DNA from: Bacteroidales bacterium
GTDB taxonomy: Bacteria > Bacteroidota > Bacteroidia > Bacteroidales > UBA932
NCBI GenBank assembly: GCA_015060445.1
Contig: SUYL01000015.1
Span: 32,053-96,052, forward strand
Direction: 5' to 3'
DNA length: 64,000 bases
Under the pieces are notes generated by a model, which was given only the letters and a program-made list of their open reading frames with translations, was not told the DNA's origin and made no database searches. The translations under genes were made by a program, and so were the position numbers. Shown here piece after piece: positions 1-64,000 of the stretch. Every line of letters begins with the position of its first letter. Positions within the stretch are counted from its first letter, which is position 1.

Positions 1-4
1 TGTA

Positions 5-745
5 ATGAAGAAGACCTTGGAAATGATAGGGGAATACTGCCTGCTTATGCTCAAAGTGTTCCAGAAACCGGAAAAATGGAGAATTTTCTTCAAACAGTGT
101 GTTGTTGAGGCGCAGAAACTCACACTTGATTCAATACCACTTATAAGTGTGATTTCTGTATTTATTGGGGCCGTTGCCGTTATACAGACAGTAAACAATC
201 TGGAGAGCCCGTTCATACCAAAAATGTATGTTGGCTATATGGCAAGGGAGATTCTGGTGCTTGAGTTCTGTTCTACAATGGTGGCGCTCATATTGGCCGG
301 AAAAATAGGATCCAACATAGCATCTGAAATAGGCAGTATGCGCATTACCGAGCAGATAGATGCAATGGACATTATGGGAGTGAATTCTGCCAACTACCTT
401 ATCCTTCCCAAAATTGTAAGTTCAGTGGTATTGAGCCCGTTTGTAATGCTCTCAAGTTTTGTAATAGGACTTTTGGGTGGAGCGCTCATAATTGCGGCTA
501 CAGGTGCAGTTACCATGGCCCAGTATGTAGATGGCCTGCAGTTCTCCTTTAAGATACACTATATCTATTACAGTATCTCAAAAATGGCTGTGTTCACCTT
601 CATCATAACCTCATTGGCATCCTACTTTGGGTATTACGCAAAGGGTGGATCACTTGGAGTGGGACGCTCAAGTACAAAAGCCATAGTTGCAATAAGTGTA
701 CTTATACTTGTATTTGATCTGGCTCTTACAAAATTGTTGTTGTAG
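5..745 (+). CDS. mlaE: MlaE-family ABC transporter permease
   Basis: Inner-membrane permease of an Mla-type phospholipid transport system, which moves lipids between inner and outer membrane. The 246-aa length fits the family. Hydrophobic segments follow an N-terminal helix, and the family-typical stretch SEIGSMRITEQIDAMDIMG is visible around residues 107-125. The ATG at base 5 gives a full-length protein, although the window edge hides anything upstream. The stop is one base before the ATPase start, so the two are translationally linked. MlaD- and MlaC-type partners are not present downstream, where the next gene is convergent. Confidence 0.92.
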   Translation: MKKTLEMIGEYCLLMLKVFQKPEKWRIFFKQCVVEAQKLTLDSIPLISVISVFIGAVAVIQTVNNLESPFIPKMYVGYMAREILVLEFCSTMVALILAGKIGSNIASEIGSMRITEQIDAMDIMGVNSANYLILPKIVSSVVLSPFVMLSSFVIGLLGGALIIAATGAVTMAQYVDGLQFSFKIHYIYYSISKMAVFTFIITSLASYFGYYAKGGSLGVGRSSTKAIVAISVLILVFDLALTKLLL

Positions 746-746
746 T

Positions 747-1502
747 ATGATAAGTGTAAAGAATCTGTATAAAGAGTTTGACGGGCGCACAGTCCTCAAT
801 AATATATCAATTGATTACAAGGAGGGAGAATGCTCCCTTATAATTGGAGCCAGCGGAAGCGGAAAAACCGTACTCCTGAAAAACCTTGTAGGTCTCCATA
901 CTCCCGACAGAGGTGAGATATGGTATGACGACAAATCCTTCACCACCCTTAAGGAGAAGCAGAAGAAGGCCCTCCGCAAGGAGATGGGGATGCTATTCCA
1001 GGGAAGTGCACTGTTCGATTTTGCAACCGTAGAGGAGAACATAATGTTTCCTATGGACTTCTTTACAGAGTGGAGTTATGAGGAGAAACTGGAGAGGGCA
1101 AACTTCTGCCTGAAAAGGGTAAACCTTGAGAATGCCAACAAAAAGTTCCCCAACGAATTGAGCGGCGGAATGCAGAAACGTGTTGGAATTGCCCGTGCAA
1201 TAGCCCTCAATCCCAAATACCTCTTCTGCGACGAGCCCAACTCGGGCCTTGACCCTACAACCTCAATAGTTATTGATCACCTCATTCAGGAGATTACCCA
1301 GGAGTACAACATTACCACTATCATAAACACCCACGACATGAACTCCGTAATGGAGATAGGGGACAAGATAGGCTTCATCTACAAAGGGGAAAAACTCTGG
1401 GAAGGGAGCAACAGGGAGATTCTCCACTCAGACTGCAAGGAACTCAATGACTTTGTCTTTGCCTCCAATATGGCAAAACAGTTGAAGGCGCTGATGAAAT
1501 AA
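747..1502 (+). CDS. mlaF: MlaF-family ABC transporter ATPase
   Basis: ATP-binding subunit that energises the upstream MlaE-like permease. Walker A GASGSGKT lies at residues 34-41, the ABC signature is LSGGMQKR, and Walker B runs into the D-loop as FCDEPNSGLD. The ORF track begins 51 nt upstream, but that extension overlaps mlaE. The ATG at 747, one base after the mlaE stop, starts the canonical MISVKNLYKEF strand. The 251-aa length is normal. A strong bidirectional hairpin follows. Confidence 0.93.
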   Translation: MISVKNLYKEFDGRTVLNNISIDYKEGECSLIIGASGSGKTVLLKNLVGLHTPDRGEIWYDDKSFTTLKEKQKKALRKEMGMLFQGSALFDFATVEENIMFPMDFFTEWSYEEKLERANFCLKRVNLENANKKFPNELSGGMQKRVGIARAIALNPKYLFCDEPNSGLDPTTSIVIDHLIQEITQEYNITTIINTHDMNSVMEIGDKIGFIYKGEKLWEGSNREILHSDCKELNDFVFASNMAKQLKALMK

Positions 1503-1536
1503 ATTTTTCGGAGTATTGGAGATAAGAATATCCATA

Positions 1537-1575
1537 AAAAAGACAGAGTGACCATAGGCCACTCTGTCTTTTTTT
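1537..1575. terminator. Bidirectional intrinsic terminator
   Basis: AAAGACAGAGTG pairs with CACTCTGTCTTT around a 9-nt loop, with an A-run on the left and a T-run on the right. It lies between the convergent mlaF and NamZ-like genes and can stop both. Confidence 0.85.
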
Positions 1576-1590
1576 ATCTTTATAATCAAA

Positions 1591-2880
1591 TCAGTTTTCC
1601 GGGTATAGCAGATAAGGTTTTCTCTGCTCCTTGAATTTCTCTACATCCTCTGTCCACATTGCCTCAATCTCTTTTGCAGATTTGCCCTCTTTAATCATCT
1701 TTCTTACGTATGCCTGGCCTATCTCAAGTTCAAACATGTTGCGGAAGAAATGGTCTCCAAGGTTGAGGTTGGTGTAAGCGTCAACAATGTACTCAAGGTT
1801 TATACCGTCCTGGTTAATCTGTTCAATTGAAGGGTTTACAGTAAGGTCAACTCCCCAGCACTCCTTGTCCAATAGAGGAGGGTTCTTTGCTCCTGGGATG
1901 CTTCTTGGGGTGAAACTGTATTTGTAGCCCAACATGTTAGGGTGGCCGTACATCTGGAATGCCTTTGCAGTACCTCTACCCAAACTTACAGGGGTTCCCT
2001 CAAAGTAGCAGGTTGAAGGGTACAGATAGATGGCCCTCATGTCGCCCAAGTTTGGAGACGGTTTAATAGGAAGTCTGTAAAGTTTTGCGTGGGTGTAGTT
2101 CTTGCATTTTACAACTTTAAGGTCAACTTTTTTGCCAGCGGCATCTTTGTGGCCGTGCTGAAGCCAGTCGCACTCGTTTGCCATATATGCAATCTCTCCA
2201 AGGGTCATTCCGTGTACAACAGGGATTGGAAGGCTTCCTACTCCCGATTTGTATTTCTCCATGTTGAGGATAGGGCCGTCTACATAGAATCCGATAGGGT
2301 TAGGGCGGTCAAGTACTATGAACTCCTTACCCTCCATAGCACATGCGGCCATCATTTTTACCATAGTTACATAGTAAGTGTAGAAACGTACACCTACATC
2401 CTGAAGGTCAAATACCAGTACATCAAACTCGTCCATCACCTCTTTTGCAGGTTTGCCGGATTTTCCCTCATATAATGAGCGGATAGGAATACCTGTTTTA
2501 GGGTCTGTAGAACTTGATACGTGCTCGCCTGCATCTGCATCGCCTCTGAAACCGTGCTCAGGAGACATGATGCATGTTACTTTTACGTTGTGTGCAAGAA
2601 GTGTGTCAAGGACGTGTGCAGTGGCTGATGCCATACCAGACTGGTTTGAAAGGATGCATACCCTCTTTCCCTCTACAAGCGGGAGGTATTCCTCTACCTG
2701 CTGTGCTCCTGTAAGGATGTCGGTTGCATAATTCATGTTCTCCTCACCAGGGAATGTTCCCATAAGGTTGCTTGGAGTTGCTGCGGGGGTTGTCTGTACC
2801 TCAGGCTGCTTGTTCTGGGCACATGCGCATACTGCAATGCAAAGTGCTGCAGATGCCATAATTGAAAATAGTTTCTTCAT
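1591..2880 (-). CDS. DUF1343 lipoprotein, NamZ-like exo-beta-N-acetylmuramidase
   Basis: Member of the DUF1343 family, whose characterised member NamZ removes N-acetylmuramic acid from the non-reducing end of peptidoglycan fragments. The 429-aa protein starts at the internal ATG at 2880 (MKKLFSIMASAALCIAVCACAQ), giving a signal peptide and a lipobox-like VCAC. The ORF-track start adds 14 residues that would bury the signal sequence. Family-like blocks such as SPEHGFRGDADAG, FDLQDVGVRFYTY and DRPNPIG are visible. A TATCTTTG -7 box precedes it. The substrate is inferred from the family. A DUF5009 gene and a ROK/MFS/SIS sugar cluster in the same chromosomal region would fit amino-sugar salvage. 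Confidence 0.88.
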   Translation of the reverse strand: MKKLFSIMASAALCIAVCACAQNKQPEVQTTPAATPSNLMGTFPGEENMNYATDILTGAQQVEEYLPLVEGKRVCILSNQSGMASATAHVLDTLLAHNVKVTCIMSPEHGFRGDADAGEHVSSSTDPKTGIPIRSLYEGKSGKPAKEVMDEFDVLVFDLQDVGVRFYTYYVTMVKMMAACAMEGKEFIVLDRPNPIGFYVDGPILNMEKYKSGVGSLPIPVVHGMTLGEIAYMANECDWLQHGHKDAAGKKVDLKVVKCKNYTHAKLYRLPIKPSPNLGDMRAIYLYPSTCYFEGTPVSLGRGTAKAFQMYGHPNMLGYKYSFTPRSIPGAKNPPLLDKECWGVDLTVNPSIEQINQDGINLEYIVDAYTNLNLGDHFFRNMFELEIGQAYVRKMIKEGKSAKEIEAMWTEDVEKFKEQRKPYLLYPEN

Positions 2881-2919
2881 ATCTGTAGTAATTATTTGTC
2901 GGGAAAATAAGACCAAATA

Positions 2920-2927
2920 CAAAGATA
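2920..2927 (-). promoter_or_regulatory. Bacteroidota -7 box (TATCTTTG)
   Basis: Perfect match to TAnnTTTG on the minus strand, 40 nt upstream of the NamZ-like start. Confidence 0.6.
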
Positions 2928-2967
2928 TTCAAAAAGTTGTTTCTTTACAACCGCAAGTGGGCAAAAA

Positions 2968-3010
2968 GGAAAAGCCTGCACCGGGTTTCCCCGCCACAGG
3001 CTTCTCTTTT
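2968..3010 (-). terminator. Intrinsic terminator of the FadL-like gene
   Basis: GAAAAGCCTG and CAGGCTTCTCTTTT form an imperfect stem around a GC-rich loop, directly downstream of the minus-strand porin gene. Confidence 0.65.
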
Positions 3011-3042
3011 GTAGTAAGGTTATTTTTTAGGTAATTTCTCTC

Positions 3043-4485
3043 TTAGAACTGGAATCTTACAGCAACACCCGGCATGATTGCGCTCTTGGTGTAATCTGCT
3101 ACAAATGATCCGTTCTGGTATGAGCCGGTAGTTTTTTCGCCTCTCAAGTAACCTACTGAAAGGTCAACTGCAAGATTCTTCATTGGGTTCAAGGTTGCAC
3201 CTGCAGTTACTCCGTATGAATTTGCACTTGGAGTCTCAGGGTTGTAGTTGTCCATCTGTACAGGAGGGGTATCCATGTATGCACCTGCCCTTACTGTCCA
3301 GAAGTCAGAAACTACATACTGTGCACCAAGTCTTACAGCTACGGTGTTCTCGTAATCTTTTACAGATGACTGTACAATCTCACCTGCGGCAGTCTTGAAA
3401 GTGATGTCAAGTTTGTCGTATGCGCTCCAGCCTGTAATCTGAGCCTCACCGGTTAGGGTCCATGCCTGATTTGGCTTATATGCGATACCTATGCTGAAGA
3501 TGCTTGGGATTGGCATTGAAGCCTTGAACTCAGAATTATCCAACAGACCCATAGTTGTAAGTTGTGTCTGGGTACCTTTGATGGTTGCAAGGGTCTCCTG
3601 TGGAAGCATTCCCTGAAGAGGTGTGGTATCAAATGATTTGATTGCAGCAACTACGCTCTCTGCAGCGTCATTTGCATAATCCAACTCAGCCTCTCCATCC
3701 TCTACAGACAATTTAACTTTTGAGCGGTAGGTTGCACCAAGGGTAACTTTAGGTGATACATTTACAAGGATACCTACGTTAAAGCCCAAAGCAACTTTTG
3801 AAGAACCCTCAAGTTCAATTCCTACAGGAATCTGGTTGCTGAATGAGTTGATCATTCCTGGAAGTGCGCCAAGGCTGCTGAATGCAGGGTTCATCTGTGC
3901 AAGCTGGCCTGCAAGGGCACCAAGAGGAGCAAATGAGTTTGCAGCCACAAGACCTTTCTCCTGTGAGAATGAACCGAAGTCAATCATAAGGCCTGCACCA
4001 ACGCTTACAATGTCATTGATCTTGTAAGAGATTGTAGGCTGAACGTTGAATGCTTTAAGTGAAACCTCCTGGATATGTGTTGCGCCAACCCAGTTGTCAC
4101 CCCATACCATTGAGTTTCCGGCAGGGTTGGTGATGCTGATACCAACTGCAAGTTTTTCGCAAGGTTTGTATCCGAAATATCCGAATATAGGAGTGCTTAG
4201 GGGATTGTCAGTTTCGTGTTTGTAGCCAGGCTGCTCAAAGTTCACTTTGGATTTGATAAGGATTGAACCCAATGAAACATCAAATTTTGAGTTCATGTAA
4301 ACCATACCTGCAGGGTTGAACAACATGCTCTCTGCGCCAAGTTTGAGGGCTGTACCTGTGTGTGCCATACCCCACTGCCTTGAACTCTGAGAGTTGATCT
4401 GGTAACCTTCTGCATTCGCTGAAAGAACAGTCATAACGGCAGCGGCAGCAAGGACCAATTTCTTTGTGATTTTAGTAAATTTCAT
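3043..4485 (-). CDS. OmpP1/FadL-family outer-membrane transporter
   Basis: Outer-membrane beta-barrel of the FadL/OmpP1/TodX family, which typically takes up hydrophobic compounds such as long-chain fatty acids. The 480-aa protein has a cleavable signal peptide (residues 1-25, ending near SANA), the N-terminal family feature AESMLFNPAGMVYM, alternating amphipathic strands through the C-terminal two thirds, and a terminal aromatic residue (VAVRFQF) expected for barrel assembly. It is monocistronic, with its own -7 box upstream and a hairpin downstream. The cargo cannot be read from the sequence. Confidence 0.9.
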   Translation of the reverse strand: MKFTKITKKLVLAAAAVMTVLSANAEGYQINSQSSRQWGMAHTGTALKLGAESMLFNPAGMVYMNSKFDVSLGSILIKSKVNFEQPGYKHETDNPLSTPIFGYFGYKPCEKLAVGISITNPAGNSMVWGDNWVGATHIQEVSLKAFNVQPTISYKINDIVSVGAGLMIDFGSFSQEKGLVAANSFAPLGALAGQLAQMNPAFSSLGALPGMINSFSNQIPVGIELEGSSKVALGFNVGILVNVSPKVTLGATYRSKVKLSVEDGEAELDYANDAAESVVAAIKSFDTTPLQGMLPQETLATIKGTQTQLTTMGLLDNSEFKASMPIPSIFSIGIAYKPNQAWTLTGEAQITGWSAYDKLDITFKTAAGEIVQSSVKDYENTVAVRLGAQYVVSDFWTVRAGAYMDTPPVQMDNYNPETPSANSYGVTAGATLNPMKNLAVDLSVGYLRGEKTTGSYQNGSFVADYTKSAIMPGVAVRFQF

Positions 4486-4508
4486 AAGTTTTCAGTTTTA
4501 ATCGGCGG

Positions 4509-4516
4509 CAAAGGTA
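4509..4516 (-). promoter_or_regulatory. Bacteroidota -7 box (TACCTTTG)
   Basis: TAnnTTTG on the minus strand, 24 nt upstream of the FadL-like start codon in an AT-rich leader. Confidence 0.65.
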
Positions 4517-4613
4517 ATTATTTTTTTTAATATACCAAATTTTGGCAAATTGTGTAAAATGCATAAAATGAGTGAGATATAATTATACTTACATATGGCC
4601 ATTGTGAAATAAT

Positions 4614-4642
4614 AAAAAAAGGGGAAACCTGCTGGTTTCCCC
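4614..4642 (-). terminator. Intrinsic terminator after S9 peptidase gene
   Basis: GGGGAAACC and GGTTTCCCC form a perfect 9-bp stem with a 4-nt loop. The A-run on its plus-strand left side becomes the T-run of a minus-strand terminator. Confidence 0.85.
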
Positions 4643-4668
4643 TAAAATTGTTTTAGGTATGTGCCTAA

Positions 4669-7125
4669 TTAGTTGTTGTTCATCTGTTTAATGTCAATTT
4701 CCTCTTTCTCTGAGTCTCCAATCAGATACTCGCAGAAGTGGTCTGCCATTCTCCAGAAGAAATATTCTGTCATGTTTCCAAATCCATGTCTCTGTCCCGG
4801 AAGGATGAGCATCTGGAAACGTTTGTTTGCTTTGATGAGCGCATCAACAACTCTCAAGGTGTTTCCAGGGTGTACATTGTTGTCAATGTCTCCGTGTACA
4901 AGCAACAGGTTGCCTTTAAGGTTTCTTGCAAGTTGCTGGTTGGTGTTTATGCTGTATTTGAATGTGGTATCACCTTTCTCAGATACCTCCTCAAGTACTC
5001 CATGGTGCTGCTCGCTCCACCAGCGGTTGTAGATGCTGTTGTCGTGGTTTCCGGCACATGAAACTGCTGCGGTAAAGAAATCGGGATATTTGAGGATTGC
5101 TGCTGTAGACATGAATCCTCCACCAGAGTGGCCGTGGATACCCACTTTCTTGCCGTTGATGAAAGGATATCTTGCTGCGAGTTGCTGTACTGCAACTTTC
5201 TTGTCTTCCAAACCATAGTCTCTAAGGTTACCGTAACCGAAGTTGTGATACCATTTTGAGCGGTTAGGGTGTCCGCCGCGGTTTCCTACTGTTACAACAA
5301 TGAAACCGAGTTGCGCAAGGCGGTCAACCCTGTCCATACCTTTGCTCCATGAAGAGTTGTTTGCCTCTGTCTGTGGGCCAGGATATACATACTCAATGAT
5401 AGGGTAGAGTTTGGTTGAATCAAAGTCAAACGGCTTGTACATTACACCGTAAAGGTCTGTAATGCCGTCACCTGCCTTAACGGTAAAAATCTCAGGGAAC
5501 TTGTATCCGCGGGCGAACAACTGGCTCAAATCTGCCTCCTCAAGGTCCATGATCTTGCGGCCGGTGTTGTCGTAAAGGGAGGTTTTAGGGGTGCAGTCAA
5601 CTCTTGAATAGTTGTTTACAAAGTAGCGGTTGTCGTCGCTCATGTTAACTTTGTTGTCGTAGTCACCCTTGTTGAGCAGTTTTACGTTGCTGCCGTCCAA
5701 GTTTGCACTGTACAGGTACATATAATATGGGTTAATCCCTTTCTCCCTGCCGCATGCAGTGAAGTAAACCACTCTCTTGGCCTCATCAATTCCCACAACA
5801 TTCTCTACGTGGAATTCACCTTTTGTAATCTGATTCTTGAGGGTTCCGTCTGCACTGTACAGATACAGGTGTGCCCATCCGTCCCTCTCAGACCAATGCA
5901 CAAACTCGCTGCCGTTGTTGAGGAAGACAAACTCCCTTGTCTCAACGTATGTATTGAGTTCTTCGTGAAGGATAGTCTTGCACTCACCTGTTGCAACATC
6001 TACAGAGCAGAGGTCAACCCTCTTCTGGTCGCGGCTCTGGCGGGTGAAGTAGAACTTGCTGTTGTCTCCCAGCCACTGCATTGGAACGTACTCCATGTAT
6101 GTCCTCTCTGTAATGGTTACAGGCTTTCTTTCAATGCTTACAGACTGGTCCTTGAATGCTGCAATGTCTATTGTCCTTGAACTCTTGTCCTCAAAATTGA
6201 ACAGGTAGAGGTACTCTTTAGGTCCCGGCTCTCCAGGCATCTGATATTTGTATCCCTCCAATTTTGGACGTGGGTTTGCAAGAACGTCAATAACCCAAAG
6301 TTCCTTAATCTTGCTCATGTCGCTTCTGGTAAGGGCAAAGTGTTTTGAGTCTGGAGACCAGCATACATACGCACCGGTACGTTTGGTGGTATCTTCCTCA
6401 TGGTTTCCACCGTACATGCCTCTTCCTGCGTAAGGGAACTCCTTGGTACCGTCGGTTGTAAGGCGGTGCTCCACAATTGTAGAGTCCTTCTCATCTTCCA
6501 TGGCCTTTTTCAGGTTCTCCATGTCCATGTACCAGAGGTTGTAGTTCTTTCCATAGATTGCATATTTGCCGTCGGGAGAAACATTTGCCCATCTTGGGTA
6601 ATCCTTCTCCTTCTCCTCTTCAGTTATATCTGTGAGTTTCCCCTGTGCAATATCCCATTTGAAACGGAATACCTTGTTCTCCTTCTGTGGTTTGCCAGGT
6701 CTTTTCTTCTCACCTTTCTTCTCTTTCTTAGGAACCATGAGGGAGGTCCTTACCTCAAATGTAAAGGCTTTGTCCTCATCTGTAAGTTCAAGCCTCTGGA
6801 GAGGGAGGTGCTGGGCATCAAACGGGTCTTTGGTAATGGCAGAAATCTCGGCTGCAAGTTTGCCCATATCCCATATTTTTCTTTTGGTACCTGCTGCAGG
6901 ATCTACAATGTAGTATTCTGTGCCGTTTGTAGTTTTATAAGTGTACCAGAACTTGTCTGAATTCTTGAACCAGTTTGGCCTTACATCTGTAGAGAAAACC
7001 ATCTGGCCCACCTTCTTTGCAGAGAATCTCTCCGCAAGTTCGTAATTGGCTTTGGTAACCGGTGTCTGCTGGGCGTATCCTACGCTACAGGCAATAAGCG
7101 CAATTGCTAATAACAGTTTTTTCAT
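4669..7125 (-). CDS. S9 family peptidase, dipeptidyl-peptidase IV-like
   Basis: Secreted or periplasmic serine peptidase of family S9 with an N-terminal DPP-IV beta-propeller and a C-terminal alpha/beta hydrolase domain. The catalytic serine is in GHSGGG, the aspartate in VHGDIDNNVHPG, and the histidine in PGQRHGFG. The start is the internal ATG at 7125 (MKKLLLAIALIACSVGYAQ), giving a clear signal peptide; the track start adds 11 non-signal residues. The 818-aa length is normal for prolyl dipeptidyl/oligopeptidases in this phylum. It lies 14 nt downstream of the YfcE-like gene and probably shares its transcript. Confidence 0.93.
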   Translation of the reverse strand: MKKLLLAIALIACSVGYAQQTPVTKANYELAERFSAKKVGQMVFSTDVRPNWFKNSDKFWYTYKTTNGTEYYIVDPAAGTKRKIWDMGKLAAEISAITKDPFDAQHLPLQRLELTDEDKAFTFEVRTSLMVPKKEKKGEKKRPGKPQKENKVFRFKWDIAQGKLTDITEEEKEKDYPRWANVSPDGKYAIYGKNYNLWYMDMENLKKAMEDEKDSTIVEHRLTTDGTKEFPYAGRGMYGGNHEEDTTKRTGAYVCWSPDSKHFALTRSDMSKIKELWVIDVLANPRPKLEGYKYQMPGEPGPKEYLYLFNFEDKSSRTIDIAAFKDQSVSIERKPVTITERTYMEYVPMQWLGDNSKFYFTRQSRDQKRVDLCSVDVATGECKTILHEELNTYVETREFVFLNNGSEFVHWSERDGWAHLYLYSADGTLKNQITKGEFHVENVVGIDEAKRVVYFTACGREKGINPYYMYLYSANLDGSNVKLLNKGDYDNKVNMSDDNRYFVNNYSRVDCTPKTSLYDNTGRKIMDLEEADLSQLFARGYKFPEIFTVKAGDGITDLYGVMYKPFDFDSTKLYPIIEYVYPGPQTEANNSSWSKGMDRVDRLAQLGFIVVTVGNRGGHPNRSKWYHNFGYGNLRDYGLEDKKVAVQQLAARYPFINGKKVGIHGHSGGGFMSTAAILKYPDFFTAAVSCAGNHDNSIYNRWWSEQHHGVLEEVSEKGDTTFKYSINTNQQLARNLKGNLLLVHGDIDNNVHPGNTLRVVDALIKANKRFQMLILPGQRHGFGNMTEYFFWRMADHFCEYLIGDSEKEEIDIKQMNNN

Positions 7126-7139
7126 ATATATACAGTTAG

Positions 7140-7637
7140 TTATAGTTTCCTTTCCCATTCGCCCACCTCCATATCCTTTATGGTGCCGTTCTCAATCCTG
7201 AATCTCAGGGCTGTCCTTACGTTGTGGAATCCCTGTATTCCGGCGGCACCCGGGTTTATGGTGAGGACCCTGTATTTGGGGTCGTTGATCACCTTCAGGA
7301 TATGGGAATGACCGCAGATGAAGATGTCGGGAAGATGGGCATTTATAAGTTGGAATGCCTTGAAATCATACCTCCCCGGGTAACCTCCAATGTGCATCAT
7401 GAGTATCCTCATTCCCTCCATCTCAAAAAATTGGGTGTAGGGGTGGGCCAGCCGCACCGTATGGTCATCACAGTTGCCATATACCCCGCGAAGGGGCTTG
7501 AAGGCGGCAATTGCATCGGCAGTTTCAATGTTCCCGAAATCACCGGCATGCCATATTTCATCTACCGGCTCCAGAAACTTGCGGAGTTTGTCATCAAAAA
7601 CTCCGTGGGTATCCGATATCAATCCTATATAAGCCAT
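7140..7637 (-). CDS. YfcE/MJ0936-family metallophosphoesterase
   Basis: Small (165 aa) cytoplasmic metal-dependent phosphodiesterase. Motifs appear in order: SDTHG (residues 8-12), HAGDFGN (about 31-37), YGNCDD (about 54-59) and CGHSH (about 109-113), the complete di-metal set of the calcineurin-like superfamily. Related enzymes hydrolyse artificial phosphodiesters, and the physiological substrate is generally unknown. It is close to the S9 peptidase gene without an obvious functional link. Confidence 0.9.
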   Translation of the reverse strand: MAYIGLISDTHGVFDDKLRKFLEPVDEIWHAGDFGNIETADAIAAFKPLRGVYGNCDDHTVRLAHPYTQFFEMEGMRILMMHIGGYPGRYDFKAFQLINAHLPDIFICGHSHILKVINDPKYRVLTINPGAAGIQGFHNVRTALRFRIENGTIKDMEVGEWERKL

Positions 7638-7665
7638 ACAGTTTGACTCTCCTGCAATTGAAAGG

Positions 7666-8886
7666 TTAAAGTTTTATCACAATCTTTTTCTTGTAAAGCC
7701 ACATTGCCATGGCGGTGAATACCGCAACATATACAAGGGCAAAGATAAGTGAGGATACATTGTTGTTCTCACCAACTATAGCAACACATACATTGTTGTA
7801 GAACCAACTCAGCACACTCCAGGTCCTCTCCTTAATGGTGCCGTCTGCCATCTCAACAACTCCCTTCCATTTGATTATCTGTCCAAGCACCTTTGCAAAG
7901 AGCCCCGCCATTACAAATGCAAACAGAGGGTTCATACCCAAAGCCTTGAATGGGGTAAACACTTTCTCTTTACCTTTTACATCAATCAGATAAATGAAGA
8001 AAGCCAGCATTACAATGCTCCATCCACCGGCATACAGCACGTACGAGCCGGTCCAGAGCGCTTTTATGATAGGGTAGCAGATGCTCCATACCAACCCTGC
8101 ACCAATGCAGCACAGCCCAATGGTGTAAAGTTGTGCAACCACAGTAATTTTGTCGGGAGTCTGCTGTATTTTCTTCCCGATAAGGAATCCCAGAAGTACG
8201 GTACATGCTCCCGAGAGGGCACCGAGCAGCCCCTCCGGATCAAATGGGATACCGAATCCCTTGTAAATGTGGTCAACTCCAAAAATTGCAAGGTCTATCT
8301 TGTCTGCATTCTGCCCTGCAAGGGAGAAGGCGCCTGCAGCACCGTTCACCATCTCTGCAGATGAGTCTCCTATAAGCCACAGGATAAGCCAGTGCAACCC
8401 CATAAGAACCGCCATTGCAGGAATTATCTTTCTGCTCTTCTGCAGCCACAATGCAATGAAACCTCCAAGTACATAGCACATTGCAATCCTCTGAAGGACA
8501 CCTATAATGCGCACATGCTCAAGACGGTAAACAAAGTTGCCCCAAACGGAGAGGTCGGGGTTAGGGGAGGTAGGGTAGAAAGGGAACCAGTTGAGGCCAA
8601 AACCCACAAGGAAAATTAGGCTACCCCTCTTGAGGAGTTTCTTTACACTTGCTCCCGACAATCCCTCATTGTATTTTGCAAACGAAAAAGCCATTGCCGC
8701 TCCCACTACAAACAGGAAAAATGGGAATACAAGGTCTGTAGGGGTGCATCCTGCCCATTTGGCATGTGCCAACGGCGGAAAAATGTGTCCCCATGAACCG
8801 GGGTTGTTTACAAGAATCATACCTGCAACTGTCATACCCCTGAGCACATCAAGTGCCACGTAACGCTGAGATTTTATTTGTGTCAT
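7666..8886 (-). CDS. DUF5009/HGSNAT-like multi-pass membrane acyltransferase-family protein
   Basis: Inner-membrane protein with about ten hydrophobic helices, related to the NagX/DUF5009 group and to eukaryotic heparan-alpha-glucosaminide N-acetyltransferase. The hallmark N-terminus RYVALDVLRGMTVAGMILVNNPG follows the internal ATG at 8886; the 24 residues upstream in the track are Cys/Tyr/Lys-rich leader and were dropped. Length is 406 aa. Family relatives are linked to amino-sugar use, which is compatible with the NamZ-like gene nearby, but the substrate here is an inference. Confidence 0.85.
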   Translation of the reverse strand: MTQIKSQRYVALDVLRGMTVAGMILVNNPGSWGHIFPPLAHAKWAGCTPTDLVFPFFLFVVGAAMAFSFAKYNEGLSGASVKKLLKRGSLIFLVGFGLNWFPFYPTSPNPDLSVWGNFVYRLEHVRIIGVLQRIAMCYVLGGFIALWLQKSRKIIPAMAVLMGLHWLILWLIGDSSAEMVNGAAGAFSLAGQNADKIDLAIFGVDHIYKGFGIPFDPEGLLGALSGACTVLLGFLIGKKIQQTPDKITVVAQLYTIGLCCIGAGLVWSICYPIIKALWTGSYVLYAGGWSIVMLAFFIYLIDVKGKEKVFTPFKALGMNPLFAFVMAGLFAKVLGQIIKWKGVVEMADGTIKERTWSVLSWFYNNVCVAIVGENNNVSSLIFALVYVAVFTAMAMWLYKKKIVIKL

Positions 8887-8914
8887 TTTAATGGTTTGTT
8901 TTTCCAAATTTGTA

Positions 8915-8922
8915 CAAAAATA
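8915..8922 (-). promoter_or_regulatory. Candidate -7 box (TATTTTTG)
   Basis: TAnnTTTG on the minus strand, 29 nt before the DUF5009 start. Confidence 0.45.
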
Positions 8923-9050
8923 ACATGTTTTGTTGATATATTTGTAAAAAATCGCCAATCAGGGGCGCTTCCGGCTTCATACTGCATTATTCCGGGCCTT
9001 TTCCTGTTGGCACTATAATATTCCCTTTATGGAACTGTTTTATTATTCAT

Positions 9051-9911
9051 ATGGAACTCTTTTATTCAAATGAAATAAACAACGGCATCTGCACTCTAAA
9101 TGAAGAGGAGAGCAGACACTGTTCAAAAGTGCTCAGGCATGTGCCGGGAGATACGGTAAACGTTATAGACGGGTGCGGTTCCCTCTATACCTGCAGGATT
9201 ATAGAATGCGGGAAGCAGGTGGTATGTTCCGTGGAACAGGTGCAGGAAAACTTTGGCGCACACAAGTATCACCTTACAATGGCGGTGTGTCCCACAAAAA
9301 ACATAGACCGTTATGAATGGTTCCTGGAAAAGGCAACCGAGATGGGGATTGATGTTGTGGCTCCTGTAATTGGGGAGCACTCCGAGCGCAGGATAATAAA
9401 GCCTGAGCGACTTGAAAAAATATTGGTTTCTGCGGCAAAACAATCTCTCAAGGGGGCGGTACCGGTTTTGTGTGAGACTGTTCCTGTTAAAGAATTCATC
9501 CGCAATGCCGCCTCATTACCCGGGGTAAAACTTATTGCCTATTGCGGAGTGCAGGAGAAGGTAACCTTGGCTGAGGCCATAGCAATGGCCCGTGAACTCC
9601 TGCCTGTTCCCGGAAGTGCCGGTTTCCCAGAGCAGGCGGGTTACATTGGACAGGCAGGTGGTCCCTGGAGTGTCGGTTTCCCAGGGCAGGCGGGTTCCAT
9701 AGAGCAGGCGGTTCCCAAAGGGGCGGTGCAGGCATTTGAGGAAGATCTGCCGGCAATTACAATACTCATTGGCCCGGAAGGAGATTTCTCCCCTGCTGAA
9801 GTGGAGGCTGCCATGGCTGCAGGATTCCACCCTCTGACACTGGGCTCATCCCGCCTAAGAACTGAGACTGCGGCAGTTGCAGCGGTAGCGGGAGTATATT
9901 TCATGATTTAA
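9051..9911 (+). CDS. rsmE: 16S rRNA (uridine1498-N3) methyltransferase RsmE, with repeat insert
   Basis: SPOUT-class methyltransferase that modifies U1498 of 16S rRNA. The N-terminal PUA-like part includes SRHCSKVLRHVPGD. The catalytic knot shows EKATEMGID, HSERR, the SAM-binding IGPEGDFSPAE and the terminal LGSSRLRTETA. At 286 aa it is about 40 residues longer than usual, because residues about 186-225 are a Gly/Gln/Ala-rich two-copy repeat just before the knot. An upstream ATG at 9029 begins a near-duplicate of the first 20 nt of the gene but is out of frame and closes after 14 codons. Confidence 0.93.
   Translation: MELFYSNEINNGICTLNEEESRHCSKVLRHVPGDTVNVIDGCGSLYTCRIIECGKQVVCSVEQVQENFGAHKYHLTMAVCPTKNIDRYEWFLEKATEMGIDVVAPVIGEHSERRIIKPERLEKILVSAAKQSLKGAVPVLCETVPVKEFIRNAASLPGVKLIAYCGVQEKVTLAEAIAMARELLPVPGSAGFPEQAGYIGQAGGPWSVGFPGQAGSIEQAVPKGAVQAFEEDLPAITILIGPEGDFSPAEVEAAMAAGFHPLTLGSSRLRTETAAVAAVAGVYFMI
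9615..9710 (+). repeat. In-frame minisatellite inside rsmE (54-nt period)
   Basis: Two 42-nt arms beginning AGTGCCGGTTTCCCAG (9615) and AGTGTCGGTTTCCCAG (9669) are 54 nt apart, exactly 18 codons, so copy-number change would preserve the frame. Confidence 0.85.
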
Positions 9912-9987
9912 TTAAAAGTATCTTTCCCCGGCATACTCTCTCTGGGTCGCTTCCTCAGGCAACTTTGTAAAACCCGGGCATTTTGTG

Positions 9988-9995
9988 TAGATTTG
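9988..9995 (+). promoter_or_regulatory. tsaC promoter -7 box (TAGATTTG)
   Basis: TAnnTTTG with a TTTG about 20 nt upstream (9964), the expected -33/-7 geometry, 27 nt before the ATG. Confidence 0.65.
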
Positions 9996-10022
9996 CATTA
10001 TGTACCTTAATGATATTGTCTT

Positions 10023-10586
10023 ATGAAAGAACAGATAGATGCAGCAATTAAAGTTTTGAAAGAGGGTGGCGTAATTCTTTATCCTACAGATACAATATGG
10101 GGGCTTGGATGTGATGCCACAAATGAGGCGGCCGTGGAGAAGGTCTTTAAAATCAAGCAGCGTGCAGACAGCAAGAGCCTTATTACGCTTGTCTGTGATT
10201 TGGATATGGTCGGGAGGTATGTAAAGGAGATTCCCGAGATAGCAATACAGTTGGTTGAGGTTAATGACAAGCCTATGACAATAATCTATCCAGGGGCAAT
10301 GGGACTGGCAAAAAATGTGGTGGCAGAAGATGGCACTGTGGGGATCCGCATTCCAAACCATGAGTTCTGCAACAAACTTATCTACAAATTCCGGAGGGCA
10401 TTGGTTTCCACCTCTGCAAATATTTCGGGAACGCCTGCTCCTGCAAGATTCGAGGATATTCCGCAGGAGATTAAGGATGCTGTTGATTTTATAGTGCCAG
10501 AGAGGTTTGAGGGGGAGTGCACCCGTTCAGCATCCCAGATTATAAAAGTTGGTTTGGGCAGTGAGATTGAAATAATCCGAGGATAG
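10023..10586 (+). CDS. tsaC: Threonylcarbamoyl-AMP synthase (Sua5/YciO/YrdC family)
   Basis: Makes threonylcarbamoyl-AMP from threonine, bicarbonate and ATP for the t6A37 tRNA modification. The 187-aa single-domain form carries YPTDTIWGLGCDA near residue 20, KVFKIKQRADSKSL near 40, IIYPGA, VGIRIPNH and STSANISGTP. The Sua5 C-terminal domain is absent, so the short TsaC/YciO type is the right class. It has its own promoter and ends at the minisatellite gap. Confidence 0.9.
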   Translation: MKEQIDAAIKVLKEGGVILYPTDTIWGLGCDATNEAAVEKVFKIKQRADSKSLITLVCDLDMVGRYVKEIPEIAIQLVEVNDKPMTIIYPGAMGLAKNVVAEDGTVGIRIPNHEFCNKLIYKFRRALVSTSANISGTPAPARFEDIPQEIKDAVDFIVPERFEGECTRSASQIIKVGLGSEIEIIRG

Positions 10587-10627
10587 TTGCCATCTGCGCT
10601 GGCAATTGTGCCGCCGGTGCCGGTGGT

Positions 10628-10768
10628 TTCATCCACGCTGGAGGGTGTTTTTGTGGATGAAGTGATGTGCAGAGTTGCATTTGTCCACGCTGTAGGGTGC
10701 TTTTGTGGATGAAGCAATGTGCAGAGTTGCATTTGTCCACGCTGGAGGGTTTTTTTGTGGATGAAGTG
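10628..10768. repeat. 52-nt tandem repeat, three copies, each with a hairpin
   Basis: Units begin at about 10628, 10680 and 10732. Each contains TCCACGCTG, a G/T-rich spacer and GTGGATGAA. In the first copy TTCATCCAC and GTGGATGAA are perfectly complementary. The repeat follows tsaC in a convergent intergenic gap. Confidence 0.85.
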
Positions 10769-10800
10769 TTTATTTTGTGAGGAGGAGGGCTTCCCGAGCG

Positions 10801-10945
10801 CACCCCGAGCAACCTCGAGCGCAACCCAATGCAACCCAACGCAACCCAACGTAACCCAATGCAACCCAACGTAACCCAATGCAACCCAACGCAACCCCAA
10901 GTGCAACCCCCAACGTAACTCCGAGCGCAACCCTGAGCGTAGTCT
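10801..10945. repeat. 10-nt tandem repeat (CAACCCAACG type)
   Basis: Roughly a dozen degenerate copies of CAACCCAAcG / CAACCCAAtG in tandem. The minus-strand ORFs of the track here are low-complexity artefacts. Confidence 0.85.
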
Positions 10946-10969
10946 GGGATGTGAGGCAGGTATAGCGGG

Positions 10970-11067
10970 GAGCAGGCGGCAGGGAGCGGGGCAGGTAGCA
11001 GGTGGCAGGTAGCAGGCGGCAGGCGGCAAGTAGCAGGCGGCAGGGAGCGGGGCAGGTAGCAGGTGAT
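10970..11067. repeat. Short tandem repeat (GGCAGGTAGCA type)
   Basis: Irregular tandem GGCAGG-GTAGCAGG units run almost to the stop codon of the convergent EEP gene. With the two preceding arrays it fills the whole 483-nt gap between tsaC and that gene, where I see no gene. Confidence 0.8.
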
Positions 11068-11069
11068 GG

Positions 11070-12224
11070 CTATATTATTATCTCCGAGATTACCGGGTAG
11101 TGGTCTGAGAGGCTGATTTTTTGTGCGTTGTGGGTGGCGCATCCTGCGTCTTGGGGGACGAGTATGTAATCAATCCTCAGCAGGGGCCATAGGGTGGCAA
11201 AAGTGGCACCGAATCCTTTGCCGGCCTCTTCAAAGGTGTCTTTTCTGTTTTTTGCCAGTGTGTGGTATGTGAATGACATTGGGGTGTCATTGAAATCGCC
11301 GCATATTATTGCGGGCTGTGAGTGGCTGTTTATGTCATTCAGGATGCGGGCCACCTGTTCGGAGCGTTTTATGAAGGTCCCTTTCATTTTTTCGTGGGTT
11401 TCCACAATGTTCCTGGTGATTTCTCCTCCAAGGCTCTCTTCTTTTGCATTATGGATATCCCCTTCTTTTTCCCTCATCTCTTCCAGTTTGTCCGAGAACT
11501 TGTGCGCCAGTGCCGTAAATGATACATTGTATGATTCCAAATGGTTGTTGTATATCCTCAGGCTCCTTCCAAAGTGCTTTATGTCTGCGTAGATGGAGAG
11601 GTTGGTGCTGTTGGGGAAACTTATCCTGCCCCTGTCTCCCATAGGGAATTTGCTCAAAATTATATTCCCGAACAGTTTTCCGTTCCTCGCCTTGAACAGG
11701 TGGTAATGCCTGTGCGGGTATTGGCTGAAAATGGTGTCGGCCTGAGTGCGGTCTTCTACAAAGAATTCCTGCATGCATACTATATCAGGTGATTCCATTT
11801 TCAGATGATGTGCCATCTCTTTCCTGCACTCTTCTCTGGATAGTTTGTTGCCGGATGAGGAGAACATCCCTACGTTGTAACTCTCAATCTTGAGCCTTAT
11901 CCCCTCTACTTCGGGATTCTCCTTATGACCTATTTTATAGAAGAGTTCTGTATATAGGAGTGAGGGGAGCAGTGCTACAACTGTAATCCATGCACTGGCA
12001 CTGCGCCGCATCATTGCAATTGCCAGCAGGAGCAGGTTTATTGCAAAAATGGGGATAAAGTAGAGTCCGAAAAAGAGCGGCAGGGAGAATTTGGACGGGT
12101 TTACATATACTGCTATGTAAGAGAGGAACAATGCAGCGGCAGCCACAACCAGGATGGCCCTGAATGTGATTCCAAACAAAAGGGGAGATCTTTTCCTCCC
12201 CCCTATGCTCCCTTTTCTCTTCAT
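11070..12224 (-). CDS. Membrane-anchored endonuclease/exonuclease/phosphatase family protein
   Basis: 384-aa protein with three to four hydrophobic segments in the first ~95 residues and a C-terminal EEP (DNase I-like) fold. Metal and catalytic motifs: QEFF near residue 155, NNHLES, CGDFNDTP and the terminal SLSDHYPVISEI. Members include nucleases and lipid or sugar phosphatases, so the substrate is open. It is followed on the minus strand upstream by rhomboid and mutL genes, an arrangement I recall as common in Bacteroidales. Confidence 0.85.
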   Translation of the reverse strand: MKRKGSIGGRKRSPLLFGITFRAILVVAAAALFLSYIAVYVNPSKFSLPLFFGLYFIPIFAINLLLLAIAMMRRSASAWITVVALLPSLLYTELFYKIGHKENPEVEGIRLKIESYNVGMFSSSGNKLSREECRKEMAHHLKMESPDIVCMQEFFVEDRTQADTIFSQYPHRHYHLFKARNGKLFGNIILSKFPMGDRGRISFPNSTNLSIYADIKHFGRSLRIYNNHLESYNVSFTALAHKFSDKLEEMREKEGDIHNAKEESLGGEITRNIVETHEKMKGTFIKRSEQVARILNDINSHSQPAIICGDFNDTPMSFTYHTLAKNRKDTFEEAGKGFGATFATLWPLLRIDYILVPQDAGCATHNAQKISLSDHYPVISEIII

Positions 12225-12300
12225 AAATTGTACACTCTGTTATTGAACTTTACGGCACATTCCTGTACCTTAAGTCACCAGTATCTTCTGGTGTGCTGCA

Positions 12301-12975
12301 TCAATAATACATTCTGTTGTTTTTCTTCCAGTAGAGTATGAGGAAAAATCCAAAAATCATTCCTCCAAGGTGGGCAAAATGGGCTACATTTCCCCCTCTT
12401 CCCGACAGTCCCAGAAGCAGTTCAAGTGCTCCGAAGATAATTACAAACCATTTGGCCTTCAGGGCTACAGGTGGGAAGATCAGTTGCATTATATTGTCGG
12501 GAAAAAGCATTCCGTATGCGAGAAGGAGTCCGTAAATGGCTCCCGATGCACCCACGGTAGGGGTGGTGAGGAGTGCTTCTATCTCTGCTCTGGCAAACAT
12601 GTCCCCGGCGTTGAGGTCTGCTATGTATCCCTGAAGTTGCAGCCACATTACCCCCATGTGCAGCAGAGCGGCACCTATTCCGGTTACAAAGTAATAGAAC
12701 AGGAATTTCTGGCTTCCCCAAACCCTTTCAAGGACACATCCGAAAATGTACAGGGTGTACATGTTGAACAGTATATGGGTAAATCCGCCGTGCATGAACA
12801 TGTGTGTTACCAATTGGTATGGCTTGAACAACGGTGAGTCAAAATAGAACAGTGCAAAGTTCCCGTACATGAAATTGCCTGTAATCATGGTAATGATGTA
12901 CATGAGAACATTTACAAGCAAAAGGTTCTTTACAACGGGAGGCATGCTCCCCAATATTGAATTTCCTCTGAACAT
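12301..12975 (-). CDS. Rhomboid family intramembrane serine protease
   Basis: Six-helix polytopic protease (224 aa) that cleaves transmembrane substrates. The catalytic serine is in GASGAIYGLLLAYG and the catalytic histidine in HFAHLGGM. The N-terminal oxyanion-side motif HMFMHGGFTHILFNMY is also present. It lies 5 nt downstream of mutL and is likely cotranscribed with it. Confidence 0.9.
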   Translation of the reverse strand: MFRGNSILGSMPPVVKNLLLVNVLMYIITMITGNFMYGNFALFYFDSPLFKPYQLVTHMFMHGGFTHILFNMYTLYIFGCVLERVWGSQKFLFYYFVTGIGAALLHMGVMWLQLQGYIADLNAGDMFARAEIEALLTTPTVGASGAIYGLLLAYGMLFPDNIMQLIFPPVALKAKWFVIIFGALELLLGLSGRGGNVAHFAHLGGMIFGFFLILYWKKNNRMYY

Positions 12976-12980
12976 AATAT

Positions 12981-14891
12981 TTACATTAGTTTGCCCGCAA
13001 GTTCCTCCATGGTTATTATGGCCATTGTAGGATTTCCCTGCGGAGTTCTGTTTGGTGTGCTGCAGGCAAAGAGTGAATCTATAAGTTCCTGGGCCTGGGC
13101 ACTGCCCATTGCCGAAGGCCTTCCCAATGATGATTTCCTTACCAGATCAATGGCAATCCTCTCCTTGAGTTCCTGTCCCAGATCTTTGCCGGCTTCCTGC
13201 AGTCCGGCAAGTATGGAGTCTATGCTCTCCTTTATTGGAAGATTGTATTCTGCAAATGTTGCAGGTATTCCGTAAACCACAATGCAGTTCTCTCCAAATG
13301 ACCTTATGTCAAACCCCAAACTCTTCAGCATGGTGGCATTCTCCATAAGCAGGTGGTATGAGTTGTGGTCCAAATCCATAGTTTCGGGGAACATCTGCTC
13401 CTGTATCGGCTGGTTTTCTGCATTTATTGTCTGCATGTACCTTTCAAAGAATATCCTTTCACGGGCTCTCCCTACATCAATAAGCATCAGCCCCGATTTT
13501 ACAGTTGTAAGGATGTATTTCCCCTTAAGTACTATGGTTGGGTTGGCGCATGCATTTTCCTCTCCAAAGAATCCGTCATATCCTGCACTGCCTTTTCCGG
13601 CACCAGTGTTGTCTGAAGGGTATGGAACACCTTGCCCGGCATCTGCAGGGCCAGCGGAAAAGCCACCCTCTTCAAACAGCGGATTCCCCTCAAATCTGGC
13701 GGTTGAGGCAAAATCTTCCCTGGTACTGTTCCATTCAGTTGAGGAGTTCCATCTGGCTCCGTTCTTCTTCTCTTCATCAAAAGGGTTGAAGAGCGGGTCA
13801 TAATTTATTTTTGGTGCGCTGAAAGGTCTTCCACCGCCTTGGAATCCGGTCTTGAGGACTGGGATCTCCGGTGCCCCTTCGGTATCAAAATCAATTGAAG
13901 GGACAAAAGAGCCTTCCCCAATGGCCTCCTTTACGCAGGCGGTCATTATCTCAAAGATTACCCCCTCATCCTCAAACTTTATCTCGGTTTTGCTCGGATG
14001 TATGTTTACATCTGTGCTTCCCGGTTCAATTTCAAGGAAAAGGAAATAGGAAGGGGAGGTGCTGTCGGGAATAAGATTGCCGTACCCTTTGGTTATAGCC
14101 TTGTGCAGCAGCGGACTCTTGAAGAACCTGCCGTTCACAAAAAGATACTGGTTGGGCTGGCTCTTCTTTGCAAATTCGGGGCGTCCTATGAACCCCTGTA
14201 TCTTTACAATGTTGGTCTCTGTCTGGGCAGTAATGAGGTCTTTTGCAATATCCTTTCCGCAAAGTTGGGTTATCCTCTGCTTTACAGTTGTGGCAGGGGT
14301 TGCATGGAAGATGTCCTTTGAGTTGTGGATGAGCCTGAACTCCACATCAATGCGGGTAAGGGCCACCCTTATGAACTCATTTACAATCTGCCTGTACTCC
14401 ACATTGTCCGATTTGAGGAACTTCCTCCTTGCAGGGACATTGTAGAAGATGTTCCGTACTGCAATGTTGGTTCCCACCGGGCAAGAGGTTTCGGTTTGGG
14501 AGATTATGCTGTTCTCTGCAATATGTATTTCGGTGCCGCATTCGCACTCTTTTCTGCGGGTCTTGAGGGTTACATCTGCGCAGGCTGCAATTGAGGCAAG
14601 AGCCTCACCCCTGAATCCGTAAGTTTGGATTGAGTAGAGGTCTTCCGCCTTCTCTATTTTGGAGGTGGCGTGACGTTCAAAGCACAGGGCAGCCTCCTGA
14701 GGGGTCATTCCGCATCCGTTGTCGATAACCTGTATGAGGGTACGGCCGCTGTCGTTTATTACAACAACAACGGAGGTGGCCCCGGCATCAACGGCATTCT
14801 CCATAAGTTCCTTTACAACATTGCAAGGACGCTGGATAACCTCTCCCGCGGCAATGAGATTTGATATATGGCTCGGCAGTATCTGTAGCAT
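12981..14891 (-). CDS. mutL: DNA mismatch repair protein MutL
   Basis: GHKL ATPase that couples MutS mismatch recognition to downstream repair. N-terminal ATPase motifs are intact: ELMENAVDAGAT, DNGCGM, FERHATSKI and YGFRGEAL, then VNGRF and HPSKTEIKF. A Gly/Asn/Phe-rich linker (about residues 350-450) leads to the C-terminal dimerisation domain. There, at about residues 470-482, the segment usually reading DQHAxxE in endonuclease-type MutL reads DVGRARER, so the His and Gln are missing. The 636-aa length is normal. Confidence 0.95.
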   Translation of the reverse strand: MLQILPSHISNLIAAGEVIQRPCNVVKELMENAVDAGATSVVVVINDSGRTLIQVIDNGCGMTPQEAALCFERHATSKIEKAEDLYSIQTYGFRGEALASIAACADVTLKTRRKECECGTEIHIAENSIISQTETSCPVGTNIAVRNIFYNVPARRKFLKSDNVEYRQIVNEFIRVALTRIDVEFRLIHNSKDIFHATPATTVKQRITQLCGKDIAKDLITAQTETNIVKIQGFIGRPEFAKKSQPNQYLFVNGRFFKSPLLHKAITKGYGNLIPDSTSPSYFLFLEIEPGSTDVNIHPSKTEIKFEDEGVIFEIMTACVKEAIGEGSFVPSIDFDTEGAPEIPVLKTGFQGGGRPFSAPKINYDPLFNPFDEEKKNGARWNSSTEWNSTREDFASTARFEGNPLFEEGGFSAGPADAGQGVPYPSDNTGAGKGSAGYDGFFGEENACANPTIVLKGKYILTTVKSGLMLIDVGRARERIFFERYMQTINAENQPIQEQMFPETMDLDHNSYHLLMENATMLKSLGFDIRSFGENCIVVYGIPATFAEYNLPIKESIDSILAGLQEAGKDLGQELKERIAIDLVRKSSLGRPSAMGSAQAQELIDSLFACSTPNRTPQGNPTMAIITMEELAGKLM

Positions 14892-14894
14892 CCC

Positions 14895-15176
14895 CTAAAA
14901 CAGCAATCCCATTAGTTGTGCCATATACACCGCTGCAACCAGTACTGCTGCAATTCCCAAGATTGAGAGGAACCTCATGAATGGGGTGTATTTTATCTCT
15001 TTTCTTGCAACTTCCATTCTCCTGAAAGAACCTTTGATACTTGCTCCAGGAACATATTCTCCTGCCCTTTCCCTCTCGGCTGCATCTATCTTGTTCTTGA
15101 GGGCCTCCTTCCTCTCATCATAGAAGACAGGCTGGTAGTTGAACTTTCTGATTTTCGGTTGGTGAAAAAATCCCAT
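14895..15176 (-). CDS. Conserved small membrane-anchored protein, unknown function
   Basis: 93-aa protein with a charged N-terminal two thirds (KIRKFNYQPVFYDERKEALKNKI) and one C-terminal transmembrane helix (FLSILGIAAVLVAAVYMAQLMGLLF). The track start at 15182 is a TTG, and the first ATG in frame is 15176. It lies just upstream of mutL on the same strand with its own -7 box. I recall similar short proteins in many Bacteroidota but no known role. Confidence 0.7.
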   Translation of the reverse strand: MGFFHQPKIRKFNYQPVFYDERKEALKNKIDAAERERAGEYVPGASIKGSFRRMEVARKEIKYTPFMRFLSILGIAAVLVAAVYMAQLMGLLF

Positions 15177-15200
15177 AGTCAATCATTTTATCTAAACAAA

Positions 15201-15208
15201 CAAAGATA
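15201..15208 (-). promoter_or_regulatory. -7 box (TATCTTTG), minus-strand half of a divergent pair
   Basis: Perfect TAnnTTTG, 25 nt before the 93-aa gene; it would drive that gene, mutL and rhomboid. Confidence 0.6.
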
Positions 15209-15220
15209 AAATATTTATGT

Positions 15221-15228
15221 TAAATTTG
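15221..15228 (+). promoter_or_regulatory. -7 box (TAAATTTG) for ispF
   Basis: TAnnTTTG 16 nt before the ispF ATG, back to back with the minus-strand box. Confidence 0.55.
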
Positions 15229-15243
15229 CTCAAAATATTTATT

Positions 15244-15723
15244 ATGGATTTGAGAATAGGAAACGGATACGATGTCCATCTTCTGGCTCCGGGGCTGGAG
15301 TTCTGGCTGGGCGGCATAAAAGTGGAACATACAAAGGGGTGTGTTGCCCATTCAGACGGGGATACCCTTATACACGCATTGTGCGACGCAATGCTGGGTG
15401 CCCTTGCGCTGGGGGATATAGGGAAGCATTTTCCCGACAATTCTCCGGAATTCAAGGGGATAGACAGCAAGATTCTCCTCTCCAGAGTAAATGCACTCAT
15501 AAAGGAGAAGGGGTATGAACTTGTAAATGCAGACTGCACAATATTGCTCCAGAAACCCAAAGTTGCCCCGTACATACTTCCAATGAGGGAGTGCTTGTCG
15601 GGAGTATTGGGAGTTGATGTGGAGAGGATATCCGTAAAGGCAACCACAACAGAAGGTGCAGGTTTTGTTGGGAGGGAAGAGGCTATTGCCGTATATGCAA
15701 CCGTACTGTTACATAAAGGATAA
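15244..15723 (+). CDS. ispF: 2-C-methyl-D-erythritol 2,4-cyclodiphosphate synthase
   Basis: Fifth enzyme of the MEP isoprenoid pathway; cyclises CDP-ME 2-phosphate with loss of CMP. The 159-aa protein starts at the internal ATG 15244 (MDLRIGNGYDVH). The zinc ligands are in GYDVH and HSDGDTLIHALCDA, followed by LGDIGKHFPD and the C-terminal VKATTTEGAGFVGREEAIA. The trimeric family length is matched exactly. Confidence 0.95.
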   Translation: MDLRIGNGYDVHLLAPGLEFWLGGIKVEHTKGCVAHSDGDTLIHALCDAMLGALALGDIGKHFPDNSPEFKGIDSKILLSRVNALIKEKGYELVNADCTILLQKPKVAPYILPMRECLSGVLGVDVERISVKATTTEGAGFVGREEAIAVYATVLLHKG

Positions 15724-15757
15724 CCATTATTTGTTGATATAACTTAAATTTAAGAAA

Positions 15758-16456
15758 ATGAAGAGATTACTGTTTGTTCTAATGTTGTGTATCCCAATGT
15801 TGGCAATGGCCCAGGAAAAGGGAGAAGTTTATGGTTCTGTAGATTTGGGGTACAGATATATGTGGAGAGGTTTCTCCAATGGAGATGCACCCGTTGCAAT
15901 GCCCACAATAGGTTACAGCAAAGGGGGCTTTGATGTGTATGCCTGGGGTGCGTTTGCCTTTGATGACACCTACAGGGAGATAAACATTGGGGTAAGTTAT
16001 TCGTTCAGCAACTTTACATTGGAACTGGTGGATTATTTCTATCCATGGCCAGGCTCAGATTTTTTCAATTTCAGCAAGCATTCAACAACCCACACAATAG
16101 AGGCTATTGCAACATATGAACCGGTGGCTGTCCCTATGCATTTTACAATTGGCTCCATCATTTTTGGAGATGACAAGAAGTGGAACGGCAAGAATGCATT
16201 CTCTACCTATGCAGAAATGGGGTACACCCATGAGTTCAATGAAAGGAACATGCTGCAGGGAGTTGTGGGTGCCTCTCTGAACAAGAGTTTCTACAACGAT
16301 TACGGAAAAGACTTCAATCTTGTAAACCTTACTGCAGCCTACACAAGGGTGTTCAGTTTCTGGAAATTTGATGAGTTTCCCGTAACCGCATCATATACAT
16401 ACAACCCTTATCTGGAGAAATCCTACTTTAATGTAATGTTTACAGTAGGGCTGTAA
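15758..16456 (+). CDS. TorF-like putative outer-membrane porin
   Basis: 232-aa exported barrel protein. A signal peptide (MKRLLFVLMLCIPMLAMAQ) is followed by alternating strands rich in Tyr/Trp/Phe, e.g. DLGYRYMWRGFSNG, as in TorF/gcw_chp family proteins, and a terminal FNVMFTVGL strand. No substrate can be assigned. It starts 35 nt after ispF and may be read through from it. Confidence 0.65.
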   Translation: MKRLLFVLMLCIPMLAMAQEKGEVYGSVDLGYRYMWRGFSNGDAPVAMPTIGYSKGGFDVYAWGAFAFDDTYREINIGVSYSFSNFTLELVDYFYPWPGSDFFNFSKHSTTHTIEAIATYEPVAVPMHFTIGSIIFGDDKKWNGKNAFSTYAEMGYTHEFNERNMLQGVVGASLNKSFYNDYGKDFNLVNLTAAYTRVFSFWKFDEFPVTASYTYNPYLEKSYFNVMFTVGL

Positions 16457-16476
16457 TTTCTTCCCGACAAAAAATA

Positions 16477-16590
16477 AATTCAGCAGGAATTTTAATCCTA
16501 CCGGCTCGAAGTCTCCTCTGCTTCGCCATTGCTGCGCAATAGCTCGCAACCGTCGAATTATGCCGGCAGGATTAAAATTCCTGCTGAATT
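16477..16590. repeat. 29-bp near-perfect inverted repeat with structured 56-nt loop
   Basis: The left arm 16477-16505 (AATTCAGCAGGAATTTTAAT...) is complementary to 16562-16590 with one mismatch. The loop holds smaller pairings such as ATTG/CAAT. It lies between convergent genes and resembles a mobile REP/MITE-type palindrome or a very long terminator. Confidence 0.85.
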
Positions 16591-16608
16591 GTTTTTGGAG
16601 TATATATG

Positions 16609-16633
16609 GCAGGAGGGAATGGAACCCTCCTGC
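16609..16633 (-). terminator. Hairpin after SIS-domain gene
   Basis: GCAGGAGGG pairs perfectly with CCCTCCTGC around 7 nt just past the minus-strand stop; no clear T-run, so factor-independent termination is uncertain. Confidence 0.5.
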
Positions 16634-16641
16634 GATGAATG

Positions 16642-17403
16642 CTACAATCCTGCAGACCTTTTCTTGTATTCTGCAATGCATGCATCAAGACGCTCGTGGG
16701 CGGTAGTGTCGCCAGGAACGTTGTGTGAAGGGTGGATGTAAAGTTTTACACCTCTCTCTTCAAGAATCTCTGCAACTGTACAGATGGTCATCCAAACTGT
16801 GGTTACCGATGCCATGGTTGAAAGGGGTCCAACTTTGTCCTGATGTTTCTTCAACTGGCAAGATGCATCAACTATAGGGCAGCATGTGTCAACTACATAG
16901 TCTGCAATCTGGAAGAGGTTCTTTCCGCAAGAGTGGCGTGGAACCTTGTTGCCTGTCTCCGATGCAGAACCGAATACGATAACTTTCATTCCGCGTTTCT
17001 TTGCCTCCAGAGCCACATCAATGTTTACGGCGTTGATACCGGTGTGTGAGAAGATCCATACGACATCCTTCTCGTCAAAGTTCCAGCTTTTCATGATTGA
17101 CTGGCCGTAACCCTCAGCTCTCTCCAGCCATAGGAACTGATGGATACCCATCTCACCTGTAATGTGGGTGAAGAAGGTAAGAGGAAGTTCACAAAGGGGG
17201 TGAAACCCTACAAAACCACCGATTCTCGGATACATCTCTTCAATAGGGAGGTTTGCATGACCACAACCGAAAGTGTGCACCCAACGGCCTGCCTCAATGG
17301 TATCTGCCATTACTTCTGCCACTTTTCTGATATTTTCCATCTGAGTTTCCTCAATCTTGTCCATAACGCTTATAGCGTTCTTTTTCCATTCTTTTGCTAA
17401 CAT
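16642..17403 (-). CDS. SIS-domain sugar-phosphate-binding protein (UPF0309-like)
   Basis: 253-aa cytoplasmic protein with a sugar isomerase (SIS) fold. GCGHANLPIEEMYPRIGG near residue 46, WIFSHTGINAVNIDVALEAKKRG and the strand KVIVFGSAS are typical of phosphosugar-binding SIS proteins; the HTGINAVNIDVA block matches the UPF0309 type. It ends a minus-strand run with the MFS transporter (26-nt gap) and ROK kinase, suggesting uptake, phosphorylation and isomerisation or etherase-like processing of one sugar. The exact reaction is unknown. Confidence 0.8.
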   Translation of the reverse strand: MLAKEWKKNAISVMDKIEETQMENIRKVAEVMADTIEAGRWVHTFGCGHANLPIEEMYPRIGGFVGFHPLCELPLTFFTHITGEMGIHQFLWLERAEGYGQSIMKSWNFDEKDVVWIFSHTGINAVNIDVALEAKKRGMKVIVFGSASETGNKVPRHSCGKNLFQIADYVVDTCCPIVDASCQLKKHQDKVGPLSTMASVTTVWMTICTVAEILEERGVKLYIHPSHNVPGDTTAHERLDACIAEYKKRSAGL

Positions 17404-17429
17404 TTTCTGAATATTTTAGGTGTTCAATA

Positions 17430-18572
17430 CTATTTCTTTGAAAGTTTTGTTGCTACGGGTACCAGTACCATCATAACGGCTATGCATATTATAAGGGTAA
17501 TTGGCAGGGTGCCGTAGTTGGCAGCGTCATATTGTACTCCAATGAACTTGTTGCCAAGAGACTGGCCGCAGAGTCCAATGAACAATGCAATTGAAAAGGC
17601 TGTGCCGCTCAGATCCTTGAATGCACCTCCAATGTAGTTGAGCACTACTGGGAAAGTTGCCCCTGCTCCAAATCCTATAAGTACCATTGCTGCGTATGCC
17701 GCAATTGCAGAAGAGGAATCAACCAGGAACAGTACCACTCCCACAAATGCGATTGTAAGATAAAGGTACAATGTTTTGAGTTCCCTGAGTTTCTGCATTA
17801 TATTTCCCAATGGGAGCCTGCCTGCAAGCATTCCAATTGTAAACCATGTCATGGCAAGTGTTGCAGTGGCATTGTCCATTCCTCCGGTATTGGTGAGGTA
17901 TTGTACTGTGAAGTTGCCGCTTGTCCCCTCAAAGGCGCACTGGAAGAAGAGTACAACTGCAAACAATATGAGTGCAGGATATTTGAGCAGCCCAAGGGAT
18001 TTTGAAACAGATACATTCTCCTGCGGTTTGGCCTTAGGGAAGGTGATGAAGAAGAATGATACTATAAACAGTGCCATAACCAGTGAAACTGCATTCAGCG
18101 GAATTCTGTAGTCGGGAATAAAATAGTTCAGCAAGGTCCATCCGAGGGCTCCTATGCAGTAGAATGCCCCAAGCAATCCAAGACGGCCTCCACGTTTGTT
18201 GTCATCGTATATGTCAGATACAAGGGCATTGGTTTCCCCGTTGAGAATGCCGCCTCCAATACCCAGCAGGAAGATGGAGGTGTGCAGCAGAGGAAGGTCA
18301 CTGAATGTTGCAAGCCCCTGTACTCCTGCCAGTGCAAACAGCGATGCAAGGATAAGGAGCCATTTGTATCCGAATTTGTCAACTATAGGGCCAAACAGGA
18401 TGGTACCTATGATTATACCTACGGACATTGTTGAGGGGAGGGCATTGGCCCCCTCCACCATTGCATTTAGGGGGCCAAGGATTGGTCCCAATGAAAGCAT
18501 TGTTACCCCAAAGAACGACATGCCGGCGCATGCGGCTGTAAATACTGGGGCGGTTGAGAGTCTTTTCTCCAT
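17430..18572 (-). CDS. Major facilitator superfamily transporter
   Basis: 380-aa polytopic transporter with twelve predicted hydrophobic helices and an MFS motif-like loop after helix 2 (FGPIVDKFGYKWLL). It sits between the ROK kinase (10-nt gap upstream) and the SIS gene, so a sugar or amino sugar is the probable substrate. This is inferred from context; the family alone does not fix specificity. Confidence 0.85.
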   Translation of the reverse strand: MEKRLSTAPVFTAACAGMSFFGVTMLSLGPILGPLNAMVEGANALPSTMSVGIIIGTILFGPIVDKFGYKWLLILASLFALAGVQGLATFSDLPLLHTSIFLLGIGGGILNGETNALVSDIYDDNKRGGRLGLLGAFYCIGALGWTLLNYFIPDYRIPLNAVSLVMALFIVSFFFITFPKAKPQENVSVSKSLGLLKYPALILFAVVLFFQCAFEGTSGNFTVQYLTNTGGMDNATATLAMTWFTIGMLAGRLPLGNIMQKLRELKTLYLYLTIAFVGVVLFLVDSSSAIAAYAAMVLIGFGAGATFPVVLNYIGGAFKDLSGTAFSIALFIGLCGQSLGNKFIGVQYDAANYGTLPITLIICIAVMMVLVPVATKLSKK

Positions 18573-18582
18573 ATTTGTGTGT

Positions 18583-19542
18583 TTATTTCTCTTTAAATGA
18601 TTCTCTTATGGCCAGATATGCTGCACCGTAAAGGGCCGCTTCTCCGTCAACTTCCGAGGCGCTGAATTTTACCTGTTTCATAGAAATTGGCTGGCCCCAT
18701 TTGCAGGCCTCGTCATAGATTCTTGGGATAAATTTTGCCGCAGGGCCAAATACACCCCCTCCAAAGATGAACTTTTCCGGATTGAACAGGCTTACCAGAT
18801 TTGCGGCACCCATTCCCCACATCTCTATAGCCTTGTCAAGCACTTTGCGGGCAATGTGGTCTCCCTCTTCATATGCTACAAATACATCGCGGGAGGTAAC
18901 CTCTTCAGCAGGTTTTCCCGATAAGACTCCATTGTAGTTCTTCTCGCAACGGAGAGCCTTCTGAGCCTGTAGGGCAATGCCGTTCCCCGAAGCATAATGC
19001 TCAAAACAGCCGCAAGGGATATAATCTTCGTGATAAGGGTTCTGTAGGGCCATCCATCCTGTAGCGCCCACAATGTCGCTATGGCCGTGCAGTACATGTC
19101 CGTCTATGAGAATTCCCCCGCCAATGCCGGTGCCCACTGCAAGATATATTACGTTCTGGCACCCTTTTGCACCACCTTTCCAAACCTCACCAAGTACATA
19201 GCACGTGCGGTCGCTCTCTATGCTTACTTTTATTTTTGGATTTTGGATTACGCTTTCAATTCTCTTCTTGAGGGGATAGTTGTCCCAGCCCGGGATGTTG
19301 GGGGCCCAAACGGTATCTTTTTTGGAATAGACAATGCCAGGGACGCATACCCCAATGGATTTTATATTCTTTCTGGGGTTTCTTTCAAGCAGGGTGAGGA
19401 TAACTTCATTTACCAGTTTGCCCACTTTGTCGCCTTGAGCCCCACCGAGCAGTGCAACCTCTTTGTCCTTCATGTTGCCAAAGCGGTCGAAAATGGCGGC
19501 AGCAACCTTTGTGCCACCCAAATCAACTCCAATTACAGCCAT
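18583..19542 (-). CDS. ROK-family sugar kinase
   Basis: 319-aa ASKHA-fold kinase. The phosphate-binding loop is GVDLGGTKVAAAIFD at the N-terminus (start ATG 19542; the 13 upstream residues of the track lack family similarity). VGTGIGGGILIDG is the adenosine/phosphate region. The ROK zinc motif appears as CGCFEHYASG, reduced compared with the canonical CxCGxxGCxE set. First gene of the kinase/MFS/SIS cluster. Glucose, N-acetylglucosamine or N-acetylmannosamine are typical substrates of the family. Confidence 0.85.
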   Translation of the reverse strand: MAVIGVDLGGTKVAAAIFDRFGNMKDKEVALLGGAQGDKVGKLVNEVILTLLERNPRKNIKSIGVCVPGIVYSKKDTVWAPNIPGWDNYPLKKRIESVIQNPKIKVSIESDRTCYVLGEVWKGGAKGCQNVIYLAVGTGIGGGILIDGHVLHGHSDIVGATGWMALQNPYHEDYIPCGCFEHYASGNGIALQAQKALRCEKNYNGVLSGKPAEEVTSRDVFVAYEEGDHIARKVLDKAIEMWGMGAANLVSLFNPEKFIFGGGVFGPAAKFIPRIYDEACKWGQPISMKQVKFSASEVDGEAALYGAAYLAIRESFKEK

Positions 19543-19616
19543 ATCCAGCGGTATTTTAAGTGTATTCAACAGCACCTGCAAGTTAGCAAATAAACTCCAA
19601 TGTGGGTCTCTTTTTT

Positions 19617-20942
19617 TTACTTTTTCCCCTCCTGCATGAAAAGTTCTTCCTTTATGAAGGCAATCTCATCTTTGGCCAGATTCCATGTGTAGGACCCCTC
19701 TTTTCCCAGAGAAAGGTATCTTTCATAGTATTTGAGGGCATTCCTGTAATCTCCTGCCACCCTTAGGCAATACCCTATACGGGCATAGAGTACAATGTGT
19801 GACGGGCCGTATTTGAGAGCCTCCCTGTAGAATTTTACAGCAGTTTTCAGAGGGGTATCATTAATCCTGATACCGGTAGTCGTGTTGTTCTGGCGCATTC
19901 CCATGTCATAGTACATTTCTCCGCGTGTGGAATATATTCCGTACATGAGGGAGGAGTCAGGGAGGACAAGTTTTACAACGGCATCAAACAGGGAGTCTGC
20001 AACCTCCACTTTGGCCATTTTGCTGTTGCAGTAAGCCCTGTTGTAGAGGAAGTCTGTGTTTTCTGCAATGTGCGGATCTTCATTTTGAGCCATGACGAAA
20101 CAGTCGTCTGCAATATGGTGTTCCATCTTCCCCATTTTGCACAATCCCATATAGTAGTATCCCGACGATTTGTCGCATCCGTACTCCACACTCCTGCGGA
20201 AGATATCATATGCTTCATCCCATTTCTTCATATTGTACAGGACAAGCCCCTTGATGGGATTAATTACAATATTAGTACTGTCGTACTGCAGGAACTCATT
20301 GGCCATTACCAGAACGGTGTCGTACATTTTCCTCTCCAGAAAGATTCTTGAGATTTTCTCAAGGGTGCGGTAATCATTCCGCTGCCCCTCATATACGGCA
20401 GAATAATAGACAAGGGCTGAGTCGTTGAGCCCCAGTTTGCTGAAACTGTTTCCAATCAAGGACATCATTGCCGGTATGGAATCTCTCCTGAGAACCCTTC
20501 TTCCGGAACTTATGCTTCCGTTGTAATCTTCCATCCTGTATTGCAGGTTTGCCTTCTGGATCAGGAAAAAGAGATTGTCGGGAGCCATTTCTGTTGCAAG
20601 GTTGTAGAAAAGTATTGCGGCATTGTTGTTCCCGTTGAGCCTGTGACACTCGCCCAAAGATGCAAGTATGGGGGCATTATTCTCCCCAAGGAGCATAATC
20701 TCCTCCAATGTTCCTATAGCCTCCTGGAATTTGTGCAGGTTCTTCTGGCAGGTTACTTTCTCTTTGAGCAGGGCAATTGTCCCGGCTGTATCCCTTACTG
20801 CGTAGAGGGAATCTATTTGGGTATTCAGAAGAGTTATGGCGTTGGTATAGTCGTAATTTGACATTAAAGTGCGCCATTGCGGGGCTTGGGCGCAAATGGC
20901 GTTTGCTGTACACAGCAGTATGGCAAGGATGGCATTTCTCAT
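19617..20942 (-). CDS. Exported TPR-repeat protein
   Basis: 441-aa protein with a signal peptide (MRNAILAILLCTANAICAQ from the ATG at 20942) and about nine tetratricopeptide repeats spanning the mature chain, e.g. AIGTLEEIMLLGENNAPILASLGECHRLNG and ALKYYERYLSLGKEG near the end. Probably a periplasmic scaffold; partners are not evident. It has its own -7 box and is divergent from the ABC gene group. Confidence 0.8.
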   Translation of the reverse strand: MRNAILAILLCTANAICAQAPQWRTLMSNYDYTNAITLLNTQIDSLYAVRDTAGTIALLKEKVTCQKNLHKFQEAIGTLEEIMLLGENNAPILASLGECHRLNGNNNAAILFYNLATEMAPDNLFFLIQKANLQYRMEDYNGSISSGRRVLRRDSIPAMMSLIGNSFSKLGLNDSALVYYSAVYEGQRNDYRTLEKISRIFLERKMYDTVLVMANEFLQYDSTNIVINPIKGLVLYNMKKWDEAYDIFRRSVEYGCDKSSGYYYMGLCKMGKMEHHIADDCFVMAQNEDPHIAENTDFLYNRAYCNSKMAKVEVADSLFDAVVKLVLPDSSLMYGIYSTRGEMYYDMGMRQNNTTTGIRINDTPLKTAVKFYREALKYGPSHIVLYARIGYCLRVAGDYRNALKYYERYLSLGKEGSYTWNLAKDEIAFIKEELFMQEGKK

Positions 20943-20963
20943 GTTGCGAAGATTTGTTTTATC

Positions 20964-20971
20964 CAAAGATA
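20964..20971 (-). promoter_or_regulatory. -7 box (TATCTTTG) for the TPR gene
   Basis: Perfect TAnnTTTG 22 nt before the start. Confidence 0.6.
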
Positions 20972-21087
20972 ATGAATTTTGCCTTATACAATGCTGTTGT
21001 AAGGGGGGTGTTGCATCCGAAAAAGGCTCTATACAGCCACCAGAGGGGTATTTTATCCACGTTGTTGCGTTTGTGGCACAGATGTGG

Positions 21088-21095
21088 TATATTTG
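21088..21095 (+). promoter_or_regulatory. -7 box (TATATTTG) for the small membrane protein/ABC operon
   Basis: TAnnTTTG with TTG triplets near 21062-21067. The ATG follows within 8 nt, so the transcript would be almost leaderless. Confidence 0.55.
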
Positions 21096-21102
21096 TAGGA
21101 GT

Positions 21103-21420
21103 ATGCAGAACCGTGCCGGATATATATTGCTGTTCTACAGGAGTACAATAAAGATTGCTGTTGCAACAAGTGCCCTTGTTGCCATGTGGCAGTGCATTTC
21201 ATCTCCTGTAGGGGCACCTGCGGCATTCTTCATGAGTTATCCGGTTGTAGGGCTCGGGATGGACGGGTTTTACAGGTTTCTCTCAAAAAAGAGGATGAAT
21301 GAGTTCCATTTCTACAGAATGGGAGGATTGGGGGTACTGGAACTTTACGGGGCATCGCTGCTTATCTCCTTGTCGGTCTCTGCAGCAGGGTTGCTGTTGC
21401 TTAATTTGTGTGGAATATGA
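21103..21420 (+). CDS. Small membrane protein encoded with an ABC ATPase
   Basis: 105-aa protein with two to three hydrophobic stretches (TIKIAVATSALVAMW; SPVGAPAAFFMSYPVVGLG; LYGASLLISLSVSAAGLLLLNLCG) and a short basic loop. The track start at 20869 runs into the divergent TPR gene, and the ATG at 21103 lies directly after a -7 box. Its stop overlaps the ATPase ATG (ATGA). I do not recognise the family; the coupling suggests a minimal membrane partner of the ATPase. Confidence 0.6.
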   Translation: MQNRAGYILLFYRSTIKIAVATSALVAMWQCISSPVGAPAAFFMSYPVVGLGMDGFYRFLSKKRMNEFHFYRMGGLGVLELYGASLLISLSVSAAGLLLLNLCGI

Positions 21421-22061
21421 AAGGGGGAATGGAAGTTGACAGTGTAATAATGCGCTATGGTGAGCATACGGTGCTTTCTGATGTCTATCTGAAATGCAGC
21501 GTGGGGGATATTGTAGGTATCTTTGGAAGGAACGGCAGTGGAAAGACTACTCTGTTCAACATTATCTACGGAACTTGCAAGGCAGAGAATTCATTCGTTA
21601 GGATAGACGGGCAGGTTATGGAGAAAGGGGCATTCAGGTGCGGGAAGGTGGGCTATCTTCCGCAGAATGATTTTTTTCCGGAGCATTTGAGGATAAAGGA
21701 GATTTTCTCCCTTTTGCCTCAGGGGGCTGCAGATATGGAGGATGAAGTGCTGGTAAGGGTGTGGGAGAACAGGGCAGGGGAGTTGTCGGGAGGAGAATTG
21801 AGATACCTGGAGATAATGTACATTTTGTGGAGCGGTTTCAAATATCTTATTCTCGACGAGCCTTTCAGCGGTCTGGCCCCTGTGGTGGTTGAAAAATTGC
21901 AGGGGATACTGAAGGGGTATTCTGCGGAGAAAGGGATTATAATTGCAGACCATGATTACAGGAGTGTTGCAGGGATGGTAAACCGTTTCTGTATGCTGGA
22001 TGGAGGGGCACTCAGGGAGATAGGGTCGTTGGAAGAGTTGCGGGGAATTTACTTATTATAA
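21417..22061 (+). CDS. ABC transporter ATP-binding protein
   Basis: 214-aa ATPase with Walker A GRNGSGKTT, Q-loop LPQNDFFPEHL, signature ELSGGELRYLEIMYIL and Walker B YLILDEPFSGLAP, then H-loop DHDY. It resembles LptB/LivF-type short ATPases in layout. No classical permease is adjacent, only the 105-aa membrane protein it overlaps by 4 nt. Start chosen at 21417 (MKGGMEVDSV). Confidence 0.85.
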   Translation: MKGGMEVDSVIMRYGEHTVLSDVYLKCSVGDIVGIFGRNGSGKTTLFNIIYGTCKAENSFVRIDGQVMEKGAFRCGKVGYLPQNDFFPEHLRIKEIFSLLPQGAADMEDEVLVRVWENRAGELSGGELRYLEIMYILWSGFKYLILDEPFSGLAPVVVEKLQGILKGYSAEKGIIIADHDYRSVAGMVNRFCMLDGGALREIGSLEELRGIYLL

Positions 22062-22073
22062 AACAAGATACGT

Positions 22074-22715
22074 ATGAAAAACATAGACAAGAAATGGCTG
22101 ATTGGCCTTGTTGCTGATCTGGATATAGTTACAGATGACATGGAACATATCCATAAAAGTGAAGATTTCTCAGTTCCATCACTATTGCTTGCCTATAATG
22201 TTTTGGAGAGATTGTCGGATGTGGAAAATCTCTCTTACAGAATGGCGCAGGATAAGGAGTGGGCAGATAATTTTCTTGAAGAGGGCAAACGATACATGGA
22301 GTCATATCCTCTCTGTGGCGAAGTATTGTACAGGGTGATTGGGGAAGAACGGGTTAAAATGAAAGTTGCAGAGTATATGCTCCCTTATGTAACCGCACAT
22401 AAAGAGGCCAAGGAGGCGTTTGAGAAGGCTGAAGAGCTTCACCTGATGGCAAAGGTTGCCCACAAGGCGCAGGAGGAGGGAGGCTTTTTTGAGAAATGGA
22501 AGACCCTCAGGCAGGTGAGGAAGATGGCAGGATTCCCGCTGGAGAGGAAACGTACCGGGAATTTTGTAGCCCGCACATTTGACCTTATGGAGGAGGCCCG
22601 TATGAAGATGCGAGAAGCAGAACTCAAGATGTACGGACATAATGTGGCGTACAAATGTACTCCCGATACCTATATGAAGATTTTTGAATTGTTGAGTGAA
22701 AAATATACAGGATGA
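22074..22715 (+). CDS. Alpha-helical protein of unknown function
   Basis: 213-aa soluble, charged, mostly helical protein, e.g. AHKEAKEAFEKAEELHLMAKVAHKAQ and ARTFDLMEEARMKMREAELKMYG. No signal peptide, membrane segment or catalytic motif seen. It follows the ABC ATPase by 12 nt and overlaps the rhodanese gene by 4 nt (ATGA), so it belongs to that operon. I do not recognise it. Confidence 0.7.
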   Translation: MKNIDKKWLIGLVADLDIVTDDMEHIHKSEDFSVPSLLLAYNVLERLSDVENLSYRMAQDKEWADNFLEEGKRYMESYPLCGEVLYRVIGEERVKMKVAEYMLPYVTAHKEAKEAFEKAEELHLMAKVAHKAQEEGGFFEKWKTLRQVRKMAGFPLERKRTGNFVARTFDLMEEARMKMREAELKMYGHNVAYKCTPDTYMKIFELLSEKYTG

Positions 22716-23092
22716 AGAGATTTCTGAATTTGTTGGCGGCAGTGTGTTGTATATGGCTGGCTGTTGCCTGTAATGCCCCTGCAGGGAAATTGAAAAGTGT
22801 GGAGAAGGCTGAGTTTGCACAGATCATTGGGGATGGCTCGGTTGTACTGCTGGATGTTAGGACTCCTCAGGAATTTGCCCAGGGGCATATTGTGGGTGCA
22901 ATAAATATTGATGTAAAGGATTCCCTCTTCATCTCCAATGTGCAGAGGCAGGTTGCTCCGGGGAGTAGGGTGGCAGTTTATTGCAGGAGCGGCCGCAGAA
23001 GCATGAGCGCAGCACAGCAAATGGTGGAGAAAGGGTATGATGTGGTGAATTTGAAGGGCGGATTTCTTGCTTGGGAAGAATCAGAGAAGTAA
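22712..23092 (+). CDS. Rhodanese-like domain lipoprotein
   Basis: 126-aa exported protein. A lipoprotein signal (LAAVCCIWLAVACN) is followed by a single rhodanese domain: VLLDVRTPQEFAQGHIVGAINI and the active-site loop CRSGRRS with its cysteine. Probably a periplasmic sulfur-transfer or cysteine-based protein. Its start overlaps the stop of the helical protein. Confidence 0.88.
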   Translation: MKRFLNLLAAVCCIWLAVACNAPAGKLKSVEKAEFAQIIGDGSVVLLDVRTPQEFAQGHIVGAINIDVKDSLFISNVQRQVAPGSRVAVYCRSGRRSMSAAQQMVEKGYDVVNLKGGFLAWEESEK

Positions 23093-23097
23093 TTTTG
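23090..23097 (+). promoter_or_regulatory. -7 box (TAATTTTG) overlapping the rhodanese stop
   Basis: TAnnTTTG beginning in the stop codon, with TTGC about 20 nt upstream; it would give the sulfatase gene its own promoter. Confidence 0.5.
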
Positions 23098-23115
23098 CGG
23101 CAAAATCCTACAATT

Positions 23116-25017
23116 ATGATAAAGAGTTTCTTCAAACATTATATTCTGGTTTTTCTGTTCTGCATTGCGCAGAAGATTGTTTTTCTGCTGTACTACTATA
23201 AGGAGTTCTATGCAGATTGCACATTTGGGGATTTTGTGGATGTAATTTTGCACGGCATTCCGCTGGATGCCGCTGTGGCGGGTTACCTTACCGCAATTCC
23301 GGCACTGCTGCTCATTGCAAATGTGTGGTGGCAGGGGAAAGCAATGAAATATATATTCAAGGGGTACTACATTTTCTGTGCGGTGCTGCTGGCCCTGATT
23401 TTTGTGGGTGACCTTGCCTTGTACCAGTACTGGGGATTCAGGTTGGATACCACTCCGCTCTTTTACCTTAAGTCCAGCCCCAAGGATGCTTTTGCAAGTG
23501 CAACTTTCGGGATGATAGTGGCTGGGATTGTGGATCTTGCGGTGAACATTTATGTTTACCTGTGGCTGTGCAAAAAGTTCCTTGCCAGGAGGTATGATGC
23601 TCCGGTGTTCTTTAAGGTGAGGAATACCGTTGCACTCACTTTGCTTGCCGCACTGCTCTTTATTCCAATCAGAGGCGGTTTTACAGTGGCAACCCTCAAT
23701 ACCGGAAAGGTTTATTTCAGCCAGAACATGAGGTTGAACCACGCTGCAATCAATCCGGCCTTCAGTCTTCTGGAGTCCCTTTCAAAGAGCAGTTCCTTTG
23801 CAACCCAATACAGATATCATACTCCCGACAGGGCAAATGAACTGTTTGCTGCAATGCAGGATGTCTCATTGAGGGGAGAAGGTGCCCTTACCGGTGAGGA
23901 TGTGGCAGCGGACACCCATGTGGATTTGTCGGGAAGAAGGGATACCCTTCTCAAACCGGGGAAGCCTAATGTGGTGATTGTGATTCTGGAGAGTTTCCTC
24001 TCAAAGGCAATGGGGACCCTTGGGGGATTTGAAGGGGTTGCACAGAATCTGGATTCTTTGGGGGCTCAGGGTGTGCTGTTTACAAACTTCTACGCAAACA
24101 GTTTCAGGACAGACCGTGGAATTGTCTCCATTTTGAGCGGTTATCCGGCACAGCCTACAAACAGCATAATGAAATACCCGCGCAAGAGCCAGTCGTTGCC
24201 TTCAATATCAAGAAGTCTTGCACAGAACGGTTATGACCTGCAGTACATTTATGGCGGCGATGCCAACTTTACCAATATGCGCTCGTACCTTACAGCAATG
24301 GGATTTGAGAACATCATAAGCGATACCGATTTCCCAATTTCGCAGAAGTTGAGCAAATGGGGAGCGCACGATGATGTGATGTTTGACAAGATTGCCACCC
24401 AGTTGGAGCAGGGACAGGAACAGGAGCCGTTCCTTAAGGTGATACAGACCTCCAGCAGCCACGAGCCGTTTGAAGTACCGGGTTTCAACAAACTTGAGGA
24501 TATCCGTATGAACTCCGTAGCATATACCGACAGTTGCCTGCAGGTATTTGTAAACAGGTATAAAAATACCCCATATTGGGACAACACCCTGTTTGTATTT
24601 GTTCCCGACCATGCAATGCAGTATCCTGTAGATTTGGATGTATTCTCTGTAGAGAGATACAAGATACCATTGATATTCTACGGACCGGCACTTGCCTGCA
24701 GCGGAGTTAAGGTGGATGCCGTAGGTTCGCAGATAGACTTGGCGGCAACCCTTTTGGGGCAGTTGGGCATTCCGCACCAGGATTTTGCCTTCAGCAAAGA
24801 TATGCTTGATGCTGCAAATCCCCATTTCGGATTCTTTACTGTTCCCGACGCATTTGGTATGGTAACAGATTCCGGAGCGGTGGTTTTTGACAATGTTTCA
24901 GAAAAAATTTACACCTCGACCCTCTCCGATACCATCGTTCTGGAGCATGGAAAAGCATTTTTGCAAAAACTTTACGACGATTTGGACGAAAGAGGCAATA
25001 AAAAATTTGCACAATAA
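23116..25017 (+). CDS. LTA synthase-family sulfatase (membrane phosphoglycerol/phosphoethanolamine transferase type)
   Basis: 633-aa inner-membrane protein: about five N-terminal transmembrane helices (residues 1-210), then a periplasmic alkaline-phosphatase-fold domain. The metal/nucleophile pattern is present: VVIVILESFLS with the metal Glu, SFRTDRG with the catalytic Thr, a YGGDANF block, WGAHDD and FVPDHA. In Gram-negative Bacteroidota such enzymes modify membrane glycans or lipids, not teichoic acid; the acceptor here is unknown. The ATG at 23116 follows a -7 box. Confidence 0.88.
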   Translation: MIKSFFKHYILVFLFCIAQKIVFLLYYYKEFYADCTFGDFVDVILHGIPLDAAVAGYLTAIPALLLIANVWWQGKAMKYIFKGYYIFCAVLLALIFVGDLALYQYWGFRLDTTPLFYLKSSPKDAFASATFGMIVAGIVDLAVNIYVYLWLCKKFLARRYDAPVFFKVRNTVALTLLAALLFIPIRGGFTVATLNTGKVYFSQNMRLNHAAINPAFSLLESLSKSSSFATQYRYHTPDRANELFAAMQDVSLRGEGALTGEDVAADTHVDLSGRRDTLLKPGKPNVVIVILESFLSKAMGTLGGFEGVAQNLDSLGAQGVLFTNFYANSFRTDRGIVSILSGYPAQPTNSIMKYPRKSQSLPSISRSLAQNGYDLQYIYGGDANFTNMRSYLTAMGFENIISDTDFPISQKLSKWGAHDDVMFDKIATQLEQGQEQEPFLKVIQTSSSHEPFEVPGFNKLEDIRMNSVAYTDSCLQVFVNRYKNTPYWDNTLFVFVPDHAMQYPVDLDVFSVERYKIPLIFYGPALACSGVKVDAVGSQIDLAATLLGQLGIPHQDFAFSKDMLDAANPHFGFFTVPDAFGMVTDSGAVVFDNVSEKIYTSTLSDTIVLEHGKAFLQKLYDDLDERGNKKFAQ

Positions 25018-25028
25018 AAAAAAATGCA

Positions 25029-25036
25029 TACCTTTG
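25029..25036 (+). promoter_or_regulatory. tRNA operon -7 box (TACCTTTG)
   Basis: TAnnTTTG 30 nt before tRNA-Gln, with TTTG about 20 nt further upstream. Confidence 0.7.
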
Positions 25037-25065
25037 CAACCCGTTTGGAAATAAACGGTGCTCAT

Positions 25066-25136
25066 TGAGATATGGTGTAATGGTAGCACAAGAGATTCTG
25101 GCTCTCTTGGTTCGGGTTCGAGTCCTGATATCTCAA
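25066..25136 (+). tRNA. tRNA-Gln (CTG anticodon)
   Basis: Acceptor TGAGATA pairs with TATCTCA. The anticodon stem AGAGA/TCTCT encloses loop TTCTGGC, giving anticodon CTG. The T-arm contains GTTCGAGTC. CCA is not encoded. Confidence 0.93.
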
Positions 25137-25145
25137 CACTATGTT

Positions 25146-25219
25146 GGCGCGATAGCTCAGCTGGTTAGAGCGCATGATTCATAATCATGAGGTCCCCAGT
25201 TCAATCCTGGGTCGCGCTA
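25146..25219 (+). tRNA. tRNA-Met (CAT anticodon), probable integration site
   Basis: Acceptor GGCGCGA pairs with TCGCGCT (G-U at the end). The anticodon stem CATGA/TCATG encloses TTCATAA, anticodon CAT. The sequence resembles elongator tRNA-Met; a lysidine-modified Ile2 tRNA is less likely. The AT-rich element with its integrase begins directly downstream, so the 3' end probably contains the left attachment core. Confidence 0.9.
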
Positions 25220-25230
25220 CTCTGAAAATT

Positions 25231-25263
25231 AAGCACTTACGATAATTCGTGAGTGCTTTTTTT
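25231..25263 (+). terminator. Intrinsic terminator of the tRNA operon
   Basis: AAGCACTTACGA pairs with TCGTGAGTGCTT (one mismatch) around 4 nt and is followed by seven T residues. Confidence 0.85.
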
Positions 25264-25281
25264 ATATGCATTATGACAGAT

Positions 25282-25343
25282 GCGGACAAAATCTGGGACA
25301 AATTGATGTTTTTCCCATGGTTTTTGTCCGCTTTTTTTGTCCG
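25282..25343. repeat. Clustered TTTGTCC boxes: candidate recombinase/excisionase arm sites
   Basis: GCGGACAAAA (25282-25291) is inverted at 25322-25331 (TTTTGTCCGC). A further direct copy TTTTGTCCG lies at 25335-25343 and an inverted TTTGTCCC at about 25295-25302. The four related boxes sit between tRNA-Met and the excisionase-like gene, where arm-type sites are expected. Assignment is by position and repetition only. Confidence 0.5.
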
Positions 25344-25380
25344 TGTTTTTATGTTGGAATGTTGACAGTTTACACATTGA

Positions 25381-25436
25381 ATAGTTATAAAAAATAAATA
25401 AAATTATAACTATATGATAAAAATATTATATCTTTG
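25381..25436 (+). promoter_or_regulatory. Promoter with 10-bp inverted-repeat operator for xis/int
   Basis: ATAGTTATAA (25381-25390) and TTATAACTAT (25404-25413) are perfect inverted arms with a 13-nt spacer. The -7 box TATCTTTG is at 25429-25436. The same architecture recurs upstream of the primase-like gene at 56782-56838. Confidence 0.65.
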
Positions 25437-25486
25437 TCTTTGTAATCAAGACAGAATAATTTTTAAAATTGTCAATTTTTCTAATT

Positions 25487-25798
25487 ATGAACGAAGATTT
25501 GTCTAAAATTCAAGAGTTGGCTGCACAGATGAAAACTCTCTTACCAGATGGCAAGAAAAATGCCCTGGACAAATTGTTGTTTGGACGGTTGTCCGGACGT
25601 CGGAAGAATGGTGTTGAAAAGGGAGTGGTGGTTCACCCCAAATTGGGGAGGCTCCTTACTGCAGGAAGGGCATCTGAAATCACCGGCTACACTACAGCAT
25701 GGCTGTTACAGTTGGCCAAGGCTGGCAGGATAAGGTATATCAAGCCGAAAAGAAACGTATTGTACTTCGAACAGGACATTTTGAGTTATATGAATTAA
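25487..25798 (+). CDS. Excisionase-like helix-turn-helix protein
   Basis: 103-aa protein with a C-terminal MerR/HTH_17-like DNA-binding segment (GRASEITGYTTAWLLQLAKAGRIRYIKPKRNVLYFEQDILSYM, about residues 60-102), typical of small excisionases and directionality factors next to integrases. The track start is a TTG at 25469; the ATG at 25487 is preferred. The integrase start follows by 5 nt, so both are probably made from the operator-controlled promoter upstream. Confidence 0.7.
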   Translation: MNEDLSKIQELAAQMKTLLPDGKKNALDKLLFGRLSGRRKNGVEKGVVVHPKLGRLLTAGRASEITGYTTAWLLQLAKAGRIRYIKPKRNVLYFEQDILSYMN

Positions 25799-25803
25799 CT
25801 AAA

Positions 25804-27030
25804 ATGTATGTTATGCAAAAGATTATTGGTAAAGTCAGATTGACTACGGTATTGAATACCAAGTCGGGTAAAAATGATGTTTATCCAGTCGCTGTAAGAG
25901 TGTACCATGGTGGCGTCAGAAGGTATTATAATGTGGAAGGAATATCATGTAAGGCAAGGTCCTGGCAGTATTTTTTCACCACAAGGGTAGAGAAGAGGAA
26001 AGCGGAAGCGGAGAAGGTAAAGGTGTTTTTCAATAAGGTTGCGAAGAGTGTTGCTTTTCTTGTTGAATCAGAAATATTTTCCTTTGCCAATCTGGATGAA
26101 GCCATATCAAAAGGAATTTCGCAGTATTCTTTTGTGTATGTGGATGAAGTGATAGATCTTCTTGAGAAAAGAAAAATGGAAATGCAGAAGATAAATACAG
26201 CTGCTACATATAGGGGGCTGCAGACAGCGATTAAGAAATGTTATCCAAGAAGGGTGCGTATTTGTGATGTCAATGGTAGTTGGTTGAACGATTTTGAAAA
26301 TAGACTTGTGGAGCAAGGTTGCAGTACTGCAACAGTAGGGATAAGGATGCGAACTCTGAAGCATGTTTTCAATACCCTGATAGATATGAATGTCTTGTCT
26401 GAGAAGTTATATCCATTTGTAAATTATACAATGCCTAAGGCGACAAGAAGAAAACTGGCATTGGGCAAAGAATTATTGGATAGGGTCAAAGATTCCACGG
26501 CAACAGATCAATATCTGAGCTTGTGGTTATTGTCGTATTATATGCAGGGGATCAATTTCTGTGATATGTTACGGTTAAAAAGAAGTAATGTGGAGTTGGT
26601 TACAGGTACAATCCGCTTCCATAGATTGAAGACTACCGGAAGAACAAAGTTCGATGAGGAGACAGTCATCCCAATAACGGACAATATAATTAGGGTGCTT
26701 GCAGATTTTATGGACTTAAATGAGTGGAAGAAGATTCCTGGTGATCCGTATCTTTTGCCATATCTTGATGATTCTATGGATGAGCAGACAAAATGGCGTA
26801 GGACAAAGACAATTACCAGGACGGTGAATAGAAAGCTAAAGATACTTTGTCCGGAGGGAAGAATAACCACATATTCAGCCAGGCATACCTTTACCTCCAA
26901 TATGCTGCATTTAGGGGCTTCGCTTGAGGATATAGCAAAGTGCCTTGGACATACATCAACAAACACAACAAGGTATTATTTGGACGGTTTGGACTATTCT
27001 TCAATAGCAGCTTATACAAGTCAATTATAA
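25804..27030 (+). CDS. int: Tyrosine recombinase (integrase)
   Basis: 408-aa site-specific recombinase that would integrate and excise the element at tRNA-Met. An N-terminal arm-binding/SAM-like region precedes the catalytic domain. Visible active-site blocks: GINFCDMLRLKRSNVEL, the TYSARHTF block (Arg and His), CLGHTSTNTTRYYLDG with the nucleophilic Tyr. The first catalytic Arg block is divergent, as I recall for many Bacteroidota integrases. The track start at 25699 overlaps the excisionase gene; the ATG at 25804 (or 25813) is the likely start. Confidence 0.9.
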   Translation: MYVMQKIIGKVRLTTVLNTKSGKNDVYPVAVRVYHGGVRRYYNVEGISCKARSWQYFFTTRVEKRKAEAEKVKVFFNKVAKSVAFLVESEIFSFANLDEAISKGISQYSFVYVDEVIDLLEKRKMEMQKINTAATYRGLQTAIKKCYPRRVRICDVNGSWLNDFENRLVEQGCSTATVGIRMRTLKHVFNTLIDMNVLSEKLYPFVNYTMPKATRRKLALGKELLDRVKDSTATDQYLSLWLLSYYMQGINFCDMLRLKRSNVELVTGTIRFHRLKTTGRTKFDEETVIPITDNIIRVLADFMDLNEWKKIPGDPYLLPYLDDSMDEQTKWRRTKTITRTVNRKLKILCPEGRITTYSARHTFTSNMLHLGASLEDIAKCLGHTSTNTTRYYLDGLDYSSIAAYTSQL

Positions 27031-27053
27031 TAATACAATATAATGCTAATATC

Positions 27054-27272
27054 ATGAAAAGAACAGTAGTCATTTCGGACCCTCGGGTGCTTAAGTATAT
27101 AGATCTGTACAAGTCAACACATCTTCTTGCCGGAACATATAAAGATGATTCGGATGTAGTGGAGGAGTTGTTGCTGCAGATGAGCAGTTTGCAGGTGATG
27201 GATGGAGATATGTATAATGGTTATCCTGAGAAATTAAAGGAAGAGTGTATCATTGAAATTGAAAACAAATAG
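27054..27272 (+). CDS. Small hypothetical protein downstream of integrase
   Basis: 72-aa acidic protein (MKRTVVISDPRVLKYIDLYK...) with no recognised domain. The ATG at 27054 is 23 nt after the integrase stop; the longer track ORF overlaps the integrase. It is on the same strand as the following ORF6N module and may be cotranscribed. Confidence 0.5.
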   Translation: MKRTVVISDPRVLKYIDLYKSTHLLAGTYKDDSDVVEELLLQMSSLQVMDGDMYNGYPEKLKEECIIEIENK

Positions 27273-27293
27273 AATGAATGGGGAGGTATAGTT

Positions 27294-27746
27294 ATGGAAC
27301 TTGAGGTAATACAAGATATGATATATGAGATACGTGGACAGAAGGTGATGCTGGATTATGACCTAGCTAAAATGTATGGAGTAGAGACAAAAAGACTTAA
27401 TGAATCTGTACGGAGAAATATTGGCAGATTTTCGGAAGATTTTATGTTTGAACTGACAAATGAGGAGTATAACTTATTGGAAGACAGTTCAAGGTCGCAA
27501 ATTGCGACCTTGAACAAAACTAGAGGACAGAATATAAAATACGCACCTTTTGCCTTTACCGAACAAGGCGTGGCTATGTTGTCATCTGTCTTGCGCTCAA
27601 AAGCTGCAAGAGAGATAAATCGTGGTATCATGCGTGCTTTTGTTTCTGTGCGTAGGATATTGTCAGTTATGCCTGGTATTGGCAGAGATGTCAAGGAGGA
27701 ATGCTCTGAAAAAGAGGCAAGAAAGAAAATAGGCTTTAACCGGTAA
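27294..27746 (+). CDS. ORF6N domain protein (copy 1)
   Basis: 150-aa DNA-binding-domain protein. The ORF6N domain (residues about 5-95) starts VIQDMIYEIRGQKVMLDYDLAKMYGVETKRLNESVRRN and ends with FTEQGVAMLSSVLRS, followed by the short INRGIMRAFVSVRRI block. ORF6N, like KilA-N, occurs in phage and mobile-element regulators; its targets are unknown. A GGGAGG stretch upstream of the ATG is an unusual SD-like sequence for this phylum. A paralogue lies 1.45 kb downstream. Confidence 0.85.
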   Translation: MELEVIQDMIYEIRGQKVMLDYDLAKMYGVETKRLNESVRRNIGRFSEDFMFELTNEEYNLLEDSSRSQIATLNKTRGQNIKYAPFAFTEQGVAMLSSVLRSKAAREINRGIMRAFVSVRRILSVMPGIGRDVKEECSEKEARKKIGFNR

Positions 27747-27751
27747 ATGAT

Positions 27752-28732
27752 ATGAATTATATTGACTTAAACGAACTCAATTCTTATAATGTTGAATTGG
27801 ATGCCGAAAGTGGAGATTATATCCATTGCAGGAGACAATATTCGCAGACCGGAGCATTTTCCTGTACAGGGGTCAATACAATAGTGTCATCAGCTGATGT
27901 GGCTTTCCTGATGCGTTCATTGCAGGAGTATAGTGTTGAGCATTCTTTTGTGTGTTGTATTAAGGATGATGGCTCGCCATATTTGTTGCATCTCGGTATG
28001 GGAACTTTTGATGCATGTATGATAAACAAGGATACTATACGCTATACAGCAGACAGATTGGATGCAAAGCAGGTTTATATGATTCATAATCATCCATCGG
28101 GGACACTTGCTTTTGGTAAATCGGACAGGATAATGCATCATGGCCTTGAGGAGGTTCTTGGTGAAAGGATGAAAGGTAGTATAGTGATTAACACCACATC
28201 TGGTAAGTACCTTTTTGCTCAGCACAGCCAGGCTGAAGAGACAGTTAATGATATGTCAGGTGCCGATACAGCTGGTCCGGCAGTACAGGTGCTTGAGTTT
28301 GACAGGCAGGTTTTTGCCAAAGATTGGGATTATCACAATGCTGTCCATATCAGAGGATCTTATGATGTCGCTTCTTTTCTCTCATCTCAGCGCTTTGGTC
28401 ATAGAGAAAAAAGTGGAATGCTGATAATGAACAAAGGTATGAAAGTCGTGGCCAATATCCAGCTTCCATATTCAACTCTGACCAGGAGTAAAGTTGTTCA
28501 TCTTGCACCCTATATGCAGAATTGTACATGTGCTTTTGGTGGTGTGGCGGTACTGCCATATTTTACGGGCAAGGTAAGCGCAATGGCTATAAGGCTTCTG
28601 AATGCTGAGTTCAAGAAGATTTCTTCTTTTGATATGGTGGATGTGTGTCATAATATCAATGTTAAATTCCAGTCTGCTGTGGATGATAACCTGCTTAATT
28701 TTAAATCTCAAACGATTGGTCATATATTTTAA
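27752..28732 (+). CDS. JAB/RadC-like (JAMM motif) domain protein
   Basis: 326-aa protein whose centre (about residues 100-150) reads VYMIHNHPSGTLAFGKSD, matching the HxH-P-S-G-x(7)-S-x-x-D metal site of RadC/JAB proteins, a family common on mobile elements with poorly known function. The C-terminal half (about 190-326) has no domain I recognise. It sits 5 nt after ORF6N copy 1 and 6 nt before copy 2, forming a compact three-gene cassette. Confidence 0.75.
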   Translation: MNYIDLNELNSYNVELDAESGDYIHCRRQYSQTGAFSCTGVNTIVSSADVAFLMRSLQEYSVEHSFVCCIKDDGSPYLLHLGMGTFDACMINKDTIRYTADRLDAKQVYMIHNHPSGTLAFGKSDRIMHHGLEEVLGERMKGSIVINTTSGKYLFAQHSQAEETVNDMSGADTAGPAVQVLEFDRQVFAKDWDYHNAVHIRGSYDVASFLSSQRFGHREKSGMLIMNKGMKVVANIQLPYSTLTRSKVVHLAPYMQNCTCAFGGVAVLPYFTGKVSAMAIRLLNAEFKKISSFDMVDVCHNINVKFQSAVDDNLLNFKSQTIGHIF

Positions 28733-28738
28733 AGGATT

Positions 28739-29290
28739 ATGGAACTTCAGGTAATACAGAATATGATATATGAGATACGTGGACAGAAGGTGATGCTGGA
28801 CCGTGATCTTGCCAAACTTTATGGCGTGGAAACAAAAGCATTGAAGAGGAGTGTTAAGAATAATATGAAACGTTTTCCGGAGGATTTTATGTTTGTGCTG
28901 ACAAGGGAAGAGTGGGAGTCTTTGAGGTGTAAAAATTGCACCTCAAACAGTAGAGGAGGAGTGAGGTATCTCCCTTTTGCCTTTACAGAGCAGGGAGTGG
29001 CCATGCTGTCAGGACTATTGAATAGTGATACAGCGGTAAATGTAAATATTTCCATAATGAGGGCTTTTGTTTCTGTGCGTAGGATATTGTCAGTTATGCC
29101 AGGCATAAAGGATGAGATAGAAACCTTAAAAAGAAAAATGGAGGAACTTGAGAGGTGTACTCTTGAGGCGGTTAATGACCTTAGTGAGGATACCAGAAAA
29201 GAGTTGGATGATATCTATCTTGCGTTGGCCCAGTTGGCCAGTAAGCAAAAGTCTGCAGAGTCAGCGCGGAAGAGGATTGGATATAAATAA
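28739..29290 (+). CDS. ORF6N domain protein (copy 2)
   Basis: 183-aa paralogue of the protein at 27294: QNMIYEIRGQKVMLDRDLAKLYGVETKALKRSVKNN, then FTEQGVAMLSGLLNS, plus a C-terminal helix/coiled-coil extension (EIETLKRKMEELERCTLEAV) that copy 1 lacks. The first ~55 nt and a 38-nt block near the end of the domain are almost identical between copies, while the centre differs. Presumably a DNA-binding regulator. Confidence 0.85.
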   Translation: MELQVIQNMIYEIRGQKVMLDRDLAKLYGVETKALKRSVKNNMKRFPEDFMFVLTREEWESLRCKNCTSNSRGGVRYLPFAFTEQGVAMLSGLLNSDTAVNVNISIMRAFVSVRRILSVMPGIKDEIETLKRKMEELERCTLEAVNDLSEDTRKELDDIYLALAQLASKQKSAESARKRIGYK

Positions 29291-29377
29291 AACTTTGATT
29301 ATTAAATGTCTGAATACTTGTTTTTTAGAGTAATTTTTTGTAACTTTAACTATACTAATAAATTAAACTGTAATATT

Positions 29378-30898
29378 ATGAGGGCAATAGCTAAGTGTTT
29401 TTTCTTTTTTGCTGCAGTGGTACTTTTTGCAGCTTGTGAGAAGTCGGAGCTGGAGAATGATATGCCAGACAATCCATCAGAGAACACCTTGTCTTTAAAG
29501 AAGACTTCAGCGTCTCTTGAGTATCTGCAGGTGATGCTACTTAAAGATGTGGCACCACAAGGTGCGGTGTGGTCAGTGGTGGAAGGTAAGGATAACGTCG
29601 TATCTGTATTCAACGATACGCTTGTGGCCAGAGGTAAAGGTACTGCCAAAGTGATGGCGCAGCTTGGAGAACAGAAAGGTGTGATGATGGTGACTGTCAA
29701 CAGTGATGAGTATATTCCTGTCAAGACACTCAAACTGGAGGTGAATGGTAAGCAAATTGTGACCTTGTCCAATGATTCCTTGAGTAAGATTGTCTATTCG
29801 GAAGAGGTTATCAATTCTATGGCTGTTTTGCAGAGTGAAGCCATCAAAGAAATCAAGGTGGTGGGTTATGAGCCGGCAAATGCCACTTGTCCGTATATAG
29901 AGGAGGTCTATAACCTTTGGGTTGAGTATGAGTACCTCCAGGATGTTGATGGTTGGAGATATCAGTTGGAGGGCATCAACTATGCCAAGAGGGAGAATAC
30001 CGTATATTGTATGGAGGGTAGTAGTTTTGATGACATGGCTGGGAAGATAGGTGAGGGCAAGAGTGTGAAATTTGTCACCTTGCCGTTGTATGATGAGCGT
30101 GATTTTAAGAAGTACAGGGGTTACGAGCCTTGCGGTCTTGGGTTCAAGATGCAGATTCTTCCTGATGTATTACGGGTACAGGGTAGGAAGAACACAAAGG
30201 AAGCAGGACTTGAATATAATATGACGGTGTCATTATCAGACCAGCAGACAGAGGTGTTGTACAGACCATATAATGCAGGTAACCTTGAGACTGGTTGGCA
30301 GATTAAGGAGGGTAGACTGAAGTGGATCTACTTTGAAAAACCGAATAAGGTAGAAGTGGTGACCAATAATGAAATTAGAACTCCAATGAAATTTAATCCT
30401 GAGACTGGCTCTTGGGGTTACCCGGGAGTTGAGGATTCCTTTCCCGGTACATGGATAGATACTGTGCAAATTATAAATAATATTGTCATCCGTCCGGGTG
30501 AAACTATACAACTGCAGTTCAATGCTCAAGCTCCGCAAGAGTTCATTCAGACAGCAGAGTGGGGCTGTTGGGGTGGTGATGAATGCGCTGAGGATGACGG
30601 TTATCGACATGGAATAGGGGTTGAATATTGGGGACAATATATATCTCTAACGAGGGATGGTAAATTAACTTGCAGTGCAGATCTTGACCCTGAGTACATT
30701 ATAAATCCGGGCTATGTAGTAGATGGCCGGCCGATGGGGCAGCTAAAAAATTATCCACAATTATTCTCAGTTGAAATATATTTGATGCCATCCTGTAAGA
30801 AGAAGCAATATGAAAGGACATTTGTTGTCGGTGAATGGGAATATAAGCGTCCTGTTACACTTCAGGCCAGGGCATATGTACAGATAATTCCATGGTGA
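29378..30898 (+). CDS. Exported lipoprotein with an Ig-like/Big_2-like N-terminal region
   Basis: 506-aa surface or periplasmic lipoprotein. Starting at ATG 29378 gives a lipoprotein signal (FFFFAAVVLFAACEKSE). Residues about 30-110 show a bacterial Ig-like pattern (AVWSVVEGKDNVVSVFNDTLVARGKGTAKVMAQ). The rest is beta-rich with several Cys/Trp clusters and is not recognised. It is cargo of the element, convergent with the Ig-repeat fimbrial gene; a hairpin separates the two. Confidence 0.7.
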   Translation: MRAIAKCFFFFAAVVLFAACEKSELENDMPDNPSENTLSLKKTSASLEYLQVMLLKDVAPQGAVWSVVEGKDNVVSVFNDTLVARGKGTAKVMAQLGEQKGVMMVTVNSDEYIPVKTLKLEVNGKQIVTLSNDSLSKIVYSEEVINSMAVLQSEAIKEIKVVGYEPANATCPYIEEVYNLWVEYEYLQDVDGWRYQLEGINYAKRENTVYCMEGSSFDDMAGKIGEGKSVKFVTLPLYDERDFKKYRGYEPCGLGFKMQILPDVLRVQGRKNTKEAGLEYNMTVSLSDQQTEVLYRPYNAGNLETGWQIKEGRLKWIYFEKPNKVEVVTNNEIRTPMKFNPETGSWGYPGVEDSFPGTWIDTVQIINNIVIRPGETIQLQFNAQAPQEFIQTAEWGCWGGDECAEDDGYRHGIGVEYWGQYISLTRDGKLTCSADLDPEYIINPGYVVDGRPMGQLKNYPQLFSVEIYLMPSCKKKQYERTFVVGEWEYKRPVTLQARAYVQIIPW

Positions 30899-30938
30899 TT
30901 TTACTTTTGATAAAATTACTCCCCCCAATAAATAACTA

Positions 30939-30961
30939 ACGGCAGCCAAATCGGCTGCCGT
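30939..30961. terminator. Bidirectional hairpin between convergent genes
   Basis: ACGGCAGCC and GGCTGCCGT form a perfect 9-bp stem with a 5-nt loop. Confidence 0.75.
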
Positions 30962-30994
30962 TCTCATTAAATTGAAAGCAATTCACAACCAACA

Positions 30995-33937
30995 TCAATA
31001 TATGATATCGAAGATCTGTTTCCATGTCATCGATGGTTTTCCCCAGCCGGATGCAAATATGCGTGAATATATCCAGTATAATCTGCCCGAGCTATCTGTC
31101 TTGGTTTTCTCTGATGTTTCTAGGTTAAAGTAATCAAGGTATGTCTGTGGGGCATTGTTCCCGTTGAAGGTGAATTGTGAGCCGTCAATGTACTGATATG
31201 TCTCTCCTTTGACGAATGTCCCATTCAGCTCTTCATAGAAACCGGTATGAGAAGTTTCATAGTCCTGGCCATTATAGGTGAAAGATACTTCCATCCCGGT
31301 CACTTCCCCTCCTTGCCATTTTTTACTGTCTGGATGGGATAGCAGTTTTGCAACCACCTCATTGACGTATTTGAAGTAGTACTCCCCTGTTCCATTATCA
31401 TAGCCTTGACTCTCTCTTGTCTCACTCTTGCTTACTCCTACCAGATATAGTGTCTCATAGAGGGTAATGGTACAGGTGGCAGTTGCCGTTTTGTCATTGT
31501 CTCCTGTTACGGTTGCGGTGAGTTTATATTCGCCGTTGTCGACTGCGCCCAAAGGAACTGTAAGGATACCGGTATTGGAGACAGTCATTTCTGTAGGGTT
31601 TTTGTCCCAACTCCATGATATCTGTGCCCGAGGGGATGTCTCCACCTTGAGGTCTACCACAGTTGCACTGCCTCCCATATTTGTGTGTACCTCTACACTC
31701 TCAAGCATGGTAAGCTGAGGCTTTACAGTGGCAGATATGGTGGCGGAGACGTCACTCCTGCCGGCTATGCTGATGGTAATGGTTCCTGAAGGAGGAAGGC
31801 TGCTCTCATCTTCTGTCTCGTAAATGACCCTGTTTGCTACCCCGTCATCGGTTGGTCCTACTCCAGGAATATTAGATGTCACTGTCACACCCAATGACGC
31901 TGCCCTTGCAGGGTATATGGTGTATCCGATGTCGTGGTAAAAGTTTTTGTATAGTGTGATGTTCGTTTCTGTAGGCACTATGCGCAGCTTCTCAACTGTG
32001 ACGCTGCATGTAGTGCTTACAGATCCGAGAGTGGCGGTGATGGTGGCACTTCCTGCTGTCAGTCCTTTTACTACGACTCCGGATGCATCATAACTCAATA
32101 TCTGTACAGTAGCACCATTGGATGATGTTACAGTATAATTGGCTCCTGCTGGGACCAGTTTGCTGAATTGTAGGTGTGCAGTTTCACCATCATAGAGTGT
32201 AATGGACTTTTGCATAAACTCGATTTGCCCGGCTACGACAGTCACTTCACAGAATAGATCCCAATGCCCGGATACCTTGATTCTTGTTTTCCCTGCTCCT
32301 ACTGCGGTCACTTTACCATTGGCATCCACAGTGGCCACGGCTGTATTCTCACTTGAGAATGTAGGCGTAAGTGGTGGTTTTATGGTGTAACTGATAGTAA
32401 AGCTCTCACCTGGATAGAGCGTCTTGGCAGTAGGGCTTATGCTGAATTCCTTGCTCAGTACTGTCACGCTACATGTCGCTTTCTTGCTGGTGTCATCTGT
32501 ACTTGTAGCTGTTATGGTACATGTTCCTGTTCCTTTGGCAGTAACTTTTCCATTGGCATCAACGGTAGCAACTGCATTGTTGCTGCTGCTCCAGTTGAGT
32601 GTCTTGACAGTAGCATTGGATGGTTGTACACTGGCTGACAACTGTGCAGTCTCATCTACATACATAGACAGGGTAGTGGGATTCATGGTCACTCCTGTAA
32701 CATATATCTTGCTGTCCACAGTTATGGCTACTGAAGCCGATATATTGGTGCCGTCTGTACTTATGGCAGTTATAGTACATGAGCCATCTCCTATGGCTTT
32801 TACTACACCGTTGGCATCAACGGTAGCAACTGCGTTATTGCTGCTACTCCAGTTGAGTGACTTGTTTGCAGCGGTCAGTGGCAACACAGTTGCGGTGATT
32901 TGTTTTGTAGCACCCAGTTCTGTGAACTTGTGGGATGTGGGGCTCAAGGATATTGAAGTCACAAGGTCAACTATCTCACTGTTGTCTACTCTCCATGTTG
33001 TCTCTGATACGGCACCATCTCCAGTGAAACTTACTGTGATGTTATGTTGTGTATTTCTCACCACATCGAAATTGGATGTCATGTCTTTACCCAGAAAAAA
33101 TCGGTATACTATATCACCTCTTTTCTTGGGTGATGAGTATGTGGCATTTATCTCAACATAACTGCAAGTAGATGCATATATGTTCCCTGCTTCAAATGTC
33201 TTTTCTGTTTGGATGAGGTTCCCTGGCAATAGTGTCCCTTGTTTGTTCTCATATTGGTATAGTACCACTCCTGATGTAAGTTGTCCTGCAGTAGGGTTGG
33301 TTACCTTTTCACCATCCATAGCTCCAGTTACGGATGTTATTTTGCTGTCTTTGAAAATGTTGATGTTTTTAGGAATATTTTTCAGCTGCACACTTTTTAC
33401 GTTGATTGTTACATCCGGGTTCAGCTGGTTGTAGTCTGCCCGGACTACTATTTTACTGATGCAGCGTGTCAGTGTTATTGGTAGTGACTGATTGTTGGTC
33501 AGTGTCTGCAGTCCGCTTTTGCCGCTCATCAGTACGGCTCCCGTTCCTGATGCCATCTGTGATACCGATGAGATGCTATATACAAGGTTATCCACCTCTT
33601 GAGCCGATTTTGCAGGCAGTGGCATGCCGGCATTGGCTATTGCATATACGGTATATTTCATGTTCTTGTATATGACTGCCTCTACCTGCCCGGATGAGGT
33701 ATAGTATCCGTGTGTTACAAGGTCTCCAAGTTCATTGAGAATGTACAGGTTCACGTTCTCCACCAGGGCCTCATTTACGGCTTTGGTAGACATGCCTTCA
33801 ATGGTGTAGCACATGGTGACAGCCACACTGTCCTGCTGGCCGTATGCCTTTACCATAGGATCCTGGTCGGTGTTTTCCTTGCTGCAGGAGAGCAGTAGAT
33901 ATGCCAGAATTGTTAATAGCAGAGTTAATTTACGCAT
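30995..33937 (-). CDS. Fimbrillin-family lipoprotein with tandem Ig-like (Big_2) domains, candidate fimbrial tip adhesin
   Basis: 980-aa exported lipoprotein (MRKLTLLLTILAYLLLSCSKE from ATG 33937). Residues about 30-320 resemble Mfa/Fim-type shaft folds (VYAIANAG, LTRCISKIVVRADY). They are followed by at least three Big_2 Ig-like repeats (SLSPTSHKFTELGATKQITATV..., VTMNPTTLSMYVDETAQLSASV...) and further beta domains. Two neighbouring Ig units share near-identical DNA 258 nt (86 codons) apart. As last gene of the fimbrial operon, a tip or adhesive role is likely. Target unknown. Confidence 0.75.
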   Translation of the reverse strand: MRKLTLLLTILAYLLLSCSKENTDQDPMVKAYGQQDSVAVTMCYTIEGMSTKAVNEALVENVNLYILNELGDLVTHGYYTSSGQVEAVIYKNMKYTVYAIANAGMPLPAKSAQEVDNLVYSISSVSQMASGTGAVLMSGKSGLQTLTNNQSLPITLTRCISKIVVRADYNQLNPDVTINVKSVQLKNIPKNINIFKDSKITSVTGAMDGEKVTNPTAGQLTSGVVLYQYENKQGTLLPGNLIQTEKTFEAGNIYASTCSYVEINATYSSPKKRGDIVYRFFLGKDMTSNFDVVRNTQHNITVSFTGDGAVSETTWRVDNSEIVDLVTSISLSPTSHKFTELGATKQITATVLPLTAANKSLNWSSSNNAVATVDANGVVKAIGDGSCTITAISTDGTNISASVAITVDSKIYVTGVTMNPTTLSMYVDETAQLSASVQPSNATVKTLNWSSSNNAVATVDANGKVTAKGTGTCTITATSTDDTSKKATCSVTVLSKEFSISPTAKTLYPGESFTISYTIKPPLTPTFSSENTAVATVDANGKVTAVGAGKTRIKVSGHWDLFCEVTVVAGQIEFMQKSITLYDGETAHLQFSKLVPAGANYTVTSSNGATVQILSYDASGVVVKGLTAGSATITATLGSVSTTCSVTVEKLRIVPTETNITLYKNFYHDIGYTIYPARAASLGVTVTSNIPGVGPTDDGVANRVIYETEDESSLPPSGTITISIAGRSDVSATISATVKPQLTMLESVEVHTNMGGSATVVDLKVETSPRAQISWSWDKNPTEMTVSNTGILTVPLGAVDNGEYKLTATVTGDNDKTATATCTITLYETLYLVGVSKSETRESQGYDNGTGEYYFKYVNEVVAKLLSHPDSKKWQGGEVTGMEVSFTYNGQDYETSHTGFYEELNGTFVKGETYQYIDGSQFTFNGNNAPQTYLDYFNLETSEKTKTDSSGRLYWIYSRIFASGWGKPSMTWKQIFDIIY
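32527..32900 (-). repeat. Duplicated Ig-domain coding segments, 258-nt period
   Basis: The block beginning TTGGCATCAACGGTAGCAAC occurs at 32553 and at 32811, with similar flanks, in frame. Confidence 0.8.
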
Positions 33938-34164
33938 ATATTTTTTCTTTAAGTTTGAATATCTTTTTATAGTCGTCATACAGCCCCAATTCTCTCAGTG
34001 CGTATATGGAAGTGTTATTGAGGGATTTTTCATGGACTATTAAAAATAGAGCCCGGTATTATGGAATGTTTTCCGGCGGCCCCATGGAAATTCAACCGCC
34101 CCGGACTCTGAATGGCAGGATTATTTACGCTCTCCATGCCTGTATTTTGTGGTTTAGGATTAGT
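33938..34164 (-). other. Gap inside the fimbrial operon
   Basis: 227 nt between the anchor and Ig-repeat genes, the only sizeable gap in the train. No -7 box seen. A 43-codon open stretch without start (reading ...YALRELGLYDDYKKIFKL...) ends just before the Ig gene and may be the relic of a lost small gene; this is weak. Confidence 0.35.
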
Positions 34165-34998
34165 TTATATTTCTATATCAACAGGGTATGTTGATGTCCA
34201 GTTTTCAATTTTTATACTGACGAAGTTGAAAGACATGTCCATTGTTATGGTTACATCCTTCAGGTCATCACTTTGCATGTTATAGTTGGCTTTCTTAAGG
34301 AACTCTCCCAATGGGAAGTCCTCTATCTTGACAGGGGTATTATCCACTGTCCCGGTTATCTTTATCAGGAGATCCTCAATATTCTCCTGTCTCATTATGC
34401 GGAAGCGGAACAGACTGTTCCCATCTGTTGTCTCCCTATCTTCCACGCTTATGCTCATATTGCCCGGTACATGACGTCTGTCAATGTATAAACCGGCAGT
34501 AGTTCCATATACATCTATATGTATGTCATCCCCTTTCTGAGGGGTGCTGTCCATGATGAAATCCATAGTGGCGAATTCCTTGTGGAGCTTTACGGTGTCA
34601 TATATGAATTCTCCGTGGGTACTGATTTTTTCGCTTGCCTGGTAGTATAGTGAATCAGATGATACTTTCCCTTTTTTTACGATGGATGAATTTAGAGTCA
34701 TATCATCTGTAACTGTCGAGGAGGACTTTATATTGCCGAATACATAGTATCTGAGTGCATCAATCCTTGGAAGCATTACTTCATGATGTGTGCGGTATTC
34801 TGATGAGTATATTGTATCTTTCAGCAGTACTTTTCCTGTGTTCTCATCAGTGAACCATATATGCAATTGTTCAATGTCTGTATTGACCGAAGAGCAATCC
34901 AGGGAAAACCAGCTCGGACAAGCCGAGCGGTCTTCGAAGATTCCTGGAGTACAGCTGCATAATATGGTTACAAGACACATTATAGCAAATCTGTTCAT
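34165..34998 (-). CDS. FimB/Mfa2-family fimbrial anchor lipoprotein
   Basis: 277-aa lipoprotein (MCLVTILCSCTPG) with the mature-end motif RSACPSWFSLDCSS, characteristic of Mfa2/FimB-like subunits that tether type V pili to the outer membrane and limit their length. The middle holds beta-strands such as YYVFGNIKSSS and TAGLYIDRRHVPGNMSISV. It lies 23 nt after the fimbrillin gene. Confidence 0.8.
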   Translation of the reverse strand: MNRFAIMCLVTILCSCTPGIFEDRSACPSWFSLDCSSVNTDIEQLHIWFTDENTGKVLLKDTIYSSEYRTHHEVMLPRIDALRYYVFGNIKSSSTVTDDMTLNSSIVKKGKVSSDSLYYQASEKISTHGEFIYDTVKLHKEFATMDFIMDSTPQKGDDIHIDVYGTTAGLYIDRRHVPGNMSISVEDRETTDGNSLFRFRIMRQENIEDLLIKITGTVDNTPVKIEDFPLGEFLKKANYNMQSDDLKDVTITMDMSFNFVSIKIENWTSTYPVDIEI

Positions 34999-35021
34999 GT
35001 TGCAAGATTTAGATTATCATA

Positions 35022-36095
35022 TTAGAAAATTACATTTACTGTAGGTACGGTAGCCCAATCGGCAACATTCATTGTCGCTTGCATTGTTGAATGTTCTACA
35101 GGTGTGTCAGGATCCAGTGAGCCTGGTCTTAGTATGGTAACATTGATGGTGTAAGTTGTATTACGTTTGATACCCATATGGCCTACTGATGAGTTATAGC
35201 CAAAACCCTCCCTGTTGATGCTGATAGGGTAATAGTATGTATGACCGTTAAGATCTGCCTGGATTACCAGTTTTGTGAACTTCTTGTCGGCAGATTCATT
35301 GGCCAAAAGGTTCTCATAGCAGTAGAAAGTATGTGTGGTGTTGTATCCTGAATCTGTAATGGCTGTTGCTGTCTCATCGTAGAGCATTCCTGCCATTGTA
35401 CAAGCATTGATGTCTGTAGCTACAACCTTTTTTGTATTCAGTATGGTAGGAGAGGGCTGGTCGCTGCCATCATGGTACAGTTTGTCACCTGCAGCGTTGA
35501 TCAGATACATCTTAACGTTGGTAAGGGATGAACCTGCCCATGGTGTTCCGGCAAATTGTGTCTTCACACTTGCCAGTTGAACCCTTGACACAAGTCGGCT
35601 GATGGAGAATGTAACTGATGTTGTAGTCTGAAGTACAGCTTCAAGGCTACCTGTCATTGTGAAGTCCTTGTTGTTTTCAGATTGCAATGATGCTATCTGC
35701 GCTTTGAAGTCTGCCAATGTCTTTACACCTGCCCAGTTGTCACTCTTGTGGGAATTGGCTACTGCATAGATGTGTTTTTTTCCTGTGGTTGTCTTAACCT
35801 CCAAGTTTGATAGGCTTGTCAGTTCAGCAGCAGTATACATTTTGTATGCATCCAGCATGCCGGCATCTGCGCCCTCTGCACGGAACACAAAGAATTCGAG
35901 CTTTTGAACAGTATTATCATCCGCTTGTACACCGTGTGCGCCTCCTGTCGCTTTTGATTGCACCTGGTCTTCAGGTATAATGTTTATTGAAAGAATGCTC
36001 TCCTGCATCTCGTTTGAATTGTTGGCCTTTTCGCAAGAGATAGTTGTCAAGCCCATAAGAAGGGCTGAAGCCAAAATAAAAAATGTTTTTTTCAT
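35022..36095 (-). CDS. Major fimbrillin (FimA/Mfa1-like type V pilin)
   Basis: 357-aa lipoprotein precursor (ALLMGLTTISCEKANN). After the lipobox comes the fimbrillin N-domain: ILSINIIPEDQVQSKATGG, LEFFVFRAEGADAG and KHIYAVANSHKSDNW, then a C-domain with TFSISRLVSRVQLASV and a final ATMNVADWATVPTVNVIF. Type V pilins are lipoproteins processed on the cell surface and polymerised by donor-strand exchange. It starts 10 nt after DUF3868 and is followed by the anchor gene. Confidence 0.85.
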   Translation of the reverse strand: MKKTFFILASALLMGLTTISCEKANNSNEMQESILSINIIPEDQVQSKATGGAHGVQADDNTVQKLEFFVFRAEGADAGMLDAYKMYTAAELTSLSNLEVKTTTGKKHIYAVANSHKSDNWAGVKTLADFKAQIASLQSENNKDFTMTGSLEAVLQTTTSVTFSISRLVSRVQLASVKTQFAGTPWAGSSLTNVKMYLINAAGDKLYHDGSDQPSPTILNTKKVVATDINACTMAGMLYDETATAITDSGYNTTHTFYCYENLLANESADKKFTKLVIQADLNGHTYYYPISINREGFGYNSSVGHMGIKRNTTYTINVTILRPGSLDPDTPVEHSTMQATMNVADWATVPTVNVIF

Positions 36096-36105
36096 GTTTT
36101 TTGTA

Positions 36106-38067
36106 TTAAATGGTGTCTAAATGTTTGTCAAGGGCATATTTCTTTATCAGTTGTGATACTTCAGGATCAAGGTTGCCTCGATGTCTCATAGAGTAGTCCT
36201 GCTCTACGCTTTGCAGGAAATGTTCTATAGCTTTTTGTTCTTTGCCTAACCGGGCATACACTACAGCAAGCATATAGTCTCTCTGAGCAGAACGGGGGAG
36301 GGTTGTCAGTACTGAGAGTGCGCTTTGATTATAGTCCATACATACGAAGGCTACGGCTGAGTTGTAGTCCATATAAGGTCTAAGAAGTTTTACGGCACTT
36401 TCATAATCCCTGTCTTCAAGGGCTTGTACACCTTGCATATATACCGAGTCAATCTCTGTGGTGTGGACTGTATCTTTGATCATGCCTTTCCTATGCAGGA
36501 AGAAGTCAAATTTTACGGTTCTCAGTTTTGCATATAACTCACTGCGTATATACTTGTAGTCTTTTGTCTGTTGAAGAGCTTTCTCCCTTTCATCAAGGTC
36601 CTCCACTTCCAGGCATTTGAGAATGCTTTCCCTGTCAATTAGTGATGTATCTTTATCAATCAGCTCCTTCAGTGTATCCCATTCTTCCGGGTGTGAATGT
36701 GTAAGTATGCCAATATCCTGGATCTCACTTTGTCTCATCTTCCCATCGCCCTCAGTGGTGAGGTCTATTACAAACATTGAATTCGCTACACTATCCCGGT
36801 AATCTTGTATGAATCGGTTGAAGTAATATTTGATGGACTGTGCTCTATTTTCAGCAAGTTTTGCGTTGGATGCAACTGTACCTTCAGGTGAGCAGCTTGC
36901 CGTAATGAGCAGTGAGTCCACTATGTAATCTTCTGCGGAGAGTACTGTGCGGATATTGTTTTTTATTCGGGCAATCTCTTTAGAGTTATTAGACAGAGTG
37001 TCATCTATATCATATCTGCCTACTTTGAATGCAATGTTTGCAGCTGTGTTGGCTTCAGCATTGCGATGAACCACTTTCTGAATATATCTTGGAGATTGGT
37101 CTGTGAATGCAGACATGGAACTGATATAGAATGTAAGAGGAGCTGTCTGAGGCATGGTATATATCCTGTCGTAACTGCCAGCTTCATATATTTCCCCTTT
37201 CAATACCATTTCTACTTTACGAAGGTTACGCCTTGTCTTGACAGGTTGCACGTAGTTGTACCGTATGGTGCCGTCAGCATTATTGATGACAGAATCCAAT
37301 CGGACGCCAACAAGTTTTATGGGATCTGTGACGTATCTGGCAAACATCTCATCCATCTTCTCCTTTTTCTTGTTGTTCTTCCTTACCAAGGAGTGCCTGG
37401 TGTAATAGTCCACAGCCTGTGCTTCAGTTACACCGAACGCAGTCCCGGTCTTCTGTCTGCTTCCTCTGAAAAATGACGACTTCTCCCTGTTTACATTCCT
37501 TTCCAGGAAAACTGTCAACAGGTGATCTTTTGTAAATGTCTTGTAGAAATCAGCGGTATCGGAGATGATTGTCTCAAGATACTTGTTATACTGAGCATAT
37601 CCTTTTTGCTGCCCCTCCCTGTATTTTGCGCCGGTGATCAGCAGTTCATCAAGGTTCAATGTGTCTTCGAGAATGCGGAACTGTGGCTGGAAACGTAGTT
37701 GCCAGTCTTCATCCTGCATTTCTTTAGGTACGATAATGTCAAATGAGATATCAACATATCCGTTCCTCTCGGCCAGATGTCTGAACTTAGCTTCTACCAC
37801 TATGGCATTGAGCTGCTCAACTGCAACCATCTCACCACTCTCTTCATCCTTGACAGCATTCATTATTATGCTTTCTCCTTTTATGTTCTGTATCTCCACC
37901 TTCGTTGTGGTATCTGCCATATATAGTTGCTGCATCTGTTGGCTGTCCTCACTCATGGCCACTGATGCCTGTAGATGCTCCTTTTTGATTTTTTTTATTT
38001 TCTGCTGTGTCGAGCAACCCATCATGATGACTGACAACAGTAGAATTGTATATGTAATTTTTCTCAT
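36106..38067 (-). CDS. DUF3868-type, OmpA-like fimbrial operon lipoprotein
   Basis: 653-aa lipoprotein (ILLLSVIMMGCSTQ). An N-terminal beta-rich DUF3868-like part (about residues 60-320) precedes an OmpA-like stretch (VDSLLITASCSPEGTVASNAKLAENRAQSIKYYFNRF, about 385-425) and a TPR-like C-terminus (LAVVYARLGKEQKAIEHFLQSVEQ). DUF3868 genes accompany DUF3575 and FimA-type genes in Bacteroides fimbrial loci. A cell-envelope assembly role is inferred. Confidence 0.75.
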   Translation of the reverse strand: MRKITYTILLLSVIMMGCSTQQKIKKIKKEHLQASVAMSEDSQQMQQLYMADTTTKVEIQNIKGESIIMNAVKDEESGEMVAVEQLNAIVVEAKFRHLAERNGYVDISFDIIVPKEMQDEDWQLRFQPQFRILEDTLNLDELLITGAKYREGQQKGYAQYNKYLETIISDTADFYKTFTKDHLLTVFLERNVNREKSSFFRGSRQKTGTAFGVTEAQAVDYYTRHSLVRKNNKKKEKMDEMFARYVTDPIKLVGVRLDSVINNADGTIRYNYVQPVKTRRNLRKVEMVLKGEIYEAGSYDRIYTMPQTAPLTFYISSMSAFTDQSPRYIQKVVHRNAEANTAANIAFKVGRYDIDDTLSNNSKEIARIKNNIRTVLSAEDYIVDSLLITASCSPEGTVASNAKLAENRAQSIKYYFNRFIQDYRDSVANSMFVIDLTTEGDGKMRQSEIQDIGILTHSHPEEWDTLKELIDKDTSLIDRESILKCLEVEDLDEREKALQQTKDYKYIRSELYAKLRTVKFDFFLHRKGMIKDTVHTTEIDSVYMQGVQALEDRDYESAVKLLRPYMDYNSAVAFVCMDYNQSALSVLTTLPRSAQRDYMLAVVYARLGKEQKAIEHFLQSVEQDYSMRHRGNLDPEVSQLIKKYALDKHLDTI

Positions 38068-38090
38068 TTCTTATTAAATCAAGTGTTTTT

Positions 38091-38930
38091 TCAGGCTGTT
38101 TTGATTGACTTGTATATGTCATACAGGAATATTCTGTCTTCTTCTTTTGTTGTGTTTACGATTACCTCGAGTAGTTTGTCAGCATCTATCTTCGGAGTGA
38201 TGGATTCTGTCAGTACTTTTGTCGGGTTCTGATGTCCTGCAAAGGCACTTATAAATAGGGAAGCCTTTTTTGTGGGCTGTCTTATGCTGCTGAACAGCTT
38301 CATCACTCCATCAATGGAGAAGTATCTTTTAGGTGTGGCATTATCTGATGCTGTACTGTCTGAGAACCAGTATATATATCGTTTGAAGTGAGGCTCGCTC
38401 AGTTTTTTCCTCAGATGGCTTCCCCAGACCTCGCATGCTTTCATGATGTCCTTCACCTTGTAATATATATTGCCATTGTAATGTACTGTCATCACAGGAT
38501 GTCCGCCTATGCTTATCAGTTCCGGTGTATGATGCCCGGGCATTATGTTGCGCCCGGCAATATATCGTTGTGATTTGAAAGTGTTGTTCTCAACCTTCCC
38601 CATCAGCAGCAGCTCCTTGATGCGGTCATTGCACCAGATGTAGAAAGATGGAGATAACCATTGAGCAAATAATAATGCCAGATCTTCATTTAAAAAAGTT
38701 CCTTGTATTCTATTGCCACCTTGAATAATTTTAATTAACCCCGTTCGGGGAATTCCCCGAACGGCAGATAATGAGGTAATTAGCTCTTCGGTTTGTTGTA
38801 GGCGTAGCCAATCACTTGGTTGTTTTCCAAATGGCTTTGCCATCTGTGTAGCGTTTATCATTGTGGTTTCACCCACTTGAAATGATATGGAATTGTCGTT
38901 GTAGTTAAATATTTTCAGATTCTTTCCCAT
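38091..38930 (-). CDS. KilA-N domain protein inserted in the fimbrial operon
   Basis: 279-aa protein. The KilA-N domain spans about residues 10-115: GETTMINATQMAKPFGKQPSDWLRL, GIPRTGLIKIIQGGNRIQGTFLNEDLALLFAQWLSPSF. A second region, about 140-225, is unassigned. KilA-N proteins are DNA-binding factors of phages and mobile elements. It lies 3 nt after DUF3575 and 23 nt before DUF3868, splitting genes that usually neighbour each other. A perfect 24-bp palindrome lies within its own coding sequence, a plausible self-binding site. Confidence 0.85.
   Translation of the reverse strand: MGKNLKIFNYNDNSISFQVGETTMINATQMAKPFGKQPSDWLRLQQTEELITSLSAVRGIPRTGLIKIIQGGNRIQGTFLNEDLALLFAQWLSPSFYIWCNDRIKELLLMGKVENNTFKSQRYIAGRNIMPGHHTPELISIGGHPVMTVHYNGNIYYKVKDIMKACEVWGSHLRKKLSEPHFKRYIYWFSDSTASDNATPKRYFSIDGVMKLFSSIRQPTKKASLFISAFAGHQNPTKVLTESITPKIDADKLLEVIVNTTKEEDRIFLYDIYKSIKTA
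38741..38764. repeat. Perfect 24-bp palindrome in the KilA-N gene
   Basis: CCGTTCGGGGAA followed directly by its exact reverse complement TTCCCCGAACGG. It is GC-rich within an AT-rich neighbourhood and translates as part of the KilA-N domain. Confidence 0.9.
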
Positions 38931-38933
38931 AAC

Positions 38934-39497
38934 CTAGAATAAGTATGATAGTTTTACAAGCAGTTCATTTGGGCCTACATATATCTGTTTTTGTCTGCCT
39001 TCTTCTACTCGTCCACATTTGGGACATGAGTAGGTTATATATCTGTTTGGGCCAACCATAAGTCCAAATCCGAAATCCATATTCAGGTGCTTGTTCAATA
39101 GCCAGGAATATCCTGCTCCAAGAGAGAACCCATATACCTTCCCCTCCCATGTCTTGGTCTTGATTATACCTCCCGTGTTATATTTGGTGAATTGGGCACT
39201 GGCTGATGCCCACCAACCAGTATATACATGCCATGGGTAATATCGTGTACCTGCGGCAAATGTCAACTGTCTGTTTTGCATATGCTTCTCATTCGGCTGA
39301 TTATTTCTGAAGGTCCATGGATTGTATTTGCCTTGTATATACACAGTCCAGTTTTTTGCAACGGCATATGATATGTCCATGTTAGCAGTTAAGAAATTAG
39401 CGTAAGACAGCAGATTGGTGCCTACTGCTACCTTTTGGGCATGGCCTTGATAGGCTATGGCCATTAGTGCCAAGAAAAGAAAAAATAGTTTTTTCAT
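38934..39497 (-). CDS. DUF3575-family outer-membrane protein
   Basis: 187-aa barrel-like protein with signal peptide (MKKLFFLFLALMAIAYQGHAQ) and family-typical blocks VGTNLLSYANFLTANMDISYAVAKNWTVYIQGKYNPW, YPWHVYTGWW and ITYSCPKCGRVEEG. DUF3575 genes are usual first genes of Bacteroides type V fimbrial operons. Its start is 2 nt after the stop of the TraQ-like gene, the junction that joins the conjugation and fimbrial blocks. Confidence 0.85.
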   Translation of the reverse strand: MKKLFFLFLALMAIAYQGHAQKVAVGTNLLSYANFLTANMDISYAVAKNWTVYIQGKYNPWTFRNNQPNEKHMQNRQLTFAAGTRYYPWHVYTGWWASASAQFTKYNTGGIIKTKTWEGKVYGFSLGAGYSWLLNKHLNMDFGFGLMVGPNRYITYSCPKCGRVEEGRQKQIYVGPNELLVKLSYLF

Positions 39498-39499
39498 AA

Positions 39500-39964
39500 T
39501 TATATTCCTTCCACTGTTATTATTTGCAGATTGTATTGTTTCCAGTCATATGTATATGTTGTCTCTTCCATTGCCTTTATAATGATGTTAGCCTCTGTGG
39601 CGTAATGGCTGTTGCTGAGATTTATACATACTTTGTTTATCCCTTTTTTTGATGGAGTGAAACCTATCTGTAGCTGTTTGTCAATGGTGGGGTTGAATGT
39701 GTAAGGTTCTACAGTGGGTGTACCATTGATAATGAGGGTGTCAGCCAAAGAATTGTTAATTCTGTATTGCAGCAGTATGTCCTCATCTGCCAGATAATTA
39801 TCTATGCTCAGCTTGAGCATCAGATGTTCATTTGTCCATGTTGTGGTATCTGCGGGCGTATACGTCGCAGTGAATGAATAGTCATTTACTGGCAATTCCT
39901 TTTGTTCGCAGGAAATTAAAACAGCTGCTGCAATTACCATATATGTAAGTATTCTTATTTTCAT
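39500..39964 (-). CDS. TraQ-like (DUF3872-like) conjugal transfer lipoprotein
   Basis: 154-aa exported lipoprotein (MVIAAAVLISCEQKE) with a single Ig-like beta domain (LLQYRINNSLADTLIINGTPTVEPYTFNPTIDKQLQIGFTPSKKGINKV). Position directly after TraO, with ATGA overlap, matches TraQ of CTnDOT-type systems (TraP intervening there). Sequence similarity to DUF3872 is only suggestive, so the name is positional. Confidence 0.5.
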   Translation of the reverse strand: MKIRILTYMVIAAAVLISCEQKELPVNDYSFTATYTPADTTTWTNEHLMLKLSIDNYLADEDILLQYRINNSLADTLIINGTPTVEPYTFNPTIDKQLQIGFTPSKKGINKVCINLSNSHYATEANIIIKAMEETTYTYDWKQYNLQIITVEGI

Positions 39965-40518
39965 TTTATCAGATATTTAAGTCCTATTGTTATTGTTGTG
40001 TTATGTGGTTGCATGAGGTCCGAGTGTACAAAAATCATATCCTGTATTTGTGCTGTGAACCCGAAATTCTTGGATACATATATGTCCATTCTGAAGGTGG
40101 GGACAAGGGCATATGATATCTCCTCCGTCTTCTTGAGTGTTATTCCTGAAGTAAGTTGACTGTTCCCGTTATTGCCCTGTGTATAGCCTATTGCAGCATT
40201 CGCTCCGGCATACATTATCAGTGTCCGGGTATAGTTCTGCAGCAACTTTTGACTGTATCCTCCGGATAACAAATAATTGCGTATATCAGCTCTATTGTTG
40301 CGGTATTCGCCCTTATAGCTGTTATACAGGAAACTGACATCCATAGTGCCGGTCTTTCTATAGTTATAATAGTTGAGTCCCATTGTCCATCCATTGTCGG
40401 CATTGGCATTTATGCCGTAAGTCAGTGATGCAGCGTGCTGGCCTTTGTTGCCACGTTGTGCTGATGCTCCGCTGGCCAGCAGCAGGAATAGCATGGCTGT
40501 GATTATCTTCTTTTTCAT
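39961..40518 (-). CDS. traO: Conjugative transposon protein TraO
   Basis: 185-aa outer-membrane-type protein with signal peptide (MLFLLLASGASAQRGNKGQ) and glycine/tyrosine-rich strands (SGGYSQKLLQ..., IMYAGANAAIGYTQGN, TITIGLKYLIK). Size and gene position between TraN and TraQ-like proteins fit TraO. It overlaps the neighbours on both sides by 4 nt. Confidence 0.75.
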   Translation of the reverse strand: MKKKIITAMLFLLLASGASAQRGNKGQHAASLTYGINANADNGWTMGLNYYNYRKTGTMDVSFLYNSYKGEYRNNRADIRNYLLSGGYSQKLLQNYTRTLIMYAGANAAIGYTQGNNGNSQLTSGITLKKTEEISYALVPTFRMDIYVSKNFGFTAQIQDMIFVHSDLMQPHNTTITIGLKYLIK

Positions 40519-41306
40519 TGTATTGTGTATTTTTTTGCGTTTGCAATGTCTTTGCTGTCTATTTTCAAGGAGACATTTCTATAACCATCTGTCTCATATA
40601 TGTTGACCTGTAGCTGCTTACCCTCTGATATTGTTAGCTTTTCGAACGCATAAGTGGCTGTTGTACGGTTGCCTGGAGCCACACTGAGATGACCATAACG
40701 CTCGTCTGGAACTAGGACGATGTCTTGTGCTGTACTCCTGCTTTGAGTAATGTCTGCCATTACGAATGTCACATCACAACTGTAACTTATGGAAGACTTG
40801 TTTTTGATGCCTACGGTTATATATACCTTGTTGTGGCAGGTGTATATATTGTCAATATTGAATTCAATTCTAAGTGTCTTGTCATAAATATGGTTCAATG
40901 ATGCTTTAGAACCGTTTATGGCAACTATGACAGAATTTCCTCCTGAAGGTATAGTGGCGTCTGAGGATGTAACATCATGCTTTTGACCCTCTTTTTGGCG
41001 TATTATGTATTTTTTAAGGTGAGGAGTATATCTGACTATGTATGTGGTCAGATTTTCATCCTTGGTCATGACTGTAAGAGTCGTTTCCCCTTGGAAGGGA
41101 GCTGATGCCTTGATGCGTAATAGGGAAGGTACGCTGGGTGCGGCGGCTGCAACTATAGCATTGCTACCCAGGTCGCAATATATTATGTCGGATGCACACT
41201 GCAGATGGAGGGTAGTAGTTTCGTTGACGTAAAGAGTATCCTGTCCCATTGAACTGGTGTAGGACAGTAATGTCATGACTGTTGCGATTGTCAAATTCCT
41301 GATCAT
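40515..41306 (-). CDS. traN: Conjugative transposon protein TraN (DUF4138, VirB9-like)
   Basis: 263-aa periplasmic/outer-membrane component with signal peptide (MTLLSYTSSMGQDTLYVNETTTLHL). The N-terminal strand-rich part with TTLHLQCASDIIYCDLGSNAIVAA and the C-terminal DERYGHLSVAPGNRTTATYAFEKLTI match the DUF4138 layout. Expected to form the outer core with TraM. Confidence 0.78.
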   Translation of the reverse strand: MIRNLTIATVMTLLSYTSSMGQDTLYVNETTTLHLQCASDIIYCDLGSNAIVAAAAPSVPSLLRIKASAPFQGETTLTVMTKDENLTTYIVRYTPHLKKYIIRQKEGQKHDVTSSDATIPSGGNSVIVAINGSKASLNHIYDKTLRIEFNIDNIYTCHNKVYITVGIKNKSSISYSCDVTFVMADITQSRSTAQDIVLVPDERYGHLSVAPGNRTTATYAFEKLTISEGKQLQVNIYETDGYRNVSLKIDSKDIANAKKYTIQ

Positions 41307-42364
41307 TGTAAGTATATCTGGTAATCTTTTGGTAGGGTTATCACTTGTTGCTTTTCTTTGGCTGCTCGGTTGCCCATACGGCTAGTTGAACGAATTATCG
41401 TACCTGCCGTTCTGTTGGCCATACTGGCCAGCTGGCCTACCATATTGGTTGCTGCTGAAACAGCTTCATCTGTTATCTGTTCCGATGTTTCATCTACTGT
41501 ATATGCCAGTCCTTTGTATCCATCAGTGTCATATGCGGCCCAGTTGACAGGCAGGACTTTCCCATTATAGTTGATACTGGATATATACAGTTGCAACCTG
41601 TTGTCATCAATCTTTGCTATTGCATATACATACGTGTTCTTAGGCAGTATCATATTGCCTGTTCCTGTTGGGGTTTCCTGGAGTAACCGCAACTGCACCT
41701 TGTCTCCTGCACATATTTTTGTCTCGGTTGTGGTTGCTGCTTTTATTGGATTGTGTGTTGTTATACCACCTCCGACAACTGTAATGAAGCCTCCGGTTGA
41801 AGTGCCTGTTTCAGGGGCCTGTGATTGTATAGTTTCCGGCTTCTGCTCTGATTGTTGCTTGTCTGTAGACTCTTCTTTGCCGTAGAGTTTCTCAAGCAGA
41901 TAGTCATATCTCTCCTGCCATTCTTCCTTGCCGGATGTGTCAGAAATGCCTTTGCTTGTAGATGAAGGAACAGGCTTTGCTGTAACCTTTTTCTTTTTCT
42001 CATTTCTTGTACCATCAGATACCTTCTCTTGCAGCTTTGTGGTAATTCTTTCCACAGCCTGTTGTTGCTGTCGCATTGTTTCTTGGGCATTGATGACAGA
42101 TTCATCTGCAGCAGTTGTATCTGTAGCTCCAGATGATAAGTCTGCCAGATAAGCATCATAGCTTTTTACAGTGCGTCCGGATTCATATGCCTTTATTTTG
42201 GCACGTGGTATATCATTTGTGGCGGCATCGGGCAATTCTACTTTTACCGGTGTGTCTGATTCCTTGCCAGAAATTCCTGTTATAATGTGGATGAGCATTG
42301 CTGCAATGGCTATTGTAATGATGCCGAATAATGTCAGCAGTAGCATTTTCTTTTTCTTCTCCAT
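41303..42364 (-). CDS. traM: Conjugative transposon protein TraM (VirB10-like)
   Basis: 353-aa bitopic protein: cytoplasmic lysines, one N-terminal transmembrane helix (LLLTLFGIITIAIAAMLIHIITGI), a long charged/Gln-rich linker, then the conserved C-terminal domain (TTTETKICAGDKVQLRLLQETPTGTGNMILPKNTYVYAIAKI). The family bridges the inner-membrane complex to the outer core. A 4-nt overlap joins it to TraN. Confidence 0.82.
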   Translation of the reverse strand: MEKKKKMLLLTLFGIITIAIAAMLIHIITGISGKESDTPVKVELPDAATNDIPRAKIKAYESGRTVKSYDAYLADLSSGATDTTAADESVINAQETMRQQQQAVERITTKLQEKVSDGTRNEKKKKVTAKPVPSSTSKGISDTSGKEEWQERYDYLLEKLYGKEESTDKQQSEQKPETIQSQAPETGTSTGGFITVVGGGITTHNPIKAATTTETKICAGDKVQLRLLQETPTGTGNMILPKNTYVYAIAKIDDNRLQLYISSINYNGKVLPVNWAAYDTDGYKGLAYTVDETSEQITDEAVSAATNMVGQLASMANRTAGTIIRSTSRMGNRAAKEKQQVITLPKDYQIYLQ

Positions 42365-42366
42365 TA

Positions 42367-42996
42367 TTACCTTATTTTTTCTTTTCTTGTGTCATTATTT
42401 ATTATCTCAAGCTTTTCCAGTAATAAACCATGGGGATTAGCATCACTGCGAGCTATCTCACGCACAGTACATGTGGTGATCAGGTCTTTTACAACTAATG
42501 AGTTGCTTCTGACGATATACATAGTAGCATATGTACGTGCATTGTATGGGTAAATGCTGAAATCAATTTTGATGCTGTCAACAGTCAGGGACTGGCTTAT
42601 TGAGGCATTGATTAGCCTTGAGTAGTAACCTTGCTCCTGTAGGTCATTATAATGTTCATATGCCCTCCTGTCTGCAAGATTAAGGGCTGCATTGATATTA
42701 TGTTCTATACTTTCCACATTTGGGGCAAGGGTAAAGAAGAGTTCATGGAATCGTGTAATATGGTCCTTAACTTCGATTGGTTTATTGGCCACCTTATCGC
42801 TTTGTAGAGCCAGCAGAAGACTCTTGCCCTGGTCTAGAACGTATATTTTTTCACGCTGTTTCTCCGCATATTGCAGGGCTGACACAATGGATGTTATTGC
42901 TATAATGCCACTTGACACCATAGCAGTCAGGGCTATTATTTTTATGCCCTTGAATGAATTTTCTATTCTGCTGAAAGCCTTTATTGTCTTTTCCAT
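42367..42996 (-). CDS. traK: Conjugative transposon protein TraK (VirB8-like)
   Basis: 209-aa inner-membrane protein with the typical N-terminus (FSRIENSFKGIKIIALTAMVSSGIIAITSIVSAL) carrying one membrane helix, and a periplasmic alpha/beta domain. Lies 2 nt before TraM. VirB8-like scaffold of the channel. Confidence 0.82.
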   Translation of the reverse strand: MEKTIKAFSRIENSFKGIKIIALTAMVSSGIIAITSIVSALQYAEKQREKIYVLDQGKSLLLALQSDKVANKPIEVKDHITRFHELFFTLAPNVESIEHNINAALNLADRRAYEHYNDLQEQGYYSRLINASISQSLTVDSIKIDFSIYPYNARTYATMYIVRSNSLVVKDLITTCTVREIARSDANPHGLLLEKLEIINNDTRKEKIR

Positions 42997-42998
42997 AT

Positions 42999-43928
42999 TT
43001 ATCCTAAGAATCTTTTGAAGAATGCAGTTGCTGCAATTGCCCCTCTTTTTGCTCCTGCGGCACTATTTACACCGGCTTTGTTAACTGCTGCGTTGAACCC
43101 TGTACCACCGGTGCTTTCTACTACCCACTCCGCTATGGTTGGTATCTTGAACAGACCGATGACTGATACGATGCTCACGCATAGAAGGGTGAGCTGGGGA
43201 GACGTAATCGTTCTTTCTTCTTTCAATGCTGTCTCAAGTATGATATTACCGATACTTCCAGTAAGGAATATGAATATCTGTGCAAGAGGCTGCCACAACA
43301 TAATCTGGATGTATCTGGCAAACCAGCTGGTAATACCGCTGCGGAACGATGGTATGATTGCCAGGGCAAAGGTGATCGGCCCGGTAAGAGATAACAGCAT
43401 CATGTATATTATTGACAGGAAAGAAACAAACACTTGAGCCACATGTGTAAGAAGATTTACAAGCCAAATCATGATGTTCATACAGGATCTTTCTATCCAT
43501 CCGGGCATCTCGGCTCTGGATACATTACTGGCCTGGTATTTGGCATCCATATCAGCGATATCTGTATTGTCAACATCAGTTGCTTCTTCTTCATACTCAA
43601 TGGCTGCTTTTATCCTTTTGTTGAGCAATTCCCTTTCCGATTTCATGTCATCACATATGTTGCTCATCCATTTCGTTGTGGCCTGTGATATACCATCAAG
43701 CGGTGCTATTACCAGTTGTGGAAAGACACTGAGCACAAATGCTATACAGAATGGCCTTAAGGCCAGACCTAAATCAAAACCTCCTTTGATATAACTCTCA
43801 TAACACACAGTGACAATAAGGATAGTTGCTGCTATGCCGCCTATCCCGGATGCAACATACTGGAATTGTGGAAATACATCATCCAGTAGTAGTGATTTGA
43901 GGTTATATAGTTCTTGTAGAAAATCCAT
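42999..43928 (-). CDS. traJ: Conjugative transposon protein TraJ (VirB6-like)
   Basis: 309-aa polytopic inner-membrane protein with six or more hydrophobic segments (e.g. IGGIAATILIVTVCYESYIKGG; FVSFLSIIYMMLLSLTGPITFALAIIPSFRSGITSWFARYIQIMLWQPLAQIFIF). The ITSWFARYIQ..LWQPLA block is typical of TraJ. Lies 2 nt upstream of TraK. Confidence 0.85.
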   Translation of the reverse strand: MDFLQELYNLKSLLLDDVFPQFQYVASGIGGIAATILIVTVCYESYIKGGFDLGLALRPFCIAFVLSVFPQLVIAPLDGISQATTKWMSNICDDMKSERELLNKRIKAAIEYEEEATDVDNTDIADMDAKYQASNVSRAEMPGWIERSCMNIMIWLVNLLTHVAQVFVSFLSIIYMMLLSLTGPITFALAIIPSFRSGITSWFARYIQIMLWQPLAQIFIFLTGSIGNIILETALKEERTITSPQLTLLCVSIVSVIGLFKIPTIAEWVVESTGGTGFNAAVNKAGVNSAAGAKRGAIAATAFFKRFLG

Positions 43929-43934
43929 TATAAA

Positions 43935-44534
43935 TTATAATACGCTGTTTAATAGTCTGAGGTCGTTGTCAAGCTGGTTCTGATAGTATAGGTCATCCAT
44001 GAGACGGCGGCCATAATATCGGATATTGTTATAGTTGCGGCAGGCCTTGTTGTGGAGTTCGTTGACAAACTTCAACCGCTCGGCATCATTCATCTCATAT
44101 ACATTGTCAGTAATCAGATCCTCCAGCTCAATCACATACTTGGTGCTTGCGCAGAACAGTGAGTAAAGATTGGCTATATGTCTTGTCTTTTTCAAGTTGG
44201 AGAACTTGCTTTCCATGAGAACTTTGGCCAATTTGGTGTATTCATTGCCTGTCATAACAGAGTAGGATAGTATTTCCAATACCTTAGTTCCGTTGCTTAT
44301 CTTTTTCTTCACCTGTTGCATGCGGTTAACATTCTCAATGGCAATATCCAGCATGTGGCTTGTTTTCTCAACGCTCTCCAGTGCTGCAGCAAGGTTCTCT
44401 GATGAGACTCCCACTTCCTCAAGGCTGTTGGCAATGGCTGTAATCTCTCCCATTACATCATGCACTATCCACTGAGCCTTTGCATTTGTGCCAATAAAAA
44501 TATTGAGGCATATAATGATAAATACTCGTTTCAT
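43935..44534 (-). CDS. Conjugal transfer protein TraI-like (DUF4141)
   Basis: 199-aa exported coiled-coil protein. ATG 44534 gives a signal peptide (VFIIICLNIFIGTNAKAQ), discarding 29 track residues that overlap TraG. The mature part WIVHDVMGEITAIANSLEEV...VEKTSHMLDIAIENVNRM is VirB5/TraI-like helical, followed by DUF4141-type ICASTKYV-region helices. Position between TraG and TraJ supports the assignment. Confidence 0.72.
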   Translation of the reverse strand: MKRVFIIICLNIFIGTNAKAQWIVHDVMGEITAIANSLEEVGVSSENLAAALESVEKTSHMLDIAIENVNRMQQVKKKISNGTKVLEILSYSVMTGNEYTKLAKVLMESKFSNLKKTRHIANLYSLFCASTKYVIELEDLITDNVYEMNDAERLKFVNELHNKACRNYNNIRYYGRRLMDDLYYQNQLDNDLRLLNSVL

Positions 44535-44535
44535 A

Positions 44536-46941
44536 TCAATGGTCTTGTGTAAGGTTATCAATTGCGTGTATATAACTTCCCCCACATTTTTCCACCTCAT
44601 TTTTGAGGAGGACTTGTTCACTGCGTGTAGTGGTATAAGCCCAATATGCCTGTGGGGATGTTTCTATTGCATAGACATATTTGTGTGAACCGATGCATAT
44701 GTATGCTTCTCTGTATTTATATCGGCGGTCAAGATCTTTGTTGATTGAAAAGATCAGGTTCTTGTCTTGATTATTGAGTGCCAGGATGGCTGCAATGTCA
44801 TCATATTTGTCTTTAAGAGATTTCTGGTCTAACAGAATTCGGATGGCAGAGTTGTTTATTATAGCCTGTTTTACTACAGGTGAGGATATGATGTCTTCCA
44901 CTTCTTGAGTGACAACCATGGCCTGAGCATTATGCTTTCTTGCGGTTTTCCATAGCCATTGTATCCATCCCTCCATTTCTGGTGAGGAGATTGCTTTCCA
45001 AGCCTCTTCAATAAGCATTATTTTCCGTTCCTTGACAGCCTTCATCTTGTCGGCAAATAGTTTTGTAATCAGCAATGTAATAATGGGGAACAGGACCTCA
45101 TTATTGGAGATGCTGTCGATTTCAAACAATACGAATCTTTTCGTGCTAAGGTTGATGTTTTGCTTATTGTTAAGCAATGTGCTATACTTACCTCCAAGGC
45201 AAAAAGGTTTAAGAGCTATCAGAAGATCCTTAATGGCAAAGCCACATGAGGCGATATCATCAGCTTTGGCAATTGACCATGTATCATTCAGCCAATTGCG
45301 GAAGTTATCCATGGTGCGGTCGCACCAGGTACCTTCGGACAGGTACAACTCTATAGCCTCATATAACAGTGCATCCTCTGCGGCTGAGGGAGACTTTTTC
45401 TTCCAGATACAGTATATCAGTGACAGAAGAAATGTCTTGTCTTCTTCACTAGTGACGTTCAGGAATGGGTTGAATGAAAATGGATAGTCATCAGCATTAT
45501 AGTATATGCCGTCATTACCATTTGTTTGTTCACGTATAATCTGGCACAAGGAAAAATACGAGTTGCCCTGATCAATGAGCACACAATGTGCCTGGTCCCT
45601 ATAATAGGACTGGGTAATGTACTCGTTTGTTAAAAATGATTTGCCGGATCCTGACGGCCCCAGCGTGAAAATATTATAGTTTGTAATCAGTCCTCTTTCC
45701 TGTGCGACAGTGGATAGGTCAATGGCTACTGGCACATGGGTTGTCCTGTCGGTAACATAGAATGAACCGTTTTTTATGCCTGTGGATGCTGTTTCCAAGG
45801 ATGCTAATGAGGTTGCAACCTGTAATGACTGTGTCATATATTCTTCATCTGGAAGATCTGCGCTGTTCCCTGGTATACTTGCCCAGTAGGGAACAGGGCA
45901 GTTATAGCCATTTTTACGAAGATGTATTCCATGTCTGAGGAGTGACGTGACCAAATTATTGATATCCGTACTTCCTTCCACCAATATTTGTACTGAAAAT
46001 CTTACTGTCTGCAGATTGTTTTCTGCAACCTCTTCCATATATTCGCTTATGTGTTCGTAGTGTGTCGCATTGTCTGCAGAGATACCGCTCATGGACCGCA
46101 GGAAACGGGATTTGCTTTCCAATCGTGACATGGCTTTGTTGCTGTCCACTATTTTGATATACTGGTTGACGATGTGGTTCGAGGCTATGTTATAGCCAAT
46201 TTGCGCTAGGATGCTGGAGTACATTTTGGTTGTATCAGTTGAGAGTATCCTGTCAATGACATTTTCCTCAAAACTGTTGGGCATGTCTTTCAGGGATGTG
46301 ACGGACAGGTTATATATTTCTCTGTCGGAAATTTTAACCTTGTCAGGCTGCAGCTGGATATCCTCCAGTATGTATTGCTCATTATTGCAGAAATTTATGA
46401 TTTTCCCTGATATGTCATTTATCTCATTAGGAGTAAGCTTGCGTAACTGCATTAGCCTCTTGTCAGATGTTAACATATTGACAGCCTGCTCCACGCTGTC
46501 CACAAATGTATATATGTCTGCCTGTACCTTCTGTGTAAAGATATTGCCTCTTGTTAGGATACTGCCCAATGAGGAGATATCCTGCCTGTTGCGGTGTGGC
46601 ATGGTGAACTGCAATAGTGATGTATGTTGCAGATATTGACGATGGTTGAAATGGCTGTTATAGCATTGAATCAGATATCCATCATCCTTATTGCCCATCT
46701 CGTTATGGGTAGAGAAATATATGTCCTGCTTGAGTATTATTGTCCCGACAGGCAATGTGCCAAATGCACGTATCAGCAGCTGGCGCATCTCACTATATTC
46801 ATCAGCTGAAAGGCTGTTCTTGGCTGGCAATGACATCAGATAGCATATGCATATGTCTCCGCTTTTGCCTATTATGCATTCTTCATTTACTTCCAGCACT
46901 GGGTACAGATCCTGGTATTCAACTTTCCTTATCGTCTGCAT
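44536..46941 (-). CDS. traG: Conjugative transposon ATPase TraG (VirB4-like)
   Basis: 801-aa ATPase that powers assembly of the type IV secretion system. Walker A is GPSGSGKSF near residue 433. Walker B/RepA-like motif IMLIEEAWKAISSPEM lies near 645, followed by TARKHNAQAMVVTQEVEDI. The N-terminal third is the VirB4/CagE domain (IGKSGDICICYLMSLPAKNS). Overlaps TraF by 13 nt. Confidence 0.93.
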   Translation of the reverse strand: MQTIRKVEYQDLYPVLEVNEECIIGKSGDICICYLMSLPAKNSLSADEYSEMRQLLIRAFGTLPVGTIILKQDIYFSTHNEMGNKDDGYLIQCYNSHFNHRQYLQHTSLLQFTMPHRNRQDISSLGSILTRGNIFTQKVQADIYTFVDSVEQAVNMLTSDKRLMQLRKLTPNEINDISGKIINFCNNEQYILEDIQLQPDKVKISDREIYNLSVTSLKDMPNSFEENVIDRILSTDTTKMYSSILAQIGYNIASNHIVNQYIKIVDSNKAMSRLESKSRFLRSMSGISADNATHYEHISEYMEEVAENNLQTVRFSVQILVEGSTDINNLVTSLLRHGIHLRKNGYNCPVPYWASIPGNSADLPDEEYMTQSLQVATSLASLETASTGIKNGSFYVTDRTTHVPVAIDLSTVAQERGLITNYNIFTLGPSGSGKSFLTNEYITQSYYRDQAHCVLIDQGNSYFSLCQIIREQTNGNDGIYYNADDYPFSFNPFLNVTSEEDKTFLLSLIYCIWKKKSPSAAEDALLYEAIELYLSEGTWCDRTMDNFRNWLNDTWSIAKADDIASCGFAIKDLLIALKPFCLGGKYSTLLNNKQNINLSTKRFVLFEIDSISNNEVLFPIITLLITKLFADKMKAVKERKIMLIEEAWKAISSPEMEGWIQWLWKTARKHNAQAMVVTQEVEDIISSPVVKQAIINNSAIRILLDQKSLKDKYDDIAAILALNNQDKNLIFSINKDLDRRYKYREAYICIGSHKYVYAIETSPQAYWAYTTTRSEQVLLKNEVEKCGGSYIHAIDNLTQDH

Positions 46942-47198
46942 ATGTAGTAGTTCATTTTTCTTTTTGAGGCAATCTTTGTGGCAGCCTTACCTTTGGCGGA
47001 AGCAGACATTAAATACAGTACAACAGCCGTAGTGCTGCTGCATAGTATGGCAAGCATCAGAATAGCAGGTATATTTGCTGATAGGCAGATGAAAGTGATG
47101 ATAAGTGCAATCACTATCCATAATGCCAGGAAAAGAAGATATGTCCCTTCTATTCTCATCCAGCTTACTTTGGAGTCAAGGCTTTTGTTTACTTCCAT
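46929..47198 (-). CDS. traF: Conjugative transposon protein TraF (DUF4133, VirB3-like)
   Basis: 89-aa protein with two adjacent transmembrane helices (YLLFLALWIVIALIITFICL and AILMLAILCSSTTAVVLYLM) and a basic tail, as expected for DUF4133/VirB3-like subunits. Its end overlaps the TraG start. Confidence 0.8.
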   Translation of the reverse strand: MEVNKSLDSKVSWMRIEGTYLLFLALWIVIALIITFICLSANIPAILMLAILCSSTTAVVLYLMSASAKGKAATKIASKRKMNYYICRR

Positions 47199-47210
47199 AA
47201 TTGTCTTTCA

Positions 47211-47531
47211 TCAGATGTTGAACATCTGTTTTATAGCATATAGAGCAATGCAGATGAAAGCCAGAATTCCGAACCATGAAAGGGATTTTTTCCACCCCTG
47301 CCCGTGCTCATCTGTGTACAATTGATAAGCTGTTATTATTAGGCCTATCAATGCCCCAAGCCCGAATAGCGTCATGGCTATGTTCAATGCGCTGCTGTAT
47401 ATGCTGGCTAATTGTGATTCTACTTCTGTCAATCCTGATGAGATGTCGATTGTTTGTGCAGATACTGCATGTGGTGCCAGTAAAAGTATTGCGCTAATAC
47501 TGACCGCTAAGTGTCTTGAAGTTCTTTTCAT
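47211..47531 (-). CDS. traE: Conjugative transposon protein TraE (DUF4134)
   Basis: 106-aa exported protein: signal peptide ending AVSAQ, then two hydrophobic helices separated by the loop YTDEHGQGWKKSLSWFG, the DUF4134 pattern reminiscent of VirB2-type pilins. Twelve nt before TraF. Confidence 0.82.
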   Translation of the reverse strand: MKRTSRHLAVSISAILLLAPHAVSAQTIDISSGLTEVESQLASIYSSALNIAMTLFGLGALIGLIITAYQLYTDEHGQGWKKSLSWFGILAFICIALYAIKQMFNI

Positions 47532-47751
47532 AATCTTCTATTTCTTTTTCTGTTATTGCAAAATCCAGCGTTGACAGTTCAAGGGCTTGTGACTGTTCTT
47601 CTCCCAGTTCTTTTAGAGAATAATCTGGTTTAAGATCAGTAAAGCCATCTGTTATTTTATAGGTCACTCTTTTGATTATTGGACTGTCTGATGTTATTTT
47701 TGGAGGAGATATTCTTTGCTTCTTCCTCCAGAATCCTAAGATTTTCATCAT
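47494..47751 (-). CDS. Small tra-region protein (TraD position), heavily overlapping neighbours
   Basis: 85-aa charged protein (MMKILGFWRKKQRISPPKITSD...) with no recognised domain. It overlaps the upstream gene by 95 nt and TraE by 38 nt in different frames; no later ATG exists, so either the overlap is real or a non-ATG start is used. Position resembles TraD in CTnDOT-type clusters. Confidence 0.45.
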   Translation of the reverse strand: MMKILGFWRKKQRISPPKITSDSPIIKRVTYKITDGFTDLKPDYSLKELGEEQSQALELSTLDFAITEKEIEDYEKNFKTLSGQY

Positions 47752-47965
47752 AGTATGTTTTGTACCGTAATTTCAACTCAGGATCATACTCTGTGCATTT
47801 TTCAAGCAGGTATATCACGAAGGCATTCCTTGATTTGCCTAACGCTGCAGCAAGATTCTTTATTGTCAGTTCCCTGGCACGGCTTGATATCTTGTAGAAT
47901 GATCTGTTTGTTTTGAAACTGTTTTTTGATATGTCTGATTTGAAATTATATTCGCGTCTACTCAT
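47657..47965 (-). CDS. Small basic tra-region protein, unknown function
   Basis: 102-aa protein rich in Lys/Arg/Ser with a helical centre (ARELTIKNLAAALGKSRNAFVIYLLEKC) that could be a ribbon-helix-helix or helix-turn-helix. It follows the ParA-like gene by 7 nt. Similar small proteins occupy TraB/TraC positions in Bacteroides systems; I cannot assign a family. Confidence 0.55.
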   Translation of the reverse strand: MSRREYNFKSDISKNSFKTNRSFYKISSRARELTIKNLAAALGKSRNAFVIYLLEKCTEYDPELKLRYKTYYDENLRILEEEAKNISSKNNIRQSNNQKSDL

Positions 47966-47972
47966 ATTGGTA

Positions 47973-48683
47973 TTATTCTGAGATTATTTCTTTAAAGATT
48001 GTATCGTAGTTAAGTTTCTTGTCCAGGATGGTTTTCTCCGGATAGCATAGTGTCGATTTTATGAATATCGTGTCACTGCCGTACTCCCTTCTCATGTATG
48101 AGGTGCTTTTAACCTTATTTTTGCATACTTGTAGGCCATATTTCTGTTCTATGGTTTGGGTATGCTCTTTATATATTTCTTCTTTTTCATGGAAGAGGAC
48201 ATTGTTCCATAAGAGTCTTACACTTGGTATGTAATGCATCAGCTGGGTAGCTGCTTTTATATTGCTAACAATTACTGATGTATCCATAATTGTTGGCAGG
48301 ATGGCAAGGTCTATGAATTTAGCCTTGATAAGAGATATTGCATTGCTATCAGTTAAAGAACCAGGATAGTCAATGACAATAAAGTCAAAGATGTCTTCTT
48401 TTTTCAGCCGTATAAGGTTTTGTTTTTCTTCCTCTGTGCCTAGTTTGATTATAGGATAAATAGAGTTGTTGCCAGAAGGAAGATGGCGGTCAATCATTTC
48501 CGGTGACTTTTCGTATTCGCTGATCTCCCTTTGACGTAGGTTGAATAGGTTATAGGCAGGGGCATCGGCATCAACGCAGAGTACTTTTTTCTTCTCTTTA
48601 TTGAGCCATGATGAGAACAGTACGGCAATGGATGTTTTTCCTGTCCCCCCCTTAACGGTGAAAAATGCAATTGTTTTTGCCAT
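47973..48683 (-). CDS. ParA/MinD-family ATPase (TraA position)
   Basis: 236-aa P-loop ATPase with the deviant Walker A KGGTGKTS (residues about 11-18), VDADAP and FIVIDYPGSL (Walker B-like). It is the first gene of the minus-strand tra train, as TraA in CTnDOT-type elements, and may act in partitioning or in positioning the transfer machinery. No ParB partner is adjacent. Confidence 0.85.
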   Translation of the reverse strand: MAKTIAFFTVKGGTGKTSIAVLFSSWLNKEKKKVLCVDADAPAYNLFNLRQREISEYEKSPEMIDRHLPSGNNSIYPIIKLGTEEEKQNLIRLKKEDIFDFIVIDYPGSLTDSNAISLIKAKFIDLAILPTIMDTSVIVSNIKAATQLMHYIPSVRLLWNNVLFHEKEEIYKEHTQTIEQKYGLQVCKNKVKSTSYMRREYGSDTIFIKSTLCYPEKTILDKKLNYDTIFKEIISE

Positions 48684-48699
48684 GGTTTAAAATTTTACA

Positions 48700-48707
48700 C
48701 AAAGATA
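48700..48707 (-). promoter_or_regulatory. -7 box (TATCTTTG) for the tra operon
   Basis: Perfect TAnnTTTG on the minus strand, 17 nt before the ParA-like start. I see no later strong box until 31 kb, so it may drive the whole tra-fimbria train. Confidence 0.6.
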
Positions 48708-48740
48708 TAATAACAATGCGATAAAAAACAAAAAAATTAA

Positions 48741-48780
48741 TCAAATAGATATATATTTGTGAAAAAATAGATATCTATAT
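48741..48780 (+). promoter_or_regulatory. ardC promoter with ATAGATAT inverted repeat
   Basis: -7 box TATATTTG at 48752-48759, flanked by ATAGATAT and ATATCTAT half-sites that straddle it, adjoining the ATG. Divergent from the tra promoter. Confidence 0.5.
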
Positions 48781-49792
48781 GAATAAGACACTTGAAAAAC
48801 TGGCGGAAGCATATACTTCTGCTTTGATGGAGAAATTCAATGATGAACTCTTCTGGGAGAAACCATGGTTCAATGTCAGTGCTTATCCTGTCAACCTTCG
48901 TGGTACCGGATACAGAGGCGCAAATCTTTTTCTTCTTTCATTGGCAATGGACATGAAAGGTTACGGATTACCTGTATATCTCACATATAACCAAGCACAG
49001 AAACTTGGTGTAAGTATTCTCAAGGGACAGAGAGGATGGCCAGTGCAGCACTATATCTGTTATCATAAAGATGAAAATGGAAAATATATTCCCGATGATC
49101 AGTTCCAGAAGATGACTAAGGAGCAACAGGAGCAGTGTACTACCAAAGTGAAGCTGTCATACTATGTTGTTTTCAATATATGTCAAACAAATATGCAGGA
49201 AGTGAGACCTGAGATATATGATAAATTCCAGCAGAAGTTCTGTGTTACAAATATGGTCCAGGGAGAAAGTCACGTTATGCTTGATAAACAGTTGCAAGGT
49301 GATTGGATATGCCCTGTTCACGAGCAGCGTTCAAATCAAGCTTATTATGCACCTAAAGACAACCATATTGTACTGCCGTTAAGGGAGCAGTTCAGTCAGA
49401 TGGCGCAGTTCTACAGTACAGCTCTGCATGAAATGGCTCACAGCACCATGCATCCTGATGCTTGTCCTCGCAAGACGAAGGCTCCTGAAAGAGTTGACTC
49501 ATATGGCCATGAGGAACTTATTGCGGAATTGTCTGCTGGTTTGACTGGTCTCTCCATAGGCGTGGAGCAGACTCCTCAGCAGAATAATATTGCCTACTTG
49601 AAATGTTGGCTGGAGAATATGAAGCAGGATCCTCAGTATATCTTCAATGTGCTTGCGGATGCCAAAGCGGTGACGCAGTTCATGACAGGACATTTCGGTC
49701 TTGAGATTGGCCAAAACCAGAAGGAGGAGATGGATGATATCTCTATTCCGGAGGATCTGAAACATGATAAAAAGAAAAACCTGAAATTATAG
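48779..49792 (+). CDS. ArdC-like antirestriction protein with zincin metallopeptidase domain
   Basis: 337-aa protein. The N-terminal ArdC_N ssDNA-binding domain (residues about 1-140; FNDELFWEKPWFNVSAYPVNLRGTGYRGANLFLLSLAMD) is followed by a zincin domain with the metal motif HEMAHS near residue 221 and downstream GHEELIAELSA carrying the third ligand. ArdC proteins protect incoming single-stranded element DNA from restriction. Leading-region position near rep and ssb fits that role. Confidence 0.85.
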   Translation: MNKTLEKLAEAYTSALMEKFNDELFWEKPWFNVSAYPVNLRGTGYRGANLFLLSLAMDMKGYGLPVYLTYNQAQKLGVSILKGQRGWPVQHYICYHKDENGKYIPDDQFQKMTKEQQEQCTTKVKLSYYVVFNICQTNMQEVRPEIYDKFQQKFCVTNMVQGESHVMLDKQLQGDWICPVHEQRSNQAYYAPKDNHIVLPLREQFSQMAQFYSTALHEMAHSTMHPDACPRKTKAPERVDSYGHEELIAELSAGLTGLSIGVEQTPQQNNIAYLKCWLENMKQDPQYIFNVLADAKAVTQFMTGHFGLEIGQNQKEEMDDISIPEDLKHDKKKNLKL

Positions 49793-49796
49793 TGAT

Positions 49797-50012
49797 ATGA
49801 CAAAGTTAGATTTGATTCAAAGAATTATTGAAAAAGAGTTTGACAATGATTCAAACCTTAATGCGGAACAAGTGCTGCAGGAATTGATGGCTGCCCATGC
49901 CTATCTTTTTGAAAATTATTACAGGCATGAGGTAAATTATGAAGGCTCAGATGACTATTTCAGACTTTACAGCTGCATAACCGGATATATCAACGATAAG
50001 ATTAACGGGTAG
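49797..50012 (+). CDS. Small hypothetical protein between ardC and rep
   Basis: 71-aa acidic, aromatic-rich protein (FDNDSNLNAEQVLQELMAAHAYLFENYYRHEV). No domain recognised. 4 nt after ardC and 1 nt before rep, so translationally coupled to both. Confidence 0.55.
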   Translation: MTKLDLIQRIIEKEFDNDSNLNAEQVLQELMAAHAYLFENYYRHEVNYEGSDDYFRLYSCITGYINDKING

Positions 50013-50013
50013 T

Positions 50014-51141
50014 ATGGAAAGGGCGAAAAAGATAGTCGAAGGGAAGGCGATTCTGGAAAGGAAGGGATTGCCTCGTACAAAGAAATCAGTTGTATTGCCT
50101 GAAAACATAACATGGCTTAAACAACCTAATCTAATCACTTTTATGTCACATGATTTTCGCCTGATGCAGATGAGGCTGCTGATTCTGGTAGTGGAGAAAA
50201 TGCAGAAAGTGATAGAGGAGAGCATCCAGAACTATGAGAAATATGGTGTCTCATCAGCTGATGGACAACTGTCACTTTTTGGTGATATGGGCGGTAATGT
50301 GTCTTTAGAAATTCCTTATAAAGATTTGGGTGTAGGCCCTGATCAATATAATACAGTTAAACCTTTGATAAAAAAATTGTGCAGCATACCAGTTGAAGTG
50401 GAGACGATAAATCCAAAGACTGGGGAACCGAGGTGGACTATTGCTGGATTGATTGCAAAGGCACATGTGGAAAAGAAATACTCAAGGCATTGTATCATTG
50501 AGATAGACAGGGATATTCTCAAGCTGTTTTATCAGGCAGACAAAGGATTCACAAAATATATCAAAGAAATAGCTTTCAATGCCACAAGCAAGTACACAAT
50601 ACGAATGTACATGTTGGTGTCAAGTTGGCGGGAAAAGGGAGGATTTTCCATTCGTTTGAACAAATTCAGGAAGGTGATGAATCTGGGCAGGAAATATAAG
50701 GACTATAAGGACCTTTACAGATGGGTGATAAGACCGGCATATGAAGAACTATTTGAGAAGGCAAATTGTTGGTTTGAAGTGGCAGAAGTATATAATTCTA
50801 TGTCCGATAAGGAACCGTATAAACTTAATTTTAAAGTTGTGAGGGCCGTGGTGACACAAAAGGAAAAGGAATTTCTTGAGATTCAGAGAAGAAATATTGA
50901 AACAGTATGCAAAAGGGAGTTCAGTATGGATGATGCTCGTTTGTCACAAATAATTACAAGGTTGACATTGGATAATGTAGCCAGAGTTAACCAAAAGATT
51001 GCGGAACTTGTGAAAAGAACTGAAATAAATGGTGACAGTATCAATGATGTGTGTTCATACGCTTTTACTGTGATAACAAAGGAACTGGAATACAGTTTTG
51101 GTATGGACGGAGAACCTCTTGAAATAGATGAAATGTTTTGA
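50014..51141 (+). CDS. Rep_3-family replication initiation protein
   Basis: 375-aa initiator with two winged-helix domains typical of RepB/Rep_3 proteins: NLITFMSHDFRLMQMRLLILVVEKMQ near residue 45, FNATSKYTIRMYMLVSSWREKGGFSIRLNKFRKVMNLGRKYKDYKDLYRWVI (about 190-245). It would bind the iterons immediately downstream and start theta replication. A Rep_3 gene inside an integrase-carrying conjugative element implies a plasmid-like phase. Confidence 0.85.
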   Translation: MERAKKIVEGKAILERKGLPRTKKSVVLPENITWLKQPNLITFMSHDFRLMQMRLLILVVEKMQKVIEESIQNYEKYGVSSADGQLSLFGDMGGNVSLEIPYKDLGVGPDQYNTVKPLIKKLCSIPVEVETINPKTGEPRWTIAGLIAKAHVEKKYSRHCIIEIDRDILKLFYQADKGFTKYIKEIAFNATSKYTIRMYMLVSSWREKGGFSIRLNKFRKVMNLGRKYKDYKDLYRWVIRPAYEELFEKANCWFEVAEVYNSMSDKEPYKLNFKVVRAVVTQKEKEFLEIQRRNIETVCKREFSMDDARLSQIITRLTLDNVARVNQKIAELVKRTEINGDSINDVCSYAFTVITKELEYSFGMDGEPLEIDEMF

Positions 51142-51152
51142 TTCGGGGTGAA

Positions 51153-51559
51153 ATGTTGACATTTTCTCCCTAAGTTATGGAGAAAGTTGATAATTTCTCC
51201 CTGAAATGTTGATATTTTCTCCCTGGAAAATAAGTGAAAGTTGACATTTTCTCCCTGTAAAGTTGACATTTTCTCCCCGATTTTTCTAATTAGTAGATTG
51301 GTAATCAGAATGATAAACCCTCAAAAATGCCCCTACTACTATCTAATACTTGATATATACAACCTTTTTACAACTGTTAAAAAATGGTTCTTTAAACGAG
51401 AAAAGAATTGCTTTTTGAATGAAAAAATGTCAATTAGTGTCATTAAATATAGGTCTTTTCAGGCACTTCTTAGAAAAATGCCTGAAAAAAGAAGAAAAAA
51501 GTTGACATTTTCTCCCTGTAGAATTATTCTAAATTAAAAAAGTTGACATTTTCTCCCTG
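51153..51559 (+). repeat. Candidate replication origin: seven 19-bp iterons
   Basis: Consensus aGTTGACATTTTCTCCCTG at 51153-51171, 51185-51203, 51207-51225, 51239-51257, 51261-51279, 51500-51518 and 51541-51559, all in one orientation. Copies 2 and 3 have small differences at bases 7-9. Start-to-start distances 32, 22, 32, 22 and 41 nt approximate whole helical turns. The A/T-rich 220-nt interval between copies 5 and 6 could be the melting region. Confidence 0.85.
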
Positions 51560-52000
51560 AAAGGTATATAATTATATGTTATTCAATATTTTGAAATAAA
51601 ATAGGTTCTAAGCATAAAATTTTGCAATTCTAAAGCTGAACAAGGTAATCTTTAAAACTTGGGTTTTTGTCCCTTGTTGTTCTTAAACACCATATAATCA
51701 GCGAATTGTAAACGAGTGTTTCTTCAGCATACAAGTTGCTGTTATTCAGTCTTTTGTTCAAAAAACAGCTTTTTACTGAGAAATTCTAATATTTTTCTGG
51801 TTTCTACCCTGTTCCAATAAATCAATTGCAAAGGTAGGTCGTGTCACCGCATTGGCAAGGTCAAGCTGTGTTTGTGGCAAAATCTCCACCTGTACAGGTA
51901 GTATTTCCCCACAAAACCTTGACTGTGCATTGCCACTACTCCTTTTGAGCAATGAATTTATTGTTTAACAGGGATATGAAGTCCCACAAAAAAGAAAAAC
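51560..52000. other. Non-coding leader between iterons and ssb
   Basis: 441 nt without a credible ORF. It includes the multi-stem inverted repeat at 51854-51934 and the palindrome ACCTGTACAGGT. No TAnnTTTG box at suitable distance from ssb was found. Could hold a single-strand promoter, an RNA gene or part of the origin. Confidence 0.6.
51854..51934 (+). promoter_or_regulatory. Nested inverted repeat upstream of ssb (candidate structured promoter/leader)
   Basis: Paired arms from outside in: GGCAA/TTGCC, GTCAAG/CTTGAC, TTTGTGG/CCACAAA and, at the apex, the self-complementary ACCTGTACAGGT (51888-51899). All arms nest around one centre, giving a long interrupted hairpin. Confidence 0.6.
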
Positions 52001-52324
52001 ATGAATAAAAACAAAGTTATTCTGTCTGGGAAGGTAGGACAAGATGCCAGAATCATTAACCTGCCTGATGGTGCTCAAGTAGCTCGTTTCATTTTGGCAA
52101 CAAGTGAAGTTGTTAAGGGCCGCAATGGGAACATAAGTGTAGAAACGCAATGGCATAATGTTGTTGCATGGAACAACAATGGTATCGAAGACCTGAAGTC
52201 TATTGTTGGCGGTGTAGAACTTGAGCTTGAAGGTAAACTGAGATATATCAAATATACATCTGCAGATGGAACTTCACGAAGCCTTACAGAGATTGTCGCT
52301 ACGCAGATTCTTCTTGTCAAATGA
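52001..52324 (+). CDS. ssb: Single-stranded DNA-binding protein
   Basis: 107-aa OB-fold protein: KVILSGKVGQDARIINLPDGAQVARFILATSEV, TQWHNVVAWNN and VELEGKLRYIKYTSADGTSR. It ends right after the OB domain and lacks the acidic C-terminal tip (DDDIPF type) used by chromosomal SSB to recruit partners, as often seen in element-encoded SSBs. Expected to coat transferred strands. Confidence 0.9.
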   Translation: MNKNKVILSGKVGQDARIINLPDGAQVARFILATSEVVKGRNGNISVETQWHNVVAWNNNGIEDLKSIVGGVELELEGKLRYIKYTSADGTSRSLTEIVATQILLVK

Positions 52325-52327
52325 ACC

Positions 52328-52348
52328 AAGGGTGCTTTTTGCACCCTT
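52328..52348. terminator. Terminator after ssb
   Basis: AAGGGTGC and GCACCCTT form a perfect 8-bp stem with a 5-nt T loop between ssb and the convergent small gene. Confidence 0.7.
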
Positions 52349-52607
52349 AGTCTTTATGTTGTTCCACCCACTCTGTTAGGATGTCATTTATTATTCTGTT
52401 AAGTGGTGTTGCCTTGCCATCCTCTTCTTCTTTTTTTAGGAGATATTTTTTTAGAGCATATTTGTTTTCTGTGCTGATTCTGACGCACTCGGTGAGTGCT
52501 GATACTCCTGTCATTTCTTTTTTCTTTTTCTCTGGTTTTTCTGTTGGAGTTTTTGAGTCAAGAAAAGTTGATGAGAATTCATCAGTGTTTATTTGTAATT
52601 TGCTCAT
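52347..52607 (-). CDS. Small charged protein, possible ribbon-helix-helix regulator
   Basis: 86-aa protein with a Lys-rich N-terminal half and a C-terminal pattern CVRISTENKYALKKYLLKKEEEDGKATPLNRIINDILTEW that could be a short RHH/accessory mobilisation domain. It faces ssb and is divergent from the mob genes, whose regulation or relaxosome it may serve. Function inferred from position only. Confidence 0.55.
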   Translation of the reverse strand: MSKLQINTDEFSSTFLDSKTPTEKPEKKKKEMTGVSALTECVRISTENKYALKKYLLKKEEEDGKATPLNRIINDILTEWVEQHKD

Positions 52608-52796
52608 AATTGATTATGTGATTATGTGATTTATCTATTATAATATTATGCGCTTAGTTACTTTTGCGTTTTTGTGATTGTGCGACTTATCTATATTGCA
52701 ATTTTGCTCCCTTGCTATTATACGCATTGTTTATAATGCGATATATCAATTCTGCGACTACGCTCCTTGTCTATTTTGCGACTTTGTGCAAAGATA
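52608..52796 (-). repeat. Degenerate TGCGAC / TGTGAT repeats upstream of the small gene
   Basis: TGTGATTTATCTAT, TGCGACTTATCTATA, TGCGATATATCAATT, TGCGACTACGCTCC and TGCGACTTTG recur irregularly over 170 nt. A minus-strand -7 box TATCTTTG lies at 52789-52796. The track ORF here is not credible. Confidence 0.55.
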
Positions 52797-52852
52797 TAAA
52801 TAATATCAATATGTTAAAAAACAAAATAAATCATATCAATAAGATTATTTTA

Positions 52853-52860
52853 TATCTTTG
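52853..52860 (+). promoter_or_regulatory. -7 box (TATCTTTG) for the mob operon
   Basis: TAnnTTTG upstream of the hairpin cluster and 133 nt before mobC. Confidence 0.5.
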
Positions 52861-52886
52861 CGCCGGGAAGTGTGAAAGGTATAAAA

Positions 52887-52989
52887 GCAAGATGTGTGTT
52901 TGTATGACAAAACACTATCTTGCACGGTATGAATACCGCGGAAATTGCGACACTTTGTGTCGGGAAAATAAACTCGCAACTCGTTTATT
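52887..52989 (+). other. Candidate origin of transfer (oriT): cluster of four inverted repeats
   Basis: GCAAGAT...ATCTTGC (with GTGTTT/AAACAC inside), CGGTAT/ATACCG, GACAC/GTGTC and AATAAAC/GTTTATT follow one another and end 4 nt before mobC. Transfer origins of related Bacteroides mobilisable elements lie in inverted-repeat DNA directly upstream of the mob genes. The nick site cannot be placed. Confidence 0.6.
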
Positions 52990-52992
52990 CAT

Positions 52993-53388
52993 ATGAAAAC
53001 AGATTGTAGAACCAGGAGACTTAATATACGTCTTACAGAGCTGGAATACATAGATTTTAGGCATAGGATGGAGGATGCCGGGTATAAATCCGTCTCAAGG
53101 TATATAAGAAAAAAACTTTTTTCAACCCGGGTTATGCCGGTGCGTAGGGCAGTACAGGAGGAGAAGGTGTTGGAAAGTATGAGGTTGTTGGTAGCGGAGG
53201 TGAAGAAGATAGGTGTAAATTATAATCAGGTTGTCAAGAGTTACAATGCCTCCAAGAACAAAATCAGTTCTTATGGTACGGAAAGGAAAATGAATGAATT
53301 GTATAAAATGACGAGTTTGTTGGTGAAAGAAATCCAACTTGTCAAGGAACTGCTGGTAGGTAATAGTAATGGTAATCAAAATTCATAA
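52993..53388 (+). CDS. mobC: MobC-like relaxosome accessory protein
   Basis: 131-aa basic protein with an RHH-type N-terminus (RRLNIRLTELEYIDFRHRMEDAGYKSVSRYIRKKL) and a helical tail containing VAEVKKIGVNYNQVVKSYNA, the MobC/BmgB-like signature. Binds oriT and helps the relaxase. Overlaps the relaxase gene by 20 nt. Confidence 0.85.
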   Translation: MKTDCRTRRLNIRLTELEYIDFRHRMEDAGYKSVSRYIRKKLFSTRVMPVRRAVQEEKVLESMRLLVAEVKKIGVNYNQVVKSYNASKNKISSYGTERKMNELYKMTSLLVKEIQLVKELLVGNSNGNQNS

Positions 53389-54496
53389 AGCAGCACAGGT
53401 TCATGCGAGCTTGAATTATCTTGTCTCTAAAATGGGTATTGAGGATAATAAGATTATAGCATATAATAATATTACTCCTCAAGGGCCTTCGGAAAGAGAT
53501 ATTATTGATGCCCTGAAAAATGAATTTAGTAAATTGGACCGGGCAAACATAAGAACAGATAATATATCTTTTCATGCATCTATAAATCCTACAGAAGAGG
53601 AGCTTAAGAGAATTGATATACAGGAGTTGTGCAAGGAGTATATGGTACGACTGGGATATGCAGCACAACCCTATATAGTAGTTGAGCATAATGATACTGG
53701 TCGCCGTCACTATCATATTATATCTCACCGGGTCCAGCCAAATGGAAAAAAAATTAATGATTATAATGAGAGGAGAAAAACCAATAATTATGTTAAGGAA
53801 CTTAACCAAGTAATGCGAAGGTCCCAGCTTCAGCATGAGAATATAATCCCACTTTATTTTACTCCAGGCAGAAGGCGCAAGGATATGATTGCCCAGATTG
53901 TGACGGACACAGCTGGCAGATATAGATATGATAATATCTTCGAGCTTCAAAAGATATTGCTGGACAGAAATATTGAACTTATAGAAAGGGACGGGCACTT
54001 TATTGCAGCAGGAATAGATATGGGAAGGAGGACCAGGGCTGTAAAGGTAGAATTTGAATTCAGACAGCAAGTCAACACATATATGGGAAAGAGGACCAGG
54101 GAAAGGATGTGTAATATTATAAAGTTCGCATTGGAACATTCAATGTCGGAATTGCATGCGAGGCGAATATTGGCCAAATATCAATTGGGCGTACAGTTCC
54201 TAAAAAATGATGATGGCCGAATATATGGTGTATATTATATTGACCATAAAAATTGCAGAATAGTTAAAGGTTCTGTTCTGTCTCATGATGTCTCAGCTGC
54301 ATTGTGGAACGGCAAGCAGGGAGAGTGGCAGAGGGTACGGTATGTGCCTTATCAGGAAAGCGTACAGACATACCAGTGCCTCAGCTGGGAGATGGCCAAT
54401 GTGTTTCTGTACAATAGATGGAGCAATGACAATAATCTGTCACGAAGGGATCTGTATTATTCAAGCAAGCGTGAAAATAATAGGAGGATATTATGA
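53369..54496 (+). CDS. MOB-family relaxase (MobP-type)
   Basis: 375-aa nicking enzyme. The relaxase domain (residues about 1-180) has FHASINPTEEE and the three-histidine-type motif III YIVVEHNDTGRRHYHIISHRV; the nucleophile is probably the tyrosine of SLNYLVSKMG (residue about 17). The C-terminal half, with repeated GRRTR and YGVYYIDHKN, is unassigned. Forms the relaxosome with MobC and hands DNA to the overlapping coupling-protein gene (ATGA). Confidence 0.88.
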   Translation: MVIKIHKAAQVHASLNYLVSKMGIEDNKIIAYNNITPQGPSERDIIDALKNEFSKLDRANIRTDNISFHASINPTEEELKRIDIQELCKEYMVRLGYAAQPYIVVEHNDTGRRHYHIISHRVQPNGKKINDYNERRKTNNYVKELNQVMRRSQLQHENIIPLYFTPGRRRKDMIAQIVTDTAGRYRYDNIFELQKILLDRNIELIERDGHFIAAGIDMGRRTRAVKVEFEFRQQVNTYMGKRTRERMCNIIKFALEHSMSELHARRILAKYQLGVQFLKNDDGRIYGVYYIDHKNCRIVKGSVLSHDVSAALWNGKQGEWQRVRYVPYQESVQTYQCLSWEMANVFLYNRWSNDNNLSRRDLYYSSKRENNRRIL

Positions 54497-56373
54497 GAAA
54501 AAGTGTTTTATCAATATTTTGGCTGGTGTCATTGGTGATTATGGCATTTCATACAATTCTTCATAATTATACTGTATTCAATAATGGAGAGACGATAAGG
54601 GTAATTGCAGCTTTGGGTTATAAATTAGGGTTGTCTGACTATATTTTTGTAAAATCACTAGTGGTATTGTCAGTCGTCTTGGCAGGTTTGGGTTCTACTG
54701 TAGTTAGAAAAACAAATATAACAAGGCAAATTTCAATTTTTTGTATAGCAACGCTGCTGTTTTATCTTATAGGATTTATGGAGCCGGGGATATATTATAT
54801 GGCTTGCAGTCTGTTGCTTTATCTTCAGTTGTGTGCTTCTGCATATCTTATTGGTGGGTATATTGGTCTTGGAAATATTGTAGATAATTCAGATGCCATT
54901 GTTAAAGTTAATTTTATGCAGGAGACAAGAAAAATTGAAAATGATGATTCCGTAAACATCCCGACCAAATTTAGCTATAACGGCAAGGAGTATGATGGAT
55001 GGATCAATTGTGTCAACTGTTTCAGGGCATCAATGGTGCTTGGTACACCAGGTAGTGGAAAGACCTTTTCTTTCTATTACCATTTTATTGAACAGATGAT
55101 ATCCAAGGGATACTGTGGGTTATGTTATGATTTCAAATATCCGGACTTGAGTAAAATAGTATACAACATAATGCTCGACAGGGTGGGGAATTGGGGTAAG
55201 ATGCCAAAATTTTATGTCATAAATTTTGATGACCCAACCAAAACCAATCGTTGTAATCCGTTGAATCCTCATTTTATGACGGATATAATTGATGCTTATG
55301 AAGCTGCATATATGGTGATGATAAATCTCAATAAGACTTGGATACAGAAACAAGGAGACTTCTTTGTTGAATCGGCCATAGTCTTTTTTACTGCAATTAT
55401 ATGGTACCTTAAATTGTATGAAGGAGGAAAATACTGCACATTACCTCATGCAATAGAGTTGCTCATGCAACCATACGAGGCTGTATTTAGTATGTTGCAA
55501 AAAGAGGAGGATGTGAAGAATTACATGTCTCCTTTTATTAATGCAATGGAGGGAAATGCACAGGATCAGTTGCAGGGGCAAATAGCATCAGCACAGATTC
55601 CATTGACACGTTTGTCATCGCCATCTGTATATTGGGCCATGTCCGGAGATGATTTTACATTGGACATAAATAATCCTTTGGAACCTAAGATAGTGTGTAT
55701 TGGAAATAATCCCGACAGGCAGACAATATATGCTGCAGCTCTTTCCTTATACACAAGCAGAATCTTCAAGATTATCAATAAACCAGGTAAACAAAAGAGT
55801 TTTGTGTTATTGGATGAGTTGCCAACAATATATCTGAAAGGGTTGGATAATTTGATTGCAACTGCAAGGAGCAATAGGGTGGCAATTGTTGCAGGAGCGC
55901 AGGATCTATCGCAGATTGTTAGGGATTATGGTGAGAAAGAAGCGGATGTAATCATCAACACTATCGGTAATGTCTTTTCTGGGCAAGTTAAGGGAAGAAC
56001 TGCCAAAATGTTGGCTGAGACATTTGGAAAGATTCACGTCAATAAAAAAGGCCTGTCTGTGAATGACAGAGATTCATCGCAAAGCATGAGTTTCAATACC
56101 AACCTTGAAGATATGATACCTGCAAGTATTATATCAACACTTTCTCAAGGTAGTTTTGTGGGACAGGTAGCAGACAATTGGGGGCAGGAAATCAGCCAGA
56201 AATTCTTTCACGCTAGGGTTTTGGCCAATCAAAATGTGTTGCATAATATGAAATACTACAAAGAAATACCACCTTTGGCGGAGGCGGAAGGTGGTAGTAT
56301 GTATGATATTGTCAAGCAGAACTATCACAGAATCAAGCATGAGATAAGCCAGATGGTTGAACCTTATCTATGA
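54493..56373 (+). CDS. Type IV coupling protein (VirD4/TraG-like)
   Basis: 626-aa inner-membrane ATPase that links the relaxosome to the secretion channel. About four N-terminal transmembrane helices (residues 1-130), then Walker A GTPGSGKTF near 191, Walker B SFVLLDELPTI near 435, followed by the sensor-like region NRVAIVAGAQDLSQI. Translationally coupled to the relaxase, and its end overlaps the convergent regulator gene by 6 nt. Confidence 0.9.
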   Translation: MRKSVLSIFWLVSLVIMAFHTILHNYTVFNNGETIRVIAALGYKLGLSDYIFVKSLVVLSVVLAGLGSTVVRKTNITRQISIFCIATLLFYLIGFMEPGIYYMACSLLLYLQLCASAYLIGGYIGLGNIVDNSDAIVKVNFMQETRKIENDDSVNIPTKFSYNGKEYDGWINCVNCFRASMVLGTPGSGKTFSFYYHFIEQMISKGYCGLCYDFKYPDLSKIVYNIMLDRVGNWGKMPKFYVINFDDPTKTNRCNPLNPHFMTDIIDAYEAAYMVMINLNKTWIQKQGDFFVESAIVFFTAIIWYLKLYEGGKYCTLPHAIELLMQPYEAVFSMLQKEEDVKNYMSPFINAMEGNAQDQLQGQIASAQIPLTRLSSPSVYWAMSGDDFTLDINNPLEPKIVCIGNNPDRQTIYAAALSLYTSRIFKIINKPGKQKSFVLLDELPTIYLKGLDNLIATARSNRVAIVAGAQDLSQIVRDYGEKEADVIINTIGNVFSGQVKGRTAKMLAETFGKIHVNKKGLSVNDRDSSQSMSFNTNLEDMIPASIISTLSQGSFVGQVADNWGQEISQKFFHARVLANQNVLHNMKYYKEIPPLAEAEGGSMYDIVKQNYHRIKHEISQMVEPYL

Positions 56374-56733
56374 TTGCTGGCTCTCCATCTGGGCAATCTT
56401 CTTTTTTAATTGCATGATAGTGGCGGCTTGGTCTTCTATAACCTTATTCAATTTTCTGTTTGTCTTGATAAGTTCGCTGTATCCCTTGTCTGTGAGATCT
56501 TTGTCCACAAAGTCATATACGAAATCTTTACCTATATGATTACCTATGACTATCATCTCATGGAGAGTGAAGTCCTGATCACTGCACTTGCGACTTACCG
56601 ATACGTATGCAAGATCCATAATTTGCATTATTTCCTTGCGTGTGATGCCGCCTCTTTTGAATAGCCCCATCATATACTTTGAGTATTCTTTAAGTTGGTC
56701 AGGATTTCTATTCTCTTTTATTATCTTTCTCAT
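56368..56733 (-). CDS. Putative DNA-binding regulator with coiled-coil tail
   Basis: 121-aa protein: residues about 25-80 (FKRGGITRKEIMQIMDLAYVSVSRKCSDQDFTLHEMIVIGNHIG) look like a helix-turn-helix, and 95-118 (NKVIEDQAATIMQLKKKIAQMES) is a coiled coil. It is the only leftward gene between 52.6 and 63 kb and lies near the inverted-repeat operator at 56782, making it a candidate for binding there. This is an inference. Confidence 0.6.
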   Translation of the reverse strand: MRKIIKENRNPDQLKEYSKYMMGLFKRGGITRKEIMQIMDLAYVSVSRKCSDQDFTLHEMIVIGNHIGKDFVYDFVDKDLTDKGYSELIKTNRKLNKVIEDQAATIMQLKKKIAQMESQQS

Positions 56734-56781
56734 ATCATTATTTTTGGTCCAGAGTCATATTATAACAAGCGAATACATCAA

Positions 56782-56838
56782 ATAATTATAAAAAGAGTCA
56801 AAAGTTATAATTATATGATAAAAAATTATGTATATTTG
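56782..56838 (+). promoter_or_regulatory. Promoter with 10-bp inverted-repeat operator for the primase-like gene
   Basis: ATAATTATAA (56782-56791) and TTATAATTAT (56805-56814), 13-nt spacer, then -7 box TATATTTG at 56831-56838. Same arm length, spacer and box distance (16 versus 15 nt) as the xis promoter. Confidence 0.65.
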
Positions 56839-56867
56839 TGTGTGTTAACTCGTTAGTCACTTTACAA

Positions 56868-57758
56868 ATGTACGAAAATAACAGCGATTTGGAGTTTTTG
56901 AAATCCAAAATTTCAATAATCGATTATCTATTGCAAAACAATGTACATCCTGTATCACTTAAAGGTAATTATGCCTTGTTCCATGCTCCATACCGACAGG
57001 ACAGGAATCCGTCATGTATAGTATATCCTGTCACCAATACATTTAAGGATATGTCAACTGGGCAAGGCGGCGATATAATTGAGCTGGTCCGGTTGATACA
57101 CAATTGTGGTTTTAAGGAAGCACTTGATAAGTTACGTACTTGCAGCTGTTCTCCGGTGGAGCAACTACCCCAGAGGAAACCATCAGAATTATCTATCATA
57201 GAGGTAAAACGTATTTTCAGTTGGCCACTGAAGAAATATATACTTAAGAGGGGTATTTCATCCAATACAGCAAACCGTTATTGCAATGAAGTGGCATTTG
57301 CCAATGGTAACAGCGGAAAACAGTATTACGCCATTGGGTTTAAAAATGACAAAGGAGGATATGAGCTGCGTAATGAACATTTTAAAGGATGTAATGGCAA
57401 ATACATTACAACAATCGTCGAGAAAAGCGACAGTAAGGATTTTATGATTTTTGAAGGTTTTTTTGATTATCTGTCATATAAGGAACTGTTCAGAGACAAT
57501 TCGCAGTGTAATGCCATTATCCTCAATTCGCTTGCTATGTTGCCTGTTGCTCTAAAAAAACTGCATGAAGTTGGAGCCAATAAGATATTTGCTTGTCTGG
57601 ATGCAGATTGTGAAGGGAAAAAAGCTTTTGTGAAAATAGCTGATATCTATGGTGACAATGCTATTGATATGTCCGGATACTACGGCCAGCACAATTTTAA
57701 GGATCTCAACGAATATCTGATGAATGTAAAAAAAAACACTAAAAAAATGAGCCTATGA
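56868..57758 (+). CDS. DnaG-like primase/TOPRIM protein (TraP-like)
   Basis: 296-aa protein with a CHC2-like N-terminal fold that has lost most zinc ligands (YALFHAPYRQDRNPSC; FKDMSTGQGGDIIELVRLI) and a C-terminal TOPRIM domain with FMIFEGFFDYLS and the DxD-containing FACLDADCEGKKAF. Likely primes the complementary strand after transfer. ATG 56868 is preferred because the track start lies within or next to the promoter. Overlaps the next gene by 4 nt. Confidence 0.82.
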   Translation: MYENNSDLEFLKSKISIIDYLLQNNVHPVSLKGNYALFHAPYRQDRNPSCIVYPVTNTFKDMSTGQGGDIIELVRLIHNCGFKEALDKLRTCSCSPVEQLPQRKPSELSIIEVKRIFSWPLKKYILKRGISSNTANRYCNEVAFANGNSGKQYYAIGFKNDKGGYELRNEHFKGCNGKYITTIVEKSDSKDFMIFEGFFDYLSYKELFRDNSQCNAIILNSLAMLPVALKKLHEVGANKIFACLDADCEGKKAFVKIADIYGDNAIDMSGYYGQHNFKDLNEYLMNVKKNTKKMSL

Positions 57759-58072
57759 AAAATCTTACCATTAAGGCCTACAGAGAAGGACAAGGACCTG
57801 TATTTATCTTAATTATTCCTAAGGTTGATGCAGTGAAAAAAGTCGAGATAGATGGAATAATTTCTGATATCATCAACAGGATACTGTCAAATAAGCCTGA
57901 GGGCAATACATTGAAGGTTGACCTTAAAATTAAATATGAAGATACCAAAGACAATTACTCGTTATCCATGACAGATGACAGGCATTTGACTTTGCTTAAG
58001 CAGGAGTTTATGAGTGATGTCAGATTGCAGCAGATGGGTATACAACAGCATGGTTTAAGAAAAATCCTATAG
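57755..58072 (+). CDS. Hypothetical protein downstream of primase
   Basis: 105-aa protein with alternating strands and helices (FILIIPKVDAVKKVEIDGIISDIINRIL; DLKIKYEDTKDNYSLSMTDDRHLTLLKQEF). Not recognised. ATGA overlap with the primase gene and 2-nt gap to the next gene put it in the same operon. Confidence 0.6.
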   Translation: MKNLTIKAYREGQGPVFILIIPKVDAVKKVEIDGIISDIINRILSNKPEGNTLKVDLKIKYEDTKDNYSLSMTDDRHLTLLKQEFMSDVRLQQMGIQQHGLRKIL

Positions 58073-58074
58073 CT

Positions 58075-58644
58075 ATGAAAAAGGTGAAAACAGAAAACGG
58101 AAATTATTTGGTAATGGTAAACAGTACCATATGGATGAGCCCGGATAATCCTGAAATATTGGGAGCAATTACTGAAGACGGGCGGTATAAGGTATATAAT
58201 GGAGAAGATTCAATGATGTTCAGTGTGAAAAATGGTAAAATAGATGGGGAATTCATCCAGTATGATGCCAATATTGGGCGTGTGGCTGAGGGGACTTATG
58301 TAAATGGCCAGAAAGAAGGTTTTTGGATGGAAAAGGATATGGACAGATATGAGCAGCACGGATACTATAAGAACGGTAAAAGAGAGGGCAAATGGGGCAC
58401 TTACTATTCTTCAGGTAAGATTATGTCTGTTACTCCATATGATGAGGGCTACATCAATGGTATAGAAAGGCATTATCATAAAAACGGGAAAAGGAAATTT
58501 AAGGTGAGAATCATAAATAATAGAGCCAATGGCTGGGGGGATTTTTACGATGAAAGAGGGGAATTGATCAAGAAATGTTACTATCGGGATGGTAGCATTA
58601 CAAATGAGATCAGTTATGAACACCAAAAAAAGATAGGACTATGA
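58075..58644 (+). CDS. MORN-2/YwqK-like repeat protein
   Basis: 189-aa protein made of MORN-type beta-hairpins: EGTYVNGQKEGFWMEK, HGYYKNGKREGKWGTYYSSGKIM, NGIERHYHKNGKRKFKV, NGWGDFYDERGELIKKCYYRDG. YwqK-type proteins are annotated as antitoxins in some systems; no toxin candidate is adjacent except the small ORF it overlaps, so a structural role is equally possible. Confidence 0.75.
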   Translation: MKKVKTENGNYLVMVNSTIWMSPDNPEILGAITEDGRYKVYNGEDSMMFSVKNGKIDGEFIQYDANIGRVAEGTYVNGQKEGFWMEKDMDRYEQHGYYKNGKREGKWGTYYSSGKIMSVTPYDEGYINGIERHYHKNGKRKFKVRIINNRANGWGDFYDERGELIKKCYYRDGSITNEISYEHQKKIGL

Positions 58645-58820
58645 CATATATGTTGGAAGGCAGAAATTCCTGCGCTCGAGAGGCAGCTTTGAAAGCTTTG
58701 GAAAAAGTCAAGCAATTGGAGACCGTAAGGCATGCTGAAATGGTTTCCATCAGGGTGGACAATCGGACGGTAGTAAGTATGTCCTATGCAAAGGCAAAGA
58801 GAAAAAGACTTATTGAATAA
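58641..58820 (+). CDS. 59-aa small protein missed by the ORF track
   Basis: ATGA overlap with the MORN gene stop, and 18 nt before the DUF4099-like gene. Reads MTYMLEGRNSCAREAALKAL... to ...SYAKAKRKRLIE; helical, basic (many Lys/Arg), no membrane segment. Tight coupling on both sides supports translation. Function unknown; a DNA-associated or toxin-like partner of the MORN protein is possible but unproven. Confidence 0.6.
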   Translation: MTYMLEGRNSCAREAALKALEKVKQLETVRHAEMVSIRVDNRTVVSMSYAKAKRKRLIE

Positions 58821-58838
58821 CTTAAAAAAATTGAGAAA

Positions 58839-59486
58839 ATGGCAAAACTGACAATTGAGGATCTTCCATGGGAAGAGATGAAACAACTGGGAATTACCAA
58901 AGAAGTACTGGAAAAGACAAATAATCTTGAGACCCTTTTGAATTATGGAAAAACGGATTTATTGGCAATAAAAGGGAAATTGCCCAATGTTGAGATAACA
59001 GGGGGACATGCCAAATTCTTTATGCGCAGCAATTCAGAGGGAAAGCCAGAACTGAGGGTGGAACTGTGCAGAAAATTCCCGAATTTCAAATCTGCAATAT
59101 ATGGCCAATATCTTACAGAAGAGCAGCAGAATACCATTAAGGATGGAGGATGTGCCAAGTTGACTTGCAATACATCCAATGGCGAGCTAAATCTGTTGGT
59201 GTCATTGGATAAGGATACCAACCAACTCAATCATGTGGAGGTTGGGAAGGCGCATGTCCCGGATAAAATAGCCGGAGCGGAAATATCGCAGATGCAAAAA
59301 GATATGCTACTTGGCGGTATGAAGGTAAAGATTGATGGTATGAAAAATAAGGAAGGACAAGCAATAAATGCATCCGTAGCATATAATGCTGTCACCAAGG
59401 GGCTTGTGTTTATTTTTGATAATAATGAAGGAAGGACAGTTGATAAGAGCAATAAAAGGACTGTAAAGAAAACACAGAATCTTTAA
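58839..59486 (+). CDS. DUF4099/DUF3945-like mobile-element protein
   Basis: 215-aa soluble protein. The start LTIEDLPWEEMKQLGITKEVLEKTNNLETLLNYGKTDLL matches the DUF4099 pattern, and later LRVELCRKFPNFKSAIYGQYLTEEQ and AINASVAYNAVTKGLVFIFD the DUF3945-like part. Such proteins accompany Bacteroides conjugative elements; the role is unknown. A terminator follows. Confidence 0.72.
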   Translation: MAKLTIEDLPWEEMKQLGITKEVLEKTNNLETLLNYGKTDLLAIKGKLPNVEITGGHAKFFMRSNSEGKPELRVELCRKFPNFKSAIYGQYLTEEQQNTIKDGGCAKLTCNTSNGELNLLVSLDKDTNQLNHVEVGKAHVPDKIAGAEISQMQKDMLLGGMKVKIDGMKNKEGQAINASVAYNAVTKGLVFIFDNNEGRTVDKSNKRTVKKTQNL

Positions 59487-59494
59487 AATTACTG

Positions 59495-59528
59495 CAGCCT
59501 GTCGTTTTCTTTGCGGCAGGCTATTTTT
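59495..59528 (+). terminator. Intrinsic terminator
   Basis: AGCCTGTCG pairs with the GCGGCAGGCT side (G-U tolerated) and is followed by a T-rich tract. Confidence 0.7.
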
Positions 59529-59537
59529 ATTCATATC

Positions 59538-61025
59538 ATGATTGAACGTCTATTTTACTATACCAGTGAAAGGATTGTAGTTGCTCAGAAAATGGTCAAG
59601 GCAACTGGAGAGCAATGGATGGGTGTCCTTAATGGAAAAATAAGCAAGGAGGAGGATAAGATATTGGGACTCGAGGAATATCTCAAGAGAAATTCTAGAA
59701 ATATGATTACCAAAGAGGATCTCATCGCACAAATCAAAATGAACCGTCTCCATTTGGAAGAACATGTATTGGAAGGGGAAGGAATAAATACCTTGAGATT
59801 GCAGTACGCCACACCAGGACTGACAAATTATAAGGAGATAGTTATATCATCTCCAGATATTGCCAGATATAGGACGGATGATGTGCATTTTACTGATGTC
59901 GCTGATGACCGTACCATCTGCTGGTGCCGGTGTGCTGATATGTTTGAAGGAGATAAGAAGATACTGTTGATAGATGAGATGCAGTCATCCAGACACCAGG
60001 ATGCAAGGGAATATGGATATGATACTGACTTGCAGCCGAACTATTATTCATATAATGTGATTGAAAAATTATTGGCAGATGCTGCAGATGTAGGGGACTA
60101 TATGGCGAGATTGGAGAAATATATAAATTCTGTAGTTGACTATGAAACTAAGTTGGAACTGTCTATTCCGGATGCCCCATTTCATAAATGGTGGGAGTTC
60201 CTTTCCAAAAGGATGTTGCATTATGCTGTTTATAATGGCTATGACAGCATTAGGATAGTGGGTGGGGAAAAGCAGATGAGAAGATATTCATTGGGCAGTG
60301 GCAATAAAGGGTTGCAGGCATTGTACGATGATGTGATTATGGGGTATTTCAAAAAATATCTGAAAAAATGGAAAATAAGGCCAGTATATACATCCGGCTA
60401 TTGGAATATATACATGTCAGATGAGCTCAAACATGATATTATAAATCTGTTGCAGCCTTTGTTCCGTTTAGGTGCCGCAGTACGGGAGTCTGATAAATAT
60501 GTCATAGATGAGGACATTATGAAAAAAATGTCAATGGCTGGGATAGAACCTCTTGATGTGGCTCAAGTACAGGATAACAGGACAATACTTGGCTTTTATG
60601 ATGGAGCATATGACAAGATATATGTCATTCCAGAAAACCATATGGATTTGAATGATTTGTCAAATACGATAGTGCATGAAGTGATAGGACACAGAGGATT
60701 GAAAAATTTAATGGGAAGCCGATATAATGCATTCCTGAATGCAATCTATCATGATGTCATGGACCCTGCGGCAAAAAAGGTATATATGAGCAGGTGCAAA
60801 AATAAATATGTAGCGGCAGAGGAGTTCTGTGCGGATGCCTTGGAGAAGTTGCCTGAAGAATCATCAATCGTGTCCAGGATAATTGGGACAATCAGACTTT
60901 GGTTGTTTAAGTCAGGTTGGAATATAAAGATGTCTGAACACGATTTATATTGCTTACTAAGTAAATCGTACAATTCTAATAGACTGTATGCAGGATACGG
61001 GAAAAGAATTGGAAAACATTTATAA
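59538..61025 (+). CDS. Polyvalent-type protein with LPD-like domain and C-terminal zincin motif
   Basis: 495-aa protein from ATG 59538. Residues about 140-260 carry KKILLIDEMQSSRHQDAREYGYD and APFHKWWEFLSKRMLHYAVYNGYDSIRIVGGEKQMRRYSLG, patterns seen in large polyvalent phage/element proteins. Near residue 378 is IVHEVIGHRGLKNLMG, a zincin HExxH metal site, with AAEEFCADALE as possible third-ligand region. It may be injected with DNA during transfer, like other polyvalent proteins. The last part of the gene is duplicated downstream of hipA. Confidence 0.7.
   Translation: MIERLFYYTSERIVVAQKMVKATGEQWMGVLNGKISKEEDKILGLEEYLKRNSRNMITKEDLIAQIKMNRLHLEEHVLEGEGINTLRLQYATPGLTNYKEIVISSPDIARYRTDDVHFTDVADDRTICWCRCADMFEGDKKILLIDEMQSSRHQDAREYGYDTDLQPNYYSYNVIEKLLADAADVGDYMARLEKYINSVVDYETKLELSIPDAPFHKWWEFLSKRMLHYAVYNGYDSIRIVGGEKQMRRYSLGSGNKGLQALYDDVIMGYFKKYLKKWKIRPVYTSGYWNIYMSDELKHDIINLLQPLFRLGAAVRESDKYVIDEDIMKKMSMAGIEPLDVAQVQDNRTILGFYDGAYDKIYVIPENHMDLNDLSNTIVHEVIGHRGLKNLMGSRYNAFLNAIYHDVMDPAAKKVYMSRCKNKYVAAEEFCADALEKLPEESSIVSRIIGTIRLWLFKSGWNIKMSEHDLYCLLSKSYNSNRLYAGYGKRIGKHL
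60817..60906 (+). repeat. 90-bp perfect direct repeat, left copy
   Basis: Identical to 62950-63039. Lies in the C-terminal coding part of the zincin-motif gene; the pair brackets hipBA. Confidence 0.95.
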
Positions 61026-61090
61026 AAAGAGTTATTATAATTATTGTTAATGCTAATATTTTGTATTAAACGATATTATAATTACTTTTG
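61018..61090 (+). promoter_or_regulatory. hipBA promoter/operator region
   Basis: -7 box TACTTTTG at 61083-61090. TTATAATTA occurs at 61035 and 61076 (41 nt apart). TTATAAAAAGAGT near 61020, followed by TTATAATTAT, repeats the primase operator sequence with a shorter spacer. Confidence 0.55.
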
Positions 61091-61094
61091 TTGT

Positions 61095-61415
61095 ATGATT
61101 AAAGAATCGATAAACAGAATGCCCGTTTCCCAAGTGGTAATTATATTGGGTAAACGCTTTAAAGAGTACAGACTCTCGTATAATTTGACACAAAAGGAAG
61201 TGTCAGAACAGACCGGTATCAATATTATAACAATAAGAAAGTTTGAGAATGGACAGTTGTATAATATAACTCTTCAGACATTCCTGAGGCTTCTTAAGAT
61301 TCTTGACAGAATGGAGTATATAGAAGAACTGCTCCCTGAGATACCGATGTCTGCATATATGTATGATATGGTAACAAGTAACAAACCAAGAAGAGCAAGA
61401 AATGTTAAAAAATAA
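61095..61415 (+). CDS. hipB: HipB-like XRE-family antitoxin/repressor
   Basis: 106-aa helix-turn-helix protein: LGKRFKEYRLSYNLTQKEVSEQTGINIITIRKFENGQ is a standard Cro/C1 HTH. The track start 61044 lies before the -7 box; ATG 61095 or, more comfortably spaced from the promoter, 61119 (MPVSQVV) is likely. Its stop overlaps the hipA start by 14 nt. Expected to neutralise HipA and repress the operon. Confidence 0.8.
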   Translation: MIKESINRMPVSQVVIILGKRFKEYRLSYNLTQKEVSEQTGINIITIRKFENGQLYNITLQTFLRLLKILDRMEYIEELLPEIPMSAYMYDMVTSNKPRRARNVKK

Positions 61416-62940
61416 AATCAATGTAATGCTTTGGGGCGAGCCTGTCGGGAAGCTCTATTGGGATACCAGAGGAAACCGGGCCATATTTACATATGATCCG
61501 GCTTTTGTGGGAAAGGGTATCGACATTTCACCTTTGAAGAATTCTATAAAAGGGCCCATGGGTAGAGGTTTGCCGGTTGTGGGAAACAGGGATGAGTTAT
61601 ATAAGGGGCTGCCTGAATTCTTATCAGATTCTTTACCTGATAAATGGGGAAGTAAGGTATTTGAGCACTGGGCGATAAGAAATAAAATACCTCTCCGCAT
61701 GTTAAATTCTGTTGATATGCTTTCTTTTATAGGAAAGAGGGCAATGGGAGCATTGGAGTTCGAACCGGATGTGGAGAATATGTCAACAGAGAAGGATCTG
61801 AGAATAGAAGAGTTGTATCGTATATCCAAAGATATTTTTGAGAGCAGAAGCCATGCTGTAATAAGGCCTGAAGATGACCTTACCTTACAGGCTTTGTATG
61901 AAATTGGCACTTCAGCAGGAGGCATGCACCCAAAAGCCATCATTGCAATCAATGAGAAAGGAGATGTAAAAAGTGGACAGATTGCATTGGGGGAAGATTT
62001 TAAGTACTATATCTTGAAATTTGCTGAAAAAGATGACTTCCCATACACCTTAATTGAGAAGACATATTATGATATGGCAACAACTGCAAATATTGTAATG
62101 ATGCCGTCATCCTTGTTTAAGGTGGAAGGTGTGAATCATTTCCTTACAGAAAGGTACGATAGACAGAACGGGGAGAAGAAACATGTACAGACATTGGCGG
62201 CCATCAATCCTGGTGTGGATAGTTATGAGGGGCTTTTTGATACTGCATTTAATTTGAATATTCCGGAACAAGAGATTAGAGAACTCTTCAGACGCATGGT
62301 GTTTAATGTTTTTGCGGCGAATGTGGATGATCATGTAAAAAATTTCTCGTTCATGATGGAAAAGGATGGTACCTGGCATGTAACACCAGCATATGATTTG
62401 ATGTTTACTGTAAATATTGGTGGAATGGGATATGAAAATTGCCATTCATTGACAATTGCCGGAAAAAACAGTGACATAGATATAAATGATCTGACCAATT
62501 TCGCAGGTATGTATGCAATCAAGAATGCAGGTAAGATATTGGATGAGGTGGCATCTGCTGTAGTTCAATTCCGGAATATTGCAAAGGCCAATGGTGTGGA
62601 TGAATTCTGGGTAGATAAGATTGAAGGATATCTCCATGATCTTGTGCCTGACAAGTATAGGCAGAAGATGACAGGATATCTTCCTACTGTAGTGGAACCA
62701 TATCAAACTGAAGAGGGGTTTGAAGTTGAGCAATTCTGCTTGACAGAAACAATCAAACATGACTTCCATGTAGAAGCAAAAATTAACGGGAAATGGTATA
62801 AATATATAGTTGGCCATAAAAAGGACTTGGCTAAAGAAATCATTGCTGCAGGAAGAGATAAGATGCCAGTGGAGAAAAAGAAAGCGTTGATAAGAGAATT
62901 GCTTATCCCAAAGATGCAAAGCCGAAAACTTGGATTATAG
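61402..62940 (+). CDS. hipA: HipA-family serine/threonine kinase toxin
   Basis: 512-aa kinase with HipA N-terminal domain (VMLWGEPVGKLYWDTRGNRAIFTYDPAF) and kinase core: TSAGGMHPKAIIAIN, FAEKDDFPYTLIEKTYYDMA, catalytic VDDHVKNFSFMM and metal-binding TPAYDLMFT. E. coli HipA phosphorylates glutamyl-tRNA synthetase; targets vary. The C-terminal ~75 residues extend beyond the usual length, with a basic end (KKKALIRELLIPKMQSRKLGL). Likely an addiction module for the element. Confidence 0.88.
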   Translation: MLKNKINVMLWGEPVGKLYWDTRGNRAIFTYDPAFVGKGIDISPLKNSIKGPMGRGLPVVGNRDELYKGLPEFLSDSLPDKWGSKVFEHWAIRNKIPLRMLNSVDMLSFIGKRAMGALEFEPDVENMSTEKDLRIEELYRISKDIFESRSHAVIRPEDDLTLQALYEIGTSAGGMHPKAIIAINEKGDVKSGQIALGEDFKYYILKFAEKDDFPYTLIEKTYYDMATTANIVMMPSSLFKVEGVNHFLTERYDRQNGEKKHVQTLAAINPGVDSYEGLFDTAFNLNIPEQEIRELFRRMVFNVFAANVDDHVKNFSFMMEKDGTWHVTPAYDLMFTVNIGGMGYENCHSLTIAGKNSDIDINDLTNFAGMYAIKNAGKILDEVASAVVQFRNIAKANGVDEFWVDKIEGYLHDLVPDKYRQKMTGYLPTVVEPYQTEEGFEVEQFCLTETIKHDFHVEAKINGKWYKYIVGHKKDLAKEIIAAGRDKMPVEKKKALIRELLIPKMQSRKLGL

Positions 62941-62949
62941 ATCAAAAAC

Positions 62950-63100
62950 CAGAGGAGTTCTGTGCGGATGCCTTGGAGAAGTTGCCTGAAGAATCATCAA
63001 TCGTGTCCAGGATAATTGGGACAATCAGACTTTGGTTGTGTTTAAGTCAGGTTGGAATGTTATAATGTCTCAAAGAGAATTGTATCTTATTATGAAATAG
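62950..63100 (+). pseudogene. Truncated, frameshifted copy of the zincin-gene 3' end
   Basis: The first 90 nt (62950-63039) match 60817-60906 exactly. A 2-nt insertion then breaks the frame, 17 more nt match, and the tail diverges but stays homologous in another frame (GWNVIMSQRELYLIMK then stop, against GWNIKMSEHDLYCLLSK). It has no start of its own. The rest of 62941-63188 contains no gene I can support. Confidence 0.85.
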
Positions 63101-63188
63101 CAGACAAGAATGGACTCTTGAGAAGGATGACTGTAGCAGAGCGAAATACTTTACAAAAAACTTTGTACTTTTGAGGAGCGTATGAAAA

Positions 63189-63791
63189 TTATTGGCCAAT
63201 ATTTTGAAGAGTCTGATAATTGCTGTAAAAAATATAGAAGAAATATACAATAATTGGGAGCAAACTAATTAACTTTGTTGTACGGTCTTCGGAGATGTGA
63301 GGCTTATGGATTGTTATTAAGAATACCGTAATCAGAGCAGTACAAAGTGTGCATACATCTATGTAAAAGAAATGGGACATCAAGTCTTTAAGATTAATAA
63401 GTATTTGACGTTTATCCAAAAGAGAAAGTGCTAATAAGTGGTCGTTTTCGTATAAATATAAAGTCTTTAAAGCCTCTCCGATACCAAATCCTAATAATAT
63501 ATAACTATGGTTTGGCAAATAGATATTTATTAAATCTCTATATGTATAAGATGGCGATAAAAATTTAGCGCAGAAAATGCACATAAAAGCGATTAAAGTT
63601 AAGATAATATAAGATATACATGCTTCTACGATAAATCCAATGATAGATACAACTTTATAAAAACTTATATTCGTGCCTATAGGTATATTCCCATCATTAA
63701 TTTGTATATCGATATGTATATTTTGTCTGATTATAGAACAGGTTATAATCAGTAAAAAATAAAATAAACTGTGGCAGAGAAACTTTTTCAT
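63189..63791 (-). CDS. Polytopic membrane protein, unknown function
   Basis: 200-aa protein with about five hydrophobic helices (FYFLLIITCSIIRQN; VVSIIGFIVEACISYIILTLIAFMCIF; DVCTLCTALITVFLITIH; LLPIIVYFFYIFYSNY). Its start overlaps the SpoIIM-like stop by one base (TAATG), so the pair is cotranscribed. Very AT-rich. Vaguely Yip1-like in layout; not assigned. Confidence 0.6.
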   Translation of the reverse strand: MKKFLCHSLFYFLLIITCSIIRQNIHIDIQINDGNIPIGTNISFYKVVSIIGFIVEACISYIILTLIAFMCIFCAKFLSPSYTYRDLINIYLPNHSYILLGFGIGEALKTLYLYENDHLLALSLLDKRQILINLKDLMSHFFYIDVCTLCTALITVFLITIHKPHISEDRTTKLISLLPIIVYFFYIFYSNYQTLQNIGQ

Positions 63792-64000
63792 TATATATAT
63801 TTTATACAGAATGCCTCTATAATTCCAGCAAATAATAATAACATTGTGGGTATAATAAATAAATTAACATGTGGTAAAGTTCCCTTTGAAAAACTATTAC
63901 GATACAAGTCCTGATACAATCTATATCCCTTTAGGCCTATTCCTGTAAATAGCACTAATGCCAAAATTTCAAAAATTCCATGACCAATAAGGAATTTTAA
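63791..64000 (-). CDS. SpoIIM-family membrane protein, C-terminal part (cut by window edge)
   Basis: Not in the ORF track because its start is outside. The 69 visible codons read LIGHGIFEILALVLFTGIGLKGYRL and end LLLFAGIIEAFCIKYI, matching the HGxxE and GxIEAF features of SpoIIM/DUF95 membrane proteins. Stop at 63791-63793. Whether it belongs to the element or to the chromosome is unclear. Confidence 0.65.
   Translation of the reverse strand, partial: LKFLIGHGIFEILALVLFTGIGLKGYRLYQDLYRNSFSKGTLPHVNLFIIPTMLLLFAGIIEAFCIKYI

Follow-up and report, generated by a model that had tools for sequence, protein, structure and literature searches.

A type V fimbrial gene cassette fused to the transfer operon of a Bacteroidales ICE

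Results

A minus-strand gene run joins tra and fimbrial genes

We analysed a 64-kb stretch of DNA from a gut Bacteroidales bacterium (hereafter the window), in which the layout of open reading frames reveals a single minus-strand gene run from 30,995 to 48,683. Read 5' to 3', the order is ParA, TraE to TraO, a lipoprotein, DUF3575, KilA-N, an OmpA/TPR lipoprotein, a stalk pilin, an anchor and a tip pilin. Plus-strand genes bound the run on both sides: a 530-aa gene ending at 30,898 and a divergent gene for an ArdC-like antirestriction protein (48,779–49,792). The original prediction had placed every gene from the ParA-like ATPase to an Ig-repeat protein on the minus strand, mostly with gaps under 30 nt. 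Both statements hold, as 14 of the 16 junctions measure at most 23 nt or overlap. The larger gaps are one of 125 nt before TraE, spanned by an overlapping small ORF (47,494–47,751), and one of 185 nt before the tip pilin gene.

The first gene of the run encodes a ParA-like ATPase (47,973–48,683), followed by two small ORFs with no assigned function (47,494–47,965), both conserved in a diverged relative, L009. Pfam and NCBIfam confirmed TraF (DUF4133; 46,929–47,198), the TraG ATPase (44,536–46,941; Pfam P-loop_TraG, 2.9e-114), the VirB6-like TraJ (42,999–43,928), TraK (42,367–42,996; TIGR03781, 6.6e-71, exceeding its cut-off), TraM (41,303–42,364; Pfam, 2e-28), TraN (40,515–41,306; DUF4138, 5.6e-38, and TIGR03780, 2.8e-41, the latter under its cut-off) and TraO (39,961–40,518; Pfam, 9.4e-21). 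Matches for TraE (47,211–47,531; DUF4134) and TraI (43,935–44,621; a weak DUF4141 match, together with position) fall below the curated cut-off, and the true start of the TraI-like gene probably lies downstream of 44,621. TraG, J, K, M, N and O occur in the order of a CTnDOT-type conjugation system. The next gene (39,500–39,964) had been called TraQ-like. Its product is a lipoprotein that takes the place of TraQ in the gene order, but it has no Pfam match, and profile comparison with TraQ/DUF3872 gave no significant result.

Judged by its sequence features, the carrier is an ICE inserted in the 3' end of a tRNA-Met gene and flanked by 48-bp att repeats. The attL copy, the 48-bp 3' part of the tRNA gene, lies at 25,173–25,220 on the plus strand, and an attR copy 97.9% identical over 48 bp lies on another contig with the right end of the element (G000 contig C55:1046–1093). 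In G262 and G203, two genomes with an empty site, similarity to the window stops at 25,220. The plus strand also encodes a tyrosine integrase (25,699–27,030; Pfam Phage_integrase and SAM-like domain), a Rep3 replication initiator (50,014–51,141), MobC (52,993–53,388), a MobA/VirD2-like relaxase (53,369–54,496) and a type IV coupling protein (54,493–56,373). The element thus combines an integrase, att repeats at a tRNA gene, a relaxase and a coupling protein, as expected of an ICE.

The cassette encodes a complete pilin set

Two nucleotides after the TraQ-position gene, as originally predicted, begins DUF3575 (38,934–39,497; Pfam, 8e-39), the first gene of the fimbrial cassette, followed by a KilA-N domain protein (38,091–38,930; Pfam KilA-N, 2.7e-22). 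The original assignment of the next gene (36,106–38,067) to DUF3868 was not borne out, as it has no Pfam DUF3868 match at E 0.01. Its product is a 653-aa lipoprotein with an OmpA-like fold and C-terminal TPRs, which we regard as a positional counterpart. The remaining genes form a pilin set that is complete by Pfam and fold: stalk, anchor and tip. The FimA/Mfa1-type stalk pilin (35,022–36,095) matches Pfam P_gingi_FimA above its cut-off (7.3e-13) and the NCBIfam Mfa1 family below cut-off. The anchor lipoprotein (34,165–34,998), predicted to be Mfa2/FimB-like, has no Pfam match. Its AlphaFold model (pLDDT 86) nevertheless adopts the Mfa2 fold (Foldseek: 3gf8, E 6.8e-13; Mfa2 5nfi, E 2.1e-12), and its lipobox-like Cys 16 is invariant; both features agree with the prediction.

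The last gene (30,995–33,937) is the Ig-repeat protein of about 980 aa noted originally. Size and repeats stand, and we refine its identity to a tip pilin: iterated profiles detected a FimA-related N-terminal part, and Pfam detected DUF4906 and Big_2 Ig-like repeats. The first in-frame ATG lies at 33,979; the likely start is 33,937, giving 980 aa. Comparison with relatives indicates that the 185-nt gap before this gene contains what is left of a deleted ORF6N gene, its C-terminal ~30 codons (33,938–34,035); in L008 and L009 the gene is present, placed between the anchor and tip genes. Where measurable, dN/dS was 0.03–0.15, reflecting purifying selection.

A single predicted promoter lies upstream of the operon

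A scan with the promoter consensus found one strong match on the minus strand across the operon, a perfect Bacteroidales promoter (TTTG-N21-TATCTTTG; 10 of 10 informative bases) at 48,700–48,732, and the same promoter occurs in L009 at 2507–2539. Upstream of other genes in the operon scores reach at most 8/10, with 6/10 before DUF3575. At the junction between the TraQ-position gene and DUF3575 we recognised neither a promoter nor a minus-strand terminator-like site. A terminator-like minus-strand hairpin (30,938–30,962; 11 bp, 7 of them G-C, with a weak T-tail) lies just 3' of the tip gene. This anatomy supports a predicted link in expression between fimbrial and transfer genes: given one promoter, the former should follow the tra operon. 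The original phrase, "locked to conjugation," is too strong.

Similar couplings occur in relatives and in other elements

Linkage is conserved in two relatives, and comparable couplings occur in other ICEs and in plasmids. The ICE in L009 keeps the whole gene order at 63–89% tra protein identity, and L008 keeps it as well. In other ICEs and plasmids, including pMMCAT-type plasmids and pBUN1, related cassettes are joined to tra in four further positions. The cassette lies inside the tra operon in two genomes (G317 and G596), upstream of TraG in pBUN1 and pBFO17_1, and after the coupling protein in a B. ovatus plasmid; a further group of ICEs (g11) has coupled cassettes with tra 23–47% identical. 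We left two genomes out of these cases: G510 (L094, L096), which has FimA-like genes after TraO in a stretch without DUF3575 and an OmpA/TPR gene, and G654, in which tra and cassette are 28 kb apart. Of 16 cassettes sampled across the order, 4 adjoin TraN on its strand, against 0.085 expected. Retention in a diverged relative and this enrichment beside tra indicate that the arrangement is more than chance.

Not all tra loci share it: 70 of the 86 sampled stretches with tra genes have no such cassette, so Bacteroidales conjugation does not depend on it. To explain the tree of the OmpA/TPR protein, at least three switches between chromosomal and element-borne states are needed. This speaks against a single lineage of element-borne cassettes, although a common origin is conceivable for their C, D and E types. 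As far as sequences can tell, unrelated elements made similar tra-fimbriae couplings independently. In PLSDB, TraN matched distant plasmids only, at <30% identity among the matches listed, and the 7-kb junction had no nucleotide match. Viral contigs held one weak fimbrial relative and two weak KilA-N relatives.

Discussion

DNA exchange among Bacteroidales in the gut is heavy, yet the means by which mating cells locate and keep hold of one another are, to our knowledge, poorly understood. There is good support for the original prediction that a type V fimbrial operon is fused to tra: the pilin set is complete, all genes lie on one strand, the junction shows neither a promoter nor a terminator that we could recognise, a single conserved promoter lies upstream, a diverged relative keeps the linkage and similar couplings occur elsewhere. 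Two of the three findings originally named as refuting it, a strong promoter or terminator at the junction and a lack of linkage in other elements, were therefore not observed.

With moderate confidence, we favour an explanation in which the transfer operon of an ICE took up a pilus cassette, one promoter co-expresses both and the fibre aids mating or aggregation. The 17.7-kb operon would have acquired a complete type V cassette (DUF3575, OmpA/TPR lipoprotein, stalk, anchor and tip) as its last genes. Transcription from the promoter upstream of ParA would pass through the mating-apparatus genes and on into those for the pilus. Cells switching on transfer would then also assemble and present an adhesive type V fibre tipped by Ig repeats. 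The fibre would most likely hold donor and recipient together, or aggregate cells, during transfer; stabilisation of mating pairs by the pilus, as originally proposed, is plausible. Repeated independent coupling in unrelated elements suggests that fibre production may be tied to the moment of DNA transfer. More tentatively, we propose that type V pili have been repeatedly recruited as dedicated mating pili, with at least three captures from host chromosomes, placed under tra control, and keep mating partners in contact in the gut.

A type V pilus under a transfer promoter is a concrete candidate for mating-cell contact. If the proposal is true, type V pili would acquire a new function and accessory conjugation pili a new class. 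Because unrelated elements show the coupling repeatedly, the question can be tested in tractable pMMCAT-type plasmids. It also bears on the wide spread of pMMCAT, whose fibre, reported to promote adhesion, may belong to the transfer programme instead of being separate cargo.

Alternatively, the pilus could be fitness cargo for adhesion or biofilm that landed under the tra promoter, being co-expressed with transfer yet independent of it and selected through host colonisation. In open-access literature the fimbriae of pMMCAT have been linked to adhesion and biofilm, as opposed to transfer efficiency, and treated as cargo. P. vulgatus bearing pMMCAT is more adherent than a plasmid-free close relative (PMC12056005), pMMCAT also bears a polysaccharide locus (PMC8102008) and adhesins are common on conjugative plasmids (PMC7690428). 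Relatives of the cassette also reside on the chromosome in 37 of the 39 genomes of the genus, with no tra genes nearby in those inspected. However, repeated placement on the tra strand, within or abutting tra at varied positions, exceeds what is expected of random insertion into a cargo region, and we find this account somewhat doubtful.

Separate transcription of the fimbrial genes, from a promoter of their own that may be phase-variable or of another sigma class, would make the short gap incidental. Phase variation can occur in the chromosomal type V fimbriae of Bacteroides (PMC12632263), and our consensus scan is blind to phase-variable promoters and to other promoter types. We nonetheless consider this improbable given the 2-nt gap, a best promoter-like score of 6/10 in the 200 nt preceding DUF3575, no inverted repeats of at least 40 nt within the element, and a junction order kept in L009. 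Chimeric assembly of a chromosomal fimbrial locus onto the ICE, conceivable in a draft genome of 67 contigs, is refuted in practice by L009: the junction recurs in two further genomes, of which the strongly diverged one retains the entire order, related couplings are seen in complete plasmids, and the source genome's own chromosomal cassette is a separate copy, 48% identical.

Returning to the proposed co-expressed mating fibre, its closest counterparts are the pMMCAT-type megaplasmids (pBFO17_1, NZ_CP036540) and pBUN1 (NZ_AP019725). Both are conjugative and carry, beside TraG and on the same strand as tra, a cassette of DUF3575, OmpA/TPR, anchor and fimbrillin genes. They differ in being plasmids rather than an ICE, in having the cassette upstream of TraG rather than after TraO, in an OmpA/TPR protein 31–33% identical and, for pMMCAT, in the additional polysaccharide genes. 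Although pMMCAT fimbriae are already known, fusion to the tra operon and repeated capture appear unreported; we found no report of fimbriae inside a Bacteroidales tra operon, or of their repeated capture, in open-access literature. Chromosomal type V loci of the same genus share the order DUF3575, OmpA/TPR, FimA, Mfa2, tip, but have no adjoining tra and an OmpA/TPR protein at most 53% identical; they also lack the KilA-N gene, which is confined to the ICE version of the cassette. The P. gingivalis mfa1/fimA loci likewise have no adjoining tra; their Mfa2 has the fold of the anchor described here. CTnDOT-type conjugation operons are alike in Tra families and order, whereas most sampled tra loci have no pilus genes in the stretch.

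Further afield, the thin pilus of IncI1/R64 is an accessory mating pilus of type IV, thought to aid cell contact. There too a conjugative element encodes a second pilus, though the pilus here is of type V and its role in transfer is putative. The conjugative IncX1 plasmid pOLA52, for which a tra fusion is not stated, also carries fimbriae; these are of a different class, type 3, and raise biofilm formation (PMC7690428).

The pilus cassette is continuous with the tra operon

Every gene from ParA (48,683) to the tip gene (end 30,995) lies on the minus strand, the neighbours at both ends are on the plus strand, and 14 of the 16 junctions in between overlap or span at most 23 nt. Pfam or NCBIfam models recognise TraG, F, J, K, M, N and O; for TraE and TraI the matches fell under the cut-off. 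The gene at the TraQ position encodes a lipoprotein, for which profile comparison found no significant tie to TraQ. DUF3575 starts 2 nt past this gene, and after it come genes for KilA-N, a 653-aa lipoprotein (36,106-38,067), a FimA-type pilin, the anchor and the tip. The fold of the 653-aa protein is OmpA-like (Foldseek E about 2e-4), and its C-terminal part carries TPRs (hereafter OmpA/TPR). For the anchor, which has no Pfam match, the AlphaFold model (pLDDT 86) matches a DUF1812 protein of B. thetaiotaomicron (E 7e-13) and Mfa2, the anchor of P. gingivalis (E 2e-12). An iterated profile search found the N-terminus of the 980-aa Ig-repeat protein to be FimA-related, which makes it a tip pilin. 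Type V pili have three structural classes, stalk, anchor and tip (PMC12632263; PMC5789003). With a single-strand run, a 2-nt junction and a complete cassette, the original prediction of a type V fimbrial operon fused to the tra operon stands as a structural claim.

This operon sits in an integrative conjugative element (ICE). The window is G000:C1:32053-96052 of a draft Bacteroidales genome (2.18 Mb in 67 contigs, 87% complete). Relatives G262 and G203 match the chromosomal part only as far as 25,220, where tRNA-Met has its 3' end. A copy of the final 48 bp of this tRNA gene lies on contig C55 (97.9% identity), followed there by the sequence that flanks tRNA-Met in the empty-site genomes. The element carries an integrase, MobC, relaxase, coupling protein, Rep3 initiator and ArdC. 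Next to the Rep3 initiator, three iteron-like repeats of 43 nt at intervals of 53-54 nt (51149-51298) suggest that the ICE has a plasmid-like replication stage. An exact 90-nt direct repeat (60817-60906 and 62950-63039) lies either side of a HipB/HipA-like pair, and two ORF6N genes near the integrase (27294-27746 and 28739-29290) have 76-84% repeats in common.

The sole minus-strand match over the operon to the Bacteroidales promoter consensus, TTTG-N18-22-TAnnTTTG, lies upstream of ParA (48,700-48,732) and scores 10/10 over the ten informative bases. In the 200 nt ahead of DUF3575 the best promoter-like site reaches 6/10, and the highest score upstream of any other gene is 8/10. A terminator-like hairpin directly follows the tip gene, and none was found at the TraQ-DUF3575 junction; these signals are anatomy read from sequence, not transcription data.

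The linkage is conserved in relatives and recurs in other elements

In two relatives, L008 (the same element, mostly 99% identical) and the diverged L009 (tra 63-89% identical), the genes likewise run TraO, TraQ-like, DUF3575, KilA-N, OmpA/TPR, FimA, Mfa2, tip. L009 also has the identical promoter in the identical place. The fimbrial genes are intact in the window and L009, with dN/dS of 0.03-0.15 where synonymous sites are unsaturated. The stretch from TraM through N and O to the TraQ-like gene (39503-42364) is 63-68% identical to L009, versus 72-89% for the flanking tra and fimbrial genes, TraK going with the more conserved genes; either exchange or faster evolution may account for the difference.

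Five cassette-tra arrangements, A to E, were seen. Arrangement A is the ICE group of the window. Arrangement B occurs in three g11 ICEs (L021, L022 and L025) with tra only 23-47% identical, and has in one run TraN, lipoprotein, three Mfa_like_1 fimbrillins, anchor-like gene, DUF3575, OmpA/TPR, Ig tip. In C (the plasmid pBUN1 and the pMMCAT-type pBFO17_1) the cassette is on the same strand as tra, upstream of TraG. D is a B. ovatus plasmid with the cassette 3' of the coupling protein. In E (genomes G317 and G596) the cassette, again on the same strand as tra, lies upstream of TraI/TraJ, and in G317 it falls between TraG and TraJ.

Cassettes also occur apart from tra. Within the window's genus, 37 of 39 genomes have an OmpA/TPR relative, and the 18 loci inspected there carry DUF3575 and OmpA/TPR, nearly all also FimA and Mfa2, with no tra genes. 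G011, a complete g11 genome, has a B-type cassette in the same gene order with no adjacent tra genes. On the OmpA/TPR tree, A clusters with chromosomal copies from the window's genus (96/94) and B with G011 (99/100); under well supported branches, no fewer than three changes are needed to account for the copies on elements. Types C, D and E may go back to a single origin.

Among 393 genomes drawn evenly from the order, 16 places encode OmpA/TPR. Four of these (G000, G031, G596 and G317) are on the strand of TraN and less than 12 kb from it, where the tra coverage of these genomes would predict 0.085 (P about 1e-6, or 6e-5 if the two E types count once), a statistic that takes places as independent although related genomes are not, and that includes the window as one of the four. 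A fifth place, in G510, comes after a coupling protein, and in a sixth, in G654, the distance to TraN is 28 kb. Of the 86 tra-bearing stretches sampled, 70 contain no cassette gene within their bounds, which makes the pilus accessory to conjugation.

Cells expressing the transfer genes would make a type V fibre too, whose simplest benefit would be donor-recipient contact or aggregation. On pMMCAT, fimbriae are reported as cargo, and a carrier strain is reported to adhere more strongly (PMC8102008; PMC12056005), and for this reason we put forward mating-pair stabilisation, the predicted role, only as a hypothesis.

Phage-type DNA-binding genes within tra operons

The KilA-N gene is a mosaic (window 38091-38930; L008 7804-8706; L009 12350-13192 and 17316-17714). 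The 5'-terminal 105 nt or so and the whole part beyond TGGTGCAATGACCGCATC are near-identical between copies, the core differs in each, and the second, truncated L009 copy has the window's core; it looks as if the core was swapped between copies by recombination. ORF6N genes lie between anchor and tip in both relatives (L008 12762-14361; L009 17742-19742); the window (33938-34164) has lost them by deletion and keeps just a C-terminal remnant. A Bro-N gene (L054 7079-7822) directly 3' of TraG on the B. ovatus plasmid is another phage-type DNA-binding gene within a tra operon.
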